Source: Candidatus Bathyarchaeota archaeon
GTDB taxonomy: Archaea; Thermoproteota; Bathyarchaeia; Bathyarchaeales; Bathycorpusculaceae
DNA: 64,000 nt
Reading direction: 5' to 3'
Assembly (NCBI GenBank): GCA_026014665.1
Contig: JAOZHX010000034.1
Span: 124,001 to 188,000, forward strand
Shown here: in pieces, positions 1-64,000 of the stretch
Layout: every line of letters begins with the position of its first letter
How positions within the stretch are numbered: the first letter of the stretch is position 1
Notes under the pieces: generated by a model
Told to the model about the DNA's origin: nothing
Database searches by the model: none
Seen by the model: the letters and a program-made list of their open reading frames with translations, nothing else
Position numbers and translations under genes: made by a program

Positions 1-964
1 CCGGACCACTGTAATTCCACACTAACTTGCCTGATTCAACGTCGAAAGCGTAGAGTTTGCCGTCCTTGTTGAGCGAGTAAACCATGCCGTAACCCACCGC
101 TGTCCCAACACAGAAATACCCGTCGCTGTCAGGGGGCGTATAGGTCCACAGTACCTCACCGTTTGTGGCGTTAAAACAGTAAAACGTGTTATCATCTGTG
201 CCACCGCGCAGAAACCGCCCCATATAATAAGAACCGCTGAAAATCATAGGACCCTTCGTTAGCGTGTCCCAAACAACATTGCCTGTTTTAGCATCAAGCG
301 CCACCTGGTGATTCTCAAAAGAACCCGGAAACACCAACCCGCCGCCATAAGTCACGCCTGAGCCAGTGCTGCCGCCACCAGCCACATAAGCCTTCCACGC
401 CAAAGTAGGCGGCACATCAGGATTAGAGAAATCCCAGGCATAAACGTAGGAGCCTACTTTAGTGTAGAACATTCGTTCTTCGGGGCTGTAAACGTTGGCG
501 ATAAAGAGGGGCCCCGTGTCGGCGGTGAAGTCGCTGCTGGTCCACAATATGTTGCCCGTGTGGGGGTCAAGACAGCTGCTTTCAACAACCAAGTGAGAAC
601 TATCGACCTTGTAGGGAACAGGCCAGGTGCCAGTCATTGGAACCTCTTTCTGCCACACGACCTCACCTTCTTGGTTCACCGCTGCTACGCCGTGGGTTGT
701 ACAAACAAAAATCAAACCGTCAAAAGCTACTAAATAAGGCTCGATACCAGTTATGTTCGTTTTCCACAGCACGTTGAATGAGGCAGGGGCAGGTCCATCA
801 GAGAAGCGGGAAAAAGAAGAATCGCCTTGGAATTGCGGCCATTCATACCTGTTCAAATTGGTGCTGGAGGATCCATTTGAAGTGCTCAGCTGCGCTCCAG
901 TGGAGTTTGCTTGCAGAGACAGCATACCAAATGCCGAGATAACGAGGAGGAAGATTAAGACCAT
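1..964 (-). CDS. PQQ-like beta-propeller surface protein (3' end outside window)
   Basis: The frame reads open from an ATG at 964 to the window edge (about 321 codons), so the gene continues beyond base 1. The start gives a hydrophobic signal segment (MVLIFLLVISAFGML) and then an extracellular beta-propeller. The blade repeats are of the AFDxxxGKLVW type, for example YAFDVESGKLVWNY near the window edge and CLDPHTGNILWTS near residue 110. Such domains are named for PQQ enzymes, but none of the cofactor residues can be assigned here. The frame stays open upstream of the ATG for about 35 codons without a standard start codon, so ATG 964 is the best choice. It is shorter in blade layout than the six large paralogues at 14.6-36.4 kb and lacks their N-terminal Ig-like domain. 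Two TTATAATCG copies at 982-990 and 1008-1016 could each supply a TATA box. Function is unknown; surface attachment or polymer binding is inference. Confidence 0.8.
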   Translation of the reverse strand, partial: MVLIFLLVISAFGMLSLQANSTGAQLSTSNGSSSTNLNRYEWPQFQGDSSFSRFSDGPAPASFNVLWKTNITGIEPYLVAFDGLIFVCTTHGVAAVNQEGEVVWQKEVPMTGTWPVPYKVDSSHLVVESSCLDPHTGNILWTSSDFTADTGPLFIANVYSPEERMFYTKVGSYVYAWDFSNPDVPPTLAWKAYVAGGGSTGSGVTYGGGLVFPGSFENHQVALDAKTGNVVWDTLTKGPMIFSGSYYMGRFLRGGTDDNTFYCFNATNGEVLWTYTPPDSDGYFCVGTAVGYGMVYSLNKDGKLYAFDVESGKLVWNYSGP

Positions 965-1045
965 TCCAACTTTAGGCTTTTTTATAATCGGCAGTTTCCT
1001 CCAAGAGTTATAATCGAGGTGATTTCTTGCCCACAGAGACAGTCT

Positions 1046-1174
1046 ATGATGTTATTCTGCTATAAACTTTACGTTAAACCGCTTCGGAGGCGAGGAGATC
1101 CTTTTGATGATGAAATTTTGAATTGGTTATATGGAGAAAAAACAGGAAGAGGGAAATTTTTCGGAATTTATTAA
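1046..1174 (+). CDS. possible 42-aa small protein
   Basis: A short ORF starting ATGATG encodes 42 residues rich in basic and aromatic residues (begins MMLFCYKLYVKPLRRRGD, ends FFGIY). It lies between the divergent beta-propeller gene and the radical SAM gene and ends 41 bases before the latter. I see no clear ribosome binding site, and I do not recognise the product. It could be a leader ORF for the radical SAM gene or chance. Confidence 0.18.
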   Translation: MMLFCYKLYVKPLRRRGDPFDDEILNWLYGEKTGRGKFFGIY

Positions 1175-1215
1175 TTCTACGCATGCTCTATTGAAATCCA
1201 GACATAACAATCGTA

Positions 1216-2676
1216 GTGCTTCCAATGCGCGTTTGTCTCATTAACCCGCCACGTATTCAACCAAAACTCTGGGGAAAACCAAGCATCCTGCAACCCCTAG
1301 ACATAGCGTACGTAGCAGCAGTCCTTGAGAAAGAACATGAAGTCCACGTCATTGATGCAGCAAACGAAGGCTGGAAAACCCTCCAAGAAGTCGACGGCAA
1401 TAAGTACCGCCAAGGCTTAAAAAATGAAGTTATCGCTAGTCGGCTCAAGAAGTGGATGCCTGACGTTGTAGGCATAACCATACCCTTCTCAGGCTGGTGG
1501 AAACCTGCGTATGAGATGGTAACGTTAGCGAAAAGTATCGATGAAAGCACGCCCATCTTCCTAAGCGGATTGCATCCATCAGCGCGACCAATCGATTGTC
1601 TATCCCACCCCAACGTAGATTACGTGGTAATTGGCGAACCAGAACGAACAATCGAAGAATTAGTTAACTTCTTGGCAGAGGATAAGTTGGGAGACCTCAA
1701 AAAAATCAAAGGCATCGGCTACATGAAAGATGGACAACCAATCATAACGGCACCAAGACCAGTCATTCAAGACTTAGATTCTCTGCCGTTTCCCGCCAGA
1801 CACCTTCTTCCGATGGATGAATACTTTGCTGCCGTAAAAGAGAACCCTCTGAGAGGTGAAATTGGCAAGCACTGGACCACCATGATTACAAGCCGAGGCT
1901 GCCCCTACAACTGCGTCTTCTGCACCGTGCACACGTTGATGAGCAGGCAATGGCGCGGCAGAAGCCCAAAAAACGTAATCGATGAAATACAGCAACTCAA
2001 AGATACCTACGGGATTGAACAGATTGATTTTAGCGATGAAAACATGACCCTGAACAAGCAGAGAATGGAAGCCATATGCGACCAAATGATAGAGAAAAAG
2101 TTTAACATTGAATGGTTCACTCCCAACGGCGTCAGAGCAGACACCCTGACCGAACCACTCATCAAGAAAATGAAGGCTTCAGGCTGCAAAAAAATTCGGT
2201 TTGCTCCCGAATCAGGCGTACAGCGTGTTGTAGACAAAGTCATAAAGAAGAACCTCGACCTCAACGCTGTAGAGCAAGCCATTGTTTGGGCGAAAAAGGC
2301 GGGAATTAAAGTCGGCTTGTTCTTTGTACTGGGACTAATAGGCGAAACCAAAGAAGACATCGAACAAACCATAGCTTACGCGTACAAGTTGAGGGCGCTT
2401 GGAGCCGAGAGTTTTCACTTCAGCATTGCTATGCCAGTCTATGGCACCGAACTCTATGAACAGGCCTCTAAAGGTGGCTATCTGCGCAGTTGCTTTAGCG
2501 ATGAGGCATTGGCGGCTTCAGAGCCCCTCATAGAAACAGAAAATTTCTCGGCTGAAGATTTGATTTACCTGTGTAAGCGAGCTAATGAAATCAACTCGGC
2601 AATAACATGGGATAAAGTTATGAATGCTGCAAGAAACCCGCGGAAAGTTATCAGATTCATACGAAGCCTAATGTAA
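1216..2676 (+). CDS. B12-binding domain radical SAM protein
   Basis: This 486-residue protein has a Rossmann-like N-terminal cobalamin-binding domain (about residues 1-150; INPPR at the start, SGLHPS near 118). A radical SAM barrel follows with the cluster motif GCPYNCVFC near residues 228-236, which ligates the [4Fe-4S] cluster that cleaves S-adenosylmethionine. FAPESGV and GLFFVLGLIGET are typical barrel strands of this family. Relatives carry out methylations, ring contractions and oxidative cyclisations on lipids, tetrapyrroles or peptides; the substrate here cannot be read. Translation may start at GTG 1216 or ATG 1225, and neither has a strong ribosome binding site. It is the most divergent of four such enzymes in the first 14.6 kb and converges on an SGNH hydrolase gene only one base away. 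Confidence 0.93.
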   Translation: MLPMRVCLINPPRIQPKLWGKPSILQPLDIAYVAAVLEKEHEVHVIDAANEGWKTLQEVDGNKYRQGLKNEVIASRLKKWMPDVVGITIPFSGWWKPAYEMVTLAKSIDESTPIFLSGLHPSARPIDCLSHPNVDYVVIGEPERTIEELVNFLAEDKLGDLKKIKGIGYMKDGQPIITAPRPVIQDLDSLPFPARHLLPMDEYFAAVKENPLRGEIGKHWTTMITSRGCPYNCVFCTVHTLMSRQWRGRSPKNVIDEIQQLKDTYGIEQIDFSDENMTLNKQRMEAICDQMIEKKFNIEWFTPNGVRADTLTEPLIKKMKASGCKKIRFAPESGVQRVVDKVIKKNLDLNAVEQAIVWAKKAGIKVGLFFVLGLIGETKEDIEQTIAYAYKLRALGAESFHFSIAMPVYGTELYEQASKGGYLRSCFSDEALAASEPLIETENFSAEDLIYLCKRANEINSAITWDKVMNAARNPRKVIRFIRSLM

Positions 2677-2677
2677 T

Positions 2678-3427
2678 CTACCACGAGTTGGTTGAAATAA
2701 TAGCCTTGTATACCTCGTCAGCGATTAATTTTGCTCCTGCACTGTTAACATGGACGCCATCCCGAAAATAGTCAGAGTGCCCAGCAAAAGCCGCATGAAC
2801 ATCCACTATTGGCACGCTGGCTTCTTTTGCAGCTTGTTCAATGCCCGGAATTATCGTTGAATCGAGATATTGAGGGTCTATTCTGCCAGGGCCTGATTGA
2901 TTACTCAAAACCGGCGGTGGCAACACAACCCATATATCCGGTTTACTTGCCAGTGCTTGAAAGGCGGCAATCAGTTTCACATAATCGCCCACGAAACTCG
3001 CGTTGTATACCTCGAGGTTTGGCTGTGCATCGTTCGTTCCGAGCATGATGACAACTATGTTTGGTTGAAACTCGAGGGCATTCTGGAACATACTTGTATT
3101 CATGTATGGCGTCTCCGTGTTCAAAAGGACCGTTGTCGAGCCTGCACCAAAATTACCCACAGCAAAATGTTTACTATCACTCAAAGTGCTGTTATCGCCA
3201 TAAGGACCTATGCTGTAGTTGCCCATAACGTAGGGTCCGCTTCTGCCAAGCAACGTCCAAAGCTCATAGGGGTATCCAGAAGACTGCGTTAGGCTATCCC
3301 CGACGCATGCGATTCGGATTGTTTTATGATTGGGTCTGTTTGAGGTTGATAAAATCAAGTATATTGCAATTCCTGAAGATAGAAGTATGATAAGTAAACT
3401 GATGGTCAAGAGTCTCTTGCTTAGCAT
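2678..3427 (-). CDS. secreted SGNH/GDSL-family hydrolase
   Basis: This is a 249-residue serine esterase-type protein with an N-terminal membrane or signal segment (about residues 6-27). The SGNH blocks are clear: GDS with the nucleophile Ser near residue 45, GTND with the oxyanion Asn near 132, and DGVH with the catalytic Asp and His near 224. Family members remove acyl groups from polysaccharides or lipids outside the cell. It is paralogous to the proteins at 3557-4204 and 48260-48937, sharing the pattern IACVGDS, VIMLGTNDA and VVxPPPV. The likely substrate is an acylated surface glycan or lipid, but that is inference. Its gene directly abuts the convergent radical SAM gene. Confidence 0.92.
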   Translation of the reverse strand: MLSKRLLTISLLIILLSSGIAIYLILSTSNRPNHKTIRIACVGDSLTQSSGYPYELWTLLGRSGPYVMGNYSIGPYGDNSTLSDSKHFAVGNFGAGSTTVLLNTETPYMNTSMFQNALEFQPNIVVIMLGTNDAQPNLEVYNASFVGDYVKLIAAFQALASKPDIWVVLPPPVLSNQSGPGRIDPQYLDSTIIPGIEQAAKEASVPIVDVHAAFAGHSDYFRDGVHVNSAGAKLIADEVYKAIISTNSW

Positions 3428-3538
3428 CTTACTTTTTTCAACCTGTTAACACTATTGGAAACCATTGTTCTATCCTAAATATTTTAGCAAAAACAAGATA
3501 GGAGCACAAAGATTTTAGCTAACGATAAAACATGGAAT

Positions 3539-3557
3539 GATAGCGGGCAACGCTATC
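3539..3557 (-). terminator. 3' hairpin after SGNH hydrolase gene
   Basis: A perfect 7-bp inverted repeat (GATAGCG, 5-base loop, CGCTATC) begins at the stop codon of the minus-strand SGNH gene. No T-run follows directly, so this is either a 3' end stabiliser or a weak terminator. Confidence 0.45.
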
Positions 3558-4204
3558 TAAGTTATGGCATTATAGATTTCAGATGCTATTTCTTGTGATG
3601 CTTCGACGTTTGGATGAACGCCGTCTGGAAAGTCTGCCGAATTATCGAGTAGAGGTGTGTGTACATCTATTGTGGGCAACCTAAGCTCACTTGCTGTTTG
3701 GTTGACTAGCGGTATTACTTCGTTATCGAGAACTGATGCCGGAAGCCCCAACGTATTGTTAAAAACAGGGGGCGGAACAACAATGTAGATTTTAGGGTTG
3801 GAAGGAAGTGCTTGGAACGCTGCGATTAACGCTTTATAATCGTTTACAAAATTAGCGCGTTGCTCTGGGCTAAGGTAGGCATCGTTAGTTCCTAACATGA
3901 TAATTATGATATCAGGATTAAAGCGCTGGGCGTCTTTGAATGCTTGTTGGGACATATACGGTTTATTGAATTGAAGAGAGATTGTAGTTCGGCCCACTCC
4001 GAAATCTTTTACAGTATAGTTGGCACCAAGAAATTCCGATAAGGCCTCGGGGTACTCTGTATCTCGAGTAATGCTATCGCCCACGCAGGCAACACGGACC
4101 TCGCTCGCAGATGCGCTTTGAGTCCCAAAAAAGAGAACTGCTAAACTAGCGATTAACAATATTGTGCCTAATGCAGCGGCAAACCACTTTAATGAGGGAA
4201 TCAT
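3557..4204 (-). CDS. secreted SGNH/GDSL-family hydrolase
   Basis: The preferred start is ATG 4204, which gives 215 residues beginning MIPSLKWF, a hydrophobic signal segment (about 7-27) and a mature domain from about residue 34. The frame continues upstream to 4333, but those 43 codons would place a second hydrophobic stretch before the signal peptide and are probably untranslated. SGNH motifs are complete: GDSIT (Ser near 44), GTNDA, and DGVHPN. It is closely related to the next gene downstream (2678-3427), so the pair looks like a tandem duplication. It is probably a surface esterase or deacylase; the substrate is unknown. Confidence 0.9.
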   Translation of the reverse strand: MIPSLKWFAAALGTILLIASLAVLFFGTQSASASEVRVACVGDSITRDTEYPEALSEFLGANYTVKDFGVGRTTISLQFNKPYMSQQAFKDAQRFNPDIIIIMLGTNDAYLSPEQRANFVNDYKALIAAFQALPSNPKIYIVVPPPVFNNTLGLPASVLDNEVIPLVNQTASELRLPTIDVHTPLLDNSADFPDGVHPNVEASQEIASEIYNAIT

Positions 4205-4364
4205 TTTCTCATACCAGTACTGCAAAATTCTTATAAATTTTTTGCTGCTTATTCTGAAAATAAGCAACAAACCGCCTAAACGATAAAGATTGGTCAAACC
4301 CAGATTCAACGTTGAAAGAATCAGAATTACCAATAATTTATAAAGTTAAAAAAGGTTTCCTATT

Positions 4365-6437
4365 ATGGTTGATATGAAAACGCTGTGGCGAATTGCCCTC
4401 ATATCAGTTCTTATTCTAATGATTTCAACACCGCTCTTTATTGCCGACGCCGCAGTTCAACCGGCAAGTAGCGAAAAGGTATATTTCGGCATAACCTTTG
4501 GCGGAACGACTGTGGAGCAAGCAAAAGAACTTATTGATAAAGTAAAGTCTTACACCAACCTTTTTGTCATCGCTTCATGGACCATAGATGGCGGACCGAA
4601 CTCATCTGCCCTAACTGAAGTTTGTGATTATGCAGTTGCTGCTAACATGTACTTTATTGTTTATTTCAACTTCATCTATCAGAATTACACTTCTAGTATT
4701 GGTGGCCGCTATAATGCCACCACATGGGATGATTATGGCATGGAGCCTTGGCATCGCCCATGGTTAAACTCGGCGAAAGAGCGGTATGGAGACAAGTTCT
4801 TGGGAGCCTACTTATACGACGAGCCTGGAGGAAAACAGATCGATTGTGGTTATTGGAACAGGTATAACATGACCTTTTCAGGCGCCCCTATTACGTATTT
4901 CCGAAATGTCACTACCTATGATGGCGCCACCAGGGCGTATGTTTCAAGTATTGCTCGGAGTGGAAGCATGCAAGTCTTGACAAATACGAGTTACCGGTAT
5001 AATATAACCAACACCGTTCCTGTTTTCACGTCTGATTACGCCCTCTACTGGTTCGACTATAAGGTTGGGTACAGCGCTATCTTTGTTGAAGTAGGCAATA
5101 AATTGGATACCAAAGGAAAAATGACTCAGATCGCCCTTTGCCGAGGCGCGGCAACAGCGTATAAAAAAGATTGGGGTGCCATCATCACACTCATCGATGA
5201 CAACCCACCTACAGCTGAAAGCGGACCTACAATGCTTAAGGATATGACGATGGCTTATGAAGCAGGTGCAAAATACGTCATAGTGTTTAATTACGAAGCT
5301 GACGGTCAGAGCACCTTAAGTGATGAGCATTTTAACGCTATGAAAGAGTTCTGGAACAATATCCACTCATCGGCATCAAGCCATGGAAAATTCTGGGGGC
5401 AAGTTGCTTTGGTGTTGCCAGCGGATTATGGCTGGGGATTTAGAAATGAGAAAGACAGGATTTGGGGATTTTGGGACGCAGACAACAAATCCTCGCAAAT
5501 TTGGGAAAACACCAACAAACTAGTCGAAAAATATGGTCTAAACCTCGACATAGTCTATGAAGATTCTCAAGTCAGCATTGAAGGGCTGTATCGACAAACG
5601 TATCCCTGGAATAGCACCCTCAACTTATCAGGGCCGTGGCTTTCAACTCAAGCGTATGTTTTGGGCCCAGTCGTTGGCTCAGTCGGTGCCGCAGCTTGCT
5701 TCTCCACCTACTGGATTACTAAACGCAAAAAACCAAAGAAAACAAAAATGCAGGTAGAGCAAACCCAGCAAACATCTCTTCCAACCGAGACGATGGTTCT
5801 GCCTCAACCAACCATCGGGCACCCAGATTCCAAAACGCAGGAAACGCCAGCAATAAAGCTTGATTTTATCTTTAATTCATTCGCCGATATTGCTGACCCT
5901 CTCTTTGATTTACTTATGAACCTTAATGGGTCCGCGGATTGGAAAGCCGCCGAAATTAGTTTAGAGCGTTGTAAACTTGCTAAAGTTCTTGGAGCTGAAT
6001 CATTGACACACAACCTTAGTTTCCAAGCTCTCGCTACTTACATTAAAAAGCAGCAATTTATCAGTACCAAGCAAGAATGTGAATCGCTCATCAAAACATT
6101 GTACCAAAATGCTTTGGCGCTGGGTTCGCAAGGTCCTCCTGAAGAGGCTCAAAAGTTTGAGGCACTAAATGCTGCGGTTCGGTTCTATTTCTTGCTCAAC
6201 GATGTTTTGCTGCGTCAGGCGCTAAAAGATAAAGAGGTTGAAAGAGGGAGGTTGGAACTCGCCAGCGGACTTGACTGCTTCTCTGAGGAAAGAACAACTA
6301 ACTTGTTTGCTGAATTTACCAGCACACTAAGGAACAAAACGATTGATTTTCTTCTGGTGGGAGATAGTCGAGCACTGCTAAGAAAACAATTCTGCAGGCT
6401 TCTTAGGTATCAGCAATCTATTCGGAAGGGGCATTAA
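4365..6437 (+). CDS. membrane-anchored glycosidase-like protein with cytoplasmic helical domain
   Basis: This 690-residue protein has a signal peptide (about 5-30) and an extracellular domain to about residue 415 that looks like a TIM barrel. It has aromatic and acidic pairs such as YLYDEPGG, ALYWFDYK and VFNYEADG. One membrane segment follows near 428-447, then a basic stop-transfer KRKKPKKTK, a Pro/Thr-rich linker, and a helical domain of about 200 residues that would lie inside the cell. I do not recognise a named family. The extracellular half is paralogous to the protein at 29342-30529, which lacks the anchor and the inner domain (compare TSDFGLYWFDYE). The alternating Asp/Glu-aromatic motifs suggest a glycoside hydrolase-like fold, but no catalytic pair can be assigned. 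The start is ATG 4365 or ATG 4374, about ten bases after AAAAGGTTT. Confidence 0.85.
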   Translation: MVDMKTLWRIALISVLILMISTPLFIADAAVQPASSEKVYFGITFGGTTVEQAKELIDKVKSYTNLFVIASWTIDGGPNSSALTEVCDYAVAANMYFIVYFNFIYQNYTSSIGGRYNATTWDDYGMEPWHRPWLNSAKERYGDKFLGAYLYDEPGGKQIDCGYWNRYNMTFSGAPITYFRNVTTYDGATRAYVSSIARSGSMQVLTNTSYRYNITNTVPVFTSDYALYWFDYKVGYSAIFVEVGNKLDTKGKMTQIALCRGAATAYKKDWGAIITLIDDNPPTAESGPTMLKDMTMAYEAGAKYVIVFNYEADGQSTLSDEHFNAMKEFWNNIHSSASSHGKFWGQVALVLPADYGWGFRNEKDRIWGFWDADNKSSQIWENTNKLVEKYGLNLDIVYEDSQVSIEGLYRQTYPWNSTLNLSGPWLSTQAYVLGPVVGSVGAAACFSTYWITKRKKPKKTKMQVEQTQQTSLPTETMVLPQPTIGHPDSKTQETPAIKLDFIFNSFADIADPLFDLLMNLNGSADWKAAEISLERCKLAKVLGAESLTHNLSFQALATYIKKQQFISTKQECESLIKTLYQNALALGSQGPPEEAQKFEALNAAVRFYFLLNDVLLRQALKDKEVERGRLELASGLDCFSEERTTNLFAEFTSTLRNKTIDFLLVGDSRALLRKQFCRLLRYQQSIRKGH

Positions 6438-6439
6438 AT

Positions 6440-7912
6440 CTATTCTATTGCTTTTTTGCTGCGGGACCGAAGTTTTGCCAGATTTGTGAATGCCCAACGC
6501 AGAGACCGCGTTCGCCATATGCGGTCGTTTAAAGCAGTACGGCCCATGTTTTTGCTATAGAATGTTCCACGCCAGTACTGACGCGCGATATAGCGCCAAG
6601 AGTAGAAGTGGTCGTAGAATTCACGCCGACTCTTAACTAAGTCCACATCGCCCAACAAGGGGTTCTCAAACACAGGAATCTGCAAATCGTATTGGCTCCA
6701 ATCGTTTGACACCTTCCAACCTAACTCTTTAAGATAAGCGCTAAGATGTGTGCCCGGATACGGCGTAGCCAAACATAAGTAAACATAATCGGGCTCCGCA
6801 CGCCGGATAAAGTCATAGGTCTGCTGCAATGACTCTTCCGTTTCTCCCGGATACCCAATGATAACTGACATAGCAACGGAGAGACCGGCTTTTTTGGCCA
6901 TTTTTACGGCTTTCTCATTTAATTCAACAGTTGTCCGCTTGTTAACTGAGTCGAGGATTTTTTGGCATCCCGATTCGGCGCCGAAACTGATGAGCTGACA
7001 GTCGGCCGCTTTCATCTTTTGAAGGACCTCAGGGGTTATGCGGTCAACTCTTGTCTGGCAGTCCCAGGGAACGTTGATTTTTCTTTTCCGCATTTCATCG
7101 CAGATTTGCATGGCACGGTTTATGTCGTAGGTGAAGGCGTCATCGTAGAAGCTGAAGGCTCCTGCACCTGCATTGTGGTTGCTTTTTAACCATTCAAGCT
7201 CATCGACAACTTTTATGGGGTCTCGCGCTCGGAACCCTTTGCCAGCCATCCTCGAAGAAACGCAATATGAACATTGATAGGGGCAGCCACGGCTGGTTAA
7301 TATGGGCAAAATTGTTCTGCCGAAAAATCGGTATTGCCTAAGCGCAAAGTATTGATAAGCTGGATAGGGCAAATCATCTAGATTCTGAATAAAAGGTCTG
7401 TCTGGGGTTCGAATAACTTCCCCATTCTTACGGAAAGAAATACCCAAAATACCCGATAAGTCACGACCTTGGAGCGATTTTGAGAGCAGTTCCACCGAGG
7501 TGAGTTCTCCTTCGCCTCGAACCACGATATCTATGGCTGGTTCTTCAGCTAAAACTTCCCGGTCGAGGAATGACGCATGCGGACCACCTATAACTACTGT
7601 AGAGTCAGGAGCGTTTTCTTTGGCTACTTTAGCGGTTAGGTAAGCTGACTTGATGGTGGGAGTCACCGATGTTATGCCTACAACGTCAGGCTGGTAACTT
7701 GCGAATTCTTTGCCTAAACCTTCATGGCTTAATCCAAGGGCTAAGCAATCGAACACTTTGAGTTCATGCCCACTTTTCTCGATGACTGACGCCAAATAAG
7801 CTAATCCGATGGGCAGGTTGGGACACCATAGCTTCCGTATATCAAACGAGGGCGGTATAACTAGGGCTACTTTGAGTTTTTTGCTTGCTTTTATGATGTT
7901 AACGTCAGACAA
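6440..7912 (-). CDS. B12-binding domain radical SAM protein
   Basis: This protein is 490 residues long. An N-terminal cobalamin-binding Rossmann domain (VALVIPPSFD, then FDCLALGLSH and GGPHASF) precedes the radical SAM domain, with cluster motif GCPYQCSYC near residues 210-218. The C-terminal part contains RYIARQYWRGTFYSKNMG, closely matching the protein at 13142-14578, so these two form one subfamily. It is followed at once by the convergent gene ending at 6437 and preceded by another B12 radical SAM gene (7919-9274) with a 6-base gap, so the two are almost certainly co-transcribed. The substrate is unknown. The family needs corrinoid, which links it to the ABC importer at 9488-12884 by inference. 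Confidence 0.93.
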   Translation of the reverse strand: MSDVNIIKASKKLKVALVIPPSFDIRKLWCPNLPIGLAYLASVIEKSGHELKVFDCLALGLSHEGLGKEFASYQPDVVGITSVTPTIKSAYLTAKVAKENAPDSTVVIGGPHASFLDREVLAEEPAIDIVVRGEGELTSVELLSKSLQGRDLSGILGISFRKNGEVIRTPDRPFIQNLDDLPYPAYQYFALRQYRFFGRTILPILTSRGCPYQCSYCVSSRMAGKGFRARDPIKVVDELEWLKSNHNAGAGAFSFYDDAFTYDINRAMQICDEMRKRKINVPWDCQTRVDRITPEVLQKMKAADCQLISFGAESGCQKILDSVNKRTTVELNEKAVKMAKKAGLSVAMSVIIGYPGETEESLQQTYDFIRRAEPDYVYLCLATPYPGTHLSAYLKELGWKVSNDWSQYDLQIPVFENPLLGDVDLVKSRREFYDHFYSWRYIARQYWRGTFYSKNMGRTALNDRIWRTRSLRWAFTNLAKLRSRSKKAIE

Positions 7913-7918
7913 CGCTTT

Positions 7919-9274
7919 TCACCGCATCCTCAACACGCTCTTAGCGAAAGCAACCACCCCATCACGCCTAATTCGGCGAAGTAGCGTTTTTGGTGCAGTG
8001 TTGAAGCCTCTTTGGTAGCGTTGCTGAAGAGCAACCACCGTTTTGTAGTCAAATTCGTCTGTTTTAACAAAAGCCAAAAAATCGTCCATGCGGTCGTAGA
8101 GATGCTTCTCCAGCACTTCCTTGTAGAGGCGGCTGGTAGGACAAGCAATAAACACGTAGAAGGTACACCAGTCGGGACCCAATTTCTTGGCGAATTTGTA
8201 GGTGGCTTCCATATCAGCGAGCGTTTCCCCGGGAATGCCCAGCATGAAAGAGGCTGCGATGTTTATGCCTGCTTTTCGGCACATTTTGAACGCAGCCTCA
8301 ATCTTTTCTAGCGTCGTGTGCGTGTTTAGTTTCTCAAGGATACGGGGCACTCCTGATTGAATGCCGAAGAATATGGTGCGGCAGCCTGCTTCCCGCATTT
8401 CCCTAAGTAAATCTTCAGAGAGCAAGTCAACGCGAGTGTCGCAAGCCCATTCCAAGTTTAGTTTTGCAGCTTTTATTGCGCGACATAGCTCAACCGTGCG
8501 TTGCTTGTTAATGGTAAAGTTGTCATCAATGAAGTAGATTCCTTTGGAGCCAAATTTTTCCTGCATGTATCTGAGTTCGCCGATAACCCGTTCTGGACTG
8601 AATGCTCGGCATTTCATACCCCACAGGTCTTTGGTTTCGCAGTAGCTACAATCGTAGGGGCAGCCGCGCATGATATGCATGACATCGACAGGTTTAGCTT
8701 TCAAGTAGCCGATTTGTCGGTCATAGAAATTCATATCTAACAGGTGCCGTGCCGGATAAGGAATTGAATCCACATCTTCAATCAGTTCAGGAGGGGTTTT
8801 TGAGATTTTTCCGTCAAGCCTACAGGCGACTCCCGGGATTTTCGCGATGGCTTCTTGGTTGGCGCCCTTTGTGATTTGAGTTGCAAGTTCCACCATCGTG
8901 CGTTCGCCTTCGCCCATAATTGCATAATCAATCTCTGGGTTCTCCAGCGCTGATTCAGGCAAATAAGATGCATGCCAACCGCCCACCACCACTTTGCAGG
9001 ATGGGTCAACTTCTTTTATGGCTTTAGCCATTTCTACGGCTCGGCGGTAAGTAACGGAGCCGCAGGTGATGCCGACGATTTGGGGTTTGCGTTTTTCTAC
9101 TTCTTGCTTGACAAAAGCGATATCCGTTTGCAGCTGGTAGTTATCAAGCATTTGCACTTCGAAGCCGGCTTTCTCGAGGGCTCCAGCAACATAGGACAAT
9201 CCAAGCGGGGGAAGTCTTGCCGGTATGCCCCATGGCGATTCTTTAGGTGGAATGGTAGTCATTAACAGAATCAT
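7919..9274 (-). CDS. B12-binding domain radical SAM protein
   Basis: This protein is 451 residues long. The cobalamin-binding domain occupies about residues 1-150 (LLMTTIPP, MLDNYQL, VVGGWHASYLP). The radical SAM barrel carries RGCPYDCSYC near residues 202-211, followed by FIDDNFT and FFGIQSGV. The C-terminal tail is shorter than in the other members and lacks their YxxRxxxRGTxYSK segment, so it belongs to a different branch. It is the first gene of a two-gene unit with 6440-7912. A 14-base palindrome (9297-9310) lies 23 bases before the start codon and overlaps the expected transcription start, so the unit may be controlled by a DNA-binding regulator. Confidence 0.93.
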   Translation of the reverse strand: MILLMTTIPPKESPWGIPARLPPLGLSYVAGALEKAGFEVQMLDNYQLQTDIAFVKQEVEKRKPQIVGITCGSVTYRRAVEMAKAIKEVDPSCKVVVGGWHASYLPESALENPEIDYAIMGEGERTMVELATQITKGANQEAIAKIPGVACRLDGKISKTPPELIEDVDSIPYPARHLLDMNFYDRQIGYLKAKPVDVMHIMRGCPYDCSYCETKDLWGMKCRAFSPERVIGELRYMQEKFGSKGIYFIDDNFTINKQRTVELCRAIKAAKLNLEWACDTRVDLLSEDLLREMREAGCRTIFFGIQSGVPRILEKLNTHTTLEKIEAAFKMCRKAGINIAASFMLGIPGETLADMEATYKFAKKLGPDWCTFYVFIACPTSRLYKEVLEKHLYDRMDDFLAFVKTDEFDYKTVVALQQRYQRGFNTAPKTLLRRIRRDGVVAFAKSVLRMR

Positions 9275-9296
9275 CGCAATTTCTGCCCCTCAGTCA

Positions 9297-9310
9297 TGTA
9301 ACTTGTTACA
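9297..9310. promoter_or_regulatory. palindrome TGTAAC-TT-GTTACA before radical SAM unit
   Basis: There is a perfect 6+6 inverted repeat with a 2-base centre, 23 bases upstream of ATG 9274. A TATA-like stretch at about 9325-9336 places the expected start of transcription inside the palindrome, a typical position for a repressor site. The rest of the 9275-9487 gap shows nothing recognisable. Confidence 0.4.
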
Positions 9311-9487
9311 GATAGCATGAGTTTGTTTAATAATAAAGTTAACTGTGGAGGCACATTTAGAGTGGTTTGGTGAATTAAAGCAGAAATCTGTTAGGGATTG
9401 GTCATTTGAATAATATGGTTTGCTAGTAATTGGTGAGTTGTTATGCTTAACGACCTGACGTATACCTTGTTTAGGAGTATCTAGCGT

Positions 9488-10792
9488 TTATTTTAGGTGA
9501 CCAGCCAGATTTGTCGGCTCAGCAGGAACGGTGGATGTATTTATTGACGAGTTAAGAAGAGATGGGAGGTCATAGGGATGCTTAACGAAGATGGCACCCA
9601 TCTCTTTAAGTTCTAATATGAGTCGTGTTGCTTCTCCGTTTGTAAAATCTCGTTTTTCAACAGGAACGTCGTCAATAACATAAGTAGGGATACCGCGTTT
9701 GAGTGCTTCTTTTGCGACTTCCAGATTTCTAAGGTTCCCAAAACCAAAGGGAACTGCAGTTACAACCACCATGCTTGCGTTCTCCAACATCTCCAAGTTT
9801 AAGGCATGGGATTTATCAGATATTGGCGAGAAAGGTGCTTCAGTAACCGCGGCGATTTTCAGTAGTTCGCAGGCTTCAAAGTCCGAATCAAGCAGGTTCA
9901 AAACTCCTGCCGTGACATTGTAACCTTCGTCTACGAGGGCTTTCATTAGCAGTGTTCCTGTTCCTGCTCCACAAATCATGTGAACGGTACCTTTCTTTTC
10001 ACAGGAGTTTCTCTTTGGCGAAAGCGGAATAACGTACAGCGAGTTAGTTACTAAATTCTTGCGAACGATAGCATCCACGGCAAAAACGCTGCGTATGTTT
10101 TCGCTGGTTAAAACTTCTTCAGCTTTGCCCAACGCGAACACTTGGCCATCTTTCAACATTAAAATCATATCGCAATATCGCGCAGCCATGTTTAGGTCAT
10201 GAATAACCGCAAGGACCGATAGACCATTTTTTACACATAAGCCCTTAACGAGATCCATAATTTCCAGTTGATTGATAAGGTCTAGATGACTCATGGGTTC
10301 ATCTAAGAGCAGGATTTTTGGTTCCTGGGCTAAGGCACGAGCAAATATCACCCGCTGTCTTTCGCCGCCACTGAGTTCATGTACGGACCTGTCTGCCAAG
10401 TACCAGGTATTGGTTAACTCCATGGCTTTTCGGGCAACTTCCACATCTTTCGGGGTCTCCATTTGAAAACGACCTAAATGTGGGTTTCGTCCCATTAAAA
10501 CAACGTCCATAACAGAAAAGTTGAAGCCGACAGTGCTGTCTTGTGGAACAACAGCCATCTTCTTAGCCACTTCAAGAGGCTTTAGCGAGTAAACATCCGC
10601 TTTATCGATTAAGATGGAGCCAACATGAGGCTTCAGTACTCGGCTGATGCTCCTAAGAAGCGTGGTTTTCCCTGAACCGTTTGGTCCAATGATCCCGATA
10701 AAATCGCCTGTCCTAACTTCCAACTCTATGCCAGAGAGCACTTTCATAGAGCCGTAACGACATTCTACACCATTTACACTTAACGTAACCAT
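9488..10792 (-). CDS. ABC transporter ATPase (iron-complex/cobalamin type) fused to extra C-terminal domain
   Basis: Residues 1-255 form a BtuD/FecE-type ATPase: Walker A GPNGSGKTT near 36, signature LSGGERQR near 137, and Walker B ILLLDEP near 155. It energises import through the permease encoded next (10805-11881). Residues from about 265 form a second domain starting HMICGAGTGTLL and containing LLDSDFEA, VVTAVPFGFGNL and PTYVIDD. This looks like a Rossmann-type nucleotide- or ligand-binding domain. I recall such fused ATPases from other archaea; its role is not established to my knowledge. The gene ends an operon ordered binding protein, permease, ATPase. Start ATG 10792 is 12 bases from the permease stop. 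Confidence 0.92.
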   Translation of the reverse strand: MVTLSVNGVECRYGSMKVLSGIELEVRTGDFIGIIGPNGSGKTTLLRSISRVLKPHVGSILIDKADVYSLKPLEVAKKMAVVPQDSTVGFNFSVMDVVLMGRNPHLGRFQMETPKDVEVARKAMELTNTWYLADRSVHELSGGERQRVIFARALAQEPKILLLDEPMSHLDLINQLEIMDLVKGLCVKNGLSVLAVIHDLNMAARYCDMILMLKDGQVFALGKAEEVLTSENIRSVFAVDAIVRKNLVTNSLYVIPLSPKRNSCEKKGTVHMICGAGTGTLLMKALVDEGYNVTAGVLNLLDSDFEACELLKIAAVTEAPFSPISDKSHALNLEMLENASMVVVTAVPFGFGNLRNLEVAKEALKRGIPTYVIDDVPVEKRDFTNGEATRLILELKEMGAIFVKHPYDLPSLLNSSINTSTVPAEPTNLAGHLK

Positions 10793-10804
10793 GAACTCTC
10801 ACAT

Positions 10805-11881
10805 TCACATTCGATAGCTCAACTTCTTTCGCCTAAGCAGAAAAATAAAGAATGGCCCCCCAGCAAGCGCGGTTATGACCCCCACTGGTAACTCTGCAGC
10901 ACCAGTGAGTATTCTAGCAAGGGCGTCACATGAAACTAGGAAAATGGCTCCGACAATTACAGATGCAGGAAGGAGGATTCGATGGTCGGGTCCGATGACA
11001 AGCCTTGTTATATGAGGAATCATTAAGCCTACAAATCCTATGAGTCCACTTATCGATACTGCTGCCGCAGTCATCATAGAACCTAAAGTCAACAGAATTT
11101 TTTTTGTCCTTTCTGTGTTTACGCCTAAATGCTGAGCAGTGTCTTCGCCTAAGGCAATCATGTTTAAGTCGCGGGCAAAAAAATAAGACAAAAAAATTCC
11201 CACTATGATGAAGGGAAAGATGGACCACCAGTCTCCCCATGTGACGTTTGTTATACCGCCAATAAGCCAGAACACAAGTGCATGCAGTTTGGCGTTAGGG
11301 GCTAAAACCTGCAAAATCTGAAACACTGCTGAAAGGAAAATTGTTATGGCGATTCCAGAGAGCAGCAATGTCATTTCTGGAACCCTTGAGCCTATTCTTG
11401 AAATGTTATAAACGACAAAAACAGTAGCCAAGGCTGCTGCGAACGCAGTGGTTGGGACGATGGGAAAACCCAGCACGCTTAAACCAGAACCAAACACTAT
11501 TGCGATTCCTGCGCCCAATGAGGCGCCAGCGGAAACTCCCAGAACGTAAGGGTCAGCCATAGGGTTCTTAAAAACACCCTGGTATAGCACACCTGCAGTG
11601 GCTAAAGCGGCACCGATAATTACCCCAGCTAATATGCGTGGCAAACGAATGTCGAGGATTATTGCTTGGTTAACAGTCGATACTGAATTTGAGCTAATAC
11701 TACCATTTAAAAAAGGGATTTGTTTGCCTAAAGCAGCAAGGATTTCTGAGAAGGATATTGGGGCGTATCCTACGTTTAGAGAAGCAAGGACTGTGACGAA
11801 CAAAGCTATTATGAGAGCAGTTAGGGTTAGTTGCCAACGTCTCGAGCGTTTCGAGTAGGAAATTTCAATATTGCTCATCAC
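10805..11881 (-). CDS. FecCD/BtuC-family ABC transporter permease
   Basis: This 358-residue polytopic membrane protein has about ten hydrophobic segments. Family signatures are present: LPRILAGVIIGAALATAG near residue 83, GVSAGASLGAG near 125, and the cytoplasmic loop GLIGFVGLMIPHITR near 283, which docks the ATPase. It imports cobalamin, haem or siderophore-type iron complexes together with the neighbouring ATPase and binding protein. The gap to the binding-protein gene is 7 bases, so they are co-transcribed. The sequence alone does not separate BtuC from FecC/D. Confidence 0.93.
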   Translation of the reverse strand: MMSNIEISYSKRSRRWQLTLTALIIALFVTVLASLNVGYAPISFSEILAALGKQIPFLNGSISSNSVSTVNQAIILDIRLPRILAGVIIGAALATAGVLYQGVFKNPMADPYVLGVSAGASLGAGIAIVFGSGLSVLGFPIVPTTAFAAALATVFVVYNISRIGSRVPEMTLLLSGIAITIFLSAVFQILQVLAPNAKLHALVFWLIGGITNVTWGDWWSIFPFIIVGIFLSYFFARDLNMIALGEDTAQHLGVNTERTKKILLTLGSMMTAAAVSISGLIGFVGLMIPHITRLVIGPDHRILLPASVIVGAIFLVSCDALARILTGAAELPVGVITALAGGPFFIFLLRRKKLSYRM

Positions 11882-11888
11882 TTTTCAC

Positions 11889-12884
11889 TCAAGGGTTAGG
11901 GGTAGAGTTGAAGAGTTGTGGGTAGAGGCTTGCTGCTACTGCTCTCACTTGATCGGCGACTCTGCAGCCTGGCTCGTTGAATAGGTCTTGGTCGATGATA
12001 TATATGCGGTTGTTTTTCACTGCGTCGATAGCGCTCCAACCTGGTCTGGCTTTGACGTCTTCTACGCTACCATAGAAGGGGGTTCCCGTACCCATGTTAG
12101 TTGGTAAGAGTATCACGCTTGGGTTCCTTTGAACAATCACTTCTGAGCTGGTAGTCAGATATTCTTGGGACTCATTAGCGAATATGTTAATGCCGCCCGC
12201 CCTTGAAATAACATCGTTTATCCATGAACCTGAGCCCGCACTCATAATGCCTGAGGCGTCACACCACACTTCATAGTAAACAGTGGGCTTTTGAGTTATA
12301 TTTGCTGCTGCGATTCTTGCCTCTATGTCACTGATCTGACTGTTTAAGGTTTGGACTATTTGTGTGGCTCTGTCTTCAGTGCCTGTTGCTTTTCCAATTA
12401 AGGCTATGGTTCGGTAGATGCCTTCTATGCTGGTTGGACCAACAACTATTACCTTGTAGCCCAGTTCCCGCATGTTAGGAATGGATGCATCATTTATGTT
12501 AGTCGAGAATATCAAGTCTGGATTTAAGGAAGCGATAGCCTCCATGTTTGGCGTTGAGAAACCACCGACGCAGGTCATGTTCCCGGCTTCGAACCAAGCT
12601 GAGAAATTGTATGGGTAGTCATCATATTTGGTTACACCTACAACTTTGTCTCCGACGCCTAATTCAAAGAGGATTGGAGTAACACTAGGGGCTAAAGAGA
12701 CTATTCTTTGAGGGATGCCGGTTAAGGTTGTTTGGTATCCTTGGTCATCTACCACAGTTATGCTTTCTTGCTTATGCGAAGCGGGGTTGCTCGCGGAATA
12801 ATAGCCATAAGTTAACGCCGCTAAGACAACTACGATTATAACTACCGTGACTATGATTATGTTTTTTTGCATATCCTTCATCAA
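11889..12884 (-). CDS. ABC transporter substrate-binding protein, BtuF/FecB type
   Basis: This 331-residue protein is anchored by one N-terminal hydrophobic segment (about residues 8-30) and carries a periplasmic-binding fold of two lobes joined by a long helix. The first lobe has RIVSLAPSVTPILFELG near residue 63, then GVTKYDDYP and VGGFSTPN, typical of BtuF-like proteins. It captures the ligand outside the cell and delivers it to the permease encoded 7 bases downstream. The surrounding B12-dependent radical SAM genes favour corrinoid as the ligand, but iron complexes use the same fold. It is the first gene of the operon. A perfect palindrome at 12949-12966 lies just upstream of the probable TATA box (about 12933-12945). 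Confidence 0.93.
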   Translation of the reverse strand: MMKDMQKNIIIVTVVIIVVVLAALTYGYYSASNPASHKQESITVVDDQGYQTTLTGIPQRIVSLAPSVTPILFELGVGDKVVGVTKYDDYPYNFSAWFEAGNMTCVGGFSTPNMEAIASLNPDLIFSTNINDASIPNMRELGYKVIVVGPTSIEGIYRTIALIGKATGTEDRATQIVQTLNSQISDIEARIAAANITQKPTVYYEVWCDASGIMSAGSGSWINDVISRAGGINIFANESQEYLTTSSEVIVQRNPSVILLPTNMGTGTPFYGSVEDVKARPGWSAIDAVKNNRIYIIDQDLFNEPGCRVADQVRAVAASLYPQLFNSTPNP

Positions 12885-12948
12885 CTCTCTTCCTCTTACA
12901 TGGATAATTTAGCCAACCAATTAATACCTCGCCGATTTATTAATTTTC

Positions 12949-12966
12949 GTTTAACTAAAGTTAAAC
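12949..12966. promoter_or_regulatory. perfect 8+8 inverted repeat, candidate operator of the ABC importer
   Basis: GTTTAACT, two A bases, AGTTAAAC form a perfect palindrome 65 bases before the start of the binding-protein gene. An AT-rich box at about 12933-12945 could be its TATA element, putting the palindrome on the upstream side of the promoter. Length and symmetry fit a dimeric regulator, such as a metal-responsive one. The regulator is not in the window. The rest of the 12885-13141 gap contains only a possible 39-aa ORF. Confidence 0.5.
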
Positions 12967-12976
12967 ATAAGTTGAA

Positions 12977-13096
12977 ATGAAACATCGCAACCCCGTAGAA
13001 TTCATCAAAGAGTCGCGGAAGCATTACGCATCTGGCTCCAAATCAGATGCACTCTCAAAATTTCTTACGCACACCAGCCAAGTGAGATATGCTTAA
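12977..13096 (+). CDS. possible 39-aa small protein
   Basis: An ORF of 39 codons (begins MKHRNPVEFIKESRKHYAS) lies in the gap between the importer operon and the next radical SAM gene, on the strand of the latter. There is no clear ribosome binding site, and I do not recognise the product. The stop is 45 bases before ATG 13142, so it could be a leader ORF. Confidence 0.2.
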   Translation: MKHRNPVEFIKESRKHYASGSKSDALSKFLTHTSQVRYA

Positions 13097-13141
13097 TTAA
13101 TTCGGGTTTTAAAAGTATAGCAAAAAGGTGGTCGATTAGGC

Positions 13142-14578
13142 ATGCCTCTTGGAGAAAAGCGACGATTAAAAATTGCACTTATCAGTCCTCCACCGGCTTC
13201 CCAATGGGCATTTGTCGACTACCAAAACCCAACCATTGGCTTGGCTTATTTGGCGGCTGTTTTGGAAAAAGAAGGACATGAAGTCAAGGTGTTTGATTGC
13301 CCACCGTTACACGTGGATTACAGCCAAATTAAGCAGGTTATTGGGCGTTTTCTACCTGACATGGTCGGCATAACTTCCGTTACTGCAACTTTCAACTCAG
13401 CCCTAAAAGTTGCCCAAATAGCAAAACAGGCGCACCCAAACGCTTTTGTTGTTTTAGGGGGGCCTCACGTTACCATCGCTGATGACAGCTTTATTTTGCT
13501 GCATCCTGAAGTTGATGTCGTCGTCAAGGGGGAAGGTGAACAGACCATTCTTGACCTTGCCGCCTACGTCTCCGGCAAAAGAAACCTACAGGATGTTGTT
13601 GGTATAACATTTGCGAAAAACGGTCAATTGACTCATACCCCCAACAGACCCTGCATTCAAAACCTCGACGACCTCCCATTTCCAGCTTGGCATCTTTTCC
13701 CTCTAATCAAATACCGAATATTCCACAAAATCGGGGTTCCTATGCTGACCAGCCGAGGCTGCGGCTCCAATTGCAGTTTTTGTTTGATCCCAAGAACGGC
13801 TGGCACCACCTTTAGGGCAAGAACGCCAGCAAGCGTCGCCAAGGAAATGGAGTACGTTAAACAACAGTATCACGCGGACTTTGTGACTTTCAACGATGAA
13901 ATCTTTACGTACGATAAAGAACATGTTTTGGGAATCTGCCAAGAAATAAAGCAACGCAAAATCAAGTTGCCATGGGATTGCCAAACAAGACCTGATTTGA
14001 TTTCAAAAGAACTCCTGCAAACGATGAAATCTGCAAATTGTCAATCTATAAATTTCGGCATTGAATCCGGGAGCCAAAAAATGCTAAACATCATGAGAAA
14101 ACCAGCGACTGTTGAGCAGAACACATTAGCCATTAGCTGGGCTAAAGAGGCAGGGTTATCGGTAACGGTCTCGTTGGTTTTAGGCTATCCTGGAGAAACC
14201 CAAGAAACACTGATGCAGACCATCGATTTCATCAAAAAAAACAAGCCCGACGACCTCTATCTTTTTTTGGCAACGCCCTTCCCAAGCACACCGTTGCGCG
14301 ATGCTGTTACCGATCTGGGTTGGAAGATGTCACAAGACTGGAACAGCTACGAAATGCAAACTGCGAGCTTCGAAAATCCACTCATACCGTTTGAACAGAT
14401 AAACAAAGCCCGAGAAATATTTTACAACCAGCTGTATTCGCCCCAATACATCATTCGCCACTGGTTTAAAGGAACCATATACAGCAAGGTTATGGTTGAA
14501 AATGGATTGCATCAACTTTTGTGGAGATTCAAGCTTCCCTGGCTTTCTTCAAACTTTAAGCGCTTAGTCCGATTATAA
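13142..14578 (+). CDS. B12-binding domain radical SAM protein
   Basis: This protein is 478 residues long. The N-terminal cobalamin-binding domain contains LISPPPAS, FDCPPLH and GGPHVTI. The radical SAM domain has RGCGSNCSFC near residues 205-214. Its C-terminus (YSPQYIIRHWFKGTIYSK) matches the protein at 6440-7912, so the two are paralogues separated by the ABC importer operon. The start ATG 13142 follows AAAAGGTGG at a suitable distance. A TATA-like TTTTAAAAGTA lies about 30 bases upstream. The catalysed reaction is unknown. Confidence 0.93.
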   Translation: MPLGEKRRLKIALISPPPASQWAFVDYQNPTIGLAYLAAVLEKEGHEVKVFDCPPLHVDYSQIKQVIGRFLPDMVGITSVTATFNSALKVAQIAKQAHPNAFVVLGGPHVTIADDSFILLHPEVDVVVKGEGEQTILDLAAYVSGKRNLQDVVGITFAKNGQLTHTPNRPCIQNLDDLPFPAWHLFPLIKYRIFHKIGVPMLTSRGCGSNCSFCLIPRTAGTTFRARTPASVAKEMEYVKQQYHADFVTFNDEIFTYDKEHVLGICQEIKQRKIKLPWDCQTRPDLISKELLQTMKSANCQSINFGIESGSQKMLNIMRKPATVEQNTLAISWAKEAGLSVTVSLVLGYPGETQETLMQTIDFIKKNKPDDLYLFLATPFPSTPLRDAVTDLGWKMSQDWNSYEMQTASFENPLIPFEQINKAREIFYNQLYSPQYIIRHWFKGTIYSKVMVENGLHQLLWRFKLPWLSSNFKRLVRL

Positions 14579-14599
14579 AATAAAAAAATATAGAAACAA

Positions 14600-14617
14600 C
14601 CTTTTTCGGATTTTTTT
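14600..14617 (+). terminator. T-rich terminator after radical SAM gene
   Basis: CCTTTTTCGG followed by seven T bases lies 22 bases after the stop at 14578. It sits back to back with the terminator of the convergent gene. Confidence 0.5.
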
Positions 14618-14634
14618 AAAAAAAGAAAGGAGGG
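14618..14634 (-). terminator. C/T-run terminator of beta-propeller gene
   Basis: On the minus strand this reads CCCTCCTTTCTTTTTTT, 31 bases after the stop codon. The same arrangement of a C-rich run then TTC then six or seven T bases recurs after the other large beta-propeller genes. Confidence 0.55.
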
Positions 14635-14664
14635 AAAAAATTGTTTTGGTCGTCGTTTGTCTGC

Positions 14665-17520
14665 TTATGCTCGTTTTCTCATCATAAGTAGCCCAAGAAC
14701 GATGGCTACAACTATGATAAGGACGAAGAGACCAGCTATTGCTGGGAGGAAGTATAGGTCAGCTGCTGATTGAGGCGGGGTTGAAGGAGGTGTTGCTGTC
14801 GGGGCTGCGGCGTTTATAACGAACGTTGATTCAGCTTTGGATGGCCAGTAAGCGCCTGAACCGTCGAATGAGGCAATCACTGTGTACAAACCTGGACCTG
14901 CCGTTGTCATGTCTGGCGTTATCTGGAAGGCGTAGACTCCGTTGGCATCGCTATGGGTTGTTCCTACGTTGTTGATGTTTCCGTTGGGGTCAATGATAGT
15001 TAATGAAACGTCGACACCGACTGCATCGCTGGGTCTTGGATTCTGGTAGTAGACGTATTCCATCCATTTGGTTTGGCTTGAGTCGCTGACTGCTGGGACA
15101 CCGTTGGGGAAGCGCAGAGCTATTCCGGATTGCTTTGTGCCTGGGGAAATATCGGTTACCATTCCTTGTATGGCTAAGCTTTGTCCTTGCATGACACCGT
15201 TGAGTGGAGTTTGCAGCGTTGTTTGAGTTGGCCCTTTACCGAAAGCATAGATTTGATTGTCGAATTCGTTCAATGAAACAAGGTATCCATTGGCAACTGC
15301 GAGGGTTCCGCCTTTGAAGAAGGTAATGTTCCAAAGTTGGTCTCCTGTCAATGCGTTGAAGGCCTGCAAGTATTCAGCCGTTTCAAGGTTCGGTCCAGGG
15401 CTGTGTTCTGCACTGCTGGTGAAGACTACGTTTGACGAGAATGCTGACACTGATGCCGGAGCATATGCCCAGTAACCATCATAACCCATTGGAGCTGAAT
15501 TGTAAGTGAACAGCAAGTCACCGTTTGTAACGTTGTAGGCATATACTTTTCCACCTGTGCCAGATGCGTCGCCGCTGTAGAGGATGCCGTTATAGATGCC
15601 GCCGCTGATGCCGTACATGTGGTTAGTGGTTTCCGGCACTTTAGTAGTCCATATTTGTTCGCCAGTCTTTGTACTAAAGCCCATCCAGATTCGTGTTTCT
15701 TTCTGCATCATCGCAAAGACGCCGTTTCCCAAGTTGTTCTGGCTGAACCACATGGTTAGGTTTCCTGGTCGTGGTGCTGTCACTGACCACAGAACTTTGC
15801 CTGCGTTGTCTGGTCCGATGCCTATGGCGTACTGAACATAGTTAGCTGGTGTTGGATAGGATGCTGTGCCCAGAGTGTTTGGCAACGTGCTGTATATGAG
15901 TTCTTGGTCTGCTTGGTCTACTGCGAAGAGTAATGGTGAAGTTGGAGTGTTGGGTATGGTACCGGTGATGTTGTAGACTGTGTTGCCATAGACTCTTGCG
16001 TCGATTTGAGCGCCCAGTGCAGGTCTATAGAACCAATAGCTGTTTGATGAGCTTCCGTAGTTCACTGAACCGTTTCTTATTAGCGCGGCTGTTTGATACT
16101 GGTTAACAAAGACTGCGGTGCTATTCCAGATGGTCAACGTTTTGGTGACGTTGCTGACTGTGTAAATCAATATGTTTCCCATTTGGTCAGTTGATAAAGA
16201 TGGGGAACCGAATGTAGTAACGTAACCTGGGACGTTCCAGAGGTTGCATATCCAGTTGCCGGTGAAGGGGTCAAATGCTGACCAGACGGTCGATCCGTTG
16301 TATGCTGTCCAGATTGCCCATAGAGTGTTGATTGTGCCGTGTTGGTTGGGTGATTCAAAGTCCATTTCTTGTCCGAAGGTGAGTTGTGGGTAACTGTTTT
16401 TGTTGAAGCTGCCTATCTGAATCGGGTTTGGACTGTAGCCTGATCCCATGTTGACTGTGCTTTGCCAAGCTGCACTACCGTTTTGGTACCAAACATCTTG
16501 TCCAGTTCTTAGATCAACGCATTTAAAGCCATATTCTGGTGGGTTGGGTGTGTTGTAGTAGAGGTATCCGTTCATGATGATGCAGTTTGCAAACATTGTC
16601 TCGTATGATTGGTAGCCGTAGTAGTTATCTCCGCCATTGAGAAGTTGCTGTGGGTTTCCTGCGACTCCTCCGAAATTGATGGGTTTAGACCATGCAATGT
16701 GAGCGGTTGTTGGTGGTTGCATGTAGTCGTTTATGATTCCGCCGATGTTATTCGGTGGAATTTGGGTGCCTTGGTAGTTAGGTGCAATTCCTTGACCTAG
16801 CCAGTCGCCAGTTATATAAGCCCAGTTTGAGTGACCGGCTTGGCTAACTGGTTGAGTCCAGTATTCAACTGGCAATGGATAGACGGTTTCAGTTGGAATC
16901 GGTTCTTCTTGTACAGTGACTGTCACAGGGTCAGATATGCTTGCACTGTAGTATCGGTGCCAGTTTGCGCCTGCAATAACGTAAGCGTAGCCGACTGAGA
17001 TTGGAACGTTGTTAGCTGTTGCGTAAGCTTGAGCATTAGCGAGTTGTGTCGGAGTAAGATTGGCTACTGCTGCTGGGTCAACACCGTTGGGTGTTTCATC
17101 GATGAGTTTTCCAGCTGTGAATCCTTGGAATGTATAGTTGCCCGCTACATTCGGAGTGTATGAAGCGAAAATGTCACCCACCGGGTCTGAGGTATAGGGT
17201 CCTAGCGTAGTGTTTGTTCCGTCTGGTGCAGTTACTACTGCCCACATACTCCAGCGGTCACCGTATGCTCCGCTTGCGGTTGGAGGCAGGTTGGCTGTCC
17301 AGACAAAGACACTGATAGTTTGGCCGACACCTACTGGATTTGGAAATGCGTTAATGTATGTCCACTGCGGAATGACTAGAGTTGGTGTGACTGTTTGCCC
17401 CATTGTATGCGGTATAATCATGGCGAAAATGCTTATAGCGAGAAGCAGAATCAATGCGATTGCGGTTACAGCAGATTTGTTCCGAGAGAATTTTTTATTC
17501 ATAGCCATTAGTTTTGACAT
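14665..17520 (-). CDS. large surface PQQ-like beta-propeller protein, C-terminally anchored
   Basis: This protein of about 951 residues is exported by an N-terminal signal segment. It has an Ig-like N-terminal domain (VGVGQTISVFVW, then GAYGDRW), then a propeller region with repeated motifs (YWTQPVSQ, ESPNQHG, KTGEQIWTT). A second Ig-like domain near the C-terminus carries KWMEYVYYQNPRP and SGAYWPSK, and a membrane helix ends in MMRKRA, so the bulk is displayed outside the cell. I chose ATG 17520 because GGAGAAAAAACACTA precedes it. The longer frame from 17550 would run into a leader hairpin (17547-17565). Its nearest relative is the broken neighbour at 17824-20522. No enzyme activity can be assigned; a cell-surface binding or adhesion role is inference. 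Confidence 0.9.
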   Translation of the reverse strand: MSKLMAMNKKFSRNKSAVTAIALILLLAISIFAMIIPHTMGQTVTPTLVIPQWTYINAFPNPVGVGQTISVFVWTANLPPTASGAYGDRWSMWAVVTAPDGTNTTLGPYTSDPVGDIFASYTPNVAGNYTFQGFTAGKLIDETPNGVDPAAVANLTPTQLANAQAYATANNVPISVGYAYVIAGANWHRYYSASISDPVTVTVQEEPIPTETVYPLPVEYWTQPVSQAGHSNWAYITGDWLGQGIAPNYQGTQIPPNNIGGIINDYMQPPTTAHIAWSKPINFGGVAGNPQQLLNGGDNYYGYQSYETMFANCIIMNGYLYYNTPNPPEYGFKCVDLRTGQDVWYQNGSAAWQSTVNMGSGYSPNPIQIGSFNKNSYPQLTFGQEMDFESPNQHGTINTLWAIWTAYNGSTVWSAFDPFTGNWICNLWNVPGYVTTFGSPSLSTDQMGNILIYTVSNVTKTLTIWNSTAVFVNQYQTAALIRNGSVNYGSSSNSYWFYRPALGAQIDARVYGNTVYNITGTIPNTPTSPLLFAVDQADQELIYSTLPNTLGTASYPTPANYVQYAIGIGPDNAGKVLWSVTAPRPGNLTMWFSQNNLGNGVFAMMQKETRIWMGFSTKTGEQIWTTKVPETTNHMYGISGGIYNGILYSGDASGTGGKVYAYNVTNGDLLFTYNSAPMGYDGYWAYAPASVSAFSSNVVFTSSAEHSPGPNLETAEYLQAFNALTGDQLWNITFFKGGTLAVANGYLVSLNEFDNQIYAFGKGPTQTTLQTPLNGVMQGQSLAIQGMVTDISPGTKQSGIALRFPNGVPAVSDSSQTKWMEYVYYQNPRPSDAVGVDVSLTIIDPNGNINNVGTTHSDANGVYAFQITPDMTTAGPGLYTVIASFDGSGAYWPSKAESTFVINAAAPTATPPSTPPQSAADLYFLPAIAGLFVLIIVVAIVLGLLMMRKRA

Positions 17521-17546
17521 TAGTGTTTTTTCTCCAAAATTTTTCA

Positions 17547-17565
17547 GCATACTTTTTAGGTATGC
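17547..17565 (-). promoter_or_regulatory. 5'-terminal leader hairpin of beta-propeller gene
   Basis: A perfect 6-bp stem (GCATAC / GTATGC) with a 7-base loop lies 27 bases before ATG 17520. A TATA-like TTTAAAA at 17591-17597 predicts transcription starting near 17568, so the mRNA would begin with this hairpin. Four other genes of the family have a different stem in the same position. The remaining bases up to 17787 show no gene. Confidence 0.55.
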
Positions 17566-17787
17566 GTAATGGATACCACCGTTTTGCCCCTTTAAAAGGC
17601 TTTCCCCAAATTAAATTCACGCTTGGTCTAAAGAACTCGAAATAGGTATGAACGTTAATTACGAGCTTACAAAAATTGCTATTCATATCATAAGAGAAAG
17701 CTAAAACCAGTTGTTCTGGTGCGATAAGGCTGCCTTCATGCTTTCAAACTAAACTACTCTATCCAAATTCTCTGATTGTTACTTATT

Positions 17788-17801
17788 AAAAAAAGAGGGG
17801 G
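17788..17801 (-). terminator. C/T-run terminator of the broken beta-propeller gene
   Basis: Minus-strand CCCCCTCTTTTTTT starts 23 bases after the stop codon and matches the pattern after the sister genes. Confidence 0.55.
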
Positions 17802-17823
17802 TGAATTGGATTACTCTTTTTTC

Positions 17824-19956
17824 TTATCGCTTTCTTAGTAGCAGTAGCACTACTATGACGCCTATGATGATTATTAGCACTGCAAGGCCGACGATTGCGG
17901 GAACAAAGTATAAATCGGCAAGCGAGGATGGGGGAGTAGCCGTTGGGGTTGGAGCTGCTTCACTGCCCATAAGCAGGGTTGTTTGGGTTTTTGATGGCCA
18001 GTATGCTCCTGAACCGCTGAATGATGCTGTTATGGTGTATTTACCTTCAATCGGAACCATATCGGAGGGCACTGAGTAGCTGAATGCACCAGTCGCGTCA
18101 GTCATTACAGTATCTACATGGGCGTTGCCGTTTGAGTCGACAAATGTCAGGATTATGGGTACTCCGGTTACATCGGTTGGCTCGGGGTTTTGCATGTAAA
18201 CGTATTCCATCCATGCAGTTTGGTCCTTATCAGAGACTACCGGAACGCCTTGTGGGAAGCGCATTGCAATGGCCGTTTGTTTTGTACCAGGAGATAAGTC
18301 GATGATTCGGCCTGTAACAATTGGTCTTTGACCGGCCGCAGTGAGGGGTTGCTGCATCGTTATGGATGTTGCGTCTTTGCCGAAAGCATAGATTTGGTTG
18401 TCGTAGGCATTTAGGGCTGTCATGTAGCCATCAGCAATGGGGATGCCTGCGCCAAAGCCGCCGCCTGCATTCCAGAAGGTGATGTTCCAGAGTGGTTCTC
18501 CTGTTGTTGCGTTAACTGCGCCTATTTTGAAACCGGGCTCTAGGCTAGGTCCGGGGCTGTGTTCAGATCCATACCAGTAGATGTTGCCTGCAGCAAATGT
18601 TCCCACGCTCATGGGTACATAGTCCCAATAGCCATTGTTGCCCATGCTTGTTGGTGTGGTCTGCCAGAGAAGGTTTCCGTTGGTTATATCGTAGGCATAT
18701 ATGACTCCTCCTTCCCCGATGGAGTCTCCACTATAGAGGACGCCGTTATAGATGCCGCCGGTGACACCATAACTGTGAAGGGATACTTCCGAGGGTGACG
18801 TCCAAAGTTGCTCGCCAGTTGTGGAGCTAAACGTTATCCATTGTGTTAGTTCTTTGATAAAGAGACTGTAAACACCTTCGCCTACGAAGCCGCTAAGGAG
18901 GGTTACATTGCCTGGCGGGTATGGTATTATCTTGCTCCACTTGTATTGACCCATACTATCAGGGGCTATACTGATGCCCATTGAAGCGATTGCATTGGGT
19001 GTTGGGAAGCTTGCCATGCCTAAGAGGGCTGTTGCGTTGCTGTAAACGGCGATTTGGTTTTGCTTATCAATCCCTAAGAGGCTCAGACCCATGGAGTTAC
19101 TGGGTCCAAAAAACCCTATGGTTGTTTGTTGAAAGGCTGCAGGAACACCGGTTGTATTGTAGATTGTTAAGCCAGAGTTAGCGCTGACTATACCACCCAG
19201 TGGAGGTCTCCACATCCAGTATCCATTTGCTACCGAAAGCGACGGATTTGTGTTTTGGATGCATTGAGTGCTGTTCCAGACCGTGACGGTCTTGAAATCT
19301 GGCGAGAAACTGAAGATTAAGTAGCTGCCAATTTGGTCCGTTATCGTGCTTGAAGCGCCGAAGATCGCTGCTCCCGCTGGAACACCGACTATGTCACATA
19401 TCCAGTTACCGCTGAAGGGATCATACATAGCCCAAACGTTCGAGCCGTTGGCTAAGGTGTAGGTGACCCATAGGTAGCTGATTAAGCCATGTTGGTTGGG
19501 TGATTCATAATCGAGTTCTTGGCCGAAACTAAGTTGCGGATAATTCTGTTTAGCGAAGCCGAATCCGAGCTGCTGGGTGGCTAGCGGGTCTTGCGTACCG
19601 TTGTTGTACCAGATCTGCTCTCCTGTTAGCAAGTCAACGCATTGGAAACCGTATTCAGGTGGATTTGGAGTGTTATAGTAGAGTCGCCCATGCATAATTA
19701 TTGGCGGTTGGAACATACCTTCGTATGAGAGGTATGAATAGTAGTTATCACCTCCGCTATCAATTGCAAGTGGCTGACCTCCGACGCCTCCGAAGTTGAT
19801 AGGTCGGGTCCATGCAATGTGAGCGGTAGTCGGCGGTTGTGTATAATCATTGATGTTTGCGCCAGGTATCATGGCCGCAAGCCAATCACCCATGATGTAT
19901 TGCCAGCTCTGGTGTCCACTTTGACTCACTGGATTACTCCAGAACTCTGTCGGCAA
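17824..19956 (-). CDS. C-terminal part of frameshifted surface beta-propeller protein
   Basis: This is 710 residues read from TTG 19956, but the same frame is open further upstream and continues the protein begun at 20522. Just upstream it reads SQTGTQYINDTF and then VTVQVVETPIPG, the same order as in the intact paralogue at 14665-17520. It carries the propeller (EFWSNPVSQSG, ESPNQHG, TTGEQLWTS), the C-terminal Ig-like domain (AWMEYVYMQNPEP, SGAYWPSK) and the membrane anchor ending LLLLRKR. One base missing from a run of five C (minus strand; 20068-20072) separates it from its signal peptide. It is either a sequencing error, a phase-variable tract or an early pseudogene. TTG 19956 is unlikely to be a real start because no export signal would remain. 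Confidence 0.8.
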   Translation of the reverse strand: MPTEFWSNPVSQSGHQSWQYIMGDWLAAMIPGANINDYTQPPTTAHIAWTRPINFGGVGGQPLAIDSGGDNYYSYLSYEGMFQPPIIMHGRLYYNTPNPPEYGFQCVDLLTGEQIWYNNGTQDPLATQQLGFGFAKQNYPQLSFGQELDYESPNQHGLISYLWVTYTLANGSNVWAMYDPFSGNWICDIVGVPAGAAIFGASSTITDQIGSYLIFSFSPDFKTVTVWNSTQCIQNTNPSLSVANGYWMWRPPLGGIVSANSGLTIYNTTGVPAAFQQTTIGFFGPSNSMGLSLLGIDKQNQIAVYSNATALLGMASFPTPNAIASMGISIAPDSMGQYKWSKIIPYPPGNVTLLSGFVGEGVYSLFIKELTQWITFSSTTGEQLWTSPSEVSLHSYGVTGGIYNGVLYSGDSIGEGGVIYAYDITNGNLLWQTTPTSMGNNGYWDYVPMSVGTFAAGNIYWYGSEHSPGPSLEPGFKIGAVNATTGEPLWNITFWNAGGGFGAGIPIADGYMTALNAYDNQIYAFGKDATSITMQQPLTAAGQRPIVTGRIIDLSPGTKQTAIAMRFPQGVPVVSDKDQTAWMEYVYMQNPEPTDVTGVPIILTFVDSNGNAHVDTVMTDATGAFSYSVPSDMVPIEGKYTITASFSGSGAYWPSKTQTTLLMGSEAAPTPTATPPSSLADLYFVPAIVGLAVLIIIIGVIVVLLLLRKR

Positions 19957-20039
19957 CGGATACGTTACGGATCCAGGAATGGGAGTTTCGACGACTTGAA
20001 CGGTTACGGGAGCTGAGTCTGCAGCGAGGAATGTATCAT

Positions 20040-20522
20040 TTATGTATTGAGTTCCAGTCTGAGAAGAGGGGGAGTCACTGGTTCCTGTGGATTGGTGCCT
20101 GTTATTTTCTGCGCAGGCAAGTGAAATGTGAATGAATAATTTCCCGTAGTATCAGGGACGTATGTCGTAAAAACCGTACCCACTGAATCAGACTCGAAGG
20201 GCCCAAGCGTTTTGTTTGAACCATCAGGCAAAGTTACGGTGATTGTACAACCAAGCCAGCGGTCACCGTATGCTCCCGTTGCTGTTGGGGGATAAGTGGC
20301 ACTCCAAGCGAACAGACTGATTGTTTGGCCCACACCTATGGGCGTTGGAAACGCAGTAATGTAGACATAGCTTGGGATCTGAAGCGGCGGAGTATGAGCA
20401 AGGGTTGAAGTTACCAGTACCGAAGCGATGCTGGTGGTCAACAATGCGAATAGAAGTAATGATGCAATTGCTTGTCTATGTCCAAAAAAAATTAGTAGAT
20501 TTAGGGTGCGAAAACTAGACAT
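20040..20522 (-). CDS. N-terminal part of frameshifted surface beta-propeller protein
   Basis: This is 160 residues with a signal segment (about 15-40) and the N-terminal Ig-like domain (VGVGQTISLFAW, GAYGDRW, SDSVGTVFTTYVP), closely similar to the start of the protein at 14665-17520. The frame then runs out after PVTPPLLRLELNT, which is out of register with the family. Reading six instead of five C at 20068-20072 joins it to the downstream ORF as one protein of about 893 residues. The start ATG 20522 has GGAGTGAG just upstream. A TATA-like TATTTAAAA at 20567-20575 predicts a start of transcription near 20545; only a weak AT-rich stem (20535-20545) lies there. Confidence 0.8.
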   Translation of the reverse strand: MSSFRTLNLLIFFGHRQAIASLLLFALLTTSIASVLVTSTLAHTPPLQIPSYVYITAFPTPIGVGQTISLFAWSATYPPTATGAYGDRWLGCTITVTLPDGSNKTLGPFESDSVGTVFTTYVPDTTGNYSFTFHLPAQKITGTNPQEPVTPPLLRLELNT

Positions 20523-20590
20523 TTTCTCACTCCTTTATTCGATAATAGTCAATCAGATGTGATAAGTATTTAAAAATTTCTTGCAACACA

Positions 20591-20623
20591 GCCCTAGATT
20601 GAAAAAATTAAATATTGTAGGGC
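20591..20623. promoter_or_regulatory. inverted repeat between surface protein gene and Lrp-type regulator gene
   Basis: GCCCTA and TAGGGC form perfect 6-base arms 21 bases apart in the divergent intergenic region. Two turns of helix between arm centres would suit a dimeric regulator, possibly the Lrp-type protein encoded from 20712, but nothing in the sequence proves binding. Confidence 0.3.
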
Positions 20624-20711
20624 AAGCGCTATTTAGTTTGTTCCATTGGGGGTTATTTGAGTAAGGTTTAATTGTTTGTACATCAAATATTGAGGGCATA
20701 TTACGTAGGGT

Positions 20712-21743
20712 ATGCTACTGATGCAGAGGGCAAAAAAGCTTGATGCGCTCGATGCGAAAATTCTCCACATACTGCTAAAAGATTCAAGAACTAGTTTTAC
20801 AAAGATGGCACAAGAATGCAAAATATCGGTTGTTGCTGTAAAAAGACGATATGAGCGCATGAAAAAAGCAGGTGTAATTAAGGGGGAATTGATGTTAGTA
20901 AACCCCTACAGTTTGGGTTATAAGTGTACTGTTGACTTAGGGATTGTAACTTCCGTGGAAAATGAGAAAGAAGTTATAGATTTTTTGCGTAGCAAACCAT
21001 TCATATCTGGTGCGAACGGCAATTTTGGCAGGTACAACATCCAAGCTTTTTTGGTCTTGCAGGATATTGAGAAGTTGACTGGGATACTCGGGGAAATTGA
21101 ATCCCACCCCAAAGTTGTACGTATAGATAGTCTCATTTGGGCTGAATCGGTGAATATGGATCACACAGAAAACTTGGAAATTCCACCCTTGAAACAAACA
21201 CAAAGGGATTATAGACCTCTCGCGGTAAACCGCAAAGAAGAGGAGCTCGATGAGATTGATAGACGGATAGCGGCTATACTTTCGATGAATTCGCGGATGC
21301 CCTTTAGAAAAGTTGCAAAGCAGGTAGGCATCTCAACACGCAGCGTAATTCAGAGGTTCAACGAACTCAAAAAATCAGTGTTAACTAAATCAACTCTATG
21401 CATCGATTTGAATAAACTCGGATACAACGCCATGGCACACATATTCATCAAGGTCTCAAACAGAAGCCAAATGCAGGAAATCTATAACCAAATTTTTCAG
21501 ATTCCAAACCTAATAATAGCAATCAAATTGATCGGACCCTATGACGTTAGAGCTTTGGTAGCCCTTAAGAATTTTGAGGAATTGTTTGAGGTTACAGAGA
21601 GATTCCGTCAGATCAAGGGCATAGATAAAGCGGATACCTACATATACAGGGCTTTTTGTTTTTGGCCAATGAACCTTTTTGCACCGCTTTTATGGACACA
21701 CGATCAATATATCCATCCTTTCTCAAAAGGCGCACCCTGCTGA
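20712..21743 (+). CDS. tandem Lrp/AsnC-type transcription regulator (two HTH-RAM units)
   Basis: This 343-residue protein has two Lrp/AsnC modules in a row. Unit 1 has a helix-turn-helix (LDALDAKILHILLKDSRTSF, then VVAVKRRYERMKKAGVI) and a ligand-sensing alpha/beta domain to about residue 150. Unit 2 starts near 178 (DEIDRRIAAILSMNSRMPF, VAKQVGISTRSVIQRF). Standard Lrp proteins are about 150 residues and work as dimers and octamers, so this one is a built-in dimer. The siroheme decarboxylase relatives of this fold are not indicated, because their HxYNxWF-type motif is absent. It is transcribed divergently from the beta-propeller gene at 20522 and upstream of a radical SAM/SPASM gene, which makes either a plausible target. 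Confidence 0.88.
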   Translation: MLLMQRAKKLDALDAKILHILLKDSRTSFTKMAQECKISVVAVKRRYERMKKAGVIKGELMLVNPYSLGYKCTVDLGIVTSVENEKEVIDFLRSKPFISGANGNFGRYNIQAFLVLQDIEKLTGILGEIESHPKVVRIDSLIWAESVNMDHTENLEIPPLKQTQRDYRPLAVNRKEEELDEIDRRIAAILSMNSRMPFRKVAKQVGISTRSVIQRFNELKKSVLTKSTLCIDLNKLGYNAMAHIFIKVSNRSQMQEIYNQIFQIPNLIIAIKLIGPYDVRALVALKNFEELFEVTERFRQIKGIDKADTYIYRAFCFWPMNLFAPLLWTHDQYIHPFSKGAPC

Positions 21744-21944
21744 ACCTAATGTGACAGCGACCCAAAACAATCTCCAAGGAAAAAACAACGGAATATTAAA
21801 AGTGAAAAAGCGGAAAATTTTGTGATTTCATCTCTAAGTTATTGAGGGAATATAGCAGGCGCATACCGCATAAGCTTTTTTAGGTGGTGAAATATAGGGT
21901 TTAGACGAAGATGGGAATCAACCAGTTAAACGAGGGGTTTTAGT

Positions 21945-23027
21945 TTGGAAAAAAAGGGACCTTTACTTATGACTTCTTGGAGAGCAACTGGCGCCTGTAA
22001 CGCACGGTGCGCTTACTGTAACGTTGATGCAACTGGCAAACATGCGGAGAGAGAATTAACCACCCAGGAAGCTTTCAGATTAGTCGATGCCGTCCACAGT
22101 TTCGGCGTTAGGTGGTTTGGAATAAAAGGCGGCGAACCCTTGACTCGACCAGACATTTTTGAAATCGTTAAATATGCTAAGAGTAAGGGTCTGAACGTGT
22201 GCTTGCTGACAAACGGATGTTTTGTCGAGGGAGATATCTACGATAACCTAGTTGAAAATCAAGTTTGGACGTCTGTGAGTATAGATGGCCCTGAAGAAAT
22301 TAATGATCAACTGCGAGGAAAAGGCTCGTATAAGAAAGCGTTGGCAGCTATACAAAAGTTGTCTGAGGGAAAAATTCTCAACGGCTTAGCTGCTGCGATA
22401 ACAACCATCAACTATCAGCATCTGGACCATGTAGCTGAGTTAGCGGATAAATACCATGCAAACTTTGTTTGGTACAATCACTTGGTTCCAAGCGGCAGAG
22501 CCAAAGAGATGCTGGCATTGACCCCTTCGCCTGAACAATACGAGTGGGTGCTAAATCACATTTGGGATCTAACAAAGAAATACGAGGGCAAATTTGAAAT
22601 CCACGTGCACTGCCCCCATTACGCGCGTGTCGTCAAACAACGCACTATCAACCCTAAGGAATTTGACGAGTGGTACGAGAAAAAGTTCCATGGAAAATGC
22701 ACTTACTTTGCCTTCGGAGGTTACTTAAGCGTTACAGAAAACGGCGACCTCATCCCCTGCTTCTACACTGATTTGCGACCTTCCGAGCCTATGATGCTGG
22801 GAAACATCCGGGAGAAAGGCCTCACTAAAGCATGGGAAGAAGTACAGCAATCAAAGTATTACAGAAGCTTCCAAGACAGGAACATTTTGAAGGGCAAATG
22901 CGGGGTCTGCGAATACCGAGAAATATGTGGCGGCTGCAGAAACAGAGCGTACGCTTACACTGGAGACATTTATGAATCGGACATGGCGTGCGCATACGTA
23001 CCTGAGGTCCTACGTAAAAAGCAGTGA
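21945..23027 (+). CDS. radical SAM/SPASM domain protein
   Basis: This protein is 360 residues long. The radical SAM cluster motif CNARCAYC lies at residues 18-25. GGEPLTRPD and TNGC follow in the barrel. The C-terminal SPASM-type region has CGVCEYREICGGC and a last Cys in DMACAYVP, ligands for one or two auxiliary [4Fe-4S] clusters. This tail resembles AhbD-like haem synthases and peptide-modifying maturases. The first cannot be preferred without ahb genes nearby, and no RiPP precursor larger than a 10-codon ORF (21911-21943) is visible upstream. The start is TTG 21945, 7 bases after GAGGGG; the next in-frame stop upstream is close, so no longer form is possible. It sits inside the beta-propeller array. 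Confidence 0.9.
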   Translation: MEKKGPLLMTSWRATGACNARCAYCNVDATGKHAERELTTQEAFRLVDAVHSFGVRWFGIKGGEPLTRPDIFEIVKYAKSKGLNVCLLTNGCFVEGDIYDNLVENQVWTSVSIDGPEEINDQLRGKGSYKKALAAIQKLSEGKILNGLAAAITTINYQHLDHVAELADKYHANFVWYNHLVPSGRAKEMLALTPSPEQYEWVLNHIWDLTKKYEGKFEIHVHCPHYARVVKQRTINPKEFDEWYEKKFHGKCTYFAFGGYLSVTENGDLIPCFYTDLRPSEPMMLGNIREKGLTKAWEEVQQSKYYRSFQDRNILKGKCGVCEYREICGGCRNRAYAYTGDIYESDMACAYVPEVLRKKQ

Positions 23028-23041
23028 GTTTCCCTCTTTCT

Positions 23042-23064
23042 CACCGATTTTCAGATTTTCGGTG
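23042..23064 (+). terminator. 3' hairpin after radical SAM/SPASM gene
   Basis: A 6-bp stem (CACCGA / TCGGTG) with an 11-base loop lies 15 bases after the stop, preceded by CCCTCTTT. No T-run follows, so its role as a terminator is uncertain. Confidence 0.35.
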
Positions 23065-23111
23065 GCTGAAATAAATTAGTCATATTGTTAAGGTTAAGTC
23101 GAGTTAGGAGT

Positions 23112-23126
23112 AAAAAAAGAAAGGGG
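23112..23126 (-). terminator. C/T-run terminator of beta-propeller gene
   Basis: Minus-strand CCCCTTTCTTTTTTT begins 9 bases after the stop codon. Confidence 0.55.
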
Positions 23127-23134
23127 TTTTTTGA

Positions 23135-25888
23135 TTATTTCTTTCTGAGTATGAGAAGTGTGGATATGGCTATTGCGATGATTATGGCTATGCCTATTCC
23201 TAAGATGTAGGTTTCAGTCGGTGGAATAGCGGTCACTGGGTAGGGGGCTTGAGTTGGTGCTTCATTGCCTATTGCCAAGTAGGTTGAGGCGCTTGAGGGA
23301 CCGTATGCGTTGGAGCCTTTGAATTCAGCGATGATTTGGTATGTGCCTGGTACTTCAGGGGTATATGCTATGCCGTAGTTGCCGTATATGTCGCTTGTTG
23401 TTGTACCGATTGAAATCCAGTTACCGTTGGGGTCAATCGCATGGAGTTCGACATCAACGCCTTGGGCATTTGTTGGTTTGGGGCGTCCTCGGAACATGTA
23501 TTCCATCCAAGCATCCATGTCTTTGTCTGAGATGGCAGGTGTACCTTTGAGAGCTTTGTCGATGTTGCCGTTGATATCACGTCGTCCATATGGTGAATCG
23601 TCTGTAACTGTGCCAGTGATCATGACGCTAGAGCCTAGAGCGGGGATGGTTTGTGGTGCAGATACTGTAGTAGCGCTTGAGCCTCTGCCATAGCAGTAGA
23701 TTTGCTGGTCGTGAGAGTCAAGGACTAGTAGTCGTTCGTCTGCTAGAATTGGTGCACTGCTTGGCCAGCAGGTTAGCATCCAAACTTGTTCACCGTTAGA
23801 AGCGTTGACACACCATATTTGAGCATCTCGTCTGATTGGATTGTTGACTGAGTGTTCGCTGGAGTATAGGTATAGTAGCCCATCGCCTGAGAGACAGCCG
23901 AATGATGTTGGTGTATTTTGGTATGGAGTTTCATCTAAGCCGACGTTTGGAGCGGTCCAGTTCCAGAGGAATTTACCTGTCTTTGCTTCAAATGCCTGCA
24001 CGACTCCACCGTAGCCACCGCAATCAATAAGTTGCCCGTTGTAGACAATCTTTGCGCCCATGCCGTAGAAGCTGAATTGAGGTGCTGGTGGACTTGTCCA
24101 GAGAAGTTTACCAGTTGAGAGTTCATAGACGTAGGTCAGCAGAGTCATTGGGTTTTGGTACCAGAAGATATCTGCCTGTGCATTGACGCCGCCGAAGGCT
24201 ATGTCTTTGCTGCTGTATTGTTCAGATTGACCGTAGGCGTCTCCGATGCCTGCGGGTGAAGTAAAGTTGTAGCTGTATAGTTCTTTTCCGACTTGGCCTG
24301 GGACGAGGCTAATTGCGACAGTTCGGCCTGGGAGAACAACTGAGCCGTTATTAAAGCCAGCGTAGATTACGATGAGCCTGTCGTCTGGGATTACTTGGCG
24401 GATGGCAGCGCCTGAGGGTAGCCCGGTTGAGGTGCTGAGCAAGCCTAGGCTGATGCTTGCGTTGGCTGAGAGACCGTTCCGTCCGTTATAGGTATAGTTT
24501 AGGTTGGGTCTCCACATCCAGTGTGCGTTAGTTCCCGACCCTGTATCGTGTGCAACGTATGAATCATACATGATAACTTGTGAGGTGTTCCATACTTGTA
24601 AGTACCATTGTGGCGCTGCGTTTGTGCCTAAGTTGACGATGTTATACCGTAGTATGCTGCCTTCGTTTCCAACTGCTGAAGTGCCTGTTGCACCCTTAGT
24701 GACGCTACGTCCACTATGGGTTTCTGACCATGTGACGTTTGCTATGCTGCAGATGTATTCGCCCTTGAAATCATCGTACATGTCCCATGTTCCGGTTTTC
24801 CCAGTTGAGGTAACCCAGTAGTAGCCAGTTGTGCCGTGTTGATTTGGATTATCGACAACTAGAACTTGGCCGAATGCTGGTGCACCATAAGGTATGCTAC
24901 CAGTGGAGGAGAACGAACCGCCTGCACCTGAAACAGCGCCTGTTGTATTGCGGTATTCAATTGTTTGTCCACTGTAGAGGTCAACAATGTACCAGCCTTC
25001 GCGTGGATTCACTGAATCGCTATAGTAGACTTTGCCGTTGAGAACGATTGAGGGTCCACCGAAACTTTCGTATGATTGTCCGCTGTAGTAGGAGTTATCG
25101 GGGCTTGAGCTGTTAACTGTTGCTTGCCCACCTGCGATGCCGCCGCTGGTGTAGGATTTTGTCCAGAGTATGTGAGAGCTTGCTGGTCCTCTTGTGAAGG
25201 GGTTGTATCTGCCGTTGTTGCCGAACTGTGCAAGTTCATTGGCGTTTAACCATTGACCCATCACGGTGGCTCCCCAACCGCGGTTTGTGTCGTAGACTGG
25301 GCGAGTCCAGTAGTCGGTGGGAAGTGGTGTTTCATTGTATCTTGGCACTTGCTCGGTAGTGACAGTTAAAGTTACAGTCATACTCAACGCTGACTCAAAA
25401 ACAACTCCTTTTGGATCAAATCCACTAATAGGTTGTCCTGATGGCCACCAACCTGCACCATTCGGAGCAACGAGGCCTCTGCTTTGACCGCCATCAATGA
25501 CGTGTTTTTGCATTATGGCTTGGATAATGTAAGTTCCAGGTTCGGGTGGAACGTAGTTTGTATATCCTGCACCTACAGGGTCCGATTCAATGTTTTTGAT
25601 AGTGTCGTTTGTTCCATCCGGTTTTATGATGTTTACGTCGAAGGTCCAGCGGTCACCATAGTCGCCTAAAGCAGTGGGGGGCAATTTATCTGCCCAGAAA
25701 GCGATTATTACATTTTGCCCAACACCGACAGTCGGAGGTGCAACGGAAACATAAACAGTGCTTAGGTAGTATCTCATGCGGGATGTTTGAGCGCTTACGC
25801 TTGGCGAGAGAGCGATAGAGAAAGCAATGATTAATACTAGACTTATTGCGATTAAAGATCCGAATTTTTTACTTTTTTTGGTTTTCAT
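23135..25888 (-). CDS. large surface PQQ-like beta-propeller protein, C-terminally anchored
   Basis: This protein is about 917 residues from ATG 25888, which follows GGAAGACAAAAAA. The frame extends to 25942, but that part crosses the leader hairpin and lacks a signal. Order: signal segment, Ig-like domain (VGVGQNVIIAFW, GDYGDRW), family motif RYNETPLPTDYWTRPV, and propeller blades (NPREGWY, NPNQHG, AKTGKFLWNW, SSEHSVNNPIRRDAQIWC). The C-terminal Ig-like domain has DAWMEYMFRGRPKP and VELHAIDPNGNW, and a membrane helix ends in LILRKK. It is closest to the next gene upstream (26110-28869), with long stretches of similar DNA, so the pair is a recent tandem duplication. Unknown ligand; outside the cell by topology. 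Confidence 0.9.
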   Translation of the reverse strand: MKTKKSKKFGSLIAISLVLIIAFSIALSPSVSAQTSRMRYYLSTVYVSVAPPTVGVGQNVIIAFWADKLPPTALGDYGDRWTFDVNIIKPDGTNDTIKNIESDPVGAGYTNYVPPEPGTYIIQAIMQKHVIDGGQSRGLVAPNGAGWWPSGQPISGFDPKGVVFESALSMTVTLTVTTEQVPRYNETPLPTDYWTRPVYDTNRGWGATVMGQWLNANELAQFGNNGRYNPFTRGPASSHILWTKSYTSGGIAGGQATVNSSSPDNSYYSGQSYESFGGPSIVLNGKVYYSDSVNPREGWYIVDLYSGQTIEYRNTTGAVSGAGGSFSSTGSIPYGAPAFGQVLVVDNPNQHGTTGYYWVTSTGKTGTWDMYDDFKGEYICSIANVTWSETHSGRSVTKGATGTSAVGNEGSILRYNIVNLGTNAAPQWYLQVWNTSQVIMYDSYVAHDTGSGTNAHWMWRPNLNYTYNGRNGLSANASISLGLLSTSTGLPSGAAIRQVIPDDRLIVIYAGFNNGSVVLPGRTVAISLVPGQVGKELYSYNFTSPAGIGDAYGQSEQYSSKDIAFGGVNAQADIFWYQNPMTLLTYVYELSTGKLLWTSPPAPQFSFYGMGAKIVYNGQLIDCGGYGGVVQAFEAKTGKFLWNWTAPNVGLDETPYQNTPTSFGCLSGDGLLYLYSSEHSVNNPIRRDAQIWCVNASNGEQVWMLTCWPSSAPILADERLLVLDSHDQQIYCYGRGSSATTVSAPQTIPALGSSVMITGTVTDDSPYGRRDINGNIDKALKGTPAISDKDMDAWMEYMFRGRPKPTNAQGVDVELHAIDPNGNWISIGTTTSDIYGNYGIAYTPEVPGTYQIIAEFKGSNAYGPSSASTYLAIGNEAPTQAPYPVTAIPPTETYILGIGIAIIIAIAISTLLILRKK

Positions 25889-25911
25889 TTTTTTGTCTTC
25901 CGTATTTTTTT

Positions 25912-25944
25912 GAGTAACGGCTAAAAGAAAGCAAGCCATCACTC
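25912..25944 (-). promoter_or_regulatory. 5'-terminal leader hairpin of beta-propeller gene
   Basis: Two 4-bp stems (GAGT/ACTC outside, GGCT/AGCC inside) separated by a 3x3 internal loop enclose an 11-base loop, 24 bases before ATG 25888. A TATA-like TTAATTAAA near 25971-25979 predicts transcription starting near 25948, so the hairpin would be the first structure in the mRNA. Confidence 0.5.
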
Positions 25945-26067
25945 GCGGAACCTGATTTATAGTCTAGATATTAATTAAATTTGTGGCAGTCAAAATTTGA
26001 GCAAACGAAATTTGAAACAAAAATCAACTTGATTTTTCCTAAAATTTGACCTGATTAATGAAAAAAT

Positions 26068-26082
26068 AAAAAAGAAGGAGGG
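26068..26082 (-). terminator. C/T-run terminator of beta-propeller gene
   Basis: Minus-strand CCCTCCTTCTTTTTT begins 28 bases after the stop codon. Confidence 0.55.
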
Positions 26083-26109
26083 TTGGTTGGTTTTTTTGTG
26101 CTTGCTGGT

Positions 26110-28869
26110 TTATGGTCGTTTCCGAAGCAGAAGGAGAGCTAAGATTGCGCCTACAACTATGATTGCAACGATGATGCCTGCGATGGCTGGAACAAAGTAC
26201 ATGTCAGCGATGGATTGTGGTTGAGCTGTTGGTGGAGGTGCGGTTGGTGCTTCATTGCCTACTGCTAAGTAGGTTGTGCCGAAGGATGGTCCGTATGAAT
26301 TGGATCCTTTGAATTCAGCGACGATTTGGTATGTGCCAGGTACTTCAGGTTTGAATGAGATGCCATATTTGCCAGCTGAGTCACTGGTAGCGGTGCCGAT
26401 TGGGATCCAGTTGCCGTTGGGGTCAATTGCGTGCAGTTCCACATCTACGCCTTTAGCGTTTGTGGGCATCGGTCTTTGGTGGAACATGTATTCCATCCAA
26501 GCATCCATGTATTCGTCGGAGATGGCGGGTGTTCCTTTCAAAGAGAAGTCAACGCTGCCTGCAAGATTTCGTCTTCCGGTCTGTGTTTGGTCTGTTACGG
26601 TGCCGGTGATCATGACACTAGCGCCTAGAGCTGGAACGGTTTGTGGTGCTGAAACGGTTGTTGCGCTTGGGCCTTTGCCAAAGCAGTAGAGTTCGTTATC
26701 GTGTGAATCAACAACTAAGAGGCGTTGATCTGCAACGATTGGTGCAGAACTTGGCCAGCAAGTTAGCATCCAAACAAGCTTTCCACTGGTTATGTTTAGA
26801 CACCAAATTTGTGCGTCTCGCCTGATTGGGTTGTTGACTGAGTGTTCACTAGAGTAGAGGTATAGTAGACCATCACCTGTAAGGAAGCCATAGGATAGCG
26901 GTGAATATTGGTAGGGAGTTTCGTCTAAGCCTACGCTTGGAGCAGTCCAGTTCCAGAGGAATGTGCCAGTCTTGGCGTCAAACGCTCTGACAACGCCGCT
27001 GTAGCCACCGCAGTCAATGAACATGCCATTGTAGCAGACAGCTGTGTAGCCACCGTAGAATTGGAATTGCTCCGCTGGTGGTGCGATCCAAAGTTGGTTT
27101 CCAGTTTCGAGGTCATAAACGAAGTATCGTAGAGTCATCGGGTCGTAGTACCAGAAGATGCCTGCCTCGGCGTTAACGCTTTGGAAGGCTGTGTTCTTTG
27201 AACTAAATTGCTCGGCTTGGCCGTATGCATCGCCTACGTTTGGTGGAGCTGTAAAGTTGTAGTTCTTGAGAATTGTTCCGACTTGACCTGGTTTGAGGCT
27301 TAGGATGACGACAGTGCCTGGAACGCTGACGGTGCCATTGTTGGAGCCTGCGTAGATTACGATGAGTTTGTCCTCAGGAATTACTTGGCGAATGGTTGCG
27401 CCACTTTGTAGTGGGAAGTTAGGTATGCTTACGTTCGCTGAGTAGCCATAAGCGCCGTCATAGGTTCGGTTGAGTTCGGGTCTCCACATCCAGTTGACGT
27501 TGCTGCCAGAGCCAGTTTCGTGTATTTGGTAGTTGGGGTACATGATTGCCTGTGAAGTGTTCCAGCATTGGAGGTACCATTTTGGCGATGATGTGGTTCC
27601 TAAGTTGACAACTTGGTATCGTAGTATGCTTCCTTCAGTACCGACGGCTGGGGTGTATGGTGCTGCACCGAACTGTGCAACTGCGCCTGAAACCCATGTT
27701 GGAATGTTGTTTATGCTGCAGATGTAGTTGCCTGAGAAGTCATCGTAGAGGTCCCATGTGGCTGATTTTCCAGTGGCTGTAACCCAGTAGTAGCTGAGAG
27801 TGCCGTGTTGGTTTGGAGAGTCATAAGTTAATACCTGGCCAAATGCTGGTGCACCGTAGGGTATGCTGCCTGTGCTCGAGAATGCTCCGCCCGCGCCTGT
27901 AACTGGACCTGTTGTGTTGCGGAAGTATATTGTTTCTCCTGTGTATAAGTCGACACAGTAGAAGCCTTCACGTGGGTTAGTCTGGACGCTATAGTAGATT
28001 TTACCGTTCATGACTATTTGCGGACCGCCGTAGCCTTCGTAGGATTGACCGCTATAGTATGAGTTGTCAGGGCTTGAGCCGTTAACAGTTGACACACCGC
28101 CGGCGATGCCACCTGTAAAGTATGGCCTCGTCCAAAGGATGTGAGAACTTGCCGGACCAGTAGTGTAGGGGTCGTATCTGCCACCGTTGGCATATTGGTT
28201 TAGCTCACTAGCGCCAAGCCATTGACCCATAGCGTAGGTGCTCCAGCCTCTGTTAGCGTCGTATACTGGACGAGTCCAGTAGTCATTCGGAAGTGGGGTT
28301 TCCTGATAGCGCGGTACTTGTTGGTCTGTGACAGTTAGGGTTACTGGGGTGCTAAGGGCAGCTTCGAAGACGACGCCGATGGGTGACCATCCAGGAGGAA
28401 CAAGGTTAGGATTGGGGGGTGAACCAGAAGGCCACCAGCCAACACCTGCAGGACTAACTAGACCTCTGCTTTGGCCGCCGTCGATTACGTGTTCTCGCAT
28501 GATAGCTTGGATAGTGTATGTGCCGGTTTCAGTTGGAGTAAAGGTTGTGTAGGCTGCACCTACAGGGTCAGACTCAATGCCAGTGATTGTATCGTTACTT
28601 CCATCGGGTTTAACGATGTTTACATCAAACGTCCAGCGGTCACCATATTCGCCTATGGCTGTTGGTGGTAGCTTATCACACCAGAAGGCGATGAGAACAT
28701 TTTGGCCCGTACCGACTGTATTGGGAGCAACTGAAACGTAAGCCATGTCAGCGTACCGCCTCATGTAAGCTGCACTAGCTGCGGGTGAAATAGCAATCGA
28801 CACAATTATAGTTATGGTTAGGGTTGCTGCAATCAAAGAAGCTATAGATTTATTTTTAGATATTTTCAT
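26110..28869 (-). CDS. large surface PQQ-like beta-propeller protein, C-terminally anchored
   Basis: This 919-residue protein has a signal segment (about 8-30) and an Ig-like domain (VGTGQNVLIAFW, GEYGDRW, then TGIESDPVGAAYTTFTP). Family motif RYQETPLPNDYWTRPV precedes a propeller (SPNQHG, AKTGTFLWNW, SSEHSVNNPIRRDAQIWC). A second Ig-like domain (DAWMEYMFHQRPMP, VELHAIDPNGNW, GSNSYGPS) and an anchoring helix before LLLLRKRP follow. It is the sister of 23135-25888. Start ATG 28869 follows GGAAGAGAAAAAAT. The strong leader hairpin at 28897-28932 and the T-rich terminator frame it as a single-gene transcript. Function is not known. Confidence 0.92.
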   Translation of the reverse strand: MKISKNKSIASLIAATLTITIIVSIAISPAASAAYMRRYADMAYVSVAPNTVGTGQNVLIAFWCDKLPPTAIGEYGDRWTFDVNIVKPDGSNDTITGIESDPVGAAYTTFTPTETGTYTIQAIMREHVIDGGQSRGLVSPAGVGWWPSGSPPNPNLVPPGWSPIGVVFEAALSTPVTLTVTDQQVPRYQETPLPNDYWTRPVYDANRGWSTYAMGQWLGASELNQYANGGRYDPYTTGPASSHILWTRPYFTGGIAGGVSTVNGSSPDNSYYSGQSYEGYGGPQIVMNGKIYYSVQTNPREGFYCVDLYTGETIYFRNTTGPVTGAGGAFSSTGSIPYGAPAFGQVLTYDSPNQHGTLSYYWVTATGKSATWDLYDDFSGNYICSINNIPTWVSGAVAQFGAAPYTPAVGTEGSILRYQVVNLGTTSSPKWYLQCWNTSQAIMYPNYQIHETGSGSNVNWMWRPELNRTYDGAYGYSANVSIPNFPLQSGATIRQVIPEDKLIVIYAGSNNGTVSVPGTVVILSLKPGQVGTILKNYNFTAPPNVGDAYGQAEQFSSKNTAFQSVNAEAGIFWYYDPMTLRYFVYDLETGNQLWIAPPAEQFQFYGGYTAVCYNGMFIDCGGYSGVVRAFDAKTGTFLWNWTAPSVGLDETPYQYSPLSYGFLTGDGLLYLYSSEHSVNNPIRRDAQIWCLNITSGKLVWMLTCWPSSAPIVADQRLLVVDSHDNELYCFGKGPSATTVSAPQTVPALGASVMITGTVTDQTQTGRRNLAGSVDFSLKGTPAISDEYMDAWMEYMFHQRPMPTNAKGVDVELHAIDPNGNWIPIGTATSDSAGKYGISFKPEVPGTYQIVAEFKGSNSYGPSFGTTYLAVGNEAPTAPPPTAQPQSIADMYFVPAIAGIIVAIIVVGAILALLLLRKRP

Positions 28870-28896
28870 ATTTTTTCTCTTCCATTTTTTTTAACC

Positions 28897-28932
28897 GATC
28901 GAATAAGCCCTTGGAGGGACTTATCTTCGATC
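28897..28932 (-). promoter_or_regulatory. 5'-terminal leader hairpin of beta-propeller gene
   Basis: This is the longest of the leader stems: GATCGAA/TTCGATC (7 bp), a 2-base bulge, TAAG/CTTA (4 bp), a 1-base bulge, CCC/GGG (3 bp) and a 5-base loop. It lies 28 bases before ATG 28869. A TATA-like CTTAATTAG at about 28962-28971 predicts transcription starting near 28940, just before the hairpin. Confidence 0.6.
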
Positions 28933-29341
28933 AGCTGGATTTTTCATAAAAGAAAAAGGAACTAATTAAGCTTGTGCATTTTAGGCTTACTCGGCTGTTT
29001 TTTTGTTACAAAGATATACAATCTATAATCTGGATGCTAATTTTGTGATATTTATAAAAATAAATCTGCGTTTATATTACGTATTTAATCATCTGACTTT
29101 ACGTTTAAAGTGAGTAACCTCTTGCTAAACAAGATTAAGCTTTGCTTGGGTCAAGTGGGCATGATGGGAAATTGTTGGTTTTGTCCGACTACATAGCTCA
29201 CGACTTTCCAATCTGGCGTTTGGGCGTTGGAATAGCAATGTTGCTGTTTCAGAAGTTTGCATGTTTTGCCTATTTAATAGAGTATACATATTAGGGTAGA
29301 AATTCAATTGAATATTTAATTAACGCTGGATGGTTGGTTAG
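28933..29341. other. intergenic stretch between divergent genes
   Basis: This holds the promoter of the minus-strand beta-propeller gene at its left end and presumably that of the plus-strand gene at 29342. It is AT-rich up to about 29110. A 28-codon plus-strand ORF from GTG near 29110 ends in CWFCPTT but has no convincing signals. I see no RNA gene or repeat. Confidence 0.5.
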
Positions 29342-30529
29342 TTGAGGGTTAAGAGGGCAATTTCTGCGGCAATGCTCATAGCGCTAGTTACCTTACTTTT
29401 GTTTGTTACGCTTGATCCCCTTAATCCTAAGCATCTGCCTGATTTTTATGTAGGGGTTGCGTTTGCTTACAGCCACAACTTAAATGACTCTGGAGTGATT
29501 TTTAGCGATTTGGCGGATTTAGTGGATAGGGTGAAAGGCTCCACCAACCTCTTTATTATTAGTATTCCTCAGGTTTCCTTGAATCAAACGTTATTGAATC
29601 AATCCTGTGATTATATCAGCGCAGCTGGATTGAATTTCATCATATTGTACACTGACACGACGACGTATAATTACAATTTGGCTGATTGGACCAGGAATGC
29701 CAACCAAACGTACGGGGGCAAGTTTCTGGGTGTTTACAGGATTGATGAGCCAGGTGGTAAAGAACTTGAGAATGCTCCTTTGAACGGCACTCAATCAAGG
29801 TTTCTCAACCCCGATGACTATAACCAGTCAGTCCGAAACTACACGGGTGCTGCTCAGCAATACGTTTCTTTTCTCGGTGCACATCTAAGTTATCTCAAGG
29901 AACGTTTGTACCCAACTATTTTTACTTCTGATTTCGGTCTATACTGGTTCGACTATGAAGCGGGCTACGAGACGATTTTTGGAGAGTTCGTTTGGAATCA
30001 CAGCCGTGAAATGACAATTTCGTTAGTCAGGGGTGCAGCAGCGGCACATCATAAGGATTGGGGGGTTATCGTAACTTGGATGTATGAGCAGGAACCGTAC
30101 TTGGAATCAGGCGATCAACTCTACGATGATTTAGTTTTAGCGTATCGTGCAGGCGCAAAGTACGCGGTAGTTTTTAACTATCCAAATATCACTCAGTTTG
30201 GATTACTTAAAGACGAACATTTTAATGCGTTAAGTAAATTCTGGAGTTATATCAAGAATAATCCTCAAGAACATGGAATAAACAGGGCTGATGTTGCATA
30301 TGTTCTGCCTGCAGGTTACGGTTTTGGAATGAGACGACGTGATGATAACATTTGGGGCATATGGAACGCCGATGAATTATCTGGCAAAGTATGGGATGAT
30401 GCGAACTTTTTGTTAGACCAATACGGCAGCAAGTTTGATATAGTGTATAGTGACCCCCAGTATGCTGATGCAATAGCTGTGCGATATGAAAGGTTGTTTT
30501 TCTGGAATGAAACGGTGATTTCCAGTTAA
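29342..30529 (+). CDS. secreted or anchored glycosidase-like protein, short paralogue
   Basis: This 395-residue protein has an N-terminal basic then hydrophobic segment (RVKRAISAAMLIALVTLLLF) that exports or anchors it. The remainder matches the outer domain of the protein at 4365-6437: STNLFIISIP, YRIDEPGGKEL, TSDFGLYWFDYEAGY, VFNYPNITQFG and YVLPAGYGFGMRRRDD. The regular strand-helix order and acidic-aromatic motifs suggest a TIM barrel of the glycosidase type, but I cannot place it in a named family. Unlike its paralogue it stops after the barrel, with no membrane helix or inner domain. The start is TTG 29342; ATG 29372 would cut into the signal. It is the only plus-strand gene between the right-hand beta-propeller genes. 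Confidence 0.8.
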   Translation: MRVKRAISAAMLIALVTLLLFVTLDPLNPKHLPDFYVGVAFAYSHNLNDSGVIFSDLADLVDRVKGSTNLFIISIPQVSLNQTLLNQSCDYISAAGLNFIILYTDTTTYNYNLADWTRNANQTYGGKFLGVYRIDEPGGKELENAPLNGTQSRFLNPDDYNQSVRNYTGAAQQYVSFLGAHLSYLKERLYPTIFTSDFGLYWFDYEAGYETIFGEFVWNHSREMTISLVRGAAAAHHKDWGVIVTWMYEQEPYLESGDQLYDDLVLAYRAGAKYAVVFNYPNITQFGLLKDEHFNALSKFWSYIKNNPQEHGINRADVAYVLPAGYGFGMRRRDDNIWGIWNADELSGKVWDDANFLLDQYGSKFDIVYSDPQYADAIAVRYERLFFWNETVISS

Positions 30530-30566
30530 GTTGTTCAGTGCTAAGTTTTAGTTATCAAAAATCAAT

Positions 30567-30583
30567 AAAAAAGAAGGGGGAGG
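30567..30583 (-). terminator. C/T-run terminator of beta-propeller gene
   Basis: Minus-strand CCTCCCCCTTCTTTTTT begins 21 bases after the stop codon. Confidence 0.55.
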
Positions 30584-30603
30584 TTATTTGGTTGTGGTTA
30601 TTT

Positions 30604-33345
30604 TTATGGTCGTTTTCTGATCATCAGGGCTAGCACTACTGCTACCACGACGATCAAGATGAATAGGCCTGCGATTGCTGGAACGAAGTAGGTTTCCGAG
30701 AGCAGTTGTGGTTGTGCTGTTGGTTCGGCTGTTGCTTCGGGTGCTGGTTCAACAGTTATGTAAGTTGTTGCTTTCGATGGGCCGTATGCTTTGGAGCCTG
30801 CGAAGGATGCGATGATTTGGTAGTCGCCTGGGACTTCAGGTACGAAGGATATGCCGTAGTTGCCTTGTGCGTCGCTTGTGGTTTTGCCTATGGGTACGTA
30901 GTTGCCGTTGGGGTCGATAGCGTTGAGCTCTACTTCGACGCCTTTAGCGTTTGCTGGGAATGCTTGTTGCATGAATTTGTATTCCATCCATGCTTGCATG
31001 TCTTCGTCAGAGATTGCTGGTGTGCCTTTGAGTGAGGAGACTAGTACGTTGTTTGTGTCGCGTTTGCCATAGGGTGTTTGGTCCGTAACGGTGCCTTTTA
31101 GTAACACTTTTTGACCGTTTACTGATACGCTGTTTTCTGCTTCAACTGTGGTGGCGCTTGGTCCTCTGCCGAAGGCATATAGTTGCATATCGAAGTAGTT
31201 GAGGCCGACTAGTATGCCATCACCCATGATGATGTTTGACGATGTGGGTGACATTCCGCCGAAGAAACCAAGGATCTTCCAGATTTCCTCGCCTGTTTCA
31301 GCATTTAAGCAGCGTAGGTTGGGGCCTCTGTATAGTGGCTGAGTGGGTGAGTGTTCACCGCTGACAGTGTAGAGTTTTCCATCGGAAAATAGAACGATGC
31401 CCAGAGTGTATACACCACCATAGGCTGATTCTGTGCCTATGCTGAGAGGTTCGTATGTCCATTTTACTTTTCCTGTCTTAACGTCGTAGGCTGTAATGAT
31501 TCCTCCGTATCCGTGGCTGTATAGGGTGTGGTTGAAGTAAGCTGAGCTCATTCCATAGTACATGAATTGAGTTTCTGGTTCGCTTTTCCAAACCAACTGT
31601 CCAGTCTCCATGCTGTATCCGAATCGTTCAAGTGTCCTCGTTTTGTGGAAGCAAATCATGTTGTCTTCTGGATAAGTTCCGGTGAGGCTTACGGTTTCAC
31701 CGTCTGCAGAAGATGGAGGGGTAAATTCTTGCCGTAAAAGCTGTGTTCCTACTCTACCAGGTTCGAGGCTGATCTTTATCACAAATCCTGGAACTGTATG
31801 TGTTCCGTTGTTGAATCCTGCGGCTGTAAAGACTGCATATTCGTCTTGTTTAATCACAGAGAGGCTGGCCGTTTGATTGGAAATCGCGTTTCGTGCACCT
31901 AGGAGGCTAGGTATAGTCACGTTTATCAACGACCAGAATACGTTTCCGTCATGGACGTAGTTATATGCGAGCGCTCCGAGGTAAGCAGGGGTGCCACCGA
32001 AGGTGCCGCCTGCAGGTCGCCATTGCCAGTATCCAGTTCCGAGTTGACTGGAAACCATCGTGCCTGCTGATGCGTTCCATACTGAAAGACGGTAATCAGG
32101 ATGGGTTGTGTTGCCATAGTTAGTTGCAGAATAGCGCAGTATGCTTCCGTCTTTACCATAAACAGCAGTACCGCCAGATGATACGTTGGCGATATAGCAG
32201 ACTGTTTGCATGGTGTAGCCGTCTAGCATTTCCCAGATGGTTCCAAATTGGTTGGTTGTTGCAGTTCGGTTAATGCTTCGAGTGACGCCTGACCCAGTGC
32301 CCATGTAGATGACGGAGCCGTTGGCGAATTGTTTGACGTTTGGCACCTGAATTATCTCAGGTAAGGCACTGCTGGAGATTGATCTGTAAAGGTATGTGAA
32401 GCCTCCGTGCTGGTTGGGTGATTCGTAGTTGTAGACTTGCCCAAAGGATGGCAGAGACGCGTTATAGTCGCGGGATAATAGTTCACCTGTATAGAGGTCG
32501 ACAATTTCCCAGCCTTTTGTGCCGTGTGCTGTAAAACGTGGAGAATAATGTAGCTGACCATTAAGGGCTAGTCCACTCCAACCAATTCCTTGGTAGTGTT
32601 GTGTTTGAAGCCCCATGGTTTCATATGTGTCCTCTCCATAGCCACCAGCGTAGTATTGCCTTGTCCATAGTATGTGGGGCGACTCGGTTCCTTTGCCACC
32701 TGCATAGTTGGTTGTCATGCCTGCGGTTCCCCGTGGGTAGTTTTGGGCTGCGCCGCCGAGCCAGTTTCCTGCAAGAACATACCATTCGTGGTTTGCGGTG
32801 TTTATAGGTCGAGTCCAGTAATCGTTTGTTAGAGGTGTCTCAACCCAAACTGGTTGCGGCTCTTCCGTGACTGTCAAAGTGGCAACAGGGCTCCAATCAG
32901 GTTCATAATATCGATCTATTGTTGCTGATTTTTTAGTTTCTCCTGGGAAGTAGCACTGCAATGTATAGTTGCCAGCAGTGAGGGGTGTATATATAGCCCA
33001 TGTTGCGCCAACTGGGTCGGTGCGAGGCATCGAGAGTGTATCGTTCGTGCCATCGGGTTTTGTGATGTAGACTATCATCGGGTTGTTCCATGCGGCTCGT
33101 CCGTTAGGTGAAGGGATTTCCAAGTTTTGCTCGCCTACATCAGGAGGCATGTCTGCAGTCCAAGTTACTACAATCACTTCTTGTCCAACACCGACGACTT
33201 TTGGAGAACAACCGACATAGACAAATGACCGATAGTTAGTGGTTTGGGCAGCAGTTTGAGGTAGTATAGCAATAAATGAAGCAGCGATTGTCAGTATTAG
33301 AAATGCTGTTATCAGGGGTAGTTTTTTGTTTTTTGGTTTATTCAT
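30604..33345 (-). CDS. large surface PQQ-like beta-propeller protein, C-terminally anchored
   Basis: This 913-residue protein starts at ATG 33345 after AAAGGAATTGAAAAA. It has a signal segment (about 8-33) and an Ig-like domain (VGVGQEVIVVTW), but with SPNGRAAW where the other paralogues have a GDRW motif. The propeller has VETPLTNDYWTRP, ESPNQHGGF, DVKTGKVKWTY and SGEHSPTQPLYRG. A C-terminal Ig-like domain (QAWMEYKFMQQAFP, VELNAIDPNGNY, GSKAYGPS) precedes a helix before LMIRKRP. It is the most divergent of the right-hand four. It has its own 8-bp leader hairpin and terminator, so it is probably transcribed alone. Confidence 0.92.
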   Translation of the reverse strand: MNKPKNKKLPLITAFLILTIAASFIAILPQTAAQTTNYRSFVYVGCSPKVVGVGQEVIVVTWTADMPPDVGEQNLEIPSPNGRAAWNNPMIVYITKPDGTNDTLSMPRTDPVGATWAIYTPLTAGNYTLQCYFPGETKKSATIDRYYEPDWSPVATLTVTEEPQPVWVETPLTNDYWTRPINTANHEWYVLAGNWLGGAAQNYPRGTAGMTTNYAGGKGTESPHILWTRQYYAGGYGEDTYETMGLQTQHYQGIGWSGLALNGQLHYSPRFTAHGTKGWEIVDLYTGELLSRDYNASLPSFGQVYNYESPNQHGGFTYLYRSISSSALPEIIQVPNVKQFANGSVIYMGTGSGVTRSINRTATTNQFGTIWEMLDGYTMQTVCYIANVSSGGTAVYGKDGSILRYSATNYGNTTHPDYRLSVWNASAGTMVSSQLGTGYWQWRPAGGTFGGTPAYLGALAYNYVHDGNVFWSLINVTIPSLLGARNAISNQTASLSVIKQDEYAVFTAAGFNNGTHTVPGFVIKISLEPGRVGTQLLRQEFTPPSSADGETVSLTGTYPEDNMICFHKTRTLERFGYSMETGQLVWKSEPETQFMYYGMSSAYFNHTLYSHGYGGIITAYDVKTGKVKWTYEPLSIGTESAYGGVYTLGIVLFSDGKLYTVSGEHSPTQPLYRGPNLRCLNAETGEEIWKILGFFGGMSPTSSNIIMGDGILVGLNYFDMQLYAFGRGPSATTVEAENSVSVNGQKVLLKGTVTDQTPYGKRDTNNVLVSSLKGTPAISDEDMQAWMEYKFMQQAFPANAKGVEVELNAIDPNGNYVPIGKTTSDAQGNYGISFVPEVPGDYQIIASFAGSKAYGPSKATTYITVEPAPEATAEPTAQPQLLSETYFVPAIAGLFILIVVVAVVLALMIRKRP

Positions 33346-33370
33346 TTTTTCAATTCCTTTTTTGTTTGAA

Positions 33371-33391
33371 TAGATAGGTGTTGCCTATCTA
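33371..33391 (-). promoter_or_regulatory. 5'-terminal leader hairpin of beta-propeller gene
   Basis: A perfect 8-bp stem (TAGATAGG / CCTATCTA) with a 5-base loop lies 26 bases before ATG 33345. GTATATAAA at 33416-33424 is a strong TATA box predicting transcription from about 33394, three bases before the stem. Confidence 0.65.
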
Positions 33392-33596
33392 GAGGCTCTT
33401 TTATTTAATCAAGTTGTATATAAAACTAATCCAATTTACCAAAATCGTACTTCAATCAAAATTTTTATTTCAATATATATCTTTAATCTAAATCCTCATA
33501 TTATTTAATTGAATAATAATAGTGTTATAAAGTTTAAATTCAGGCACTAAACTGGATTTCCATTAATTGTTTTGATTATAATACGCCATAAAAGTT

Positions 33597-33613
33597 AAAA
33601 AAAGAAAGAAGGG
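33597..33613 (-). terminator. C/T-run terminator of beta-propeller gene
   Basis: Minus-strand CCCTTCTTTCTTTTTTT begins 18 bases after the stop codon. Confidence 0.55.
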
Positions 33614-33630
33614 ATACTTGGTTTTAGAAG

Positions 33631-36369
33631 TTATGGACGTTTTCTTAGTAACAACAGTGCAAGTATAGCGCCTACTATGGCTATTGCTATGATTATGCTG
33701 ATTATGCCTGGTATGAGGTACATGTCGGCGACAGTTTGCGGTTGTTCGGTGGGGGCAGTGGTGGATTGTGGTGCTTCCTCTACTGTGAGGTAGGTGGATG
33801 AGCTTGAGGGGCCGTATGCGTTTGAACCTTTGAATTCAGCGATGATTTGGTATAAGCCGGGGACTTCAGGTTTGAATGAGATGCCATAGTTGCCGTATAC
33901 GTCGCTGGTGGCGTTGCCCATGGGTATCCAGTTGCCGTTGGGGTCAATTGCGTGTAGTTCAACATCGACGCCTTTAGCGTTTGTTGGCATGGGTCTTTGG
34001 TGGAACATGTATTCCATCCAAGCATCCATGTCTTTATCTGATATAGCGGGTGTTCCTTTGAGTGGTTTATCTAAGTTGCCGTTGATGTCATGTCGGCCTG
34101 AGGGAGATTGGTCGGTTACTGTGCCAGTGATTGTTACACTTGTTCCCAGTACCGGGGCGGTTTGGGGTGCGGAGACTGTGGTTGCGCTTGGTCCTCTGCC
34201 TATGCAGTAGATTTGGTTGTCATGGTTGTCGAGGAATAGGATGCGGCTGTCTGAGATGATGACTTTGGAGAGGGCGTTGTTTGCTGTGTTTGGATATGCC
34301 ATTAGTCGCCAGATTAGTTCGCCTGTGTCTATGTCTAAGCAGAAGATGGCTCCGTCGCGTCTAATGGGCGAGGTTTCGCCTGCCCAACCTGTTGAACCAT
34401 GGAGGTAAACTAAGTTCCGTCCAGTTACTGCATCGTCGATGAAGAAGCACAGACTCAATGGTGTGTAGGTTAATCCCTGAGTTTCGAGGTTGCCCTGCAG
34501 GGGTGCTGTCCAGTTCCACAGGGATTCGCCTGTTCTTGCGTCGAAGCAGTGCATTTCGCCCATGGAGCCTAAGGTGAAGACTTTGCCGTCATGTGCAGTA
34601 ACAGACATTCCTTGGAACGCAAATTGGTTGTCTAATTGGTAGGTCCATAGTTGGTTTCCTGTTTTGAGGTCGTACACCCAGATTTTTCCAGTTACTCTTT
34701 CAGTGTACCAGAAAACGTTGTTTTGGTATGAGACGCCTCCCAATGAGACTCCTCCGCCGTTTGTTCCGTTGTTGACTGGATAATTGTCTGATGCTAGTGG
34801 TGCATTGAAGGTTACGTCAAGGATTGGGGTTCCCCATTGGCCTGGTTTTAGGCTGTAAGCTCTCATGAAACCGGGAGCGTTTCCTCTGGCGTCGTTTCTG
34901 CCTGCTGTTCCAACTAGAACGTATTCATCGGGTACGATGTCTCGGATGGTTGCGGTTTCGTTGAGGACTGAGTTGCGTGGTCCGTATAGGCTTGCAACGG
35001 ATATGTTCATCGTGTAGCCGTTGTACCCGTTGTAGATTGCACCGTTTGCGCTCGTGGACATGCTGACAGTTGTGGCTCCGGGTCGCCAGAACCAATATGC
35101 GTTGTCGCCTGTTGCTCTGTTAGGCACATCGGTGGTCCCGTTGATTAGTGTGGCTGGATAGGCAATGCCGTAGTTGGGTCGCCACCATATGGCTTGTGTT
35201 GAGTTCCAGATTTGCATGTAGTAGTTTGGCGCCGCAGTGGTTCCGAGGTTTACGATGTTGATGTAGCAGATGCTTCCGATTGAGTCTCGGAACTGTGTGC
35301 CTGAGGTGGACACGTTAGCGATTTTGCATATCGATTTTCCAGTGAATCCATCGAGCATTTCCCAAGTTGCTAATCCTGATGCCGTGGTGGTTCCACTCGG
35401 TAGTGTGACGCCGCTTGTTCTCCAGAGGTATGAGAAGCCTCCATGCTGGTTGGGTGAATCGTAGTTTAGGATCTGAGCTAATGAAGGTATGGCGGCATCG
35501 CCAAGAGTGTTGTTTTCATAGTAGATGGTTTCGCCGTTGTAGAGGTCTATACAGAACCAGCCGTAACGTGGTGGGTTCTGAACTTGGTAGTAAGCTTTGC
35601 CCTCCAGAGTTATCAGGGGGCTCGAGAAGCCTTCGTAGGCTATGCCGTTGTAGTATCCGATGTCGCCATATCCGCCCATGATGCCACCTGTCCAGTATGA
35701 GCGAGTCCAAAGAATGTGGCTGCTTAGTGGACCTGACTGGTTGGGAACTCCTCTATTCCTTAGGATTGATTCGTAGTAGGTTCCGCCTAACCATTGACCC
35801 ATGACAGCGTTGCCCCAGCCTCGGTTTGCATCGTTAATGGGTCGTGTCCAGTAGTCGTTTGGAAGTGGAGTTTCTTGGTAGTTAGGTATTGGTTCTTGTT
35901 GTACAGTGAAAGTGTTGGGTCTGCTTATGCTTGGTGCGTAGGTGTCGTTGACATATTGATTATTTTCGTTGCCGGGGGCACCTGTTAGTGTTTTGCCTGG
36001 GAAGCTGGCTTGAATCGTGTAAACTCCAACTTCGTCTGGTACGTATGCGATGTAGGCTCCTCCTACTGGGTCAGATATGATTGGACCCTTTGTTTCGTTG
36101 ACACCGCTTGGTTTGGTTATTGTTAGGTAAAAGGTCCATCGGTCGCCCATTTCACCTGTGGCTGTGGTTGGATAGGCGTTGAGGTACATTTCAATAAGGA
36201 TTGTTTGGCCAACACCTACAACTGGTTGTCCTGGAAAGACGTAGCAGTATGTAGTGAAATTGGCTCCTGGGTAGCGCGCGGTAGTTGTTTGTGCTGAGAT
36301 TAATATTGCTGCTGAAGTAACTAACAGGGTAATTAAAGAAATCGAGACAGCCCTTTTATTATTTAACAT
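33631..36369 (-). CDS. large surface PQQ-like beta-propeller protein, C-terminally anchored
   Basis: This protein is about 912 residues from ATG 36369 (MLNNKRAVSISLITLLV). The frame reaches 36441, but the extra 24 codons cover the leader hairpin and would spoil the signal peptide. It has an Ig-like domain (VGVGQTILIEMY, GEMGDRW), motif NYQETPLPNDYWTRP, and a propeller (SPNQHGGF, DLKTGNQLWTY, DARTGESLWNW). A C-terminal Ig-like domain nearly identical in places to that of 26110-28869 (DAWMEYMFHQRPMP, VELHAIDPNGNW) precedes an anchor ending LLLLRKRP. The shared C-terminal third points to duplication or gene conversion. It is probably displayed on the cell surface; the ligand is unknown. Confidence 0.9.
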   Translation of the reverse strand: MLNNKRAVSISLITLLVTSAAILISAQTTTARYPGANFTTYCYVFPGQPVVGVGQTILIEMYLNAYPTTATGEMGDRWTFYLTITKPSGVNETKGPIISDPVGGAYIAYVPDEVGVYTIQASFPGKTLTGAPGNENNQYVNDTYAPSISRPNTFTVQQEPIPNYQETPLPNDYWTRPINDANRGWGNAVMGQWLGGTYYESILRNRGVPNQSGPLSSHILWTRSYWTGGIMGGYGDIGYYNGIAYEGFSSPLITLEGKAYYQVQNPPRYGWFCIDLYNGETIYYENNTLGDAAIPSLAQILNYDSPNQHGGFSYLWRTSGVTLPSGTTTASGLATWEMLDGFTGKSICKIANVSTSGTQFRDSIGSICYINIVNLGTTAAPNYYMQIWNSTQAIWWRPNYGIAYPATLINGTTDVPNRATGDNAYWFWRPGATTVSMSTSANGAIYNGYNGYTMNISVASLYGPRNSVLNETATIRDIVPDEYVLVGTAGRNDARGNAPGFMRAYSLKPGQWGTPILDVTFNAPLASDNYPVNNGTNGGGVSLGGVSYQNNVFWYTERVTGKIWVYDLKTGNQLWTYQLDNQFAFQGMSVTAHDGKVFTLGSMGEMHCFDARTGESLWNWTAPLQGNLETQGLTYTPLSLCFFIDDAVTGRNLVYLHGSTGWAGETSPIRRDGAIFCLDIDTGELIWRLMAYPNTANNALSKVIISDSRILFLDNHDNQIYCIGRGPSATTVSAPQTAPVLGTSVTITGTVTDQSPSGRHDINGNLDKPLKGTPAISDKDMDAWMEYMFHQRPMPTNAKGVDVELHAIDPNGNWIPMGNATSDVYGNYGISFKPEVPGLYQIIAEFKGSNAYGPSSSSTYLTVEEAPQSTTAPTEQPQTVADMYLIPGIISIIIAIAIVGAILALLLLRKRP

Positions 36370-36398
36370 TTTCACTTTTCTTTTTTCTCCTTTTATTT

Positions 36399-36426
36399 GC
36401 TGGCAAGGGATTGAAAGATGCCAAGC
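36399..36426 (-). promoter_or_regulatory. 5'-terminal leader hairpin of beta-propeller gene
   Basis: A 7-bp stem with one bulged base (GCTGGCA / TGCCAAGC) and a 13-base loop lies 30 bases before ATG 36369. A TATA-like CTTAAAA at 36450-36456 predicts a transcription start near 36428, two bases before the stem. Confidence 0.5.
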
Positions 36427-36459
36427 GTCCACATGTTTCATGTTTTATGCTTAAAAGGT

Positions 36460-36663
36460 TTATGCAACCGTTAGCTCTGTCTCTTTTTTTGTGTTTGTGT
36501 GGGTATGGCGGTTTTGTGGTTGCCACAAGATGGTTTGTGGCGGCGGCTGCTTTTCGCGGTTGCGTTGTTTTTCTGGGTCTGTTGTTGTGTGGCGAAGGAG
36601 TTTTTTGCCACATGCAGTACATGGTTCTATGTTGGTTGCTTCAGGGTGTGGGTGTGGAGGCAT
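36460..36663 (-). CDS. possible 67-aa protein with a CxxC pair
   Basis: The intergenic stretch 36427-36827 holds a minus-strand ORF of 67 codons with one knuckle (CTACGKKLL) and many His, Pro and Thr residues. It could be a small zinc protein or a degenerate remnant. The start ATG 36663 has no good ribosome binding site, and a different minus-strand frame (36359-36622) is also open, so coding is doubtful. Nothing else is seen in this gap besides the promoter of the gene at 36369. Confidence 0.25.
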   Translation of the reverse strand: MPPHPHPEATNIEPCTACGKKLLRHTTTDPEKQRNREKQPPPQTILWQPQNRHTHTNTKKETELTVA

Positions 36664-36827
36664 GTATCTTTTGGTTTTTTCTCAACAAGAACCTTAGGCG
36701 GCAAGAGCCATCGTGAGGTCAGATACGAGTCCATCGCCCGCCAATTACTAATCCATGAAATTTCACACTAACCGCTAGCAGGTTGGTGATGATTCTTATT
36801 TTTTGATGAATTGTCGGCGTTTGGTTG

Positions 36828-38078
36828 TCATGGCCATAGTCCTAGTGTTTTTATGGCATTTGCCACTCTGCCGACGCCCAGCATCAAGGCTCCTGTTCGC
36901 ATGTCGCTTTCTTCACGTGCCACAATGGCTTCTACGTCGTTGAAGGCTTTGCTCATTTTTTCTTCAAGCTTTCGGTTTACTTTTTCGAGTGGCCACTGTT
37001 CGCGGGTTAGGTTTTGTACCCATTCGAAGTAGCTTACGGTTACGCCTCCGCTGTTGGCGAGGATGTCTGGGATGAGGCAGATGCCCTTTTCGTAGAGTAT
37101 TTTGTCTGCATCTGGGGTGGTTGGCCCGTTTGCTGCTTCGGCAACCATCTTTGCTTTAATCTTGTCAGCGTTTCTGCGTGTTATCTGGCTTTCCAGCGCT
37201 GCTGGGATAAGTATGTCGCATTCGAGCTCCAGCAATTCTTCATTTGTTATGTCTTGGCAGCCTTCAAAGTTCTGCACGCTTCCTGTTTTTTCTTTATGTG
37301 CTAAAACTGCCGCTGGGTTTAAGCCTCCCTCGTAGAATATGCCGCCGCTGGAATCGCTCACCGCCATGATTTTGCAGCCGATTTCTTTAGCTGCTGCCGC
37401 TGCATGGTAGCCAACGTTGCCAAAGCCCTGAATCGCCACCGAGGCACCGCCGAGTTTTAAGCGGTTGTTTTCTGCTGCTTGTTTTACACAGTGGATGACG
37501 CCTCGTCCAGTGGCTTCGACTCTGCCCCATGACCCTCCGATTTCCACTGGTTTTCCAGTTACGCTTTCGGGTATCATGTAGCCTTTGAGCTGGCTGTAGG
37601 TGTCCATGACCCACGCCATGGTTTGGGCATCAGTGTACATATCAGGCGCGGGAATATCACGATGTGGACCCAGATACTCTGCGATCAAGCTGACATACCG
37701 CCGAGTTAAGCGTTCAAGCTCATGCTTGCTGAGTGTTTTGGTGTCAACACATACACCGCCTTTGGCGCCGCCGAACGGTATGTCAGCTATTGCACATTTC
37801 CAAGTCATCAACATCGCAAGAGCAGTAACCTCGTCTATAGACGTGCTGGGGTAATAGCGAATGCCGCCTTTAAACGGTCCGCGAGCATCCCAATGCTGCA
37901 CCCGCATGCCATTGTAAACGCCGACTGAACCGTTATCCATGCGGATGTCGATGCTCACCATGATGGAGCGCTTTGGCTGGGCAAGCATTTTTTGCATGCC
38001 AGCGTCTAGTCCGAGTTTTTTGGATGCAAGTTTAAGTTGGGATAACGCAACCGTTAAGGGAGTTTGTTCTTGTGACAT
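36828..38078 (-). CDS. gdhA: glutamate dehydrogenase (Glu/Leu/Phe/Val family)
   Basis: This 416-residue hexameric-type dehydrogenase interconverts glutamate and 2-oxoglutarate plus ammonia. The substrate-binding region has GMRVQHWDARGPFKGGIRY and PFGGAKGGV, with the catalytic Lys in GGAKGG and an Asp nearby in IPAPDMYT. The NAD(P)-binding Rossmann domain starts near residue 205 with VAIQGFGNVG. Length and motifs are normal for archaeal enzymes. The start ATG 38078 follows AGAAGGCGCAATTTT. It is encoded next to a glutamate synthase, so the two provide alternative glutamate routes. Related Leu/Phe/Val enzymes have the same fold, but the neighbourhood supports glutamate. Confidence 0.93.
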   Translation of the reverse strand: MSQEQTPLTVALSQLKLASKKLGLDAGMQKMLAQPKRSIMVSIDIRMDNGSVGVYNGMRVQHWDARGPFKGGIRYYPSTSIDEVTALAMLMTWKCAIADIPFGGAKGGVCVDTKTLSKHELERLTRRYVSLIAEYLGPHRDIPAPDMYTDAQTMAWVMDTYSQLKGYMIPESVTGKPVEIGGSWGRVEATGRGVIHCVKQAAENNRLKLGGASVAIQGFGNVGYHAAAAAKEIGCKIMAVSDSSGGIFYEGGLNPAAVLAHKEKTGSVQNFEGCQDITNEELLELECDILIPAALESQITRRNADKIKAKMVAEAANGPTTPDADKILYEKGICLIPDILANSGGVTVSYFEWVQNLTREQWPLEKVNRKLEEKMSKAFNDVEAIVAREESDMRTGALMLGVGRVANAIKTLGLWP

Positions 38079-38259
38079 AAAATTGCGCCTTCTACTTAGG
38101 TGTAATCGGGATTGGTTAGATAAGAATTACTTTTTGCTTTTAGGTTCATGTATCCAGAAAATGACGTATACTGCTACGAATAAGGTTACCCGTAGAAATG
38201 CTTGGAAATATAATCTCTTGAAAGTTGAAGTACCTTTGCGTCCGTAGGGTTTACAATAC

Positions 38260-38274
38260 AAAAGAAGAAAGGGG
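38260..38274 (-). terminator. C/T-run terminator of glutamate synthase gene
   Basis: Minus-strand CCCCTTTCTTCTTTTG follows the stop codon directly. It is a looser copy of the pattern seen after the beta-propeller genes. Confidence 0.4.
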
Positions 38275-39885
38275 TTAGTAGTCAAGGATTTTCTTGACTG
38301 CGTCGTTTTCCACTTCATGAGCTAGCGGAATGCCAGTGACTTGTTGGGCTATTGTGCTGAGGCTCATGAGGTCGCCGCGAGTAAGCAAACGCAAGTTCCA
38401 TTTGCGGTTGCCTGCCATCAACTGTTTGAGGCCGACGCCGACTCTGTCCGTTAGGTAAGTATAGACACCAACGCTTTCCAGCGGTATTTCACCAAAGCGG
38501 CTGCCATATTTTGCTTTAAGCTCAGGGATGGCTATGAAGAATTTGTCTGGGGTTGCTCCGAACTTTTCAACGAAACTCTTGGGCAGTTTGCCTTCGGCTG
38601 CGAGTTGTTTGAAGTAGCTGGCTTTCATCGCTGCGGTGATTGGTGAGCGACCCATCAATACTCCTTTAACGAGTGGACCGTCTCCGAAGTTGCTGAGAGC
38701 TATGGTTTTGAATATGCTAGTTTCTTCGATGAAGCCGCCTGCCATGACGAGATCGGGAACGTATTTGCCTTTGGCTTTTAGGATTTGGGCACATTGCAAT
38801 ACAAGGGTTTGCAGGTAAACCGTTGGGATGCTCATTTCGTCCATCATTGGCACTGGACTCATGCCTGTTCCGCCTCCTGCACCATCAAAGCTAAGAGCGT
38901 CGATTTTGGCTTCAGAGGCCCATTTCATAGTATAGGCGACTGCGCTGGGTCTGTATGCACCTGTTTTGAGGAACACTTTCTTTGCGCCTTGTTTGCGTAG
39001 CCAATCGATGTCTTCTAAGAAGTTCTGTTCTTTGGGTATGCCAACTCGACTGTGGCGTTCGAAGGTGTTGAAGACGCCGTCTTTGAATGCTTGCTGAACC
39101 ACTGGATCTTCTGGGTCGGGGATGACTATGTAGCCGCGTTTCTTTAGCAAAATCGCTTTTTCTAGGTTTTTGAGTCGGACTTCGCCGCCAATGGCTTTTG
39201 CGCCTTGGCCCCATTTGCGTTCGATTATGTTGACTTCGAGTTTAGATAAAGCGTACGCGTCTATGCCTAAGCGTTGGTCTTCAACGTTGGTTTGGATGAT
39301 TACGTCGCCGTATTTTCCATCCCAAAACTTACGGAACGAATCCACTCTGCGTTTAAGCTCAGGAGAGTGGGTTACTTTGCCACCTGCTAATTGTGATTCA
39401 ACGTCCATGCCTGCGATGTTCTCGCCGATTGTGACGGATACACCTGAGAGCGCGGCGCCGATGGCGAGGGCGTCCCAGTTTGCGCGGGCAACTTCTGTTG
39501 AGCCGAAGGCTCCTGTAAGAATGGGTAGTTTAAGGGGCATTCCACCGACTACAGTTTCCGTGTTGGCGTTCGGGAATATGGCTGCTTCTGAGGTCTCCGC
39601 TATGCCTTGTGCTTCGAAGAGTCCAGCTTGTATGTTGAAATGAGACCAGTCTAAGCCGAAGTTTTTGAGCGCTCCTGCCGTGCTCGTTCCAAACTGTGCT
39701 GGCTCTGGGTAGAGGGCTTCTCGTCCTCTGAAGGCTGAAAGGCTGATTTCGCACATGACAGGGCAATCACGTATGCATATGGGGCACATGCCGCTGATAG
39801 TGCTCGTGTCTTTAACGCGTGTATTGGTTCCGACGGTTGATTTGCCGTTCAAATATGAACTGTTTTTGTGTACTCTTTCACTCAT
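38275..39885 (-). CDS. archaeal-type glutamate synthase, FMN/Fe-S (GltB central) domain protein
   Basis: This protein is about 536 residues from ATG 39885, ten bases after AGGAG. The frame extends to 39966, but that part runs through the promoter. The N-terminal region has a Cys-rich motif CPICIRDCPVMC near residue 35, likely a [4Fe-4S] site. The rest is the FMN-binding TIM barrel of glutamate synthase (SFDGAGGGTGMSPVPMMDE near 360, VMAGGFIEETSIFKTIALS near 405). Archaeal enzymes split the bacterial large subunit: this part makes glutamate from 2-oxoglutarate, with ammonia delivered by a separate amidotransferase subunit that is not in the window. It lies upstream of glutamate dehydrogenase on the same strand with a 196-base gap. 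A 7-bp inverted repeat lies in its promoter region. Confidence 0.9.
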   Translation of the reverse strand: MSERVHKNSSYLNGKSTVGTNTRVKDTSTISGMCPICIRDCPVMCEISLSAFRGREALYPEPAQFGTSTAGALKNFGLDWSHFNIQAGLFEAQGIAETSEAAIFPNANTETVVGGMPLKLPILTGAFGSTEVARANWDALAIGAALSGVSVTIGENIAGMDVESQLAGGKVTHSPELKRRVDSFRKFWDGKYGDVIIQTNVEDQRLGIDAYALSKLEVNIIERKWGQGAKAIGGEVRLKNLEKAILLKKRGYIVIPDPEDPVVQQAFKDGVFNTFERHSRVGIPKEQNFLEDIDWLRKQGAKKVFLKTGAYRPSAVAYTMKWASEAKIDALSFDGAGGGTGMSPVPMMDEMSIPTVYLQTLVLQCAQILKAKGKYVPDLVMAGGFIEETSIFKTIALSNFGDGPLVKGVLMGRSPITAAMKASYFKQLAAEGKLPKSFVEKFGATPDKFFIAIPELKAKYGSRFGEIPLESVGVYTYLTDRVGVGLKQLMAGNRKWNLRLLTRGDLMSLSTIAQQVTGIPLAHEVENDAVKKILDY

Positions 39886-39906
39886 TTGTTCATTTCTCCT
39901 AGTTCC

Positions 39907-39931
39907 ACTGATGATAATTTGACACATCAGT
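39907..39931 (-). promoter_or_regulatory. 7-bp inverted repeat in leader/promoter of glutamate synthase gene
   Basis: ACTGATG and CATCAGT arms enclose 11 bases, 22 bases before ATG 39885. TATATA at about 39944-39949 lies upstream, so transcription would begin inside or just before the repeat. It may be an operator rather than a leader hairpin. Confidence 0.4.
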
Positions 39932-40068
39932 ACAATTGTTCGGTATATAATGTTATGCAATAGCATCTATACGAAAAAAACGGTAGTTATATGAAATAAA
40001 TGTAACAACCGTTCAAGCAACATGGTGAGCTGTAGACATTTAAAAAGGAAAATTGATTGAACAAACGT

Positions 40069-40410
40069 CTAAAACTTTTCCAAGTACTCCTCAAACTGCT
40101 TCCTGTCCCGGAGACATTGGGGGCAGACACAGCTAAAGGGCAGGTTCTTGGTGTTACAGAGCTCAATGTAGTTACAGTTGGTACAGGGAAAGTCTTTCCC
40201 GCAGCGGATGCAACTTTGCAGAAAAACAACTTCGCTTCCACCCAAAATGCTGCTGATTGCTTCCATAGCTTTTTCTATGTTGTTGTAGCTTTTGATGGAG
40301 AAGACGCCTTGGTCGCGGTTGTAGTCTAAACCCAAACGCATGAGGCTGATGAACTTTTCTCGGTCAACTCTTGGCAACTTGAATGCATTCTTGTTTAAGA
40401 CTATAACCAT
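40069..40410 (-). CDS. small Cys-rich zinc-finger-like protein downstream of rfcL
   Basis: This is a 113-residue basic protein. The second half has eight cysteines arranged CxxC, CxxC, C, CxC and C (CIRCGKDF, PCTNCNYIELC, FSCVCPQC), fit to bind two zinc ions. The first half (KLPRVDREKFISLMRLGLDYNRD) looks helical. It is encoded 5 bases after rfcL in the rfcS-rfcL operon, which hints at a link to replication or repair. I do not recognise a named family beyond conserved archaeal hypothetical proteins. Confidence 0.8.
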   Translation of the reverse strand: MVIVLNKNAFKLPRVDREKFISLMRLGLDYNRDQGVFSIKSYNNIEKAMEAISSILGGSEVVFLQSCIRCGKDFPCTNCNYIELCNTKNLPFSCVCPQCLRDRKQFEEYLEKF

Positions 40411-40415
40411 GGCAA

Positions 40416-41654
40416 TCAGAACCTACTCATTTTAATTAGGAAGTCAACCTCTTCAGGGGTAAATTTGAAGTAAGCAATCAAGGGACTTTTCTTTTGTTTA
40501 ATCAATATTTCTTTAATGTAGGGAACGAAGTCTTCTTTGGCTGTTTCTTTTGAAACATGACATTGCACTCCGATTTTGCTACAAATTGCATCCAGCATGC
40601 TTCGCCTGCTTTTAGTCCAAAACAGCGTCATAACTCTTATGGGTGGTGAAATGAACTCAAAAGGCTTGTAGGATTGTGGGTTAACTGCAGCCGCTTTAGC
40701 CAACGCATTGTAGAAGTATTTGAGTAGATGCCAGTTCTCGGTTCCGATTCTGCCGCGGAAAACATCGGCTTGCGACACGAAATCATAGGCTGCCGCCAAC
40801 TCCCCTGGATCCATATAGCGTCTAGGCAGGTTATCGCTGACCGAGAGCAGAAAATCGTCGTAGTCCACGCTTGAATAACTAAGCAAGCTTGAGGCTTCAG
40901 CGACGGATTTCGCTGAGAAAAAGCCCCTGAGGGTTTCATCCATGCTTACATCCTTGTTTCGAGACGTCAAAACTACTGTGTCTTGAAGAGTAAGGGTACG
41001 GTTTGTTTCGCTGAGGCTTTGCAGGTCGTTTATGGCCGAACGTACGTCTCCTCGGCTGTTTTGAGCAATTCGTTCCAGCGCCTCAAATTCAGCGTGCACA
41101 TGCTCCAAAAGACAGATTTTCTGTAGCAAAGCAATAATGAGCGGTATACGGACCTGCTGAAAACGCACGAGCAAACACACTTTCTTTAGTGGTCGCAACT
41201 TGTCTATGTTTGGGTCGTTAGCAGCCAATATTACAGGCACGAGCGACTCTTCAACGATTTTCAATATAGCGGCTACTCCGCCACGGTCTTCGTTGCCTGC
41301 GATGCCGTCGACTTCGTCGAGGAAGAGGAGATTACCGCTGCTTTTAGTGGAGCCGGAAAAGTTGTCTAGTGCCACATAGGAAGTGGCTGGTTTAGCGACG
41401 GCATTGACTGCTTTTTCGGAGCGAGTGTCGCTGGCGTTCATCTCGATGATGGTGAAGCCGAATTCGTTTGCGGCGGCGTTAACAAGCGCTGTTTTTCCGA
41501 CGCCAGGTGGTCCGTAGAGCAGCACGGCTTTTTTGGTGTGCCGCTTGTTTTTAAGCCACTCTACAAAGAGCTCTTTGGCTTCTTCGTTGCCCACAACGTC
41601 TTGGATTTTTTTCGGGCGATATTTTTCAACCCATAAAAGCTCATTTCGTTGCAT
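40416..41654 (-). CDS. rfcL: replication factor C large subunit
   Basis: This 412-residue AAA+ clamp-loader subunit opens PCNA onto primed DNA together with RfcS. It begins LLWVEKYRPKKIQDVVGN, then Walker A GPPGVGKT near residue 46 and Walker B LLFLDEVDG near 109. The sensor and collar regions follow. The SRC motif typical of small subunits is absent, as expected for the large subunit. The C-terminus ends DFLIKMSRF without a canonical PCNA-binding QxxLxxFF box. The start overlaps the end of rfcS by 14 bases, indicating translational coupling. Confidence 0.95.
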   Translation of the reverse strand: MQRNELLWVEKYRPKKIQDVVGNEEAKELFVEWLKNKRHTKKAVLLYGPPGVGKTALVNAAANEFGFTIIEMNASDTRSEKAVNAVAKPATSYVALDNFSGSTKSSGNLLFLDEVDGIAGNEDRGGVAAILKIVEESLVPVILAANDPNIDKLRPLKKVCLLVRFQQVRIPLIIALLQKICLLEHVHAEFEALERIAQNSRGDVRSAINDLQSLSETNRTLTLQDTVVLTSRNKDVSMDETLRGFFSAKSVAEASSLLSYSSVDYDDFLLSVSDNLPRRYMDPGELAAAYDFVSQADVFRGRIGTENWHLLKYFYNALAKAAAVNPQSYKPFEFISPPIRVMTLFWTKSRRSMLDAICSKIGVQCHVSKETAKEDFVPYIKEILIKQKKSPLIAYFKFTPEEVDFLIKMSRF

Positions 41655-42654
41655 AGCTTTCCTCTATACTTTTTCCAAATCTGGCAAATTGGGCCAGGAG
41701 CGCGCTGAGCTGGATGTCGCTGTTGGCGCCTTGAGTTAGCCGGTAATCATATTCACCGATGAGGTTGGAAAGGTCAGCTTTCTGTTCTGGTGTAAGGTCG
41801 CTCATTTTGAATATTTCACGTTGGATTTGACGAATGATTTCGCTGCCTGAAAAGCCGTAGGAACCCATGATGTCATACATGGTTTTTCTTGCTTCCATAA
41901 AGTCGCCGTAGAGGGCTTTCCTTATCATCTTTTGCACAAGCATCGGGCTAGCCTCACCTATGACTAAAGAAACGGTTTTTTCGTCAACAATACCCCCTTC
42001 CCTGTACGCGGAGGCTGTCTGTAACGCGTTTATGGCGTGACGCAGGTCGCCTTCTGAGTAATCCACTATTCGTTCAGCGGCTTCTGGTTGCAGTTTTACG
42101 TTTTCTTTTTTTGCGATGCATTGCAGGTGTTCTTTCATAGCTTGGCGGTCTAGGCGTGAGAAGCGGAATATGGCGCATCGGCTTTGGATGGGTTCGATGA
42201 TTTTGCTGGATTGGTTGCAGATCAAGATGAATCGACTTGTTCGGCTACCTATTTCCATGATGCGACGCAGTGCAGTTTGAGCGGGACCAGTCATTTGGTC
42301 AGATTCGTCAAGGATGATGAGTGCGAAGGGTATGTTGCCAAAGCCCGTGCGGCTGTAACGGGAGAAATCTTTGATGCGTTCGCGGACGGTGTCTATGCCT
42401 CTTTCATCTGAAGCGTTAAGCTCCAATGTGAAACTGCGCCAGTTTTGGCCAAACAACTCGTGTGCGATGCAGAGGGCTACGGTGGTTTTGCCTGTGCCTG
42501 GGATGCCTGCGAGCATGAGGTGGGGCATGGTTTTGGGGTTGCGCATGAAGGCTTTTAGGCTTTCCACGATGTCGTGTAAATCTACGACTTCGTCTAGGGT
42601 TTTTGGGCGGTATTTCTCGACCCACATGAGTGCTTCTTCGGATGTTGCTGCCAT
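41641..42654 (-). CDS. rfcS: replication factor C small subunit
   Basis: This 337-residue AAA+ protein forms the repeated part of the clamp loader. It has the N-terminal MWVEKYRPKTLDEVV, Walker A GIPGTGKT near residue 50, and Walker B ALIILDESDQ near 112. The SRC motif in PIQSRCAIFRF near 155 supplies the arginine finger, and the collar domain follows. Full length for archaeal RfcS. It is the first gene of the rfcS-rfcL-zinc protein operon. A short palindrome AAGGTGAACCTT (42656-42667) overlaps its ribosome binding region. Confidence 0.96.
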   Translation of the reverse strand: MAATSEEALMWVEKYRPKTLDEVVDLHDIVESLKAFMRNPKTMPHLMLAGIPGTGKTTVALCIAHELFGQNWRSFTLELNASDERGIDTVRERIKDFSRYSRTGFGNIPFALIILDESDQMTGPAQTALRRIMEIGSRTSRFILICNQSSKIIEPIQSRCAIFRFSRLDRQAMKEHLQCIAKKENVKLQPEAAERIVDYSEGDLRHAINALQTASAYREGGIVDEKTVSLVIGEASPMLVQKMIRKALYGDFMEARKTMYDIMGSYGFSGSEIIRQIQREIFKMSDLTPEQKADLSNLIGEYDYRLTQGANSDIQLSALLAQFARFGKSIEESYATK

Positions 42655-42690
42655 AAAGGTGAACCTTCAGGATAAATTAGTAGAATAACT

Positions 42691-42701
42691 GATTTTAAGT
42701 A
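42691..42701 (-). promoter_or_regulatory. probable TATA box of the rfc operon
   Basis: Minus-strand ACTTAAAATC lies 37 bases before ATG 42654, predicting transcription from about 42670 and a leader of some 15 bases containing AAGGT. Confidence 0.4.
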
Positions 42702-42966
42702 CTAATTTAGTTTTCTCTGCCTAACAGAATATTTGTTTTGTGTGAGTATAGCTGGCTGCTATGCCAAGTCTTTTGGTTTTTGGGGCAGGTTGTTTTTTTG
42801 TTTTTGTTTGCTTGCCTGCAAGGTGTCATGGATTTTGCATGTGCCAAAGTAGTTGCTGTTATGGATAAAATTTGGGAAAAATGGTGGTAAAAGCTTCTCA
42901 GTCGAGGTTTCTTGACTAAGCATCGCCAATGCTATTTGCATCCAAATGTGCCCCTAAAGGTATGGT
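42702..42966. other. intergenic stretch between endonuclease IV-like gene and rfcS
   Basis: I see no confident gene. A minus-strand ORF of 60 codons (42759-42941, begins MQIALAMLSQE) ends in a Lys/Gln-rich tail caused by A-rich DNA and has no clear signals. Plus-strand T-runs at about 42790-42808 are the complement of that tail. Confidence 0.4.
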
Positions 42967-43848
42967 TTATGGTTGTGTTGTGTGTTGTTTGTTTTCTATT
43001 ACTTCTCTAAGAGTCGCTTGCATCCTTCTAGCGTCAACGTCTAGAATCGGCGATTCACAAATCATCGTTGGATGCATCCCAAAATCCACAATCACCTCGG
43101 CCAGCATATGGAAGTCTGGTCCATACCGTTTCTCGTCAAGGGTGTGGTGGCGTTTTTCGCCTTGGCTTGTGAACTCGATTTTTGAGAAGTGACAGTGCAT
43201 GCTGCGCAGCGTTTCCGTGCCCAAGGTTTGCTCAATTTTTTCAGCGATTTTGCGGAAATCATCAGTGCTCTTAAAAGTACCTTGGTGCAGCGCGTGCAAG
43301 TGCCCCCAATCAACAACTAGTTGGGTGCCCTCAACTTCTTGGCATATCATCATGATTTCCTCTAGGCTGCCCACTTGGAATTTCCTGCCCATCGTTTCAG
43401 GCCCCAACTTCACTTTCAAGCCTAAACTTTTCATTTCTGTGCTGACTTCTTTTAGGGCGGTTATACATTGTTTGAAGGCATAACGTTTTTCGAATTTGCC
43501 GTAGAACCCAGTGTGAAAAACCATCACGTAAGCGCCCATCCAATCTGCTGCAGTAGCGCATGCAATCATTCGCCGTTTACTCGCTTCTACAACTTCTCTT
43601 TTGCCTGATAAGTTGATATAGTATGAGCCATGGAGGCTTAGCCTAACATCGTTTTTCCTAGCTTCTTCGCCGAGCTTTTGGGCGTGCTCTTGTTTAATCT
43701 GCGGTTTTGGTCCCCACCTGACGGCTTGATATTCGAAAGCATCCAAGCCTTCCTCGTGCAGTAGCCTTGGCACGTCAATCATGGTTGCACCTAGTAGCCT
43801 AAACATGGGCGGTACGCCTGCGGGACCAAATCGTGTGTGCTCAGACAT
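42967..43848 (-). CDS. endonuclease IV-like TIM-barrel protein (AP endonuclease family 2)
   Basis: This protein is 293 residues from ATG 43848, which has AAAGGGATTCT before it. The longer frame to 44067 overlaps the EcfT gene and is unlikely. Metal-binding motifs follow the Nfo pattern: LSLHGSYYINLSG near residue 60, VFHTGFYG near 101, GPETMGR near 140, VVDWGHLHA near 173, MHCHFSK near 210, HHTLDEKRYGPD, and MICESP near 265. Such enzymes cut at abasic sites using zinc. Several positions differ from bacterial Nfo, for example HxGSYYIN for HxPYxIN. It is encoded 62 bases after the ECF transporter unit and is probably the last gene of that transcript. Confidence 0.85.
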   Translation of the reverse strand: MSEHTRFGPAGVPPMFRLLGATMIDVPRLLHEEGLDAFEYQAVRWGPKPQIKQEHAQKLGEEARKNDVRLSLHGSYYINLSGKREVVEASKRRMIACATAADWMGAYVMVFHTGFYGKFEKRYAFKQCITALKEVSTEMKSLGLKVKLGPETMGRKFQVGSLEEIMMICQEVEGTQLVVDWGHLHALHQGTFKSTDDFRKIAEKIEQTLGTETLRSMHCHFSKIEFTSQGEKRHHTLDEKRYGPDFHMLAEVIVDFGMHPTMICESPILDVDARRMQATLREVIENKQHTTQP

Positions 43849-43910
43849 AGAATCCCTTTGTTTAGGTAGAGAGGGTTTTTTCCTTTTTAAGGTAATCATT
43901 TTCACAGGCT

Positions 43911-44699
43911 CTAAAACCCAAGAAGACTGGATACGGTTGGCACCGCCACATTGAAATGCGCATAAACAGCCAACGCCAAAATACCGATTGTTATCGCTAG
44001 CAATGCAAAGTCGCCTTTGTGCAGTTTTAGCGAATAGAGGTTCGTGCGTTTTTTGGCTGCGCCCCATGCTCGGGACTCCATGGCTTCAGCTAATTCAAGG
44101 CTTCGGCGGATGGCGCTAACAATCAGTGGAATCAATATGGGTATGTAGTTTCTTATTCTCTTAAGTAAGCCTCCTTTTTCCAACTCAAGTCCGCGTGCTT
44201 TCTGGGCGTCCATGATGGTTTGGGCTTCCTCCGCCAGCACGGGTACAAACCGCACGGCAGTGGTGAAGGCAAAGGCAAATTCGTAGGGTACACGCGATTC
44301 TTCCAGCGCTAAACCTAAATGGTCAGGTGATGTTGTTAAAAAGAACACGGAGAAAGACTCTACCAGCACGATGAAGCGTAAGGTCATGGCGGTAGAATTC
44401 TCAATGTTAATCGCCGTAAACGTATAGCCTGAAGTGAAATATGTTGTCACAACGTTTATGATAAAGATGAAAGCAGCCAAAAAAGCTGCTCCACGCAAGG
44501 AACGCAGCCACTGCCTCTGCACCCGCGCCAGTAGCACGAAGGGGATTTGCATGAAGAACAAAACTAGCAATGGAATAACTTGGTAGAAGATGATAGCCAC
44601 CACAAAGATAGCGATGACATAGGCAAATTTCATACGGGGATCAAGGTTGTGGATGGGTGAGTAGACCTTTCGGAATTTTAAGCCGTCAAAAACACTCAT
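43911..44699 (-). CDS. ecfT: ECF transporter transmembrane (T) component
   Basis: This 262-residue membrane protein of the CbiQ/EcfT family has hydrophobic segments in the N-terminal half. The two coupling motifs that contact the ATPases are QKARGLELE near residue 169 and ESRAWGAAKK near 215. With the two ATPases encoded upstream it forms an energising module for vitamin or metal uptake. The start overlaps the stop of the second ATPase gene by 4 bases (ATGA type). The substrate-binding S component is not in the window, so the substrate is unknown. Confidence 0.93.
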   Translation of the reverse strand: MSVFDGLKFRKVYSPIHNLDPRMKFAYVIAIFVVAIIFYQVIPLLVLFFMQIPFVLLARVQRQWLRSLRGAAFLAAFIFIINVVTTYFTSGYTFTAINIENSTAMTLRFIVLVESFSVFFLTTSPDHLGLALEESRVPYEFAFAFTTAVRFVPVLAEEAQTIMDAQKARGLELEKGGLLKRIRNYIPILIPLIVSAIRRSLELAEAMESRAWGAAKKRTNLYSLKLHKGDFALLAITIGILALAVYAHFNVAVPTVSSLLGF

Positions 44700-45520
44700 C
44701 TATGTCTACTCTCCTTAGCTTTTAGGATTATGTTTTTGGCTTCGTAAATGTCGATGACGTCTTTCGGCAACCCCAACTCTGAGAGTTTAGTGAACACCTG
44801 AGCTATTTGCGGCAGAACGATTGACGACAATTCTAGCAGTGGCGGATCAGTTAAGATCTCCTTTCCAACTCCGTCAGCCACAATCTTGCCCTCTTTCATG
44901 AGTACAACACGCGGGTTGCATTCCGCCACAAATTCCACATCGTGAGTAACTACGACAACAGTCTTCTTTTGTGTCTGAAGCTGCATGATGAACTGGCGCA
45001 GTTTTTCCTTCTGTTCATGATCCTGCCCGATGGTCGGCTCGTCAAGGATTAATGTTTGAGGGTCCCAAGCTAAAACTGATGCTAATGCGACGCGTTTTCG
45101 TTCTCCGCCACTCAACAAAAATGGAGAGGTTTTGCGGTACTGTGTCAACGATAAGAGATTGAGCGCCCACTCGATTCGTTTTTCGATGACCTCTTTCTCG
45201 AAGCCAAAATTCTTAAGAGCAAAGGCAATTTCTTCTTCCACAGTCTCGCTAAAGAGTTGGTGATCTGGGTTTTGGAAAACAAAACCGACGTTTCGTGCCA
45301 AGGCAGCAACACTTGATTTGGTGGTTTCTACACCGTCCACCCGGACCACGCCACGTGAAGGTTTGAGCAGTCCGTTAAAGTGCTTAACAAAGGTGGATTT
45401 CCCTGCGCCGTTTTGCCCCATGATGGCGACAAACTCGCCGTCATTGATTGTTAGGGAGACGCCTTTGAGCGCTTCCACCTTGCTGGGGTACGAAAACCAC
45501 ACGTTCTCGGCTACGATCAC
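44696..45520 (-). CDS. ECF transporter ATPase (second A component)
   Basis: This 274-residue ABC ATPase of the EcfA/CbiO type has Walker A GQNGAGKST near residue 36, a Q-loop FVFQNPDHQLF, signature LLSGGERKRV near 137 and Walker B TLILDEPT near 158. It pairs with the ATPase encoded just upstream to form the EcfA-EcfA' dimer. It overlaps the genes on both sides by 4 bases, so all three ECF genes are one transcript and translationally coupled. The start ATG 45520 gives the usual MIVAENVWFSYPS N-terminus. Confidence 0.94.
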   Translation of the reverse strand: MIVAENVWFSYPSKVEALKGVSLTINDGEFVAIMGQNGAGKSTFVKHFNGLLKPSRGVVRVDGVETTKSSVAALARNVGFVFQNPDHQLFSETVEEEIAFALKNFGFEKEVIEKRIEWALNLLSLTQYRKTSPFLLSGGERKRVALASVLAWDPQTLILDEPTIGQDHEQKEKLRQFIMQLQTQKKTVVVVTHDVEFVAECNPRVVLMKEGKIVADGVGKEILTDPPLLELSSIVLPQIAQVFTKLSELGLPKDVIDIYEAKNIILKAKESRHR

Positions 45521-46368
45521 TCTACTTTGAGCGCCTCCAGCAGTTGGTCAGCTAGCTCTTCTGAAGACAGCGGCGTTGCGTTGTTGAGGTTTAAGCCTTC
45601 TTTCTTGAGCATTTGATAGAGCAAAGTAGCTTTGGGGATGCCTACGCCGATGAGGCGGGTTTCTTCATTGCTTAGGATTTGCCTAGGATCGCCTTCAAAC
45701 CTGATTTTGCCCTCGTCCATGACGATCAGGTGGTTAGTGTATTTGGCTGTTAAATCTAAACGGTGCTCCACAAGGATGACCGTTATACCCTGTTCCCGAT
45801 TAAGCTTAAAAATAACCTCAAATATTTTTTGCGCACTAAGCGGGTCAAGGAACGAAGTAGGTTCATCGAGAACTATGATTTCTGGCTCCATCGCAAGCAC
45901 CGCGGCAATCGCCACCCGCTGCTGCTGACCACCGCTGATTTCATGAGGCGAGCGTTCGCGGATGTCGTAGATGCCTGTTTGTTGGAGAACCTCATCAACT
46001 CGCCTGCGCATTTCCACTCTATCTACACCGTTATTTTCTAATCCGAAGGCAACATCTTTCTCGATTGAGAGGGCGAACAGCTGGTTTTCCGGGTTCTGAA
46101 ACACCAAGCCGACATGCTTTGCCATTTCATAGGTGTGGTGCTTGAGGGTGTCGAGTCCAGCAACGGAGATTTCTCCTTTCAATTCACCTTGGTAAAAATG
46201 GGGGACAAGCCCGTTGAAGCATCGGCACAGCGTGGTTTTTCCGCAGCCGCTTGGACCGGTAATGAGGACAAACTCGCCCTTCTCCACCTTAAGGGACACA
46301 TCGTTTATAGAGGGTTTGGATGCGCCAGGATAGGTGTAGGTGAGGTTTTTTATCTCGATTAGGGCCAT
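45517..46368 (-). CDS. ECF transporter ATPase (first A component)
   Basis: This 283-residue ABC ATPase has Walker A GPSGCGKTT near residue 36, Q-loop LVFQNPENQLF, signature EISGGQQQRV near 143 and Walker B IIVLDEPTSFLDP. It is the first gene of the ECF unit and starts 50 bases after the DHH phosphoesterase gene, probably within the same long operon that begins with prefoldin beta. EcfA pairs energise uptake of vitamins, cobalt or nickel by exchangeable S components. Confidence 0.94.
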   Translation of the reverse strand: MALIEIKNLTYTYPGASKPSINDVSLKVEKGEFVLITGPSGCGKTTLCRCFNGLVPHFYQGELKGEISVAGLDTLKHHTYEMAKHVGLVFQNPENQLFALSIEKDVAFGLENNGVDRVEMRRRVDEVLQQTGIYDIRERSPHEISGGQQQRVAIAAVLAMEPEIIVLDEPTSFLDPLSAQKIFEVIFKLNREQGITVILVEHRLDLTAKYTNHLIVMDEGKIRFEGDPRQILSNEETRLIGVGIPKATLLYQMLKKEGLNLNNATPLSSEELADQLLEALKVE

Positions 46369-46418
46369 ATTTTGTGCCTGCTCACCTTAAGCGTTAATGT
46401 TTGCTCATTTAAGCGTAG

Positions 46419-47414
46419 CTACGCATTTTTGGCTATTTTCTGCTTCAGTAGCTCCAGACACTTTTTTAAAGCAGGTTCAATCTCGCCTTTGCCGCTGACC
46501 CCCGCCGCCATCGCATGGCCGCCACCGACGCCCGCCAAAAACTCCCCTAACGGAGTGGCTATATCAACGCCCAGATGCACGCCTGTTTGCTCGTTAAATT
46601 GGCGCGTGCTCCGCAAGCTCAACTCGACTTTACCGTTTTTTTTGCCTGCCACAGCTGCCATATGCGCTCCGAGGTCGACGAGGGCTTTAGCTGCAGGCGC
46701 CTGATACGCACTGACGTGCGAGAGAGCAATTATCCAGCCTTCAACCTTGAGGATTTTAGCTCGTTTGCACGCTTTCAGTTTAGCTACGCGCTCAGACGGG
46801 TCGATAGGTGCAGCGAATTGTGCAAGAGTTTCCTGCGCATCTATGCCTTCCTCCACCAACTTCGCAATAACCTGAAATGTGGAAGAATTAGCCAACGCAA
46901 AATGTCTGGTGTCAAAGGCTATGCCGATAAAGAGCGCTTTAGCTTCGTTGAGGTTTGGTTGCACATCGGTTTCTACGAAGAGCCTATAAACTAATTCGCA
47001 GTTAGCCGCTGCCTTCTCATCAATTATGCATAGCTTGCATATCTGCATGGTTTCAGGGCTGGGTGCATGGTGATCTATGATTATTTTTGGCGAAGGCGAC
47101 TTCTTTATGATTTCCGCGACTTCATCAAGTTGCTCTATGGTATTCATGTCAAGCAGAACGATGACTTCTGCGGATTCGATGTTAGGTTTGAGGTTGACGT
47201 TTATGGGCATATGGTCAAGAAGCTGCTTAGACGGCTTGTTTATACCCTGAGGACACCCAATCTCCGTCACCACATTGGGCAAAAACCGCTTAAGCAAACC
47301 CTGCAGAGCGTAAGCTGAACAAATCGCGTCAGCGTCAGCACTGCGATGGCACAACAAAAGCACAAACGATGCCTGTCTCTGCTCTAAAATCCCTGTTAAT
47401 TCCTTGAAGCTCAT
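46419..47414 (-). CDS. DHH-family phosphoesterase (archaeal RecJ/NrnA-like)
   Basis: This protein is 331 residues long. The N-terminal DHH domain has LLCHRSADADAICSAYAL near residue 20, VLLDMNTIEQL near 92, and IIIDHHAPSPE near 115, which bind two metal ions. The C-terminal DHHA1 domain carries GVGGGHAMAAGVSGKG near 306 for nucleic-acid binding. Such proteins hydrolyse short RNA or DNA, or cyclic dinucleotides; the precise substrate is not evident. The start overlaps the stop of the DUF3194 gene (ATGA). Linkage to DUF3194 and prefoldin beta is a recurring archaeal arrangement. Confidence 0.92.
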   Translation of the reverse strand: MSFKELTGILEQRQASFVLLLCHRSADADAICSAYALQGLLKRFLPNVVTEIGCPQGINKPSKQLLDHMPINVNLKPNIESAEVIVLLDMNTIEQLDEVAEIIKKSPSPKIIIDHHAPSPETMQICKLCIIDEKAAANCELVYRLFVETDVQPNLNEAKALFIGIAFDTRHFALANSSTFQVIAKLVEEGIDAQETLAQFAAPIDPSERVAKLKACKRAKILKVEGWIIALSHVSAYQAPAAKALVDLGAHMAAVAGKKNGKVELSLRSTRQFNEQTGVHLGVDIATPLGEFLAGVGGGHAMAAGVSGKGEIEPALKKCLELLKQKIAKNA

Positions 47415-47707
47415 TTTATCTTTCTCAAAAAATTTTCAGCCGCTCGATGCGCCGCTGCAACCCCCTCCTTCACCAAAGCGTCTGCATCTACACCTTTGGC
47501 TTGAGGCGAGAGGACAAGGTTGACTTCCACAGTAACTTCAACTGGCTTAGTGCCTTCCACTTCAACGCTTATGTCTAAGCCCTCGACTAGTTTAGCAGAA
47601 ACCTTTTGAAGGATAACTTTTCGTGCAGCTTCCTCGGCTTTTTGGCTTAAAAGTTCGATTTGCTCGGTGGTTAACTCTGGGATACCCAGCTCCACCAAAG
47701 CATTCAC
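47411..47707 (-). CDS. DUF3194 domain protein
   Basis: This 98-residue acidic protein is helical at both ends with a beta-rich centre (LDISVEVEGTKPVEVTVEVNLVL). Length, position between prefoldin beta and a DHH phosphoesterase, and overall pattern fit the archaeal DUF3194 family. Function unknown. It lies 4 bases after pfdB and overlaps the next gene by 4 bases, so the three are co-transcribed. Confidence 0.85.
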   Translation of the reverse strand: MNALVELGIPELTTEQIELLSQKAEEAARKVILQKVSAKLVEGLDISVEVEGTKPVEVTVEVNLVLSPQAKGVDADALVKEGVAAAHRAAENFLRKIK

Positions 47708-47711
47708 CAGT

Positions 47712-48086
47712 CTAAGATAATGGTTGACCTGAAACGGGGTTGAGGTCTTCTTGGAGTTTTGTTTGTGCTTCTTTGACTTGGCTGCGTATACGTTCCTCTT
47801 GGCGTGCGATGACGGTGCTGCGAGTGTTTAAGAGTTCTTTGCGTTCAGTGAGCTCTTCAGCTACCTTGGCTTTATCTGCCCTGACAAGAAGCGAGCCAAC
47901 AGCCTTGTAGATAACGGCGTCGTCAGCGGTCTTTTGGAGTTCACTTAGGGTTTGCTCAACTTCGGTCTTTTCCATTTCAACCTGCTGCTTCTGTGCTAAT
48001 ATGGTTTGTAAGGTTTGCTGCAACTGCTGAAGCCGCAGAAGCCTTTCTTGAACGTTAGGCGGTAACTTGGATAATTCATCACTCAA
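47712..48086 (-). CDS. pfdB: prefoldin subunit beta
   Basis: This 124-residue chaperone subunit is made of two long coiled-coil helices (LRLQQLQQTLQTILAQ and the C-terminal VIARQEERIRSQVKEAQTK) around a short beta hairpin (AVIYKAVGSLLVRADK). Four beta and two alpha subunits form the jellyfish-shaped complex that hands unfolded proteins to the thermosome, one subunit of which is encoded at 58874-60547. First gene visible in its operon; the alpha subunit is elsewhere. Confidence 0.95.
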   Translation of the reverse strand: MSDELSKLPPNVQERLLRLQQLQQTLQTILAQKQQVEMEKTEVEQTLSELQKTADDAVIYKAVGSLLVRADKAKVAEELTERKELLNTRSTVIARQEERIRSQVKEAQTKLQEDLNPVSGQPLS

Positions 48087-48259
48087 ATTCTATTCCTTCC
48101 GTACCCAGAAATGAGAGAAGCTCTTAATTAAGCATTTCCAACAAGTCAGGCGTCGCAAACCACCCAAACCCCCACAAACCGTAAAACACAAAAGCCTCAA
48201 AGCTCACCCATAGTCAAAGCATACAGCCCTAAAGTCATGCAGAACCTGCATTCAAAAAA

Positions 48260-48937
48260 GTGAAAATGACGTTGACAAAGAAGTTAATCGTCATAGCCTG
48301 CGCAGCAATCTTGGTTTTAGCCTTAAGCTTAACGGTGGTTATTTCAGAAATCCTCGCAACCAACACCCCCAAAACCGATTTAACCCGCATTGCTTGCCTC
48401 GGCGACAGCATCACCGAAATCTGCGGCTACCCTGAATACCTGCAAGAACTTTTAGGTAACGGGTCGGTGGTGGGTAACTTTGGCGTCAGCGCATCAGCGG
48501 TTAATTTTTGGAGCGACAAACCCTACTATTTCGAGCCAACATACCGAAGCGCAAGGAACTTTTCTGCAACGACAGTGATTGTTATGCTTGGAACAAACGA
48601 CGCCCGCTATGGGATGGATGACAAAATCGTGAATTTTACGGCTAACTACGAGCGGCTCCTAAACAGGACACAACACTGGAACAGCACAAAACAGGTTTAT
48701 GTGGTTATCCCACCGCCCATTTTCGATAACTCTCTTGATTTAAACGGCACCTTCTATGCGCAAGAAGTGATTCCCCGCATAAAACAAGTAGCCAAGGATA
48801 TGGGTTTGCCAGTTATCGACGTCTACACGCCCATGCTCAAGCATCCCGAGTACTTCTCGGTAGATGGTGTGCATCCTGACTGCGAAGGCGCTCAAGCAAT
48901 TGCCAAGATAATCTATAACTACATAAAAACGCATTGA
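48260..48937 (+). CDS. secreted SGNH/GDSL-family hydrolase
   Basis: This is a 225-residue protein with a signal or anchor segment (about residues 8-32) and a complete SGNH set: GDSIT with Ser near 50, MLGTNDA with Asn near 117, and DGVHPD with Asp and His near 206. It is the third member of the family in the window, with the same IACxGDS and VxPPPxF patterns as the pair at 2.7-4.2 kb. An acyltransferase gene follows 87 bases downstream on the same strand, so the two may add and remove acyl groups on a surface molecule; that is inference. Start at GTG 48260 or ATG 48266. Confidence 0.92.
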   Translation: MKMTLTKKLIVIACAAILVLALSLTVVISEILATNTPKTDLTRIACLGDSITEICGYPEYLQELLGNGSVVGNFGVSASAVNFWSDKPYYFEPTYRSARNFSATTVIVMLGTNDARYGMDDKIVNFTANYERLLNRTQHWNSTKQVYVVIPPPIFDNSLDLNGTFYAQEVIPRIKQVAKDMGLPVIDVYTPMLKHPEYFSVDGVHPDCEGAQAIAKIIYNYIKTH

Positions 48938-49024
48938 GCAACCCACAAAAGTTCTGCAGGAATAATTAGTTTTATAAGTTCTAACCAAGGCAGATATTCT
49001 ATAACTTCCTCAAAGGCGCTACCA

Positions 49025-50110
49025 TTGGAAAAGGACAGCGTGGATTCAAACCAAAAAATCGCTATTCCAGCCGACCTCATCCGCACCATAGCAATCATTT
49101 TAGTCGTATTGTTGCATGCTTCCAACGAAACCCTCCAAACGGCTTCTGCATCAGCAACTGAATGGTGGACCGCAGTGGTTTACAAGAGCATAGCTTTGCC
49201 ATGTGTGCCACTGTTTATCCTGTTAAGCGGGGCTCTGCTGCTTCAACCATCCAAACTCAACGAGCCCATCAGAGTTTTTCTCAAGAAAAGGCTAAGCAGG
49301 ATTGGTTTGGCTTTTGCTTTTTGGAGCGGCGTCTATATTGCCTGGAGCTTCTACACCGCAAACCCGCCAGTAGCTCTAACATGGGATAACGTGGGTCAAA
49401 GTATCATTCGCAGCCTGTTCACTGGAGCTTATTACCATTTCTGGTTTATCTACCTCATCATAGGACTTTACCTGATTACCCCTATACTGCGTGTGATAGT
49501 AGCCAGCGCCAACCTGCGAGTTATTCGATACCTGATTTTGCTCTGGTTTGCAGGCGTCGCCATCTTGCCTATTATCGAATTGGCTAGCGGTCAAATCTTA
49601 AACAGCAGCGTCTTTCTCCTTGGTGGTTTCATAGGTTACTTTGTTTTAGGCTCATACTTACAGAGGATAAAGCTAAAATCTACAATACTCTACAGCCTCC
49701 TCATAGTAGGCATTGCAGCTACGGTGTTTGGCGTTTGGCTTATGACATATCCCTTAAGCGCTATGGGGCAAGGCAACTTCTTCTTCGATTACATAACAGT
49801 CAACGTGATAGTCACTTCGGTTGCTCTGTTTTTGATTCTGCTAAAGTTCCGTCCTGATTGGCCAGGAACCAACCACACCACTGCAAGTCGCTTGGTAGGC
49901 GCCATAAGCAAAAACACCCTGCCGATTTTCCTGTTCCATGTATTAATTTTGGAATCTTTTGAGCGTGGCTTCTTTGGCTTTAAGCTAAGCTTTACTGTGC
50001 TAAATCCGCTTGTTGAGATTCCGTTGCTTGCAGCGGTGACGTTTCTTGTAACGCTTGGTTTAGTGCTGTTGATGCGGCAGGTGCCAATCCTCAATAAACT
50101 GATAGGTTAA
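49025..50110 (+). CDS. acyltransferase family 3 membrane protein
   Basis: This 361-residue integral membrane protein has about ten hydrophobic segments. The N-terminus has DLIRTIAIILVVLLHA with the conserved Arg and His of acyltransferase family 3, and PLFILLSGALLL and YHFWFIYLIIGLYL follow as in OatA/NodX-type enzymes. They move acetyl or similar groups onto glycans or lipids at the outer face of the membrane. The start is TTG 49025 (EKDSVDSNQK); no upstream alternative with a good ribosome binding site is seen. It is followed by a T-rich stretch (about 50143-50152) that may end the transcript. Confidence 0.88.
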   Translation: MEKDSVDSNQKIAIPADLIRTIAIILVVLLHASNETLQTASASATEWWTAVVYKSIALPCVPLFILLSGALLLQPSKLNEPIRVFLKKRLSRIGLAFAFWSGVYIAWSFYTANPPVALTWDNVGQSIIRSLFTGAYYHFWFIYLIIGLYLITPILRVIVASANLRVIRYLILLWFAGVAILPIIELASGQILNSSVFLLGGFIGYFVLGSYLQRIKLKSTILYSLLIVGIAATVFGVWLMTYPLSAMGQGNFFFDYITVNVIVTSVALFLILLKFRPDWPGTNHTTASRLVGAISKNTLPIFLFHVLILESFERGFFGFKLSFTVLNPLVEIPLLAAVTFLVTLGLVLLMRQVPILNKLIG

Positions 50111-50220
50111 CGTATAACGGATATTCTCCCTGCTGCAACACGATCTTTTTTCTTTGTCTTATTGATGTGAAGTATTTTTAAGTCAAAGAAGCATTAACCA
50201 CCCACGGGGAGAAAAGTACC

Positions 50221-50589
50221 ATGGAGCGCGCCAAAGTCATAAAAGAAGACCTGTTTGAGCAAGATACGCATTTTCTGGCGGTTTATGTAGAAGCAAAAAA
50301 CTCAGTTATGATTATGCTAAGCGAACGAGAGGATAGACTTGGCACCATGGCCATTGCCGTACCGAAATTTAAAGAATTGGGCTCCGTTACCTCTTCTGTG
50401 CTTTTAGGTGACCGAAACGTTATAACCGCTCGTATGTTCGCCGAGTACGTGGCTTCCAAGAAAGGCAAGATCGCCATGGTGTCGGTTTATCTAGAAAAAG
50501 TCGGGGAAATGCAGGCGCAAGCGTTTTTTATGCATTTAATCGATAAACTTATCAAGAGTGATATCCCCAAGGAGCCCACAGCGATCTAG
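50221..50589 (+). CDS. PAC4-like proteasome assembly chaperone
   Basis: This is a 122-residue protein. The region SSVLLGDRNVITARMFAEYV followed by KIAMVSVYL lines up with eukaryotic PAC4 (which has SLLGD, then a similar helix and a VSYNL-type strand), and LGTMAIAVP matches its earlier strand. PAC3/PAC4 form a small heterodimer that guides alpha-ring assembly of the 20S proteasome. An archaeal homologue probably acts as a homodimer, which is inference. The gene starts at ATG 50221, preceded by GGGGAG, with TTTTTAAG upstream as a TATA box. It lies just before a GNAT acetyltransferase gene. Confidence 0.75.
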   Translation: MERAKVIKEDLFEQDTHFLAVYVEAKNSVMIMLSEREDRLGTMAIAVPKFKELGSVTSSVLLGDRNVITARMFAEYVASKKGKIAMVSVYLEKVGEMQAQAFFMHLIDKLIKSDIPKEPTAI

Positions 50590-50609
50590 CTTCAACCAGT
50601 GACCACGCC

Positions 50610-51104
50610 ATGATTCTGAGGTTAACCGACGCCAACTTCCAAGATATCTTTGCTGTCGTTAACGGAGCTGCGGTTGCCTACAAGGGCAAGATACCAGCAG
50701 ACAGATGGAAAGAACCCTACATGTCCAAAGAAGAACTCAGAGAAGAAATCGCAAGCGGTGTTCAATTCTATGGCTACACCGAAAACAACACGCTAGTCGC
50801 AGTCATGGGCATCCAACAAGTTAATGACGTCACACTTATACGGCATGCCTACACATTAACTATCCACCAACGCAAAGGCATAGGACAAAAACTCCTCAAC
50901 TACCTGCTTAGCCTAGCCAAAACGAAGCGCATCCTAGTCGGCACTTGGGAAACCGCGTCGTGGGCAATCAAGTTCTATCAAAAACACGGCTTTGAACCCC
51001 TTTCAAGAGAACAAACAAACATGTTGTTACGGAAATACTGGAATATACCTGAACGCCAAGTCGAAACCTCAATCGTATTAGAATATAGAGGTCGACCTTC
51101 ATGA
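50610..51104 (+). CDS. GNAT-family N-acetyltransferase
   Basis: This 164-residue protein has the acetyl-CoA binding motif A, HQRKGIGQKLL near residue 90, after strand LTIH, and motif B ASWAIKFYQKHGFEPL near 113. The substrate is not evident. It follows the PAC4-like gene by 20 bases and its stop overlaps the start of the Sua5 gene by 4 bases (ATGA), so it is co-transcribed with Sua5. Confidence 0.88.
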   Translation: MILRLTDANFQDIFAVVNGAAVAYKGKIPADRWKEPYMSKEELREEIASGVQFYGYTENNTLVAVMGIQQVNDVTLIRHAYTLTIHQRKGIGQKLLNYLLSLAKTKRILVGTWETASWAIKFYQKHGFEPLSREQTNMLLRKYWNIPERQVETSIVLEYRGRPS

Positions 51105-52165
51105 AAACGCTACTGCTCGATGTCAACCCAGAAAACCCAGACCCTGCAAAAATTCAAGCTGCTGCCAGAATCATCCAGGCAGGCGGATTAGTGGCGTTTC
51201 CAACAGAAACCGTTTATGGCTTGGGCGCAGACGCACTAAACGCTAAAGCTGTGCAAGCCTTGTTTGAAGCCAAGAAGCGCCCCTTAGATAATCCGCCAAT
51301 CGTTCATGTTGCCGACCCAAAAGATGTCTCCCCCCTCATCAAGGAAATGCCAAAAAAAGCCAAGGTGCTTATGGAACAGTTCTGGCCTGGGCCACTCACC
51401 CTAATCTTTAAGCGTTCCAACATAGTGCCAAGCGTAACAGTGGCAGGCTTAGATACAATCGCCATCCGTATGCCCAAACACAAAGTCGCCCTCGCCCTAA
51501 TCCGGCAAACCCAACGTCCCATCGCAGCCCCAAGCGCCAATCTTGCCGGCAAACCCAGCCCCACCACTGCACAGCACGTTTACGAAGACCTCGACGGCAG
51601 AATCGACGCCATCCTTGACGGCGGACCCACAACCATCGGCGTAGAATCTTCCGTAATCGATTTAAGTGTGGAGCCTCCGATGCTTCTGCGACCTGGTGGA
51701 ACACCATTCGAAGCGCTAAAAGAAGTGCTCTGCAATTTAAGACTGCATCCTTTCGTTCAGGCAGAGCAAGAGTTGCCGCTGGATAAAATTCGGTCGCCTG
51801 GTATGAAACACAAGCATTATGCGCCTAAAGCACAGGTTGTTTTAGTTGAGGGAAGTATGCCCGCTGTTATTGAAAAAATCAGATTCTTAGCCCAATCTCG
51901 TAGGCAGAAAGGCGAAAAAGTTGGCATTCTAGCTACCGACGAGACTCAACATGCATATAAAGCTCAAGCCGATGTTGTGCGTTCGCTGGGTAGTCGCTTT
52001 AACTTGGCAACGGTCGCTCAAAGCCTGTTTAGGCTATTGCGTGAGGTTGATGCACAAAACGTCGATGTCATTATCGCCGAAGGAGTTCCCTCAGAAGGCT
52101 TGGGATTAGCGGTGATGAATCGTTTGCGGAAGGCTTCAGGCTATCACATCGTAAAGGTGCAATAG
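51101..52165 (+). CDS. L-threonylcarbamoyladenylate synthase (Sua5)
   Basis: This 354-residue two-domain enzyme makes threonylcarbamoyl-AMP from threonine, bicarbonate and ATP for t6A modification of tRNA at position 37. The YrdC-like domain (about residues 10-205) shows FPTETVYGLGADA, AKKRPLDNPPIVHV, FWPGPLTLIF and APSANLAGKPSPTTAQHV. SPGMKHKHYAPKA marks the linker, and the C-terminal Sua5 domain follows (IIAEGVPSEGLGLAVMNRL). The full length matches archaeal Sua5 rather than short YrdC/TsaC. The transfer partner KEOPS is not encoded in the window. Confidence 0.95.
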   Translation: MKTLLLDVNPENPDPAKIQAAARIIQAGGLVAFPTETVYGLGADALNAKAVQALFEAKKRPLDNPPIVHVADPKDVSPLIKEMPKKAKVLMEQFWPGPLTLIFKRSNIVPSVTVAGLDTIAIRMPKHKVALALIRQTQRPIAAPSANLAGKPSPTTAQHVYEDLDGRIDAILDGGPTTIGVESSVIDLSVEPPMLLRPGGTPFEALKEVLCNLRLHPFVQAEQELPLDKIRSPGMKHKHYAPKAQVVLVEGSMPAVIEKIRFLAQSRRQKGEKVGILATDETQHAYKAQADVVRSLGSRFNLATVAQSLFRLLREVDAQNVDVIIAEGVPSEGLGLAVMNRLRKASGYHIVKVQ

Positions 52166-52170
52166 CGCTT

Positions 52171-53082
52171 CTATCGGTGTATGCTGGACAAGAGTTTATC
52201 CAATCCAATGGTGGCGACGCAAAGCACGCTATCTGCTCCACCGTAGTACACGAAGAGTTGGTCGTCTATGATGATGTTGCCTGTGCTGAAGACAACGTTT
52301 GGCACTTTGCCGAATCTTTCATAGTCTTCTTTGGGAGCTAAAATGTACTCTTTGCAACGGTAAAGCACATGCTCAGGGTGGTCGGCTTCGAGCAGAGCAA
52401 ACCCCAAAAAATACATGCGGTCCATATTCACACCATGGTAAATAGCCAACCAACCCTCATTAACTTTCAGCGGTGGCCCTGCAACACCGATTTTCCAGTT
52501 ATCCCACGTGTTTGGTCGTGGTCCCATAACAGACATAATGTCACACCACTTGATTAAATCATCCGAATAAGCGATGCAGATATCAGGCTCGATTCGATGC
52601 AGCATGGCATACCTGCCGCCTATTTTTTCAGGAAAAATCACTGCGTTCTTGTTTCTTACGCCTGGGAAGGGAAGGCGACGTATTTCCCAGTTCCATTGTC
52701 TCTTTACAAAGTCATCACTATCGATCGTTGTAAGTGATATTTGATAGACCTGCAGGTGGCTGTATTCACGGAGCGCTGTGTAGGTTAACACCAGTCGCCC
52801 ATCTATTCTGGTGAGTCGTGGGTCTTCCACGCCGTCTTTTTCAGTTTCAGAGGTTGGAGTAAACACTGGTTCTGGAAAACGCTCATCTATTGTAAAGCCA
52901 TCTTTGCTTGTTGCATAGCCGAGTCTGGATATGTTGTCATTGCCGATTGCCCGATAGAGTAAGTGCACCTTGCCATCGAGGTAAACTGCTGCAGCATTAA
53001 ACACTTCCCTTGACTCCCAAGCATGCTCTTCAAGAGGTGTTAGAATCGGGTTTCCAGAGAAGCGTTCCATGAAAGATACCAC
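52171..53082 (-). CDS. GH130-family glycoside phosphorylase-like protein
   Basis: This 303-residue five-bladed propeller protein of GH130 type has FSGNPIL at the start, VFNAAAV, YRAIGNDNISRLGYA, and GVEDPRL near residue 87, which carries the family's catalytic Asp. FPGVRNKNAVIFPEK and a late YHGVN and YYGGAD follow. Members phosphorolyse beta-mannosides such as mannobiose or mannosylglucose, or act as hydrolases; specificity is not readable. The start is GTG 53082, whose first base is shared with the stop of the CBS gene (TAGTG), or ATG 53070. It is paralogous to 55853-56812, with about half the residues alike by eye. Confidence 0.9.
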   Translation of the reverse strand: MVSFMERFSGNPILTPLEEHAWESREVFNAAAVYLDGKVHLLYRAIGNDNISRLGYATSKDGFTIDERFPEPVFTPTSETEKDGVEDPRLTRIDGRLVLTYTALREYSHLQVYQISLTTIDSDDFVKRQWNWEIRRLPFPGVRNKNAVIFPEKIGGRYAMLHRIEPDICIAYSDDLIKWCDIMSVMGPRPNTWDNWKIGVAGPPLKVNEGWLAIYHGVNMDRMYFLGFALLEADHPEHVLYRCKEYILAPKEDYERFGKVPNVVFSTGNIIIDDQLFVYYGGADSVLCVATIGLDKLLSSIHR

Positions 53083-53495
53083 TATGTCGAGGCTGGTATT
53101 GGCGTCTGTATTCCCATTATTTCATCAAAGAATGCCCTCAGCGAGAAAAGCCCAATTAGTTTCCCAGTGTCATCAGTTACCGGTAAATGGCGAATGTTAT
53201 GCGAGAGCATCAGGTTTTTGGCTTCTTCAAACGACGTTTCCCGCGGAACCGAGACTACATGTCTACTCATGACGGCGCTCAAATGCTGGTCTAGAGAAAA
53301 CTTGTGCGCGATAATACGTATGGCATCGCGCTCCGTGAATATGCCTCTGCATTTTTCTTCATCATCAATCACCACGATTGATCCGATGTGTCGGTCGTTG
53401 AGCAGTTGAATGGCTTCCTGGATGGTCATGTCCTCTTTTGCGGTTATGACTTTCTTACACATTAAATCTTTTACTTTAAGCATAGGTTCACACAT
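53082..53495 (-). CDS. CBS-domain pair protein
   Basis: This 137-residue protein has two CBS motifs. The first is at about residues 8-65 (VKDLMCKKVITAKEDMTIQE, then GIFTERD), the second at about 75-130 (VMSRHVVSVPRETSFEEA, HNIRHLPVTDD). CBS pairs bind adenosyl ligands such as AMP, ATP or SAM and act as energy sensors. Its position inside the GT4/alpha-alpha-barrel/GH130 operon suggests it reports energy state to sugar metabolism, which is inference. It starts 3 bases after the preceding gene; ATG 53483 is an alternative. Confidence 0.92.
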   Translation of the reverse strand: MCEPMLKVKDLMCKKVITAKEDMTIQEAIQLLNDRHIGSIVVIDDEEKCRGIFTERDAIRIIAHKFSLDQHLSAVMSRHVVSVPRETSFEEAKNLMLSHNIRHLPVTDDTGKLIGLFSLRAFFDEIMGIQTPIPAST

Positions 53496-53498
53496 CTC

Positions 53499-54584
53499 TC
53501 ATTTCACCAAAGATTCTACTAGGATAGATTCCTCCTTTTTGGTCTGAATCATTTGCTTGAGTTCCTCAAGCTTTAATCGAGCAAGCAGATAAGAAATCGA
53601 GGATTCCCCTCCTTGATTCATATTTACGTTTACCACGTTCAATCCATCGTAACATCCGCCCGTTTGAGGATCATAAACCATAACTTTGTTACTGTTTTTT
53701 CCCAAAAACCACTCAAACCCCGAAGCAGCAACTTTTATGTAAACCTCATTTTTTGTAGCGTAAAAGGCATCCACTGCTGCATCAGTCATGGCTGCTGCTT
53801 CGAGCGGTTGTTGATCATAGAAAGCGCGGTTCTCCCCCCGTTTGTACCAACCGTCATTTCCTATGGGTAAAAACACGCCTTCCAGCATTTGGGTTTGAAG
53901 CAGAAAATCCATTGTTTCCTCTGCCACCATCAAGTAGTTTGGCTTGCCAACTACATCGTATGCTTCGAAGAGCGCCTGGGGTAACCGAGCGTTGTCATAG
54001 GTTAGGTAAGTTTCAAACCATCGCCAATCATCCTTTGCTGTGTCCAGATAACGCTGAACCAAAGAATCTGCTAACTTCCCTATGCTGACTCTTATGTCGT
54101 TATCTGGGTACGCGCGGTTGTATTGCGCTAACCCAAGAATTGTAAAAGAATAGAACCTTAGAGATGTGGATTTAAAAACCCAAGGTAAAGCTTTATCAAA
54201 CATTTCTTTTGCCGCTCTCTTCATGTAGACAGGCAAAGTCGAGTTAAGAGTGCATCCGCAACTCCACATTGCACGGCCCATGCTGTCTTCCGAACCATCA
54301 ACATCTAAAAAGGTGCGTTCATAGGCTAAGTAATTGTGAAAACTGCCTTCAGGCTTTTGCATGTGATTAAGGAAAGCCAAATAGATTTTTGCCAATCTCT
54401 CTACTCGTTTCTCCTTCTTTAGCTTGGTATACCTTGTACACACAATCAGTGCACGGGCGTTATCGTCAGTAGTATAGCCCTCACTTCGTTTGGGAATACA
54501 GTATTTGGCGTGTTGAAAAACACCTGTGTCATCAGTTAACGCTTCAAGGTAATCTATCTTGATAGGCGGAAGCCGGATGGCCAT
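53499..54584 (-). CDS. alpha/alpha-barrel glycosidase-like protein of the GT4-GH130 cluster
   Basis: This is a 361-residue helical protein. TTDDNARALIV near residue 38, MGRAMWSCGCTL near 102, WRWFETYLTYDNARLPQALF near 190 and EAAAMTDAAVDAF near 268 are regularly spaced, as in six-hairpin barrel enzymes. I recall similar domains next to or fused with GT4 glycosyltransferases and GH130 enzymes. The reaction is not established here. Its start overlaps the GT4 gene by 31 bases, so the two are translated together. Confidence 0.82.
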   Translation of the reverse strand: MAIRLPPIKIDYLEALTDDTGVFQHAKYCIPKRSEGYTTDDNARALIVCTRYTKLKKEKRVERLAKIYLAFLNHMQKPEGSFHNYLAYERTFLDVDGSEDSMGRAMWSCGCTLNSTLPVYMKRAAKEMFDKALPWVFKSTSLRFYSFTILGLAQYNRAYPDNDIRVSIGKLADSLVQRYLDTAKDDWRWFETYLTYDNARLPQALFEAYDVVGKPNYLMVAEETMDFLLQTQMLEGVFLPIGNDGWYKRGENRAFYDQQPLEAAAMTDAAVDAFYATKNEVYIKVAASGFEWFLGKNSNKVMVYDPQTGGCYDGLNVVNVNMNQGGESSISYLLARLKLEELKQMIQTKKEESILVESLVK

Positions 54585-55774
54585 CCCTCCATAGACTGCC
54601 TATTTAGCTCCTCAAAGAGCGCGAGGTATTTTTTAGCAACCAACGGCCAAGTAAACCTTCGACTATACCGATATGCTTTCTGCTCCAGAGACTTCCGAAG
54701 CGTTTTGTTCTCGATTATCTCGGAAACTCTTTCAGCGATGGACGCTGAATCATTAAATTCACAAAAAACACCGCGACCTTCACCCAAAGCTTCTTTAGCG
54801 TGCAGATAAGGCGTCGAAACCACGGCTTTTCCGGCAGCTAGAGCATAAGATAATGTGCCGCTACTTACTTGATTAGGCGAAAGGTATGGTGTTATATATA
54901 CGTCGGTCGCCTGAAGATAATTGTAGAGTTCGGGCTTGGAGAGAAAACGGTTAAGAAACTTTACATGCCCCCGAAGTCCAAGATTTTTTGCCATCTTGAG
55001 CAACATGTTCCGGTAAGCTTCGCCTTCATTTTGCTTAACTTGCGGATGCGTTACACCTAACACATAGTAGACTAATTTGGGCTCTCTCTTTATTATCTTT
55101 GGAAGTGCCTCTATGACGTATTCTATTCCTTTTCCCTTACTGAGCAATCCGAAAGTCGAGAGAACCGTGCGGTTCTTTAAACCTAAGACAGGTTTCACTT
55201 TGGCGCTTGGAACCAAGGGTAAATCAGGGCATCCATGCGGAATCAGCTTTACCTTTTTTGCGGGAACTCCATAATGCCTCACGAGCGCCCTAGTGGTTTC
55301 ATTTAACACGACCAGCGCCTGGCTTCTTTCGACCACTTGGCTAAAAACTTCTTTAGCCTTGTTTTCAAAACTTGGGAGAACCGTATGAAGGGTTGTTGCC
55401 ACTGGCCGTTTAAGTTTGTTCAGAAAAGCGCAAATATACTCTCCACATTCGCCTCCAAAAATACCGAATTCGTGCTGTACGTTAACCACGTTTACGGATG
55501 AGTGATTTAGAAAATCAGCCATCAACTCATAGTCTTCGATGAAATCACGGCCTATTCTATGCTGTGATCCTCCACTAGGAAATTTGAAAAGTCTACGGCC
55601 GTCTATTGAAATTATTTTTTGATCTCTTAGCTTTTGCAATTGACTAAGCGATTTTACTAAATCAGCGGTGAAGGTCGCGATGCCGCATTTCCTTGGCGGA
55701 AAGGTGCTCACATAAGCAACTTCTTTTACAGTAGTCAATGAAGAGGTGCCTAGAACATACTTGGCCAACAACAA
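54554..55774 (-). CDS. GT4-family glycosyltransferase
   Basis: This 406-residue GT-B fold enzyme has, in the N-terminal domain, STFPPRKCGIATFTADL and VNVQHEFGIFGGECG. The C-terminal nucleotide-sugar domain has FGLLSKGKGIEYVIEALP, ATDVYITPYL and the family Glu region (VSSGTLSYALAAGKAVVSTPY). A retaining transferase using an NDP- or GDP-sugar, acting in the cytoplasm. The donor is not readable, but the GH130 neighbours point to a mannose polymer. The frame opens at 55774 and the gene is divergent from the GH130 gene at 55853. Confidence 0.92.
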   Translation of the reverse strand: MLLAKYVLGTSSLTTVKEVAYVSTFPPRKCGIATFTADLVKSLSQLQKLRDQKIISIDGRRLFKFPSGGSQHRIGRDFIEDYELMADFLNHSSVNVVNVQHEFGIFGGECGEYICAFLNKLKRPVATTLHTVLPSFENKAKEVFSQVVERSQALVVLNETTRALVRHYGVPAKKVKLIPHGCPDLPLVPSAKVKPVLGLKNRTVLSTFGLLSKGKGIEYVIEALPKIIKREPKLVYYVLGVTHPQVKQNEGEAYRNMLLKMAKNLGLRGHVKFLNRFLSKPELYNYLQATDVYITPYLSPNQVSSGTLSYALAAGKAVVSTPYLHAKEALGEGRGVFCEFNDSASIAERVSEIIENKTLRKSLEQKAYRYSRRFTWPLVAKKYLALFEELNRQSMEGWPSGFRLSR

Positions 55775-55798
55775 ATCACGGAATATACTGAGGTTTGG

Positions 55799-55834
55799 GA
55801 CTGTAAAAGCACATGTGATTGTACTTCTACAGTC
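55799..55834. promoter_or_regulatory. nested palindromes between divergent GT4 and GH130 genes
   Basis: GACTGTA (55799-55805) and TACAGTC (55828-55834) form perfect 7-base arms. A separate 8-base palindrome CACATGTG (55810-55817) lies between them. The gap between the two start codons is only 78 bases, so a regulator bound here could control both transcripts. Confidence 0.45.
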
Positions 55835-55852
55835 ACAAGGTTAAATTTTGGC

Positions 55853-56812
55853 ATGCTTGTGCATCAAACTTATATGTTGCTTATGCAACAGTTATTTTTT
55901 AGAGGGGAGAGGGGTCTTACGAAACGATTTCCACACAATCCCATACTGCAACCTATAAAAGAGAATGCTTGGGAAAACCGAGCAGTATTCAATGCAGCAG
56001 CAGTTTACAGCGATGGATTGGTACATATAGTCTACCGTGCCTTAGGCTCAGATAATATCTCACGGCTCGGCTTAGCAACCTCAGTCGATGGCTTTACCAT
56101 TAAAGAACGTTTCAGCACTCCAGTTTTCAACCCAATAAACCACGCAGAAAGAGACGGCTGTGAAGACCCACGGCTCACAGTAATCGGCGATCAATGTCTC
56201 ATGGCGTACACAGCCTTCCGAAATCATGATTTTCCAATAATCTTCCAAATATCCCTAACAACCATAAACATGAAGGATTTTGTGAATAGAAACTGGAACT
56301 GGAGTGAAAGAATTCTTCCGTTTCCTGGTGTGCGCAACAAGGACGCTGTCATTTTTCCACGTAAGGTTGATGGCCAATACGTTATGTTCCACCGTATTGA
56401 ACCAAGCATATGCGTTGCTTATTCTGAAGACCTCAAAAAATGGCACGGCTTTAAATCCATAATGGAGCCGCGAGATAAGATGTGGGATAGCGTCAAAATC
56501 GGTGCAGCTGGAACACCCATTGAACTCAACGAGGGCTTCCTATTCATATACCATGGCGTGGACGAAAGGAAACATTATTCGCTTGGTGCCGCGCTCTTAG
56601 ATAAAAACAACCCAGAAAAGATACTTTACCGTTCCGAGAAACCAATTCTTTCGCCATGCGAAAGCTATGAATGCATCGGCGACGTACCCAACGTAGTTTT
56701 CAGCTGCGGCAACGTGCAACTTGATGACCAAATCATCGTGTACTATGGTGGAGCAGATAGTGTGCTGTGTGGAGCAAGCTATGAACTCAACGAATTGCTT
56801 CCTAGAAAATAA
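55853..56812 (+). CDS. GH130-family glycoside phosphorylase-like protein
   Basis: This is a 319-residue GH130 protein: FPHNPILQ, VFNAAAV, YRALGSDNISRLGLA, GCEDPRL with the catalytic Asp, FPGVRNKDAVIFPRK, YHGVDE and YYGGAD. The first 23 residues are extra compared with the paralogue at 52171-53082. GAGGGGAGAGGGG at about 55902-55914 looks like a ribosome binding site, but no ATG, GTG or TTG follows it in frame, so ATG 55853, 55874 or 55883 must serve. It is divergent from the GT4 operon and probably acts on the same glycan. Confidence 0.88.
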   Translation: MLVHQTYMLLMQQLFFRGERGLTKRFPHNPILQPIKENAWENRAVFNAAAVYSDGLVHIVYRALGSDNISRLGLATSVDGFTIKERFSTPVFNPINHAERDGCEDPRLTVIGDQCLMAYTAFRNHDFPIIFQISLTTINMKDFVNRNWNWSERILPFPGVRNKDAVIFPRKVDGQYVMFHRIEPSICVAYSEDLKKWHGFKSIMEPRDKMWDSVKIGAAGTPIELNEGFLFIYHGVDERKHYSLGAALLDKNNPEKILYRSEKPILSPCESYECIGDVPNVVFSCGNVQLDDQIIVYYGGADSVLCGASYELNELLPRK

Positions 56813-56997
56813 TCAGAAACGATAAAGACCCAATCGATACTTTGCTTAGCCAATGCTCCCGCTTAATGGGTCATTTCAGTCTTATCGTCTTCATAGTGTT
56901 GGCGTAGAATTACAATCACATATTCTTAAATTACGGTCAAGCTAGCTCTTATGATGAACGCCTAATCAATCAAACTAAAAAATATCCTGACCACAAT

Positions 56998-57026
56998 GGA
57001 GTGCAACCGTTGCATCTCCTTTTTTT
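56998..57026 (+). terminator. hairpin plus T7 terminator
   Basis: GGAG-TGCAA, a CCG loop and TTGCA-(T)-CTCC form a 9-bp stem with one bulge, followed by seven T bases. It lies 186 bases after the GH130 stop and just before the DUF326 gene. It is the only classical hairpin/T-run terminator I noticed. The rest of the 56813-57066 gap is empty. Confidence 0.55.
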
Positions 57027-57066
57027 CTGATTTTTGTGGTCGGTTGGCAGTTGATTTACGGCGAAG

Positions 57067-57639
57067 GTGAATGATGTGCAAGATGCTTGTGAACGATTCG
57101 TCGACGAAGGACACCTATCCAACTGCTTAGGTGAGGCTAAATCAAGAGATATGCCTAGCCTAAACGAGAAGGATTACTCAGATGAAATCGAAGATAAAGC
57201 GCAAACCGAAGAAGAAGAGGGATGGCATAACCGCACTCAATCGCCGATTGCTGGAAGAATATCGGGAACCATGGAAGAACTCGAACGCATCCAAAGCAGC
57301 TCGGGGCAAGCTACAAGCGATGAAGTGAGTGAATGCATCAAGGATTCTTTTGATTGCTACAAAACCTGTACAGAAACAACGATAAGATGCCTCAACCTGG
57401 GCGGCAAACACGCCAAAATAGAAAATTTGAACCTTCTAATGGATTGTGCAAAAATGTGTAGCGCAAACGCCGATTTTATGCTCAGGAACTCTACTTATTA
57501 CCCTCAAGTATGTGGCATAACCGCAGACATATGCGATGAATGCGCTGATATCTGCGAACGCTTTGATGATGACTTTATGAAAGAATGCGCGAGCGCATGC
57601 AGACGTTGCGCTGAATCATGCCGTGAAATGGCAAGGTAA
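57067..57639 (+). CDS. DUF326 four-helix-bundle Cys-rich protein
   Basis: This is a 190-residue protein whose last 105 residues form the DUF326 domain. Cysteines spaced along four helices (CIKDSFDCYKTC, MDCAKMCSANADFML, CDECADICERF, CASACRRCAESC) line the inside of the bundle and bind copper in related Csp proteins. The first 85 residues are acidic, probably disordered, and not part of the usual family. The start GTG 57067 is uncertain; ATG in MPSLNEKDY (residue 29) is possible. It lies 43 bases ahead of the hemerythrin gene start, so co-transcription is likely. Confidence 0.85.
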   Translation: MNDVQDACERFVDEGHLSNCLGEAKSRDMPSLNEKDYSDEIEDKAQTEEEEGWHNRTQSPIAGRISGTMEELERIQSSSGQATSDEVSECIKDSFDCYKTCTETTIRCLNLGGKHAKIENLNLLMDCAKMCSANADFMLRNSTYYPQVCGITADICDECADICERFDDDFMKECASACRRCAESCREMAR

Positions 57640-57682
57640 TTGACTGCATCTTTGACTTTGAATGGGAGGTGAGACCTGCTTT

Positions 57683-58222
57683 ATGGAGAATGTAATGGAC
57701 GAGGAAATGAAAAAAGAGGAAGAAAGCATTAGAAAGAACGCCACCATCTATGACCTCTTAAAACTTGAACACAAAGACGTTAAGAAACTATTCAAGCAAA
57801 TTTTAGACTCGGAAAGCTTCCAATCTAACATATACAACCAAGCCAGCAAATCACTAGCGATCCATTTGGACGCTGAAGAGAAAGTCTTCTACACACAGCT
57901 AATTAACAATCGAGAGAGCCGATCAGAAACTATTGAAGGATTCGAAGAGCATGATGTAGCCAGAAAAATAATGAAAGACATCGATGATTCAACGGATAAT
58001 GATGTGAAATTTGCCAAATTCAAGGTGCTCACCGAGGTTGTGAGCCAACATGTCGATGATGAAGAAGGCGATATTTATAGGAAAGCCAAAAAAGTTCTCT
58101 CAAAGGAGCAAGAGCAAGAAATAGCTAAGCAATTCATGAACGAGAAAATGTCTATGATGAATCTGCCCAGCAGCCCAAGTGCAACGAACCCACAGCCTTC
58201 GCCAACCCCTACCCCCATGTAA
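57683..58222 (+). CDS. hemerythrin HHE-domain protein
   Basis: This protein is 179 residues from ATG 57683, ten bases after GGGAGGTGAG. The frame also holds ATG 57662, but that would precede the ribosome binding site. A hemerythrin-like four-helix bundle is seen with iron-ligand candidates in LKLEHKDVKKLF, LAIHLDAEEKVFY, GFEEHDVARKI and SQHVDDEEGDIY. The tail is Pro/Ser/Thr-rich. HHE proteins sense or store oxygen, NO or iron. It sits between the DUF326 gene and a 52-aa stress-type protein. Confidence 0.9.
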   Translation: MENVMDEEMKKEEESIRKNATIYDLLKLEHKDVKKLFKQILDSESFQSNIYNQASKSLAIHLDAEEKVFYTQLINNRESRSETIEGFEEHDVARKIMKDIDDSTDNDVKFAKFKVLTEVVSQHVDDEEGDIYRKAKKVLSKEQEQEIAKQFMNEKMSMMNLPSSPSATNPQPSPTPTPM

Positions 58223-58235
58223 AGTAGCTGATATC

Positions 58236-58249
58236 CCAGCCCTTTTTTT
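58236..58249 (+). terminator. C/T-run terminator after hemerythrin gene
   Basis: CCCTTTTTTT lies 17 bases after the stop codon (C3 then T7), the same signal type as after the beta-propeller genes. Confidence 0.5.
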
Positions 58250-58290
58250 CCAGAAATCTATCTAAACTCTGCTTTTAAGGTGGTGAACAT

Positions 58291-58449
58291 ATGCCTCCAA
58301 GAAGCATAGAAAGTAATAAGCGTAAGCGGCAATACGAGCATATCAAGGAATCAGAACTTAAACGTGGCATGACCGAAGAGGATGCTGAACGCATCGCCGC
58401 AGCAACGGTCAATAAACTGCGACGAGAGAAAGGGGAACCCAGAAAATAA
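58291..58449 (+). CDS. 52-aa basic protein resembling plasmid-stabilisation-annotated small proteins
   Basis: ATG 58291 follows AAGGTGGTGAACAT, an excellent ribosome binding site. The 52-residue product (begins MPPRSIESNKRKRQYEHIKE, then RGMTEEDAERIAAATVNKLR) matches the pattern of small bacterial and archaeal proteins with a QYEHIKES-type segment, ERGxxEexAexiAaxTVNKxR and a charged tail. Those are often labelled plasmid stabilisation proteins without known function. It is probably helical and nucleic-acid binding or stress related, which is inference. It follows the hemerythrin gene after a terminator. Confidence 0.8.
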   Translation: MPPRSIESNKRKRQYEHIKESELKRGMTEEDAERIAAATVNKLRREKGEPRK

Positions 58450-58810
58450 ACGTTGTAAAGTGAATTATAAGAAATTTACTTCTCATTTTTTCACGTCTCA
58501 AACTTTTTGTGTTTATCATCAAGACCAAGAGGGAGCGGGAATTTTTTTTAAAAAAACAGGAGAAAAGCCCTGATCAAGAAATTGATCTCTTCGGAACGCT
58601 CGTTTTTAAGCGCAGCCTTGATGTCTTTTCAGCATACACTTTTAGGTATCATGTATTTTTTAGGTCCCTTTAATGGATTATTGCATCATAAGGTTGTAGT
58701 GGGTGAGGAGCATGCTAGAGGAACCTTAAACTTATCGCATCTGAGAAGGAAAAAATTGTTGCTAAGAAAACAACTGACCGAACAATAAAGGGATAAAGCT
58801 GTTTGGGGCA
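58450..58810. other. intergenic stretch before the thermosome gene
   Basis: No convincing gene. T8 followed by A7 (58542-58556) can stop transcription on either strand. GATCAA-GAAA-TTGATC (58572-58587) is a 6-bp stem with a GNRA-type tetraloop. TTTTCAGCATAC near 58627-58636 and the following TTTTAGGTAT resemble the leader hairpin at 17547-17565. A 68-codon plus-strand ORF (58582-58788) has no usual start signals. Confidence 0.4.
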
Positions 58811-58822
58811 CAAAACTTATAT
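58811..58822 (+). promoter_or_regulatory. probable TATA box of the thermosome gene
   Basis: CAAAA followed by CTTATATTT resembles a BRE plus TATA box. Transcription would start near 58844, giving a 30-base leader that ends GGTGAAAGCAA before the ATG. A second AT box (about 58848-58858) would give a leaderless mRNA. Confidence 0.4.
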
Positions 58823-58873
58823 TTCCACTTGTTATTTCTCCGTTTTTGATTATATAATATTTGGTGAAAGCAA

Positions 58874-60547
58874 ATGTCTCAAGGTGCAGGAAATATTCCC
58901 GTTCTAGTGTTGAAAGAAGGCACTGGTCGCTCAACAGGTCGAGAAGCCCAAAGAAACAACATCATGGCTGCTAAAATCGTGGCTGAAGCGGTGAAAACAA
59001 CGCTTGGTCCATGTGGCATGGATAAAATGCTCGTCAGCGGCATGGGTGATGTTGCCATAACCAACGATGGTGCAACCATCATGAAGGAACTCGATGTTCA
59101 GCATCCAGCTGCAAAAATGCTTGTTGAAGTTGCCAAAGCCCAGGACAACGAGGTTGGCGATGGAACCACAACTGCCGTCGTCTTAGCAGGAGAATTGCTC
59201 TCAAAAGCAGAAAGCTTGCTTGATAAAAACATCCATCCGACAGTCATAATCGAAGGTTATAAGAAAGCAAGTGAAGAAGCCCAAAAAATCCTTAACAAAA
59301 TAGCCATTCCCGTTGCTTTTGAAGACGATAAAACCCTTAGGGATGTTGCAATCACTTCAATTTCAAGCAAAAGCATAAACGTAGCCGAGGACCACTATGC
59401 AAAAATCATCGTTGAAGCAGTCAAACAAGTTTCCGAAAAAGTCGACGACAGATACGTAGCTGACATAGACCTGATCAAGGTCGTTAAAAAGCATGGGAAG
59501 AGTCTGGATGAAACCGAACTTATCAAAGGCATGGTACTAGACAAAGAAGTCGCAAGCTCAGGCATGCCAAAACTCATAGACGACGCAAAAATCGCCCTCT
59601 TAAACGCTAAATTAGAAATTGAGAAAACTGAATTCGACGCTAAAATAAACATTGAGAGCCCAGACCAAATGAAGCTATTCCTCGACGAAGAAGAACGTAT
59701 GCTCAAAGAAATGGTTAACTCTGTAACCAAGGCAGGCGCAAATGTTATTTTCTGCGAAAAAGGTATCGATGACATGGCACTGCACTTTTTGGGCAAAGCA
59801 GGCGTCTTAGCAGTCAAAAGCGTCAGCAGCAGCGATATGGAAAAGCTTTCTCGTGCGACAGGCGGCGAAATCGTTGCAAACGTAAAAGACCTAACACCTG
59901 AAGCTTTAGGCAAAGCCAAACGCGTCGAAGAAGTCAAAATCGGCGACGACAAACTAATCTACATACGCGACTGCAAAAACCCTAAAGCCGTAACCATCGT
60001 TATCCGAGGCGCATCCAACCATGTTATAGACGAAGCCGAACGTAGCCTACACGACGGTTTATGCGTCGTTCGAAACGCCATCGAAGATGGCAAAATAGTC
60101 GCAGGCGGCGGCGCCCCTGAAGCAGAGCTTTCAAAAGGCTTACGCTCTTACGCAGTTAAAGTTGGCGGACGCGAGCAGCTTGCCATTGAAGCTTTCGCCG
60201 AAGCAATCGAAGAAATCCCCTTGACTTTGGCTGAGAACGCAGGTTTAGACCCCATCGACATCATGGTTGCCCTACGCGCACAACACGAGAAAGCAGACAG
60301 CAAAACCTTCGGCATTGATGTTACAAGCGGCAAAATCATCGATATGTGCACACCAATGATCATCGAACCACTCCGAGTAAAACAGCAAGTAATAAAATCA
60401 GCAACCGAGGCCACCAACATGATCCTTAAAATCGACGACCTCATCAGCATCAAAGGCGCAGGCGCTGGAAAGGCTCCTCCGATGCCTCCAGGAGGAATGG
60501 GCGGAGGCATGGGTGGCATGGGCGGAATGGGTGGAATGCCCTACTAA
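58874..60547 (+). CDS. thermosome subunit (group II chaperonin)
   Basis: This is a 557-residue subunit of the archaeal double-ring ATP-dependent chaperonin. Signature regions: [13 protein letters not shown] near residue 42, [20 protein letters not shown] near 60, and the nucleotide-binding [15 protein letters not shown] near 97. [16 protein letters not shown] near 412 and a Gly/Met-rich tail of GGM repeats (about 537-557) follow, as in TCP-1/Cpn60 type II proteins. The start ATG 58874 follows GGTGAAAG. Full length. It works with prefoldin, whose beta subunit is encoded at 47712-48086. Confidence 0.97.
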
Positions 60548-60556
60548 ACCAGCAAG

Positions 60557-60569
60557 CCTTTTTCTTTTT
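60557..60569 (+). terminator. T-rich terminator after thermosome gene
   Basis: CCTTTTTCTTTTT lies 9 bases after the stop codon, at the convergent boundary with the next gene. Confidence 0.5.
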
Positions 60570-60579
60570 GTTCCAAAGG

Positions 60580-61500
60580 TTAGCCGAATAAGTTCATGTA
60601 TTCTTTTGTTTTGTCATAGAGGTAGTAGTGGTCAGGTTGGACAGCGGTTGCATCTATGTGTGGCTCTATTGCTGTTCTTTCGGGATACTCGTTCCAAGAG
60701 CTAATCAGTATTGTGTCAATTTCGCCGTTTTCCCAAAGTTGTAACGCATTTTCCCATTGTTTATAATAGGTGCTTTCGTTCAAGTAAACGTCCACTCTAA
60801 CGTTTCCTATGCGTTCAAGTATGTTTGATTCATCATATCTCGGAGTAACGCTTACCTGTCTGTCTCCTAAAGCGCGATAGTCTAGCTTGTTTAAGTTAGT
60901 GTAAATCCATTGCGAATAAGGCTTCTGACCGACTATGATTGTGTTAAATCTAGCATCCGGGAGGATTTTTCCGTGGCTAGTTAAGTTGTCATCGTTGTAG
61001 AAACATATAGTCGGTTTACTTCCTTTGTAGTAATATAGCGATGGGTACATCCTAACATAGTTAAAGTAGATGTAATTGTAGATTCTGTTGTAATCATAGG
61101 ATTTGCCTGTGTGATTAAAGGGCTCAACCATTATGAAGAACTTTAATTTGCTATCGATGCTTTCGGCTACATCAAACACTTGCTTAGTTGCATTATCTAT
61201 GAACACTCCATAAGAGTCATAGTTACCCCACCACGAAACAACTACAAAATCAATGCCTAAATCTTCCATCCACAGCAAATGCTGCCTTATCACTGAAGGG
61301 TCGCATGAATTGTAATACCCTAAAACTGGCGTATCAATGATTTTTGCTCGGTCCCATGACACATTCAAATCCGGATTGTACCAAGTGTAGTAAAAGATAC
61401 CTATTTGTGGTCGACTATGGCTTGGTTGAAGTGTAAAAGCGCAGAAAACCACGGCGATACCTGCCAACAGAAAAATTGCTGTGACATTTTTTCTCGGCAT
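60580..61500 (-). CDS. secreted GH99-like (endo-mannosidase/WbsX-type) protein
   Basis: This 306-residue protein has a signal segment (about 5-25) and a TIM-barrel domain whose strands read FYYTWYNPD near 36, DFVVVSWWG near 85, KFFIMVEPFNH near 118, and ISSWNEYPERTAIEPH near 268. The last motif matches the SWNEWxEGxxIEP pattern of GH99 endo-alpha-mannosidases and WbsX-like proteins, which supplies an acidic residue. It is probably an exported enzyme acting on a mannose-containing surface glycan. Specificity is inference. Convergent with the thermosome gene. Confidence 0.82.
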   Translation of the reverse strand: MPRKNVTAIFLLAGIAVVFCAFTLQPSHSRPQIGIFYYTWYNPDLNVSWDRAKIIDTPVLGYYNSCDPSVIRQHLLWMEDLGIDFVVVSWWGNYDSYGVFIDNATKQVFDVAESIDSKLKFFIMVEPFNHTGKSYDYNRIYNYIYFNYVRMYPSLYYYKGSKPTICFYNDDNLTSHGKILPDARFNTIIVGQKPYSQWIYTNLNKLDYRALGDRQVSVTPRYDESNILERIGNVRVDVYLNESTYYKQWENALQLWENGEIDTILISSWNEYPERTAIEPHIDATAVQPDHYYLYDKTKEYMNLFG

Positions 61501-61611
61501 AATCGACCAGTAAATTCAATATGCTGGCATTCAGACATAAGCTTTATTCTGCACCAATCTTATATGATTGAATAACTCAATAGAATTTTTGAAACTTCCG
61601 AGGGAAAGGCT

Positions 61612-62355
61612 GTGAAGCACGTAAAGATTTCAGCGTTCGACTGTCCTGATGCATGGTTCAAAACCCTCAGTGCCATCTGGAGAGAAGGCGATGTTTTCAA
61701 AGTAGGGTTTGGCTCGGAAGAAACTGAAACCCGAAAGCTGAATCTAACCATAGAAATCACTAATCCAGAGAGTCGCCCGCTAGTCAGCGATAAGGCGCCA
61801 TGCGATTTCAAGTACGTGCAGGGCTATGCACTAGAGTACCTTTGGTGTGGCGAAAAACAAAGTGAGGAACCCTACACTTACGGCAGCCGCTTAAATGATC
61901 CCTACGGCGACCATCGAATTAACCAGGTCGAAGAAGCAATCAAAAGGTATACTCAAGAGCAGAATGACCGCCAAGTCACCATGGTTATCCGTCTTCCTGA
62001 AGATATTATTAAATTCGATAAAAACAAGAAAAAATCCGAACCGCCCTGCCTTAGCCTCATTGACACAGAAATATTAGAGGGAAAAATGCATTTAACTTGT
62101 TACTTACGCAGTTGGGATGCATACGGCGGATTGCCAGCTAACATCGCGGGGCTGCAATTGTTCAACGAAGCTTTCGTTAACGAAATTAACGAACGAGGCA
62201 ATCTGTCATTGCAGACAGGTAAACTGGTTTTTCATAGCAAAAACTGCCACGTTTACCAACGTCAATTTAACCTCGTTAAGGAACTGCTTGAGCCTACAGA
62301 CAGTGCTAAAACTTCAAGATTGGCTAAGACTCTGAAGCAAAAAGAGGAAAATTAA
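61612..62355 (+). CDS. thyA: archaeal-type thymidylate synthase
   Basis: This 247-residue ThyA-fold protein would methylate dUMP to dTMP with a methylene-folate donor. The nucleophile is in EPPCLSLID near residue 145, and CYLRSWDAYGGLPANIAGLQLFNE near 165 corresponds to the conserved RSxDxxxGxPxNI segment that binds dUMP. KNCHVYQRQF near 220 fits the HVY motif. The region YALEYLWCG and PYTYGSR is shorter than in bacterial ThyA, as in methanogen-type enzymes. The start is GTG 61612, after GAGGGAAAGGCT. It overlaps the convergent MBL gene by 4 bases. Confidence 0.82.
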   Translation: MKHVKISAFDCPDAWFKTLSAIWREGDVFKVGFGSEETETRKLNLTIEITNPESRPLVSDKAPCDFKYVQGYALEYLWCGEKQSEEPYTYGSRLNDPYGDHRINQVEEAIKRYTQEQNDRQVTMVIRLPEDIIKFDKNKKKSEPPCLSLIDTEILEGKMHLTCYLRSWDAYGGLPANIAGLQLFNEAFVNEINERGNLSLQTGKLVFHSKNCHVYQRQFNLVKELLEPTDSAKTSRLAKTLKQKEEN

Positions 62356-63728
62356 GGTACCCGAACAACTGGGTAGCCAAGGCTTGTCCACGCCTCCATG
62401 CCGCCCAACACATTGCTAACCTCTTTGAAGCCTGCTCGCTCGAGAATACTCACAGCGATGCTTGTTCGGTTCCCTACTGAACAGGTGACAGCGATGGTTT
62501 GGTCTTTTGGCAGTAACTCGGTTTTGTCAGGCAAATCAGCGAAATGAATCAACCTCCCGCCTTCGATGATGCCTTCTTCTTTCCATTCATGTGGCTCCCG
62601 TACATCCAACAGCAAAACTTCGTCTCCCTCAAGCTTGCTTTTGAGCTCAGTCACCGTCATTGTTCCTGTGTGATTGAATGGTTTGCCAGATTCTTGCCAA
62701 GAATCCATGCCGTCGCAAAGGTAACCGCACATGTTATCAAAACCCAGCCGCCTCAATCTCGCCGTAGCGACATCCATATCTTCGGGTCGTTCGTGCACAA
62801 AGATGATGTATTGGTTGGTGTCTAACAGCCAGCCGGGATAAACGCTGGTTCCATCGAGCCAGATGCTGAGCGAGTTAGGGATATGTGAACTTGCATACGC
62901 ATATGGTTTGCGTGTGTCGATAACTATCATGTTTTCTTCATGCATTTCCTCTTCAAAGCGAAGTAGTGAAAGCGGTTTAGGGTATGCTAATTCGCTCAGA
63001 AGAGGCGGACCGTTGAGGTTGTACTCTTCCATCCGCTTGAAATAGCGGGGTGCAACTAACTCTTCACGCATAACTCTTTGGACAAATTCTTCATTATTCA
63101 ACTGCAAGTATGGATTGGTCTTTTTTTCGAACCCAATGGTGGTTGGTTCATTTCCGCTTATCCTGCTGCCACAGACGCTGCCTGCCCCATGACCAGGATA
63201 AACAAGCACCCCATCATCAAGAGAAAGTAGCTTTTCATGCAAGGTGTTGTAGAGCCTCTCAGCTTGGGCTGACTGAGCATCTTTGCCATAGAGGTCGGTT
63301 CTGCCAACGGAGCCTGAAAACAGGGTGTCTCCAGAAAAAACCAGAGTGGCTTCAGAGCTTCCTGAATAGACAACGTAGCACAAGGATTCGTTAGTGTGTC
63401 CTGGAGTGTAGAGGGCTAGGATTTTGGTGTTGCCCACGTTTAGGGTTTCACCGTCGGCCAAGTTATGTTCGCCGTACTTGAAGGGTAATGCGTTGCTGTG
63501 GCCGATTTCTGCCTCTGTCATGTTTTGCAGTTCCAGGGAGCCGACGACATAGTCCTCGTTTCGATGTGTTTCAAGGATGTATTTGATTTCTACGCAGTCT
63601 TGTTTAGCAAGTTGGGTGTAGATTTCGCAGTCTCGGCGTGGGTCCACCACCACCGCTTCGTTTCCATCCGATAGAAAGTAGCTGTTGTGCGATAGTCCTT
63701 CTGATTTAACAGTCCTTACCTTCATCAT
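62352..63728 (-). CDS. MBL-fold/double rhodanese protein (persulfide-type)
   Basis: This protein is 458 residues long. A metallo-beta-lactamase-like domain (about 1-250) is followed by two rhodanese domains (about 265-350 and 365-455). In the MBL domain the first metal motif reads THRNEDY where the usual HxHxDH would be, while GHTNES, FSGDTLF and YPGHG are normal. The first rhodanese domain lacks the active-site Cys (IFVHERPED); the second keeps it (VTCSVGNRTS). Standard relatives oxidise glutathione or CoA persulfides. Here the altered metal site suggests one metal or a different activity. It is followed upstream by a DUF438-type PAS gene 8 bases away, so they are co-transcribed. Confidence 0.88.
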   Translation of the reverse strand: MMKVRTVKSEGLSHNSYFLSDGNEAVVVDPRRDCEIYTQLAKQDCVEIKYILETHRNEDYVVGSLELQNMTEAEIGHSNALPFKYGEHNLADGETLNVGNTKILALYTPGHTNESLCYVVYSGSSEATLVFSGDTLFSGSVGRTDLYGKDAQSAQAERLYNTLHEKLLSLDDGVLVYPGHGAGSVCGSRISGNEPTTIGFEKKTNPYLQLNNEEFVQRVMREELVAPRYFKRMEEYNLNGPPLLSELAYPKPLSLLRFEEEMHEENMIVIDTRKPYAYASSHIPNSLSIWLDGTSVYPGWLLDTNQYIIFVHERPEDMDVATARLRRLGFDNMCGYLCDGMDSWQESGKPFNHTGTMTVTELKSKLEGDEVLLLDVREPHEWKEEGIIEGGRLIHFADLPDKTELLPKDQTIAVTCSVGNRTSIAVSILERAGFKEVSNVLGGMEAWTSLGYPVVRVP

Positions 63729-63736
63729 ATTCGCCG

Positions 63737-64000
63737 CTAATCAGTCCAATCAAGCAGCCTTTTTTCCCCTTGCAGCTTCTGAATATCGGTAACGTCCTGA
63801 ACAACTTCCATGGTTCCCAAGTAGGTGCCCTCTGGGCTGCGAACTGCAAAAAACCGGATAAAAATCATGCGTCCACTAAGGTTTATCCAAAATTCAGCAA
63901 GGTTTTTTCTGCCTGACTTGAAGGAATCCAATATCTTAGTTACTGTATCGAGGCTTTTGGCTGGGTGGCAGTTCTGCACTTTTCTGCCAATTATGGCCTT
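63737..64000 (-). CDS. DUF438/PAS-domain protein, C-terminal part (5' end outside window)
   Basis: The frame is open to the window edge (88 codons: reads KAIIGRKVQNCHPAKS and on). The pattern GRKVQNCHPxKS, then FWINLSGRMIFIRFFAVRSPEG and MEVVQDVTDIQKL is the PAS domain found at the end of DUF438 proteins, which carry an HHE hemerythrin domain before it. The domain may bind haem or another ligand. It lies 8 bases ahead of the MBL/rhodanese gene. The true start is beyond base 64000. Confidence 0.85.
   Translation of the reverse strand, partial: KAIIGRKVQNCHPAKSLDTVTKILDSFKSGRKNLAEFWINLSGRMIFIRFFAVRSPEGTYLGTMEVVQDVTDIQKLQGEKRLLDWTD

What the first reader, a model, noticed from the sequence alone, without database searches (positions are those of the whole stretch)
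17547..36426. A hairpin at the 5' end of the mRNA of five surface beta-propeller genes
Five of six large beta-propeller genes in the array have a stem-loop 24-30 bases before the start codon: 17547-17565, 25912-25944, 28897-28932, 33371-33391 and 36399-36426. In each, a TATA-like box lies about 25-35 bases beyond the far end of the stem, so the hairpin would be the first thing transcribed. The stem sequences differ completely, while position and layout (hairpin, short spacer, GGA(A/G), A-rich run, ATG) are kept. That is what selection on structure rather than sequence would leave. 5'-terminal stems protect mRNA in bacteria (for example ompA); I know of no described archaeal counterpart for surface proteins. 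The sixth gene (start 20522) has only a weak AT stem and is the frameshifted copy.
Basis: partly seen in the sequence, partly recalled or inferred. Interest (0 to 1): 0.82.

Follow-up and report, generated by a model that had tools for sequence, protein, structure and literature searches.

The report
Hairpins starting archaeal surface-protein mRNAs
In a genus of uncultivated archaea, many messages for a large family of probable cell-surface proteins seem to begin with a short RNA hairpin whose letters change while its pairing and its place at the front end are kept, which looks like a built-in end-protector of a sort so far known from bacteria.

Summary
All five stems exist; alone, C, D and E beat shuffled leaders, A and F do not. 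Of 24 propeller leaders in this genome 14-16 fold better than shuffles, against 27 of 346 other genes; of 142 in 15 genomes of the genus, 58 do. The stems act as RNA: G-U outnumbers A-C 48:17 (background 46:51) and sense folds better than antisense. In 13 alignable leaders 10 of 15 pairs change on both sides (0 of 500 shuffles). A covariance model found 12 further sites in 31 genomes; 11 precede a propeller gene or its remnant. TATA-like boxes lie about 27 nt before the stem (33 of 51, permuted mean 10.7), so the stem probably starts the transcript, leaving the Shine-Dalgarno open. Best reading: a 5'-terminal stem-loop shielding long mRNAs, as ompA's does in E. coli. Start site and function are inferred; no transcript was measured. 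The element is patchy within the genus and the model finds none of this genome's own stems.

The parts
17547..17565 (-). leader hairpin of gene A, GCATACCTAAAAAGTATGC
   Evidence: not significant alone (p 0.085); TATA-like CTTTTAAA 17591-17598, centre 29.5 nt from the stem foot
14665..17520 (-). propeller gene A (SD-supported ATG 17520; longest ORF starts 17550)
   Evidence: (PQQ_2)
25912..25944 (-). leader hairpin of gene C, 11 pairs
   Evidence: p 0.005-0.010; TATA-like TTTAATTA 25972-25979 (31.5 nt), rival CTATAAAT 25955-25962 (14.5 nt)
23135..25888 (-). propeller gene C (SD-supported ATG 25888; longest ORF starts 25942 inside the hairpin)
   Evidence: 0 of 200 shuffles; TATA-like CTTAATTA 28963-28970 (30.5 nt) or CTTTTATG 28945-28952 (12.5 nt)
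26110..28869 (-). propeller gene D
33371..33391 (-). leader hairpin of gene E, TAGATAGGCAACACCTATCTA, 8 pairs
   Evidence: p 0.005-0.020; TATA-like TTTATATA 33417-33424 (29.5 nt)
30604..33345 (-). propeller gene E
36399..36426 (-). leader hairpin of gene F, bulged, GCTTGGCA..TGCCAGC
   Evidence: not significant alone (p 0.14); TATA-like CTTTTAAG 36450-36457 (27.5 nt)
33631..36375 (-). propeller gene F (SD-supported GTG 36375, or ATG 36369; longest ORF starts 36441 upstream of the hairpin)
17824..20522 (-). gene B, split over two frames (17824-19956 and 20040-20522), leader without hairpin; TATA-like TTTAAATA 20567-20574

Best explanation
The stems belong to a real RNA element found in front of many propeller genes of this archaeal genus (that of Candidatus Bathycorpusculum, Bathyarchaeia): a hairpin that begins within a few nt of the predicted transcript start, followed by a mostly unpaired A-rich stretch with the Shine-Dalgarno. 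SHOWN by computation: excess of structure, sense-strand (RNA) nature, compensatory change in the alignable part of the family, link to propeller genes, a preferred distance from TATA-like boxes, open SD. INFERRED: the transcript starts at the stem, the proteins are on the surface, and the stem works as a 5'-terminal stem-loop that keeps 5' end-dependent nucleases (an aCPSF2/RNase J-type beta-CASP enzyme) from loading, so that these long mRNAs (coding part about 2.7-2.9 kb) live longer while the SD stays free. What is selected is pairing at the 5' end; stem letters, loop size and distance to the SD drift.
For: Structure: 14-16 of 24 own-genome propeller leaders at p<=0.05 in three shuffle runs against 27 of 346 other genes, 5 of 95 with SD and free upstream space, and 0 of 24 for the stretch -146..-80 of the same genes; 58 of 142 leaders in the genus. 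RNA level: G-U 48 vs A-C 17 in 70 stems from 103 leaders, background 46 vs 51 in 100 stems from 346 genes; sense folds better than antisense, p=1.7e-6; both hold without 15 operator-bearing leaders. Covariation: 10 of 15 pairs changed on both sides, score 0.492 vs 0.263, 0 of 500 shuffles. Search: of 12 non-training sites of model R1 10 precede a propeller gene and one its remnant. Position: 33 of 51 TATA-to-foot distances at 23-33 nt, permuted mean 10.7, largest 22 in 20,000. SD pairing 0.29 vs 0.53 in 200 other SD genes. 5'-terminal stem-loops protect bacterial mRNAs (PMC3997798, passages); Sulfolobus has 5'-3' decay by aCPSF2, blocked by aIF2-gamma at the 5' triphosphate (PMC3792030, passages); this genome has beta-CASP genes.
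Against: No transcript start, half-life or probing data. The TATA score is weak: in other genes boxes are hardly commoner near starts than further up (15/64 vs 11/64; 35/117 vs 31/117), and 23 of 58 significant leaders have the top box outside 23-33 nt; the interquartile ranges to stem foot, stem end and start codon are alike (14.2, 14.8, 16.8), only the MADs differ (3.0, 6.5, 8.5). The element is patchy: 1 of 7 leaders in G008, G015 and G018. Models R1 and R2 find none of this genome's own stems, so covariation is shown for relatives, not for the window's stems. In pairwise comparison 32 of 63 changed stem pairs are broken. The beta-CASP proteins score below the curated NCBIfam cut-offs. L240 is a site without propeller.
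Confidence: 0.55

Rival explanations
1. Translation aid: the hairpin acts as a spacer or standby structure that takes up upstream sequence and leaves the A-rich SD stretch single-stranded for the ribosome; mRNA life is not its point.
For: SD region less paired than in other genes (0.29 vs 0.53); stems end a median 23 nt before the start.
Against: TATA distance is tighter to the stem's 5' foot than to the start codon (MAD 3.0 vs 8.5), whereas a ribosome aid should be placed from the SD. An A-rich leader would be open without a stem.
Confidence: 0.22
2. Protein or ligand site: an RNA-binding factor recognises the hairpin and controls the propeller genes together.
For: One gene family, partly shared stem sequence (GGCAA..TTGCC and GAGCGAGAGC types).
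Against: Loop size and letters vary widely between paralogues; no Rfam match; position set from the transcript start rather than fixed sequence.
Confidence: 0.15
3. DNA palindrome: the inverted repeats are operators for a transcription factor and do not act as RNA.
For: Some propeller promoters of the genus do carry letter-conserved palindromes (CTCACGATANGTGAG).
Against: Stems lack common letters and fixed spacing; G-U exceeds A-C 48:17 and sense folds better than antisense, which DNA sites would not show; both persist without operator-bearing leaders.
Confidence: 0.04
4. Chance stems in AT-rich leaders, picked by eye.
For: A and F are not significant alone; 27 of 346 other genes also pass p<=0.05.
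Against: Family-wide excess, covariation and the model search.
Confidence: 0.02

Closest known systems
5'-terminal stem-loops of E. coli ompA and papA mRNAs (Bouvet and Belasco 1992, Emory et al. 1992, Arnold et al. 1998, Bricker and Belasco 1999; seen as references and passages in PMC3997798)
   Same: stem at or close to the 5' end, SD left free, outer-surface proteins in long-lived mRNAs (the last recalled)
   Different: archaeal, across a paralogous family, other nucleases (no RNase E or RppH tested for here); stability not measured
B. subtilis 5' hairpins that stabilise mRNA against RNase J (e.g. aprE leader, Hambraeus et al. 2002; passages and references in PMC3997798)
   Same: 5' hairpin guarding against a beta-CASP 5'-3' nuclease is the proposed mechanism
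   Different: bacterial; measured there, inferred here
Lactobacillus acidophilus slpA S-layer leader (Boot et al. 1996, seen only as cited in PMC6482533, passages)
   Same: surface-layer gene whose mRNA leader can fold into a stem-loop that may protect it
   Different: one gene, large stem-loop, bacterium
Methanosarcina slmA1 S-layer 5' UTR (PMC3361143, passages)
   Same: archaeal surface-layer gene with a mapped mRNA 5' end, TATA box and potential RNA structures in the UTR
   Different: leader sequence highly conserved between species; structures' role 'currently unknown'; no 5'-terminal hairpin family described in the passages
mtaA/mtaC long 5' UTRs of a cold-adaptive methanogen (mentioned in PMC5378194, passages)
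   Same: archaeal 5' UTRs that add transcript stability
   Different: long UTRs of methanogenesis genes, effect at low temperature

Membership tests
5'-terminal stem-loop mRNA stabilisers (ompA type) | stem begins within a few nt of the mRNA 5' end | tested here: inconclusive
   only by TATA distance: 33 of 51 at 23-33 nt, permuted mean 10.7; estimated foot at -2 to +6 in the 35 leaders inside that range; no mapped 5' end
5'-terminal stem-loop mRNA stabilisers (ompA type) | pairing matters more than sequence | tested here: met
   covariation in 10 of 15 pairs; stems of paralogues differ
5'-terminal stem-loop mRNA stabilisers (ompA type) | ribosome-binding site not paired by the stem | tested here: met
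   mean pairing of SD region 0.29 vs 0.53 in other genes; 5 of 58 main hairpins reach -14 or nearer
5'-terminal stem-loop mRNA stabilisers (ompA type) | stem prolongs mRNA life | not testable with these tools
   needs half-life measurement
RNA thermometer or riboswitch hiding the RBS | stem pairs with SD or start | tested here: not met
   (folding at 37 C only, no alternative states)
Transcription-factor operator (DNA palindrome) | symmetric on both DNA strands, no G-U preference | tested here: not met
   G-U 48 vs A-C 17; sense better than antisense p=1.7e-6
Families in Rfam 15 | match at gathering score | tested here: not met
   0 in the window; 20 loci gave only three tRNAs

The most novel reading that the evidence does not exclude
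An archaeal lineage has evolved an mRNA end-guard defined by position and pairing alone: a hairpin at the first transcribed bases of a multigene surface-protein family, free to change its letters, doing against an archaeal 5'-3' exonuclease what 5'-terminal stem-loops do in bacteria. It would be a first family-wide case in Archaea, arisen independently of the bacterial ones.
Probability: 0.45. Interest if true: 0.8.

Novelty: new variant of a known kind. Interest (0 to 1): 0.64.

Why it matters
How archaea set mRNA life is poorly known. Sulfolobus has a 5'-3' exonuclease (aCPSF2) and a factor that guards 5' triphosphates (PMC3792030, passages), but I came across no described structural guard at archaeal 5' ends. 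Here is a natural set of 142 leaders in one genus, with and without stems, in front of one gene family, so the question can be tested directly: swap stems, break and restore them, measure half-life. It is also a case in which pairing and position are kept while sequence largely is not, with a covariance model usable for part of the family.

Tried and rejected
DNA palindrome: rejected by G-U/A-C asymmetry and the sense/antisense comparison. RBS-hiding switch: not met, SD open. General feature of secreted proteins: not supported, 3 of 21 non-propeller genes with a signal-peptide-like start (median z -0.49, my own crude predictor). Known RNA family: none. Plasmid relative of the array DNA: no match.

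What failed or was weak. A 20-row alignment with own-genome stems was too poor to use. The six-row count was one column out of register (46.0% paired); its +1 slide gives 88.9% but few changes, so I do not rely on it. R1 and R2 find nothing in the own genome (only 150 candidates per genome are scored), and in 51 own-genome and G006 loci only one match at E<=1 (L092, E 0.35). R2 (23 sites at E<=0.01 in 10 of 32 genus genomes) re-finds 22 of its training rows plus L240, so only R1's 12 non-training sites count as a test; some of those (e.g. L247) are close paralogues of training rows in the same genome. R2 found nothing in 54 genomes of other genera of the order (stricter filters). Calibration of the TATA spacing on SD-less genes was thin (15 of 64 with a box, 4 of them at 28-29 nt), and boxes were nearly as common further upstream (11 of 64; 31 vs 35 of 117 for SD genes). 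In one search my script labelled 43 leaders 'outside-genus'; that is not established, since some records of that search are of the genus; they have 6 of 43 at p<=0.05, median z -0.28. The pairwise count uses some leaders many times. One search stopped on a script error and was completed.

Rows dropped. Of the 31 own-genome matches I used 24 leaders, leaving out L007 (body of split gene B), L027-L031 and one match without locus. Of relatives I used only part: 79 leaders (whose printout was cut) and 39 of 40 more (L196 too short), out of more matches than one search lists; L055 and L066-L073 were not analysed. Of the 52 named loci I tried 48; 45 gave new leaders, 43 after two duplicates were removed. 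Own-genome starts were chosen by hand, the others by script.
Full report
What the window is. It lies in a 2.37 Mb archaeal genome in 36 contigs. Relatives found by protein are Candidatus Bathyarchaeota. The same-genus genome G004 has a contig of the same length (148,276) as WQVG01000001.1, Candidatus Bathycorpusculum acetigenerans, and its leader L053 equals that record's L175, so the window belongs to that genus (inference). The array holds six propeller genes on the minus strand; five intact ones and the body of split gene B match Pfam PQQ_2, the short N-terminal piece of B matches nothing. They have a signal-peptide-like start and a C-terminal hydrophobic stretch with an RK-type end; surface location is inferred from this.

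Observation. The five stems exist where stated. For A, C and F the longest ORF starts in or upstream of the stem, but SD-supported starts lie downstream, so the stems are read as leaders. Against 200 shuffles C, D and E are significant singly, A (0.085) and F (0.14) are not. C and D are 69% identical as proteins, yet their stems share no sequence.

From five to a family. The own genome has 24 usable propeller leaders, 18 of them outside the array. Folding -80..-14 gives a median z of -2.0 to -2.2 and 14, 15 or 16 of 24 at p<=0.05. Other genes (window plus 400 kb of contig C15, simple ORF caller) have median z 0.10 and 27 of 346; those with SD and free upstream space 5 of 95. The stretch -146..-80 of the same propeller genes gives 0 of 24. 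In 118 leaders of 14 other genomes of the genus 44 are significant, 58 of 142 in all; many in G006 (13/27), G013 (7/14) and G012 (5/8), few in G008, G015 and G018 (1/7 each).

RNA, not DNA. A stem finder that treats G-T and A-C alike found 48 G-U and 17 A-C in stems of 70 of 103 leaders (p=1.5e-4), and 46 and 51 in 100 of 346 other genes. Sense leaders fold better than antisense (p=1.7e-6). Both hold after 15 leaders with operator-like palindromes are removed (p=1.1e-6; 67 vs 25, p=1.4e-5).

Covariation. Thirteen leaders from six other genomes (G003, G005, G010, G011, G012, G014) align by sequence. In a 15-pair helix 88.7% of cells pair, 10 pairs have changes on both sides, the covariation score is 0.492 against 0.263 in shuffles (0 of 500 reach it), and slid helices fall to 40-47%. 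The rows were picked because they have stems, which inflates 'paired' more than the agreement of changes. With 24 distinct rows fitted to the model, 12 of 15 pairs change on both sides (leans towards the structure). Pairwise, in 17 leader pairs, 31 of 63 changed stem pairs keep pairing (28 by a change on one side, 3 on both) and 32 are broken.

Blind test. Model R1 from these 13 was run on 31 genomes: 24 sites at E<=0.1, 12 of them training rows. Of the 12 others, 10 stand directly before a gene matching the window propellers; L245 stands before a cut-off piece that keeps only a propeller-like signal peptide, and L240 has no propeller behind it. No site lies in the own genome. R2 gave no hit in 54 genomes of other genera in the order.

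Position. With TATA boxes chosen without regard to the stem, the box centre is 27.5 nt (median, MAD 3.0) from the stem's 5' foot, against MAD 6.5 to the stem's end and 8.5 to the start codon; the interquartile ranges (14.2, 14.8, 16.8) differ little, because a third of boxes are misplaced or absent (35 of 58 fall at 23-33 nt). Without operator leaders 33 of 51 fall there; permuting boxes among leaders gives 10.7 on average and at most 22. With boxes sought upstream of the stem the share at 24-33 nt is 39 of 60 for propellers and 9 of 36 for background stems (p=2.8e-4). That an archaeal TATA centre lies about 26-27 nt before the start site is recalled; it puts the foot of those 35 stems at -2 to +6. 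The SD is less paired than in other genes (0.29 vs 0.53).

Mechanism. A stem fixed to the transcript's front, with free letters, free loop and open SD, is what a 5'-terminal stem-loop needs. Bacterial cases protect mRNA from 5' end-dependent decay (PMC3997798, passages). Archaea have 5'-3' decay by aCPSF2, blocked in Sulfolobus by aIF2-gamma at the 5' triphosphate (PMC3792030, passages). This genome has a 418-aa beta-CASP protein that aligns with the catalytic part of aCPSF1 and carries RMMBL, and a second RNase J-like one, both under the curated NCBIfam cut-offs; their activity is inferred. I commit to 5' end protection (0.55), with a translation aid as first rival (0.22).

Novelty. Ten searches of open-licence papers brought up no such family in archaea; most subscription papers are not held there. 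Potential structures in the Methanosarcina S-layer UTR, role unknown, are the nearest (PMC3361143, passages); 5' UTRs of Sulfolobus slaA and slaB raise protein yield, mechanism open (PMC11627041, passages). It works like a known bacterial kind; membership hangs on mapped 5' ends and half-lives, which I could not test. It is therefore a new variant of a known kind.

Noticed in passing
L256-L276; own genome G000:C12:30014-30028 and 33187-33201; none in the window: A letter-conserved palindrome CTCACGATANGTGAG: 21 exact sites in 9 of 31 genus genomes, 0 for the reversed control. By N-terminal resemblance 19 of 21 lie next to a propeller gene (not L261, L275); at 7 sites a gene for a similar membrane-like protein (MDPYxFQTFR..) runs the other way. 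Looks like a shared operator of part of the family.
   Followed up: partly
own genome, contigs C2, C4, C12, C13, C14, C15, C20, C26: A large paralogous set of secreted propeller genes: 31 matches in the own genome, about 24 near full length, and 9-39 matches in each of 18 same-genus genomes; what so many variants are for is open.
   Followed up: partly
window about 55774-55853, between divergent genes: A 15-pair inverted repeat (GACTGTAGAAGTACA..) between two divergent genes; probably a DNA operator.
   Followed up: no
window, upstream of the minus-strand gene with start near 4204: A 13-pair stem before a gene for a secreted protein with the text ACVGDSIT (lipase/esterase-like by memory); the strongest hairpin among the non-propeller secreted genes sampled.
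   Followed up: no
window 20712-21743: A gene reading away from gene B whose start looks like an Lrp/AsnC-type regulator (by eye, no domain search); a candidate regulator of the array.
   Followed up: no
L107, L121, L079 (G010, G013, G018), about 60-80 nt before the start: Another nearly letter-conserved palindrome (ACTCTCTCGCAGAGAGT) before orthologous propeller genes, imperfect in L079; more like an operator than an RNA stem.
   Followed up: no
G034:C92, L245: A leader hairpin of the family still stands before a cut-off propeller start (signal peptide only), a decayed copy.
   Followed up: no
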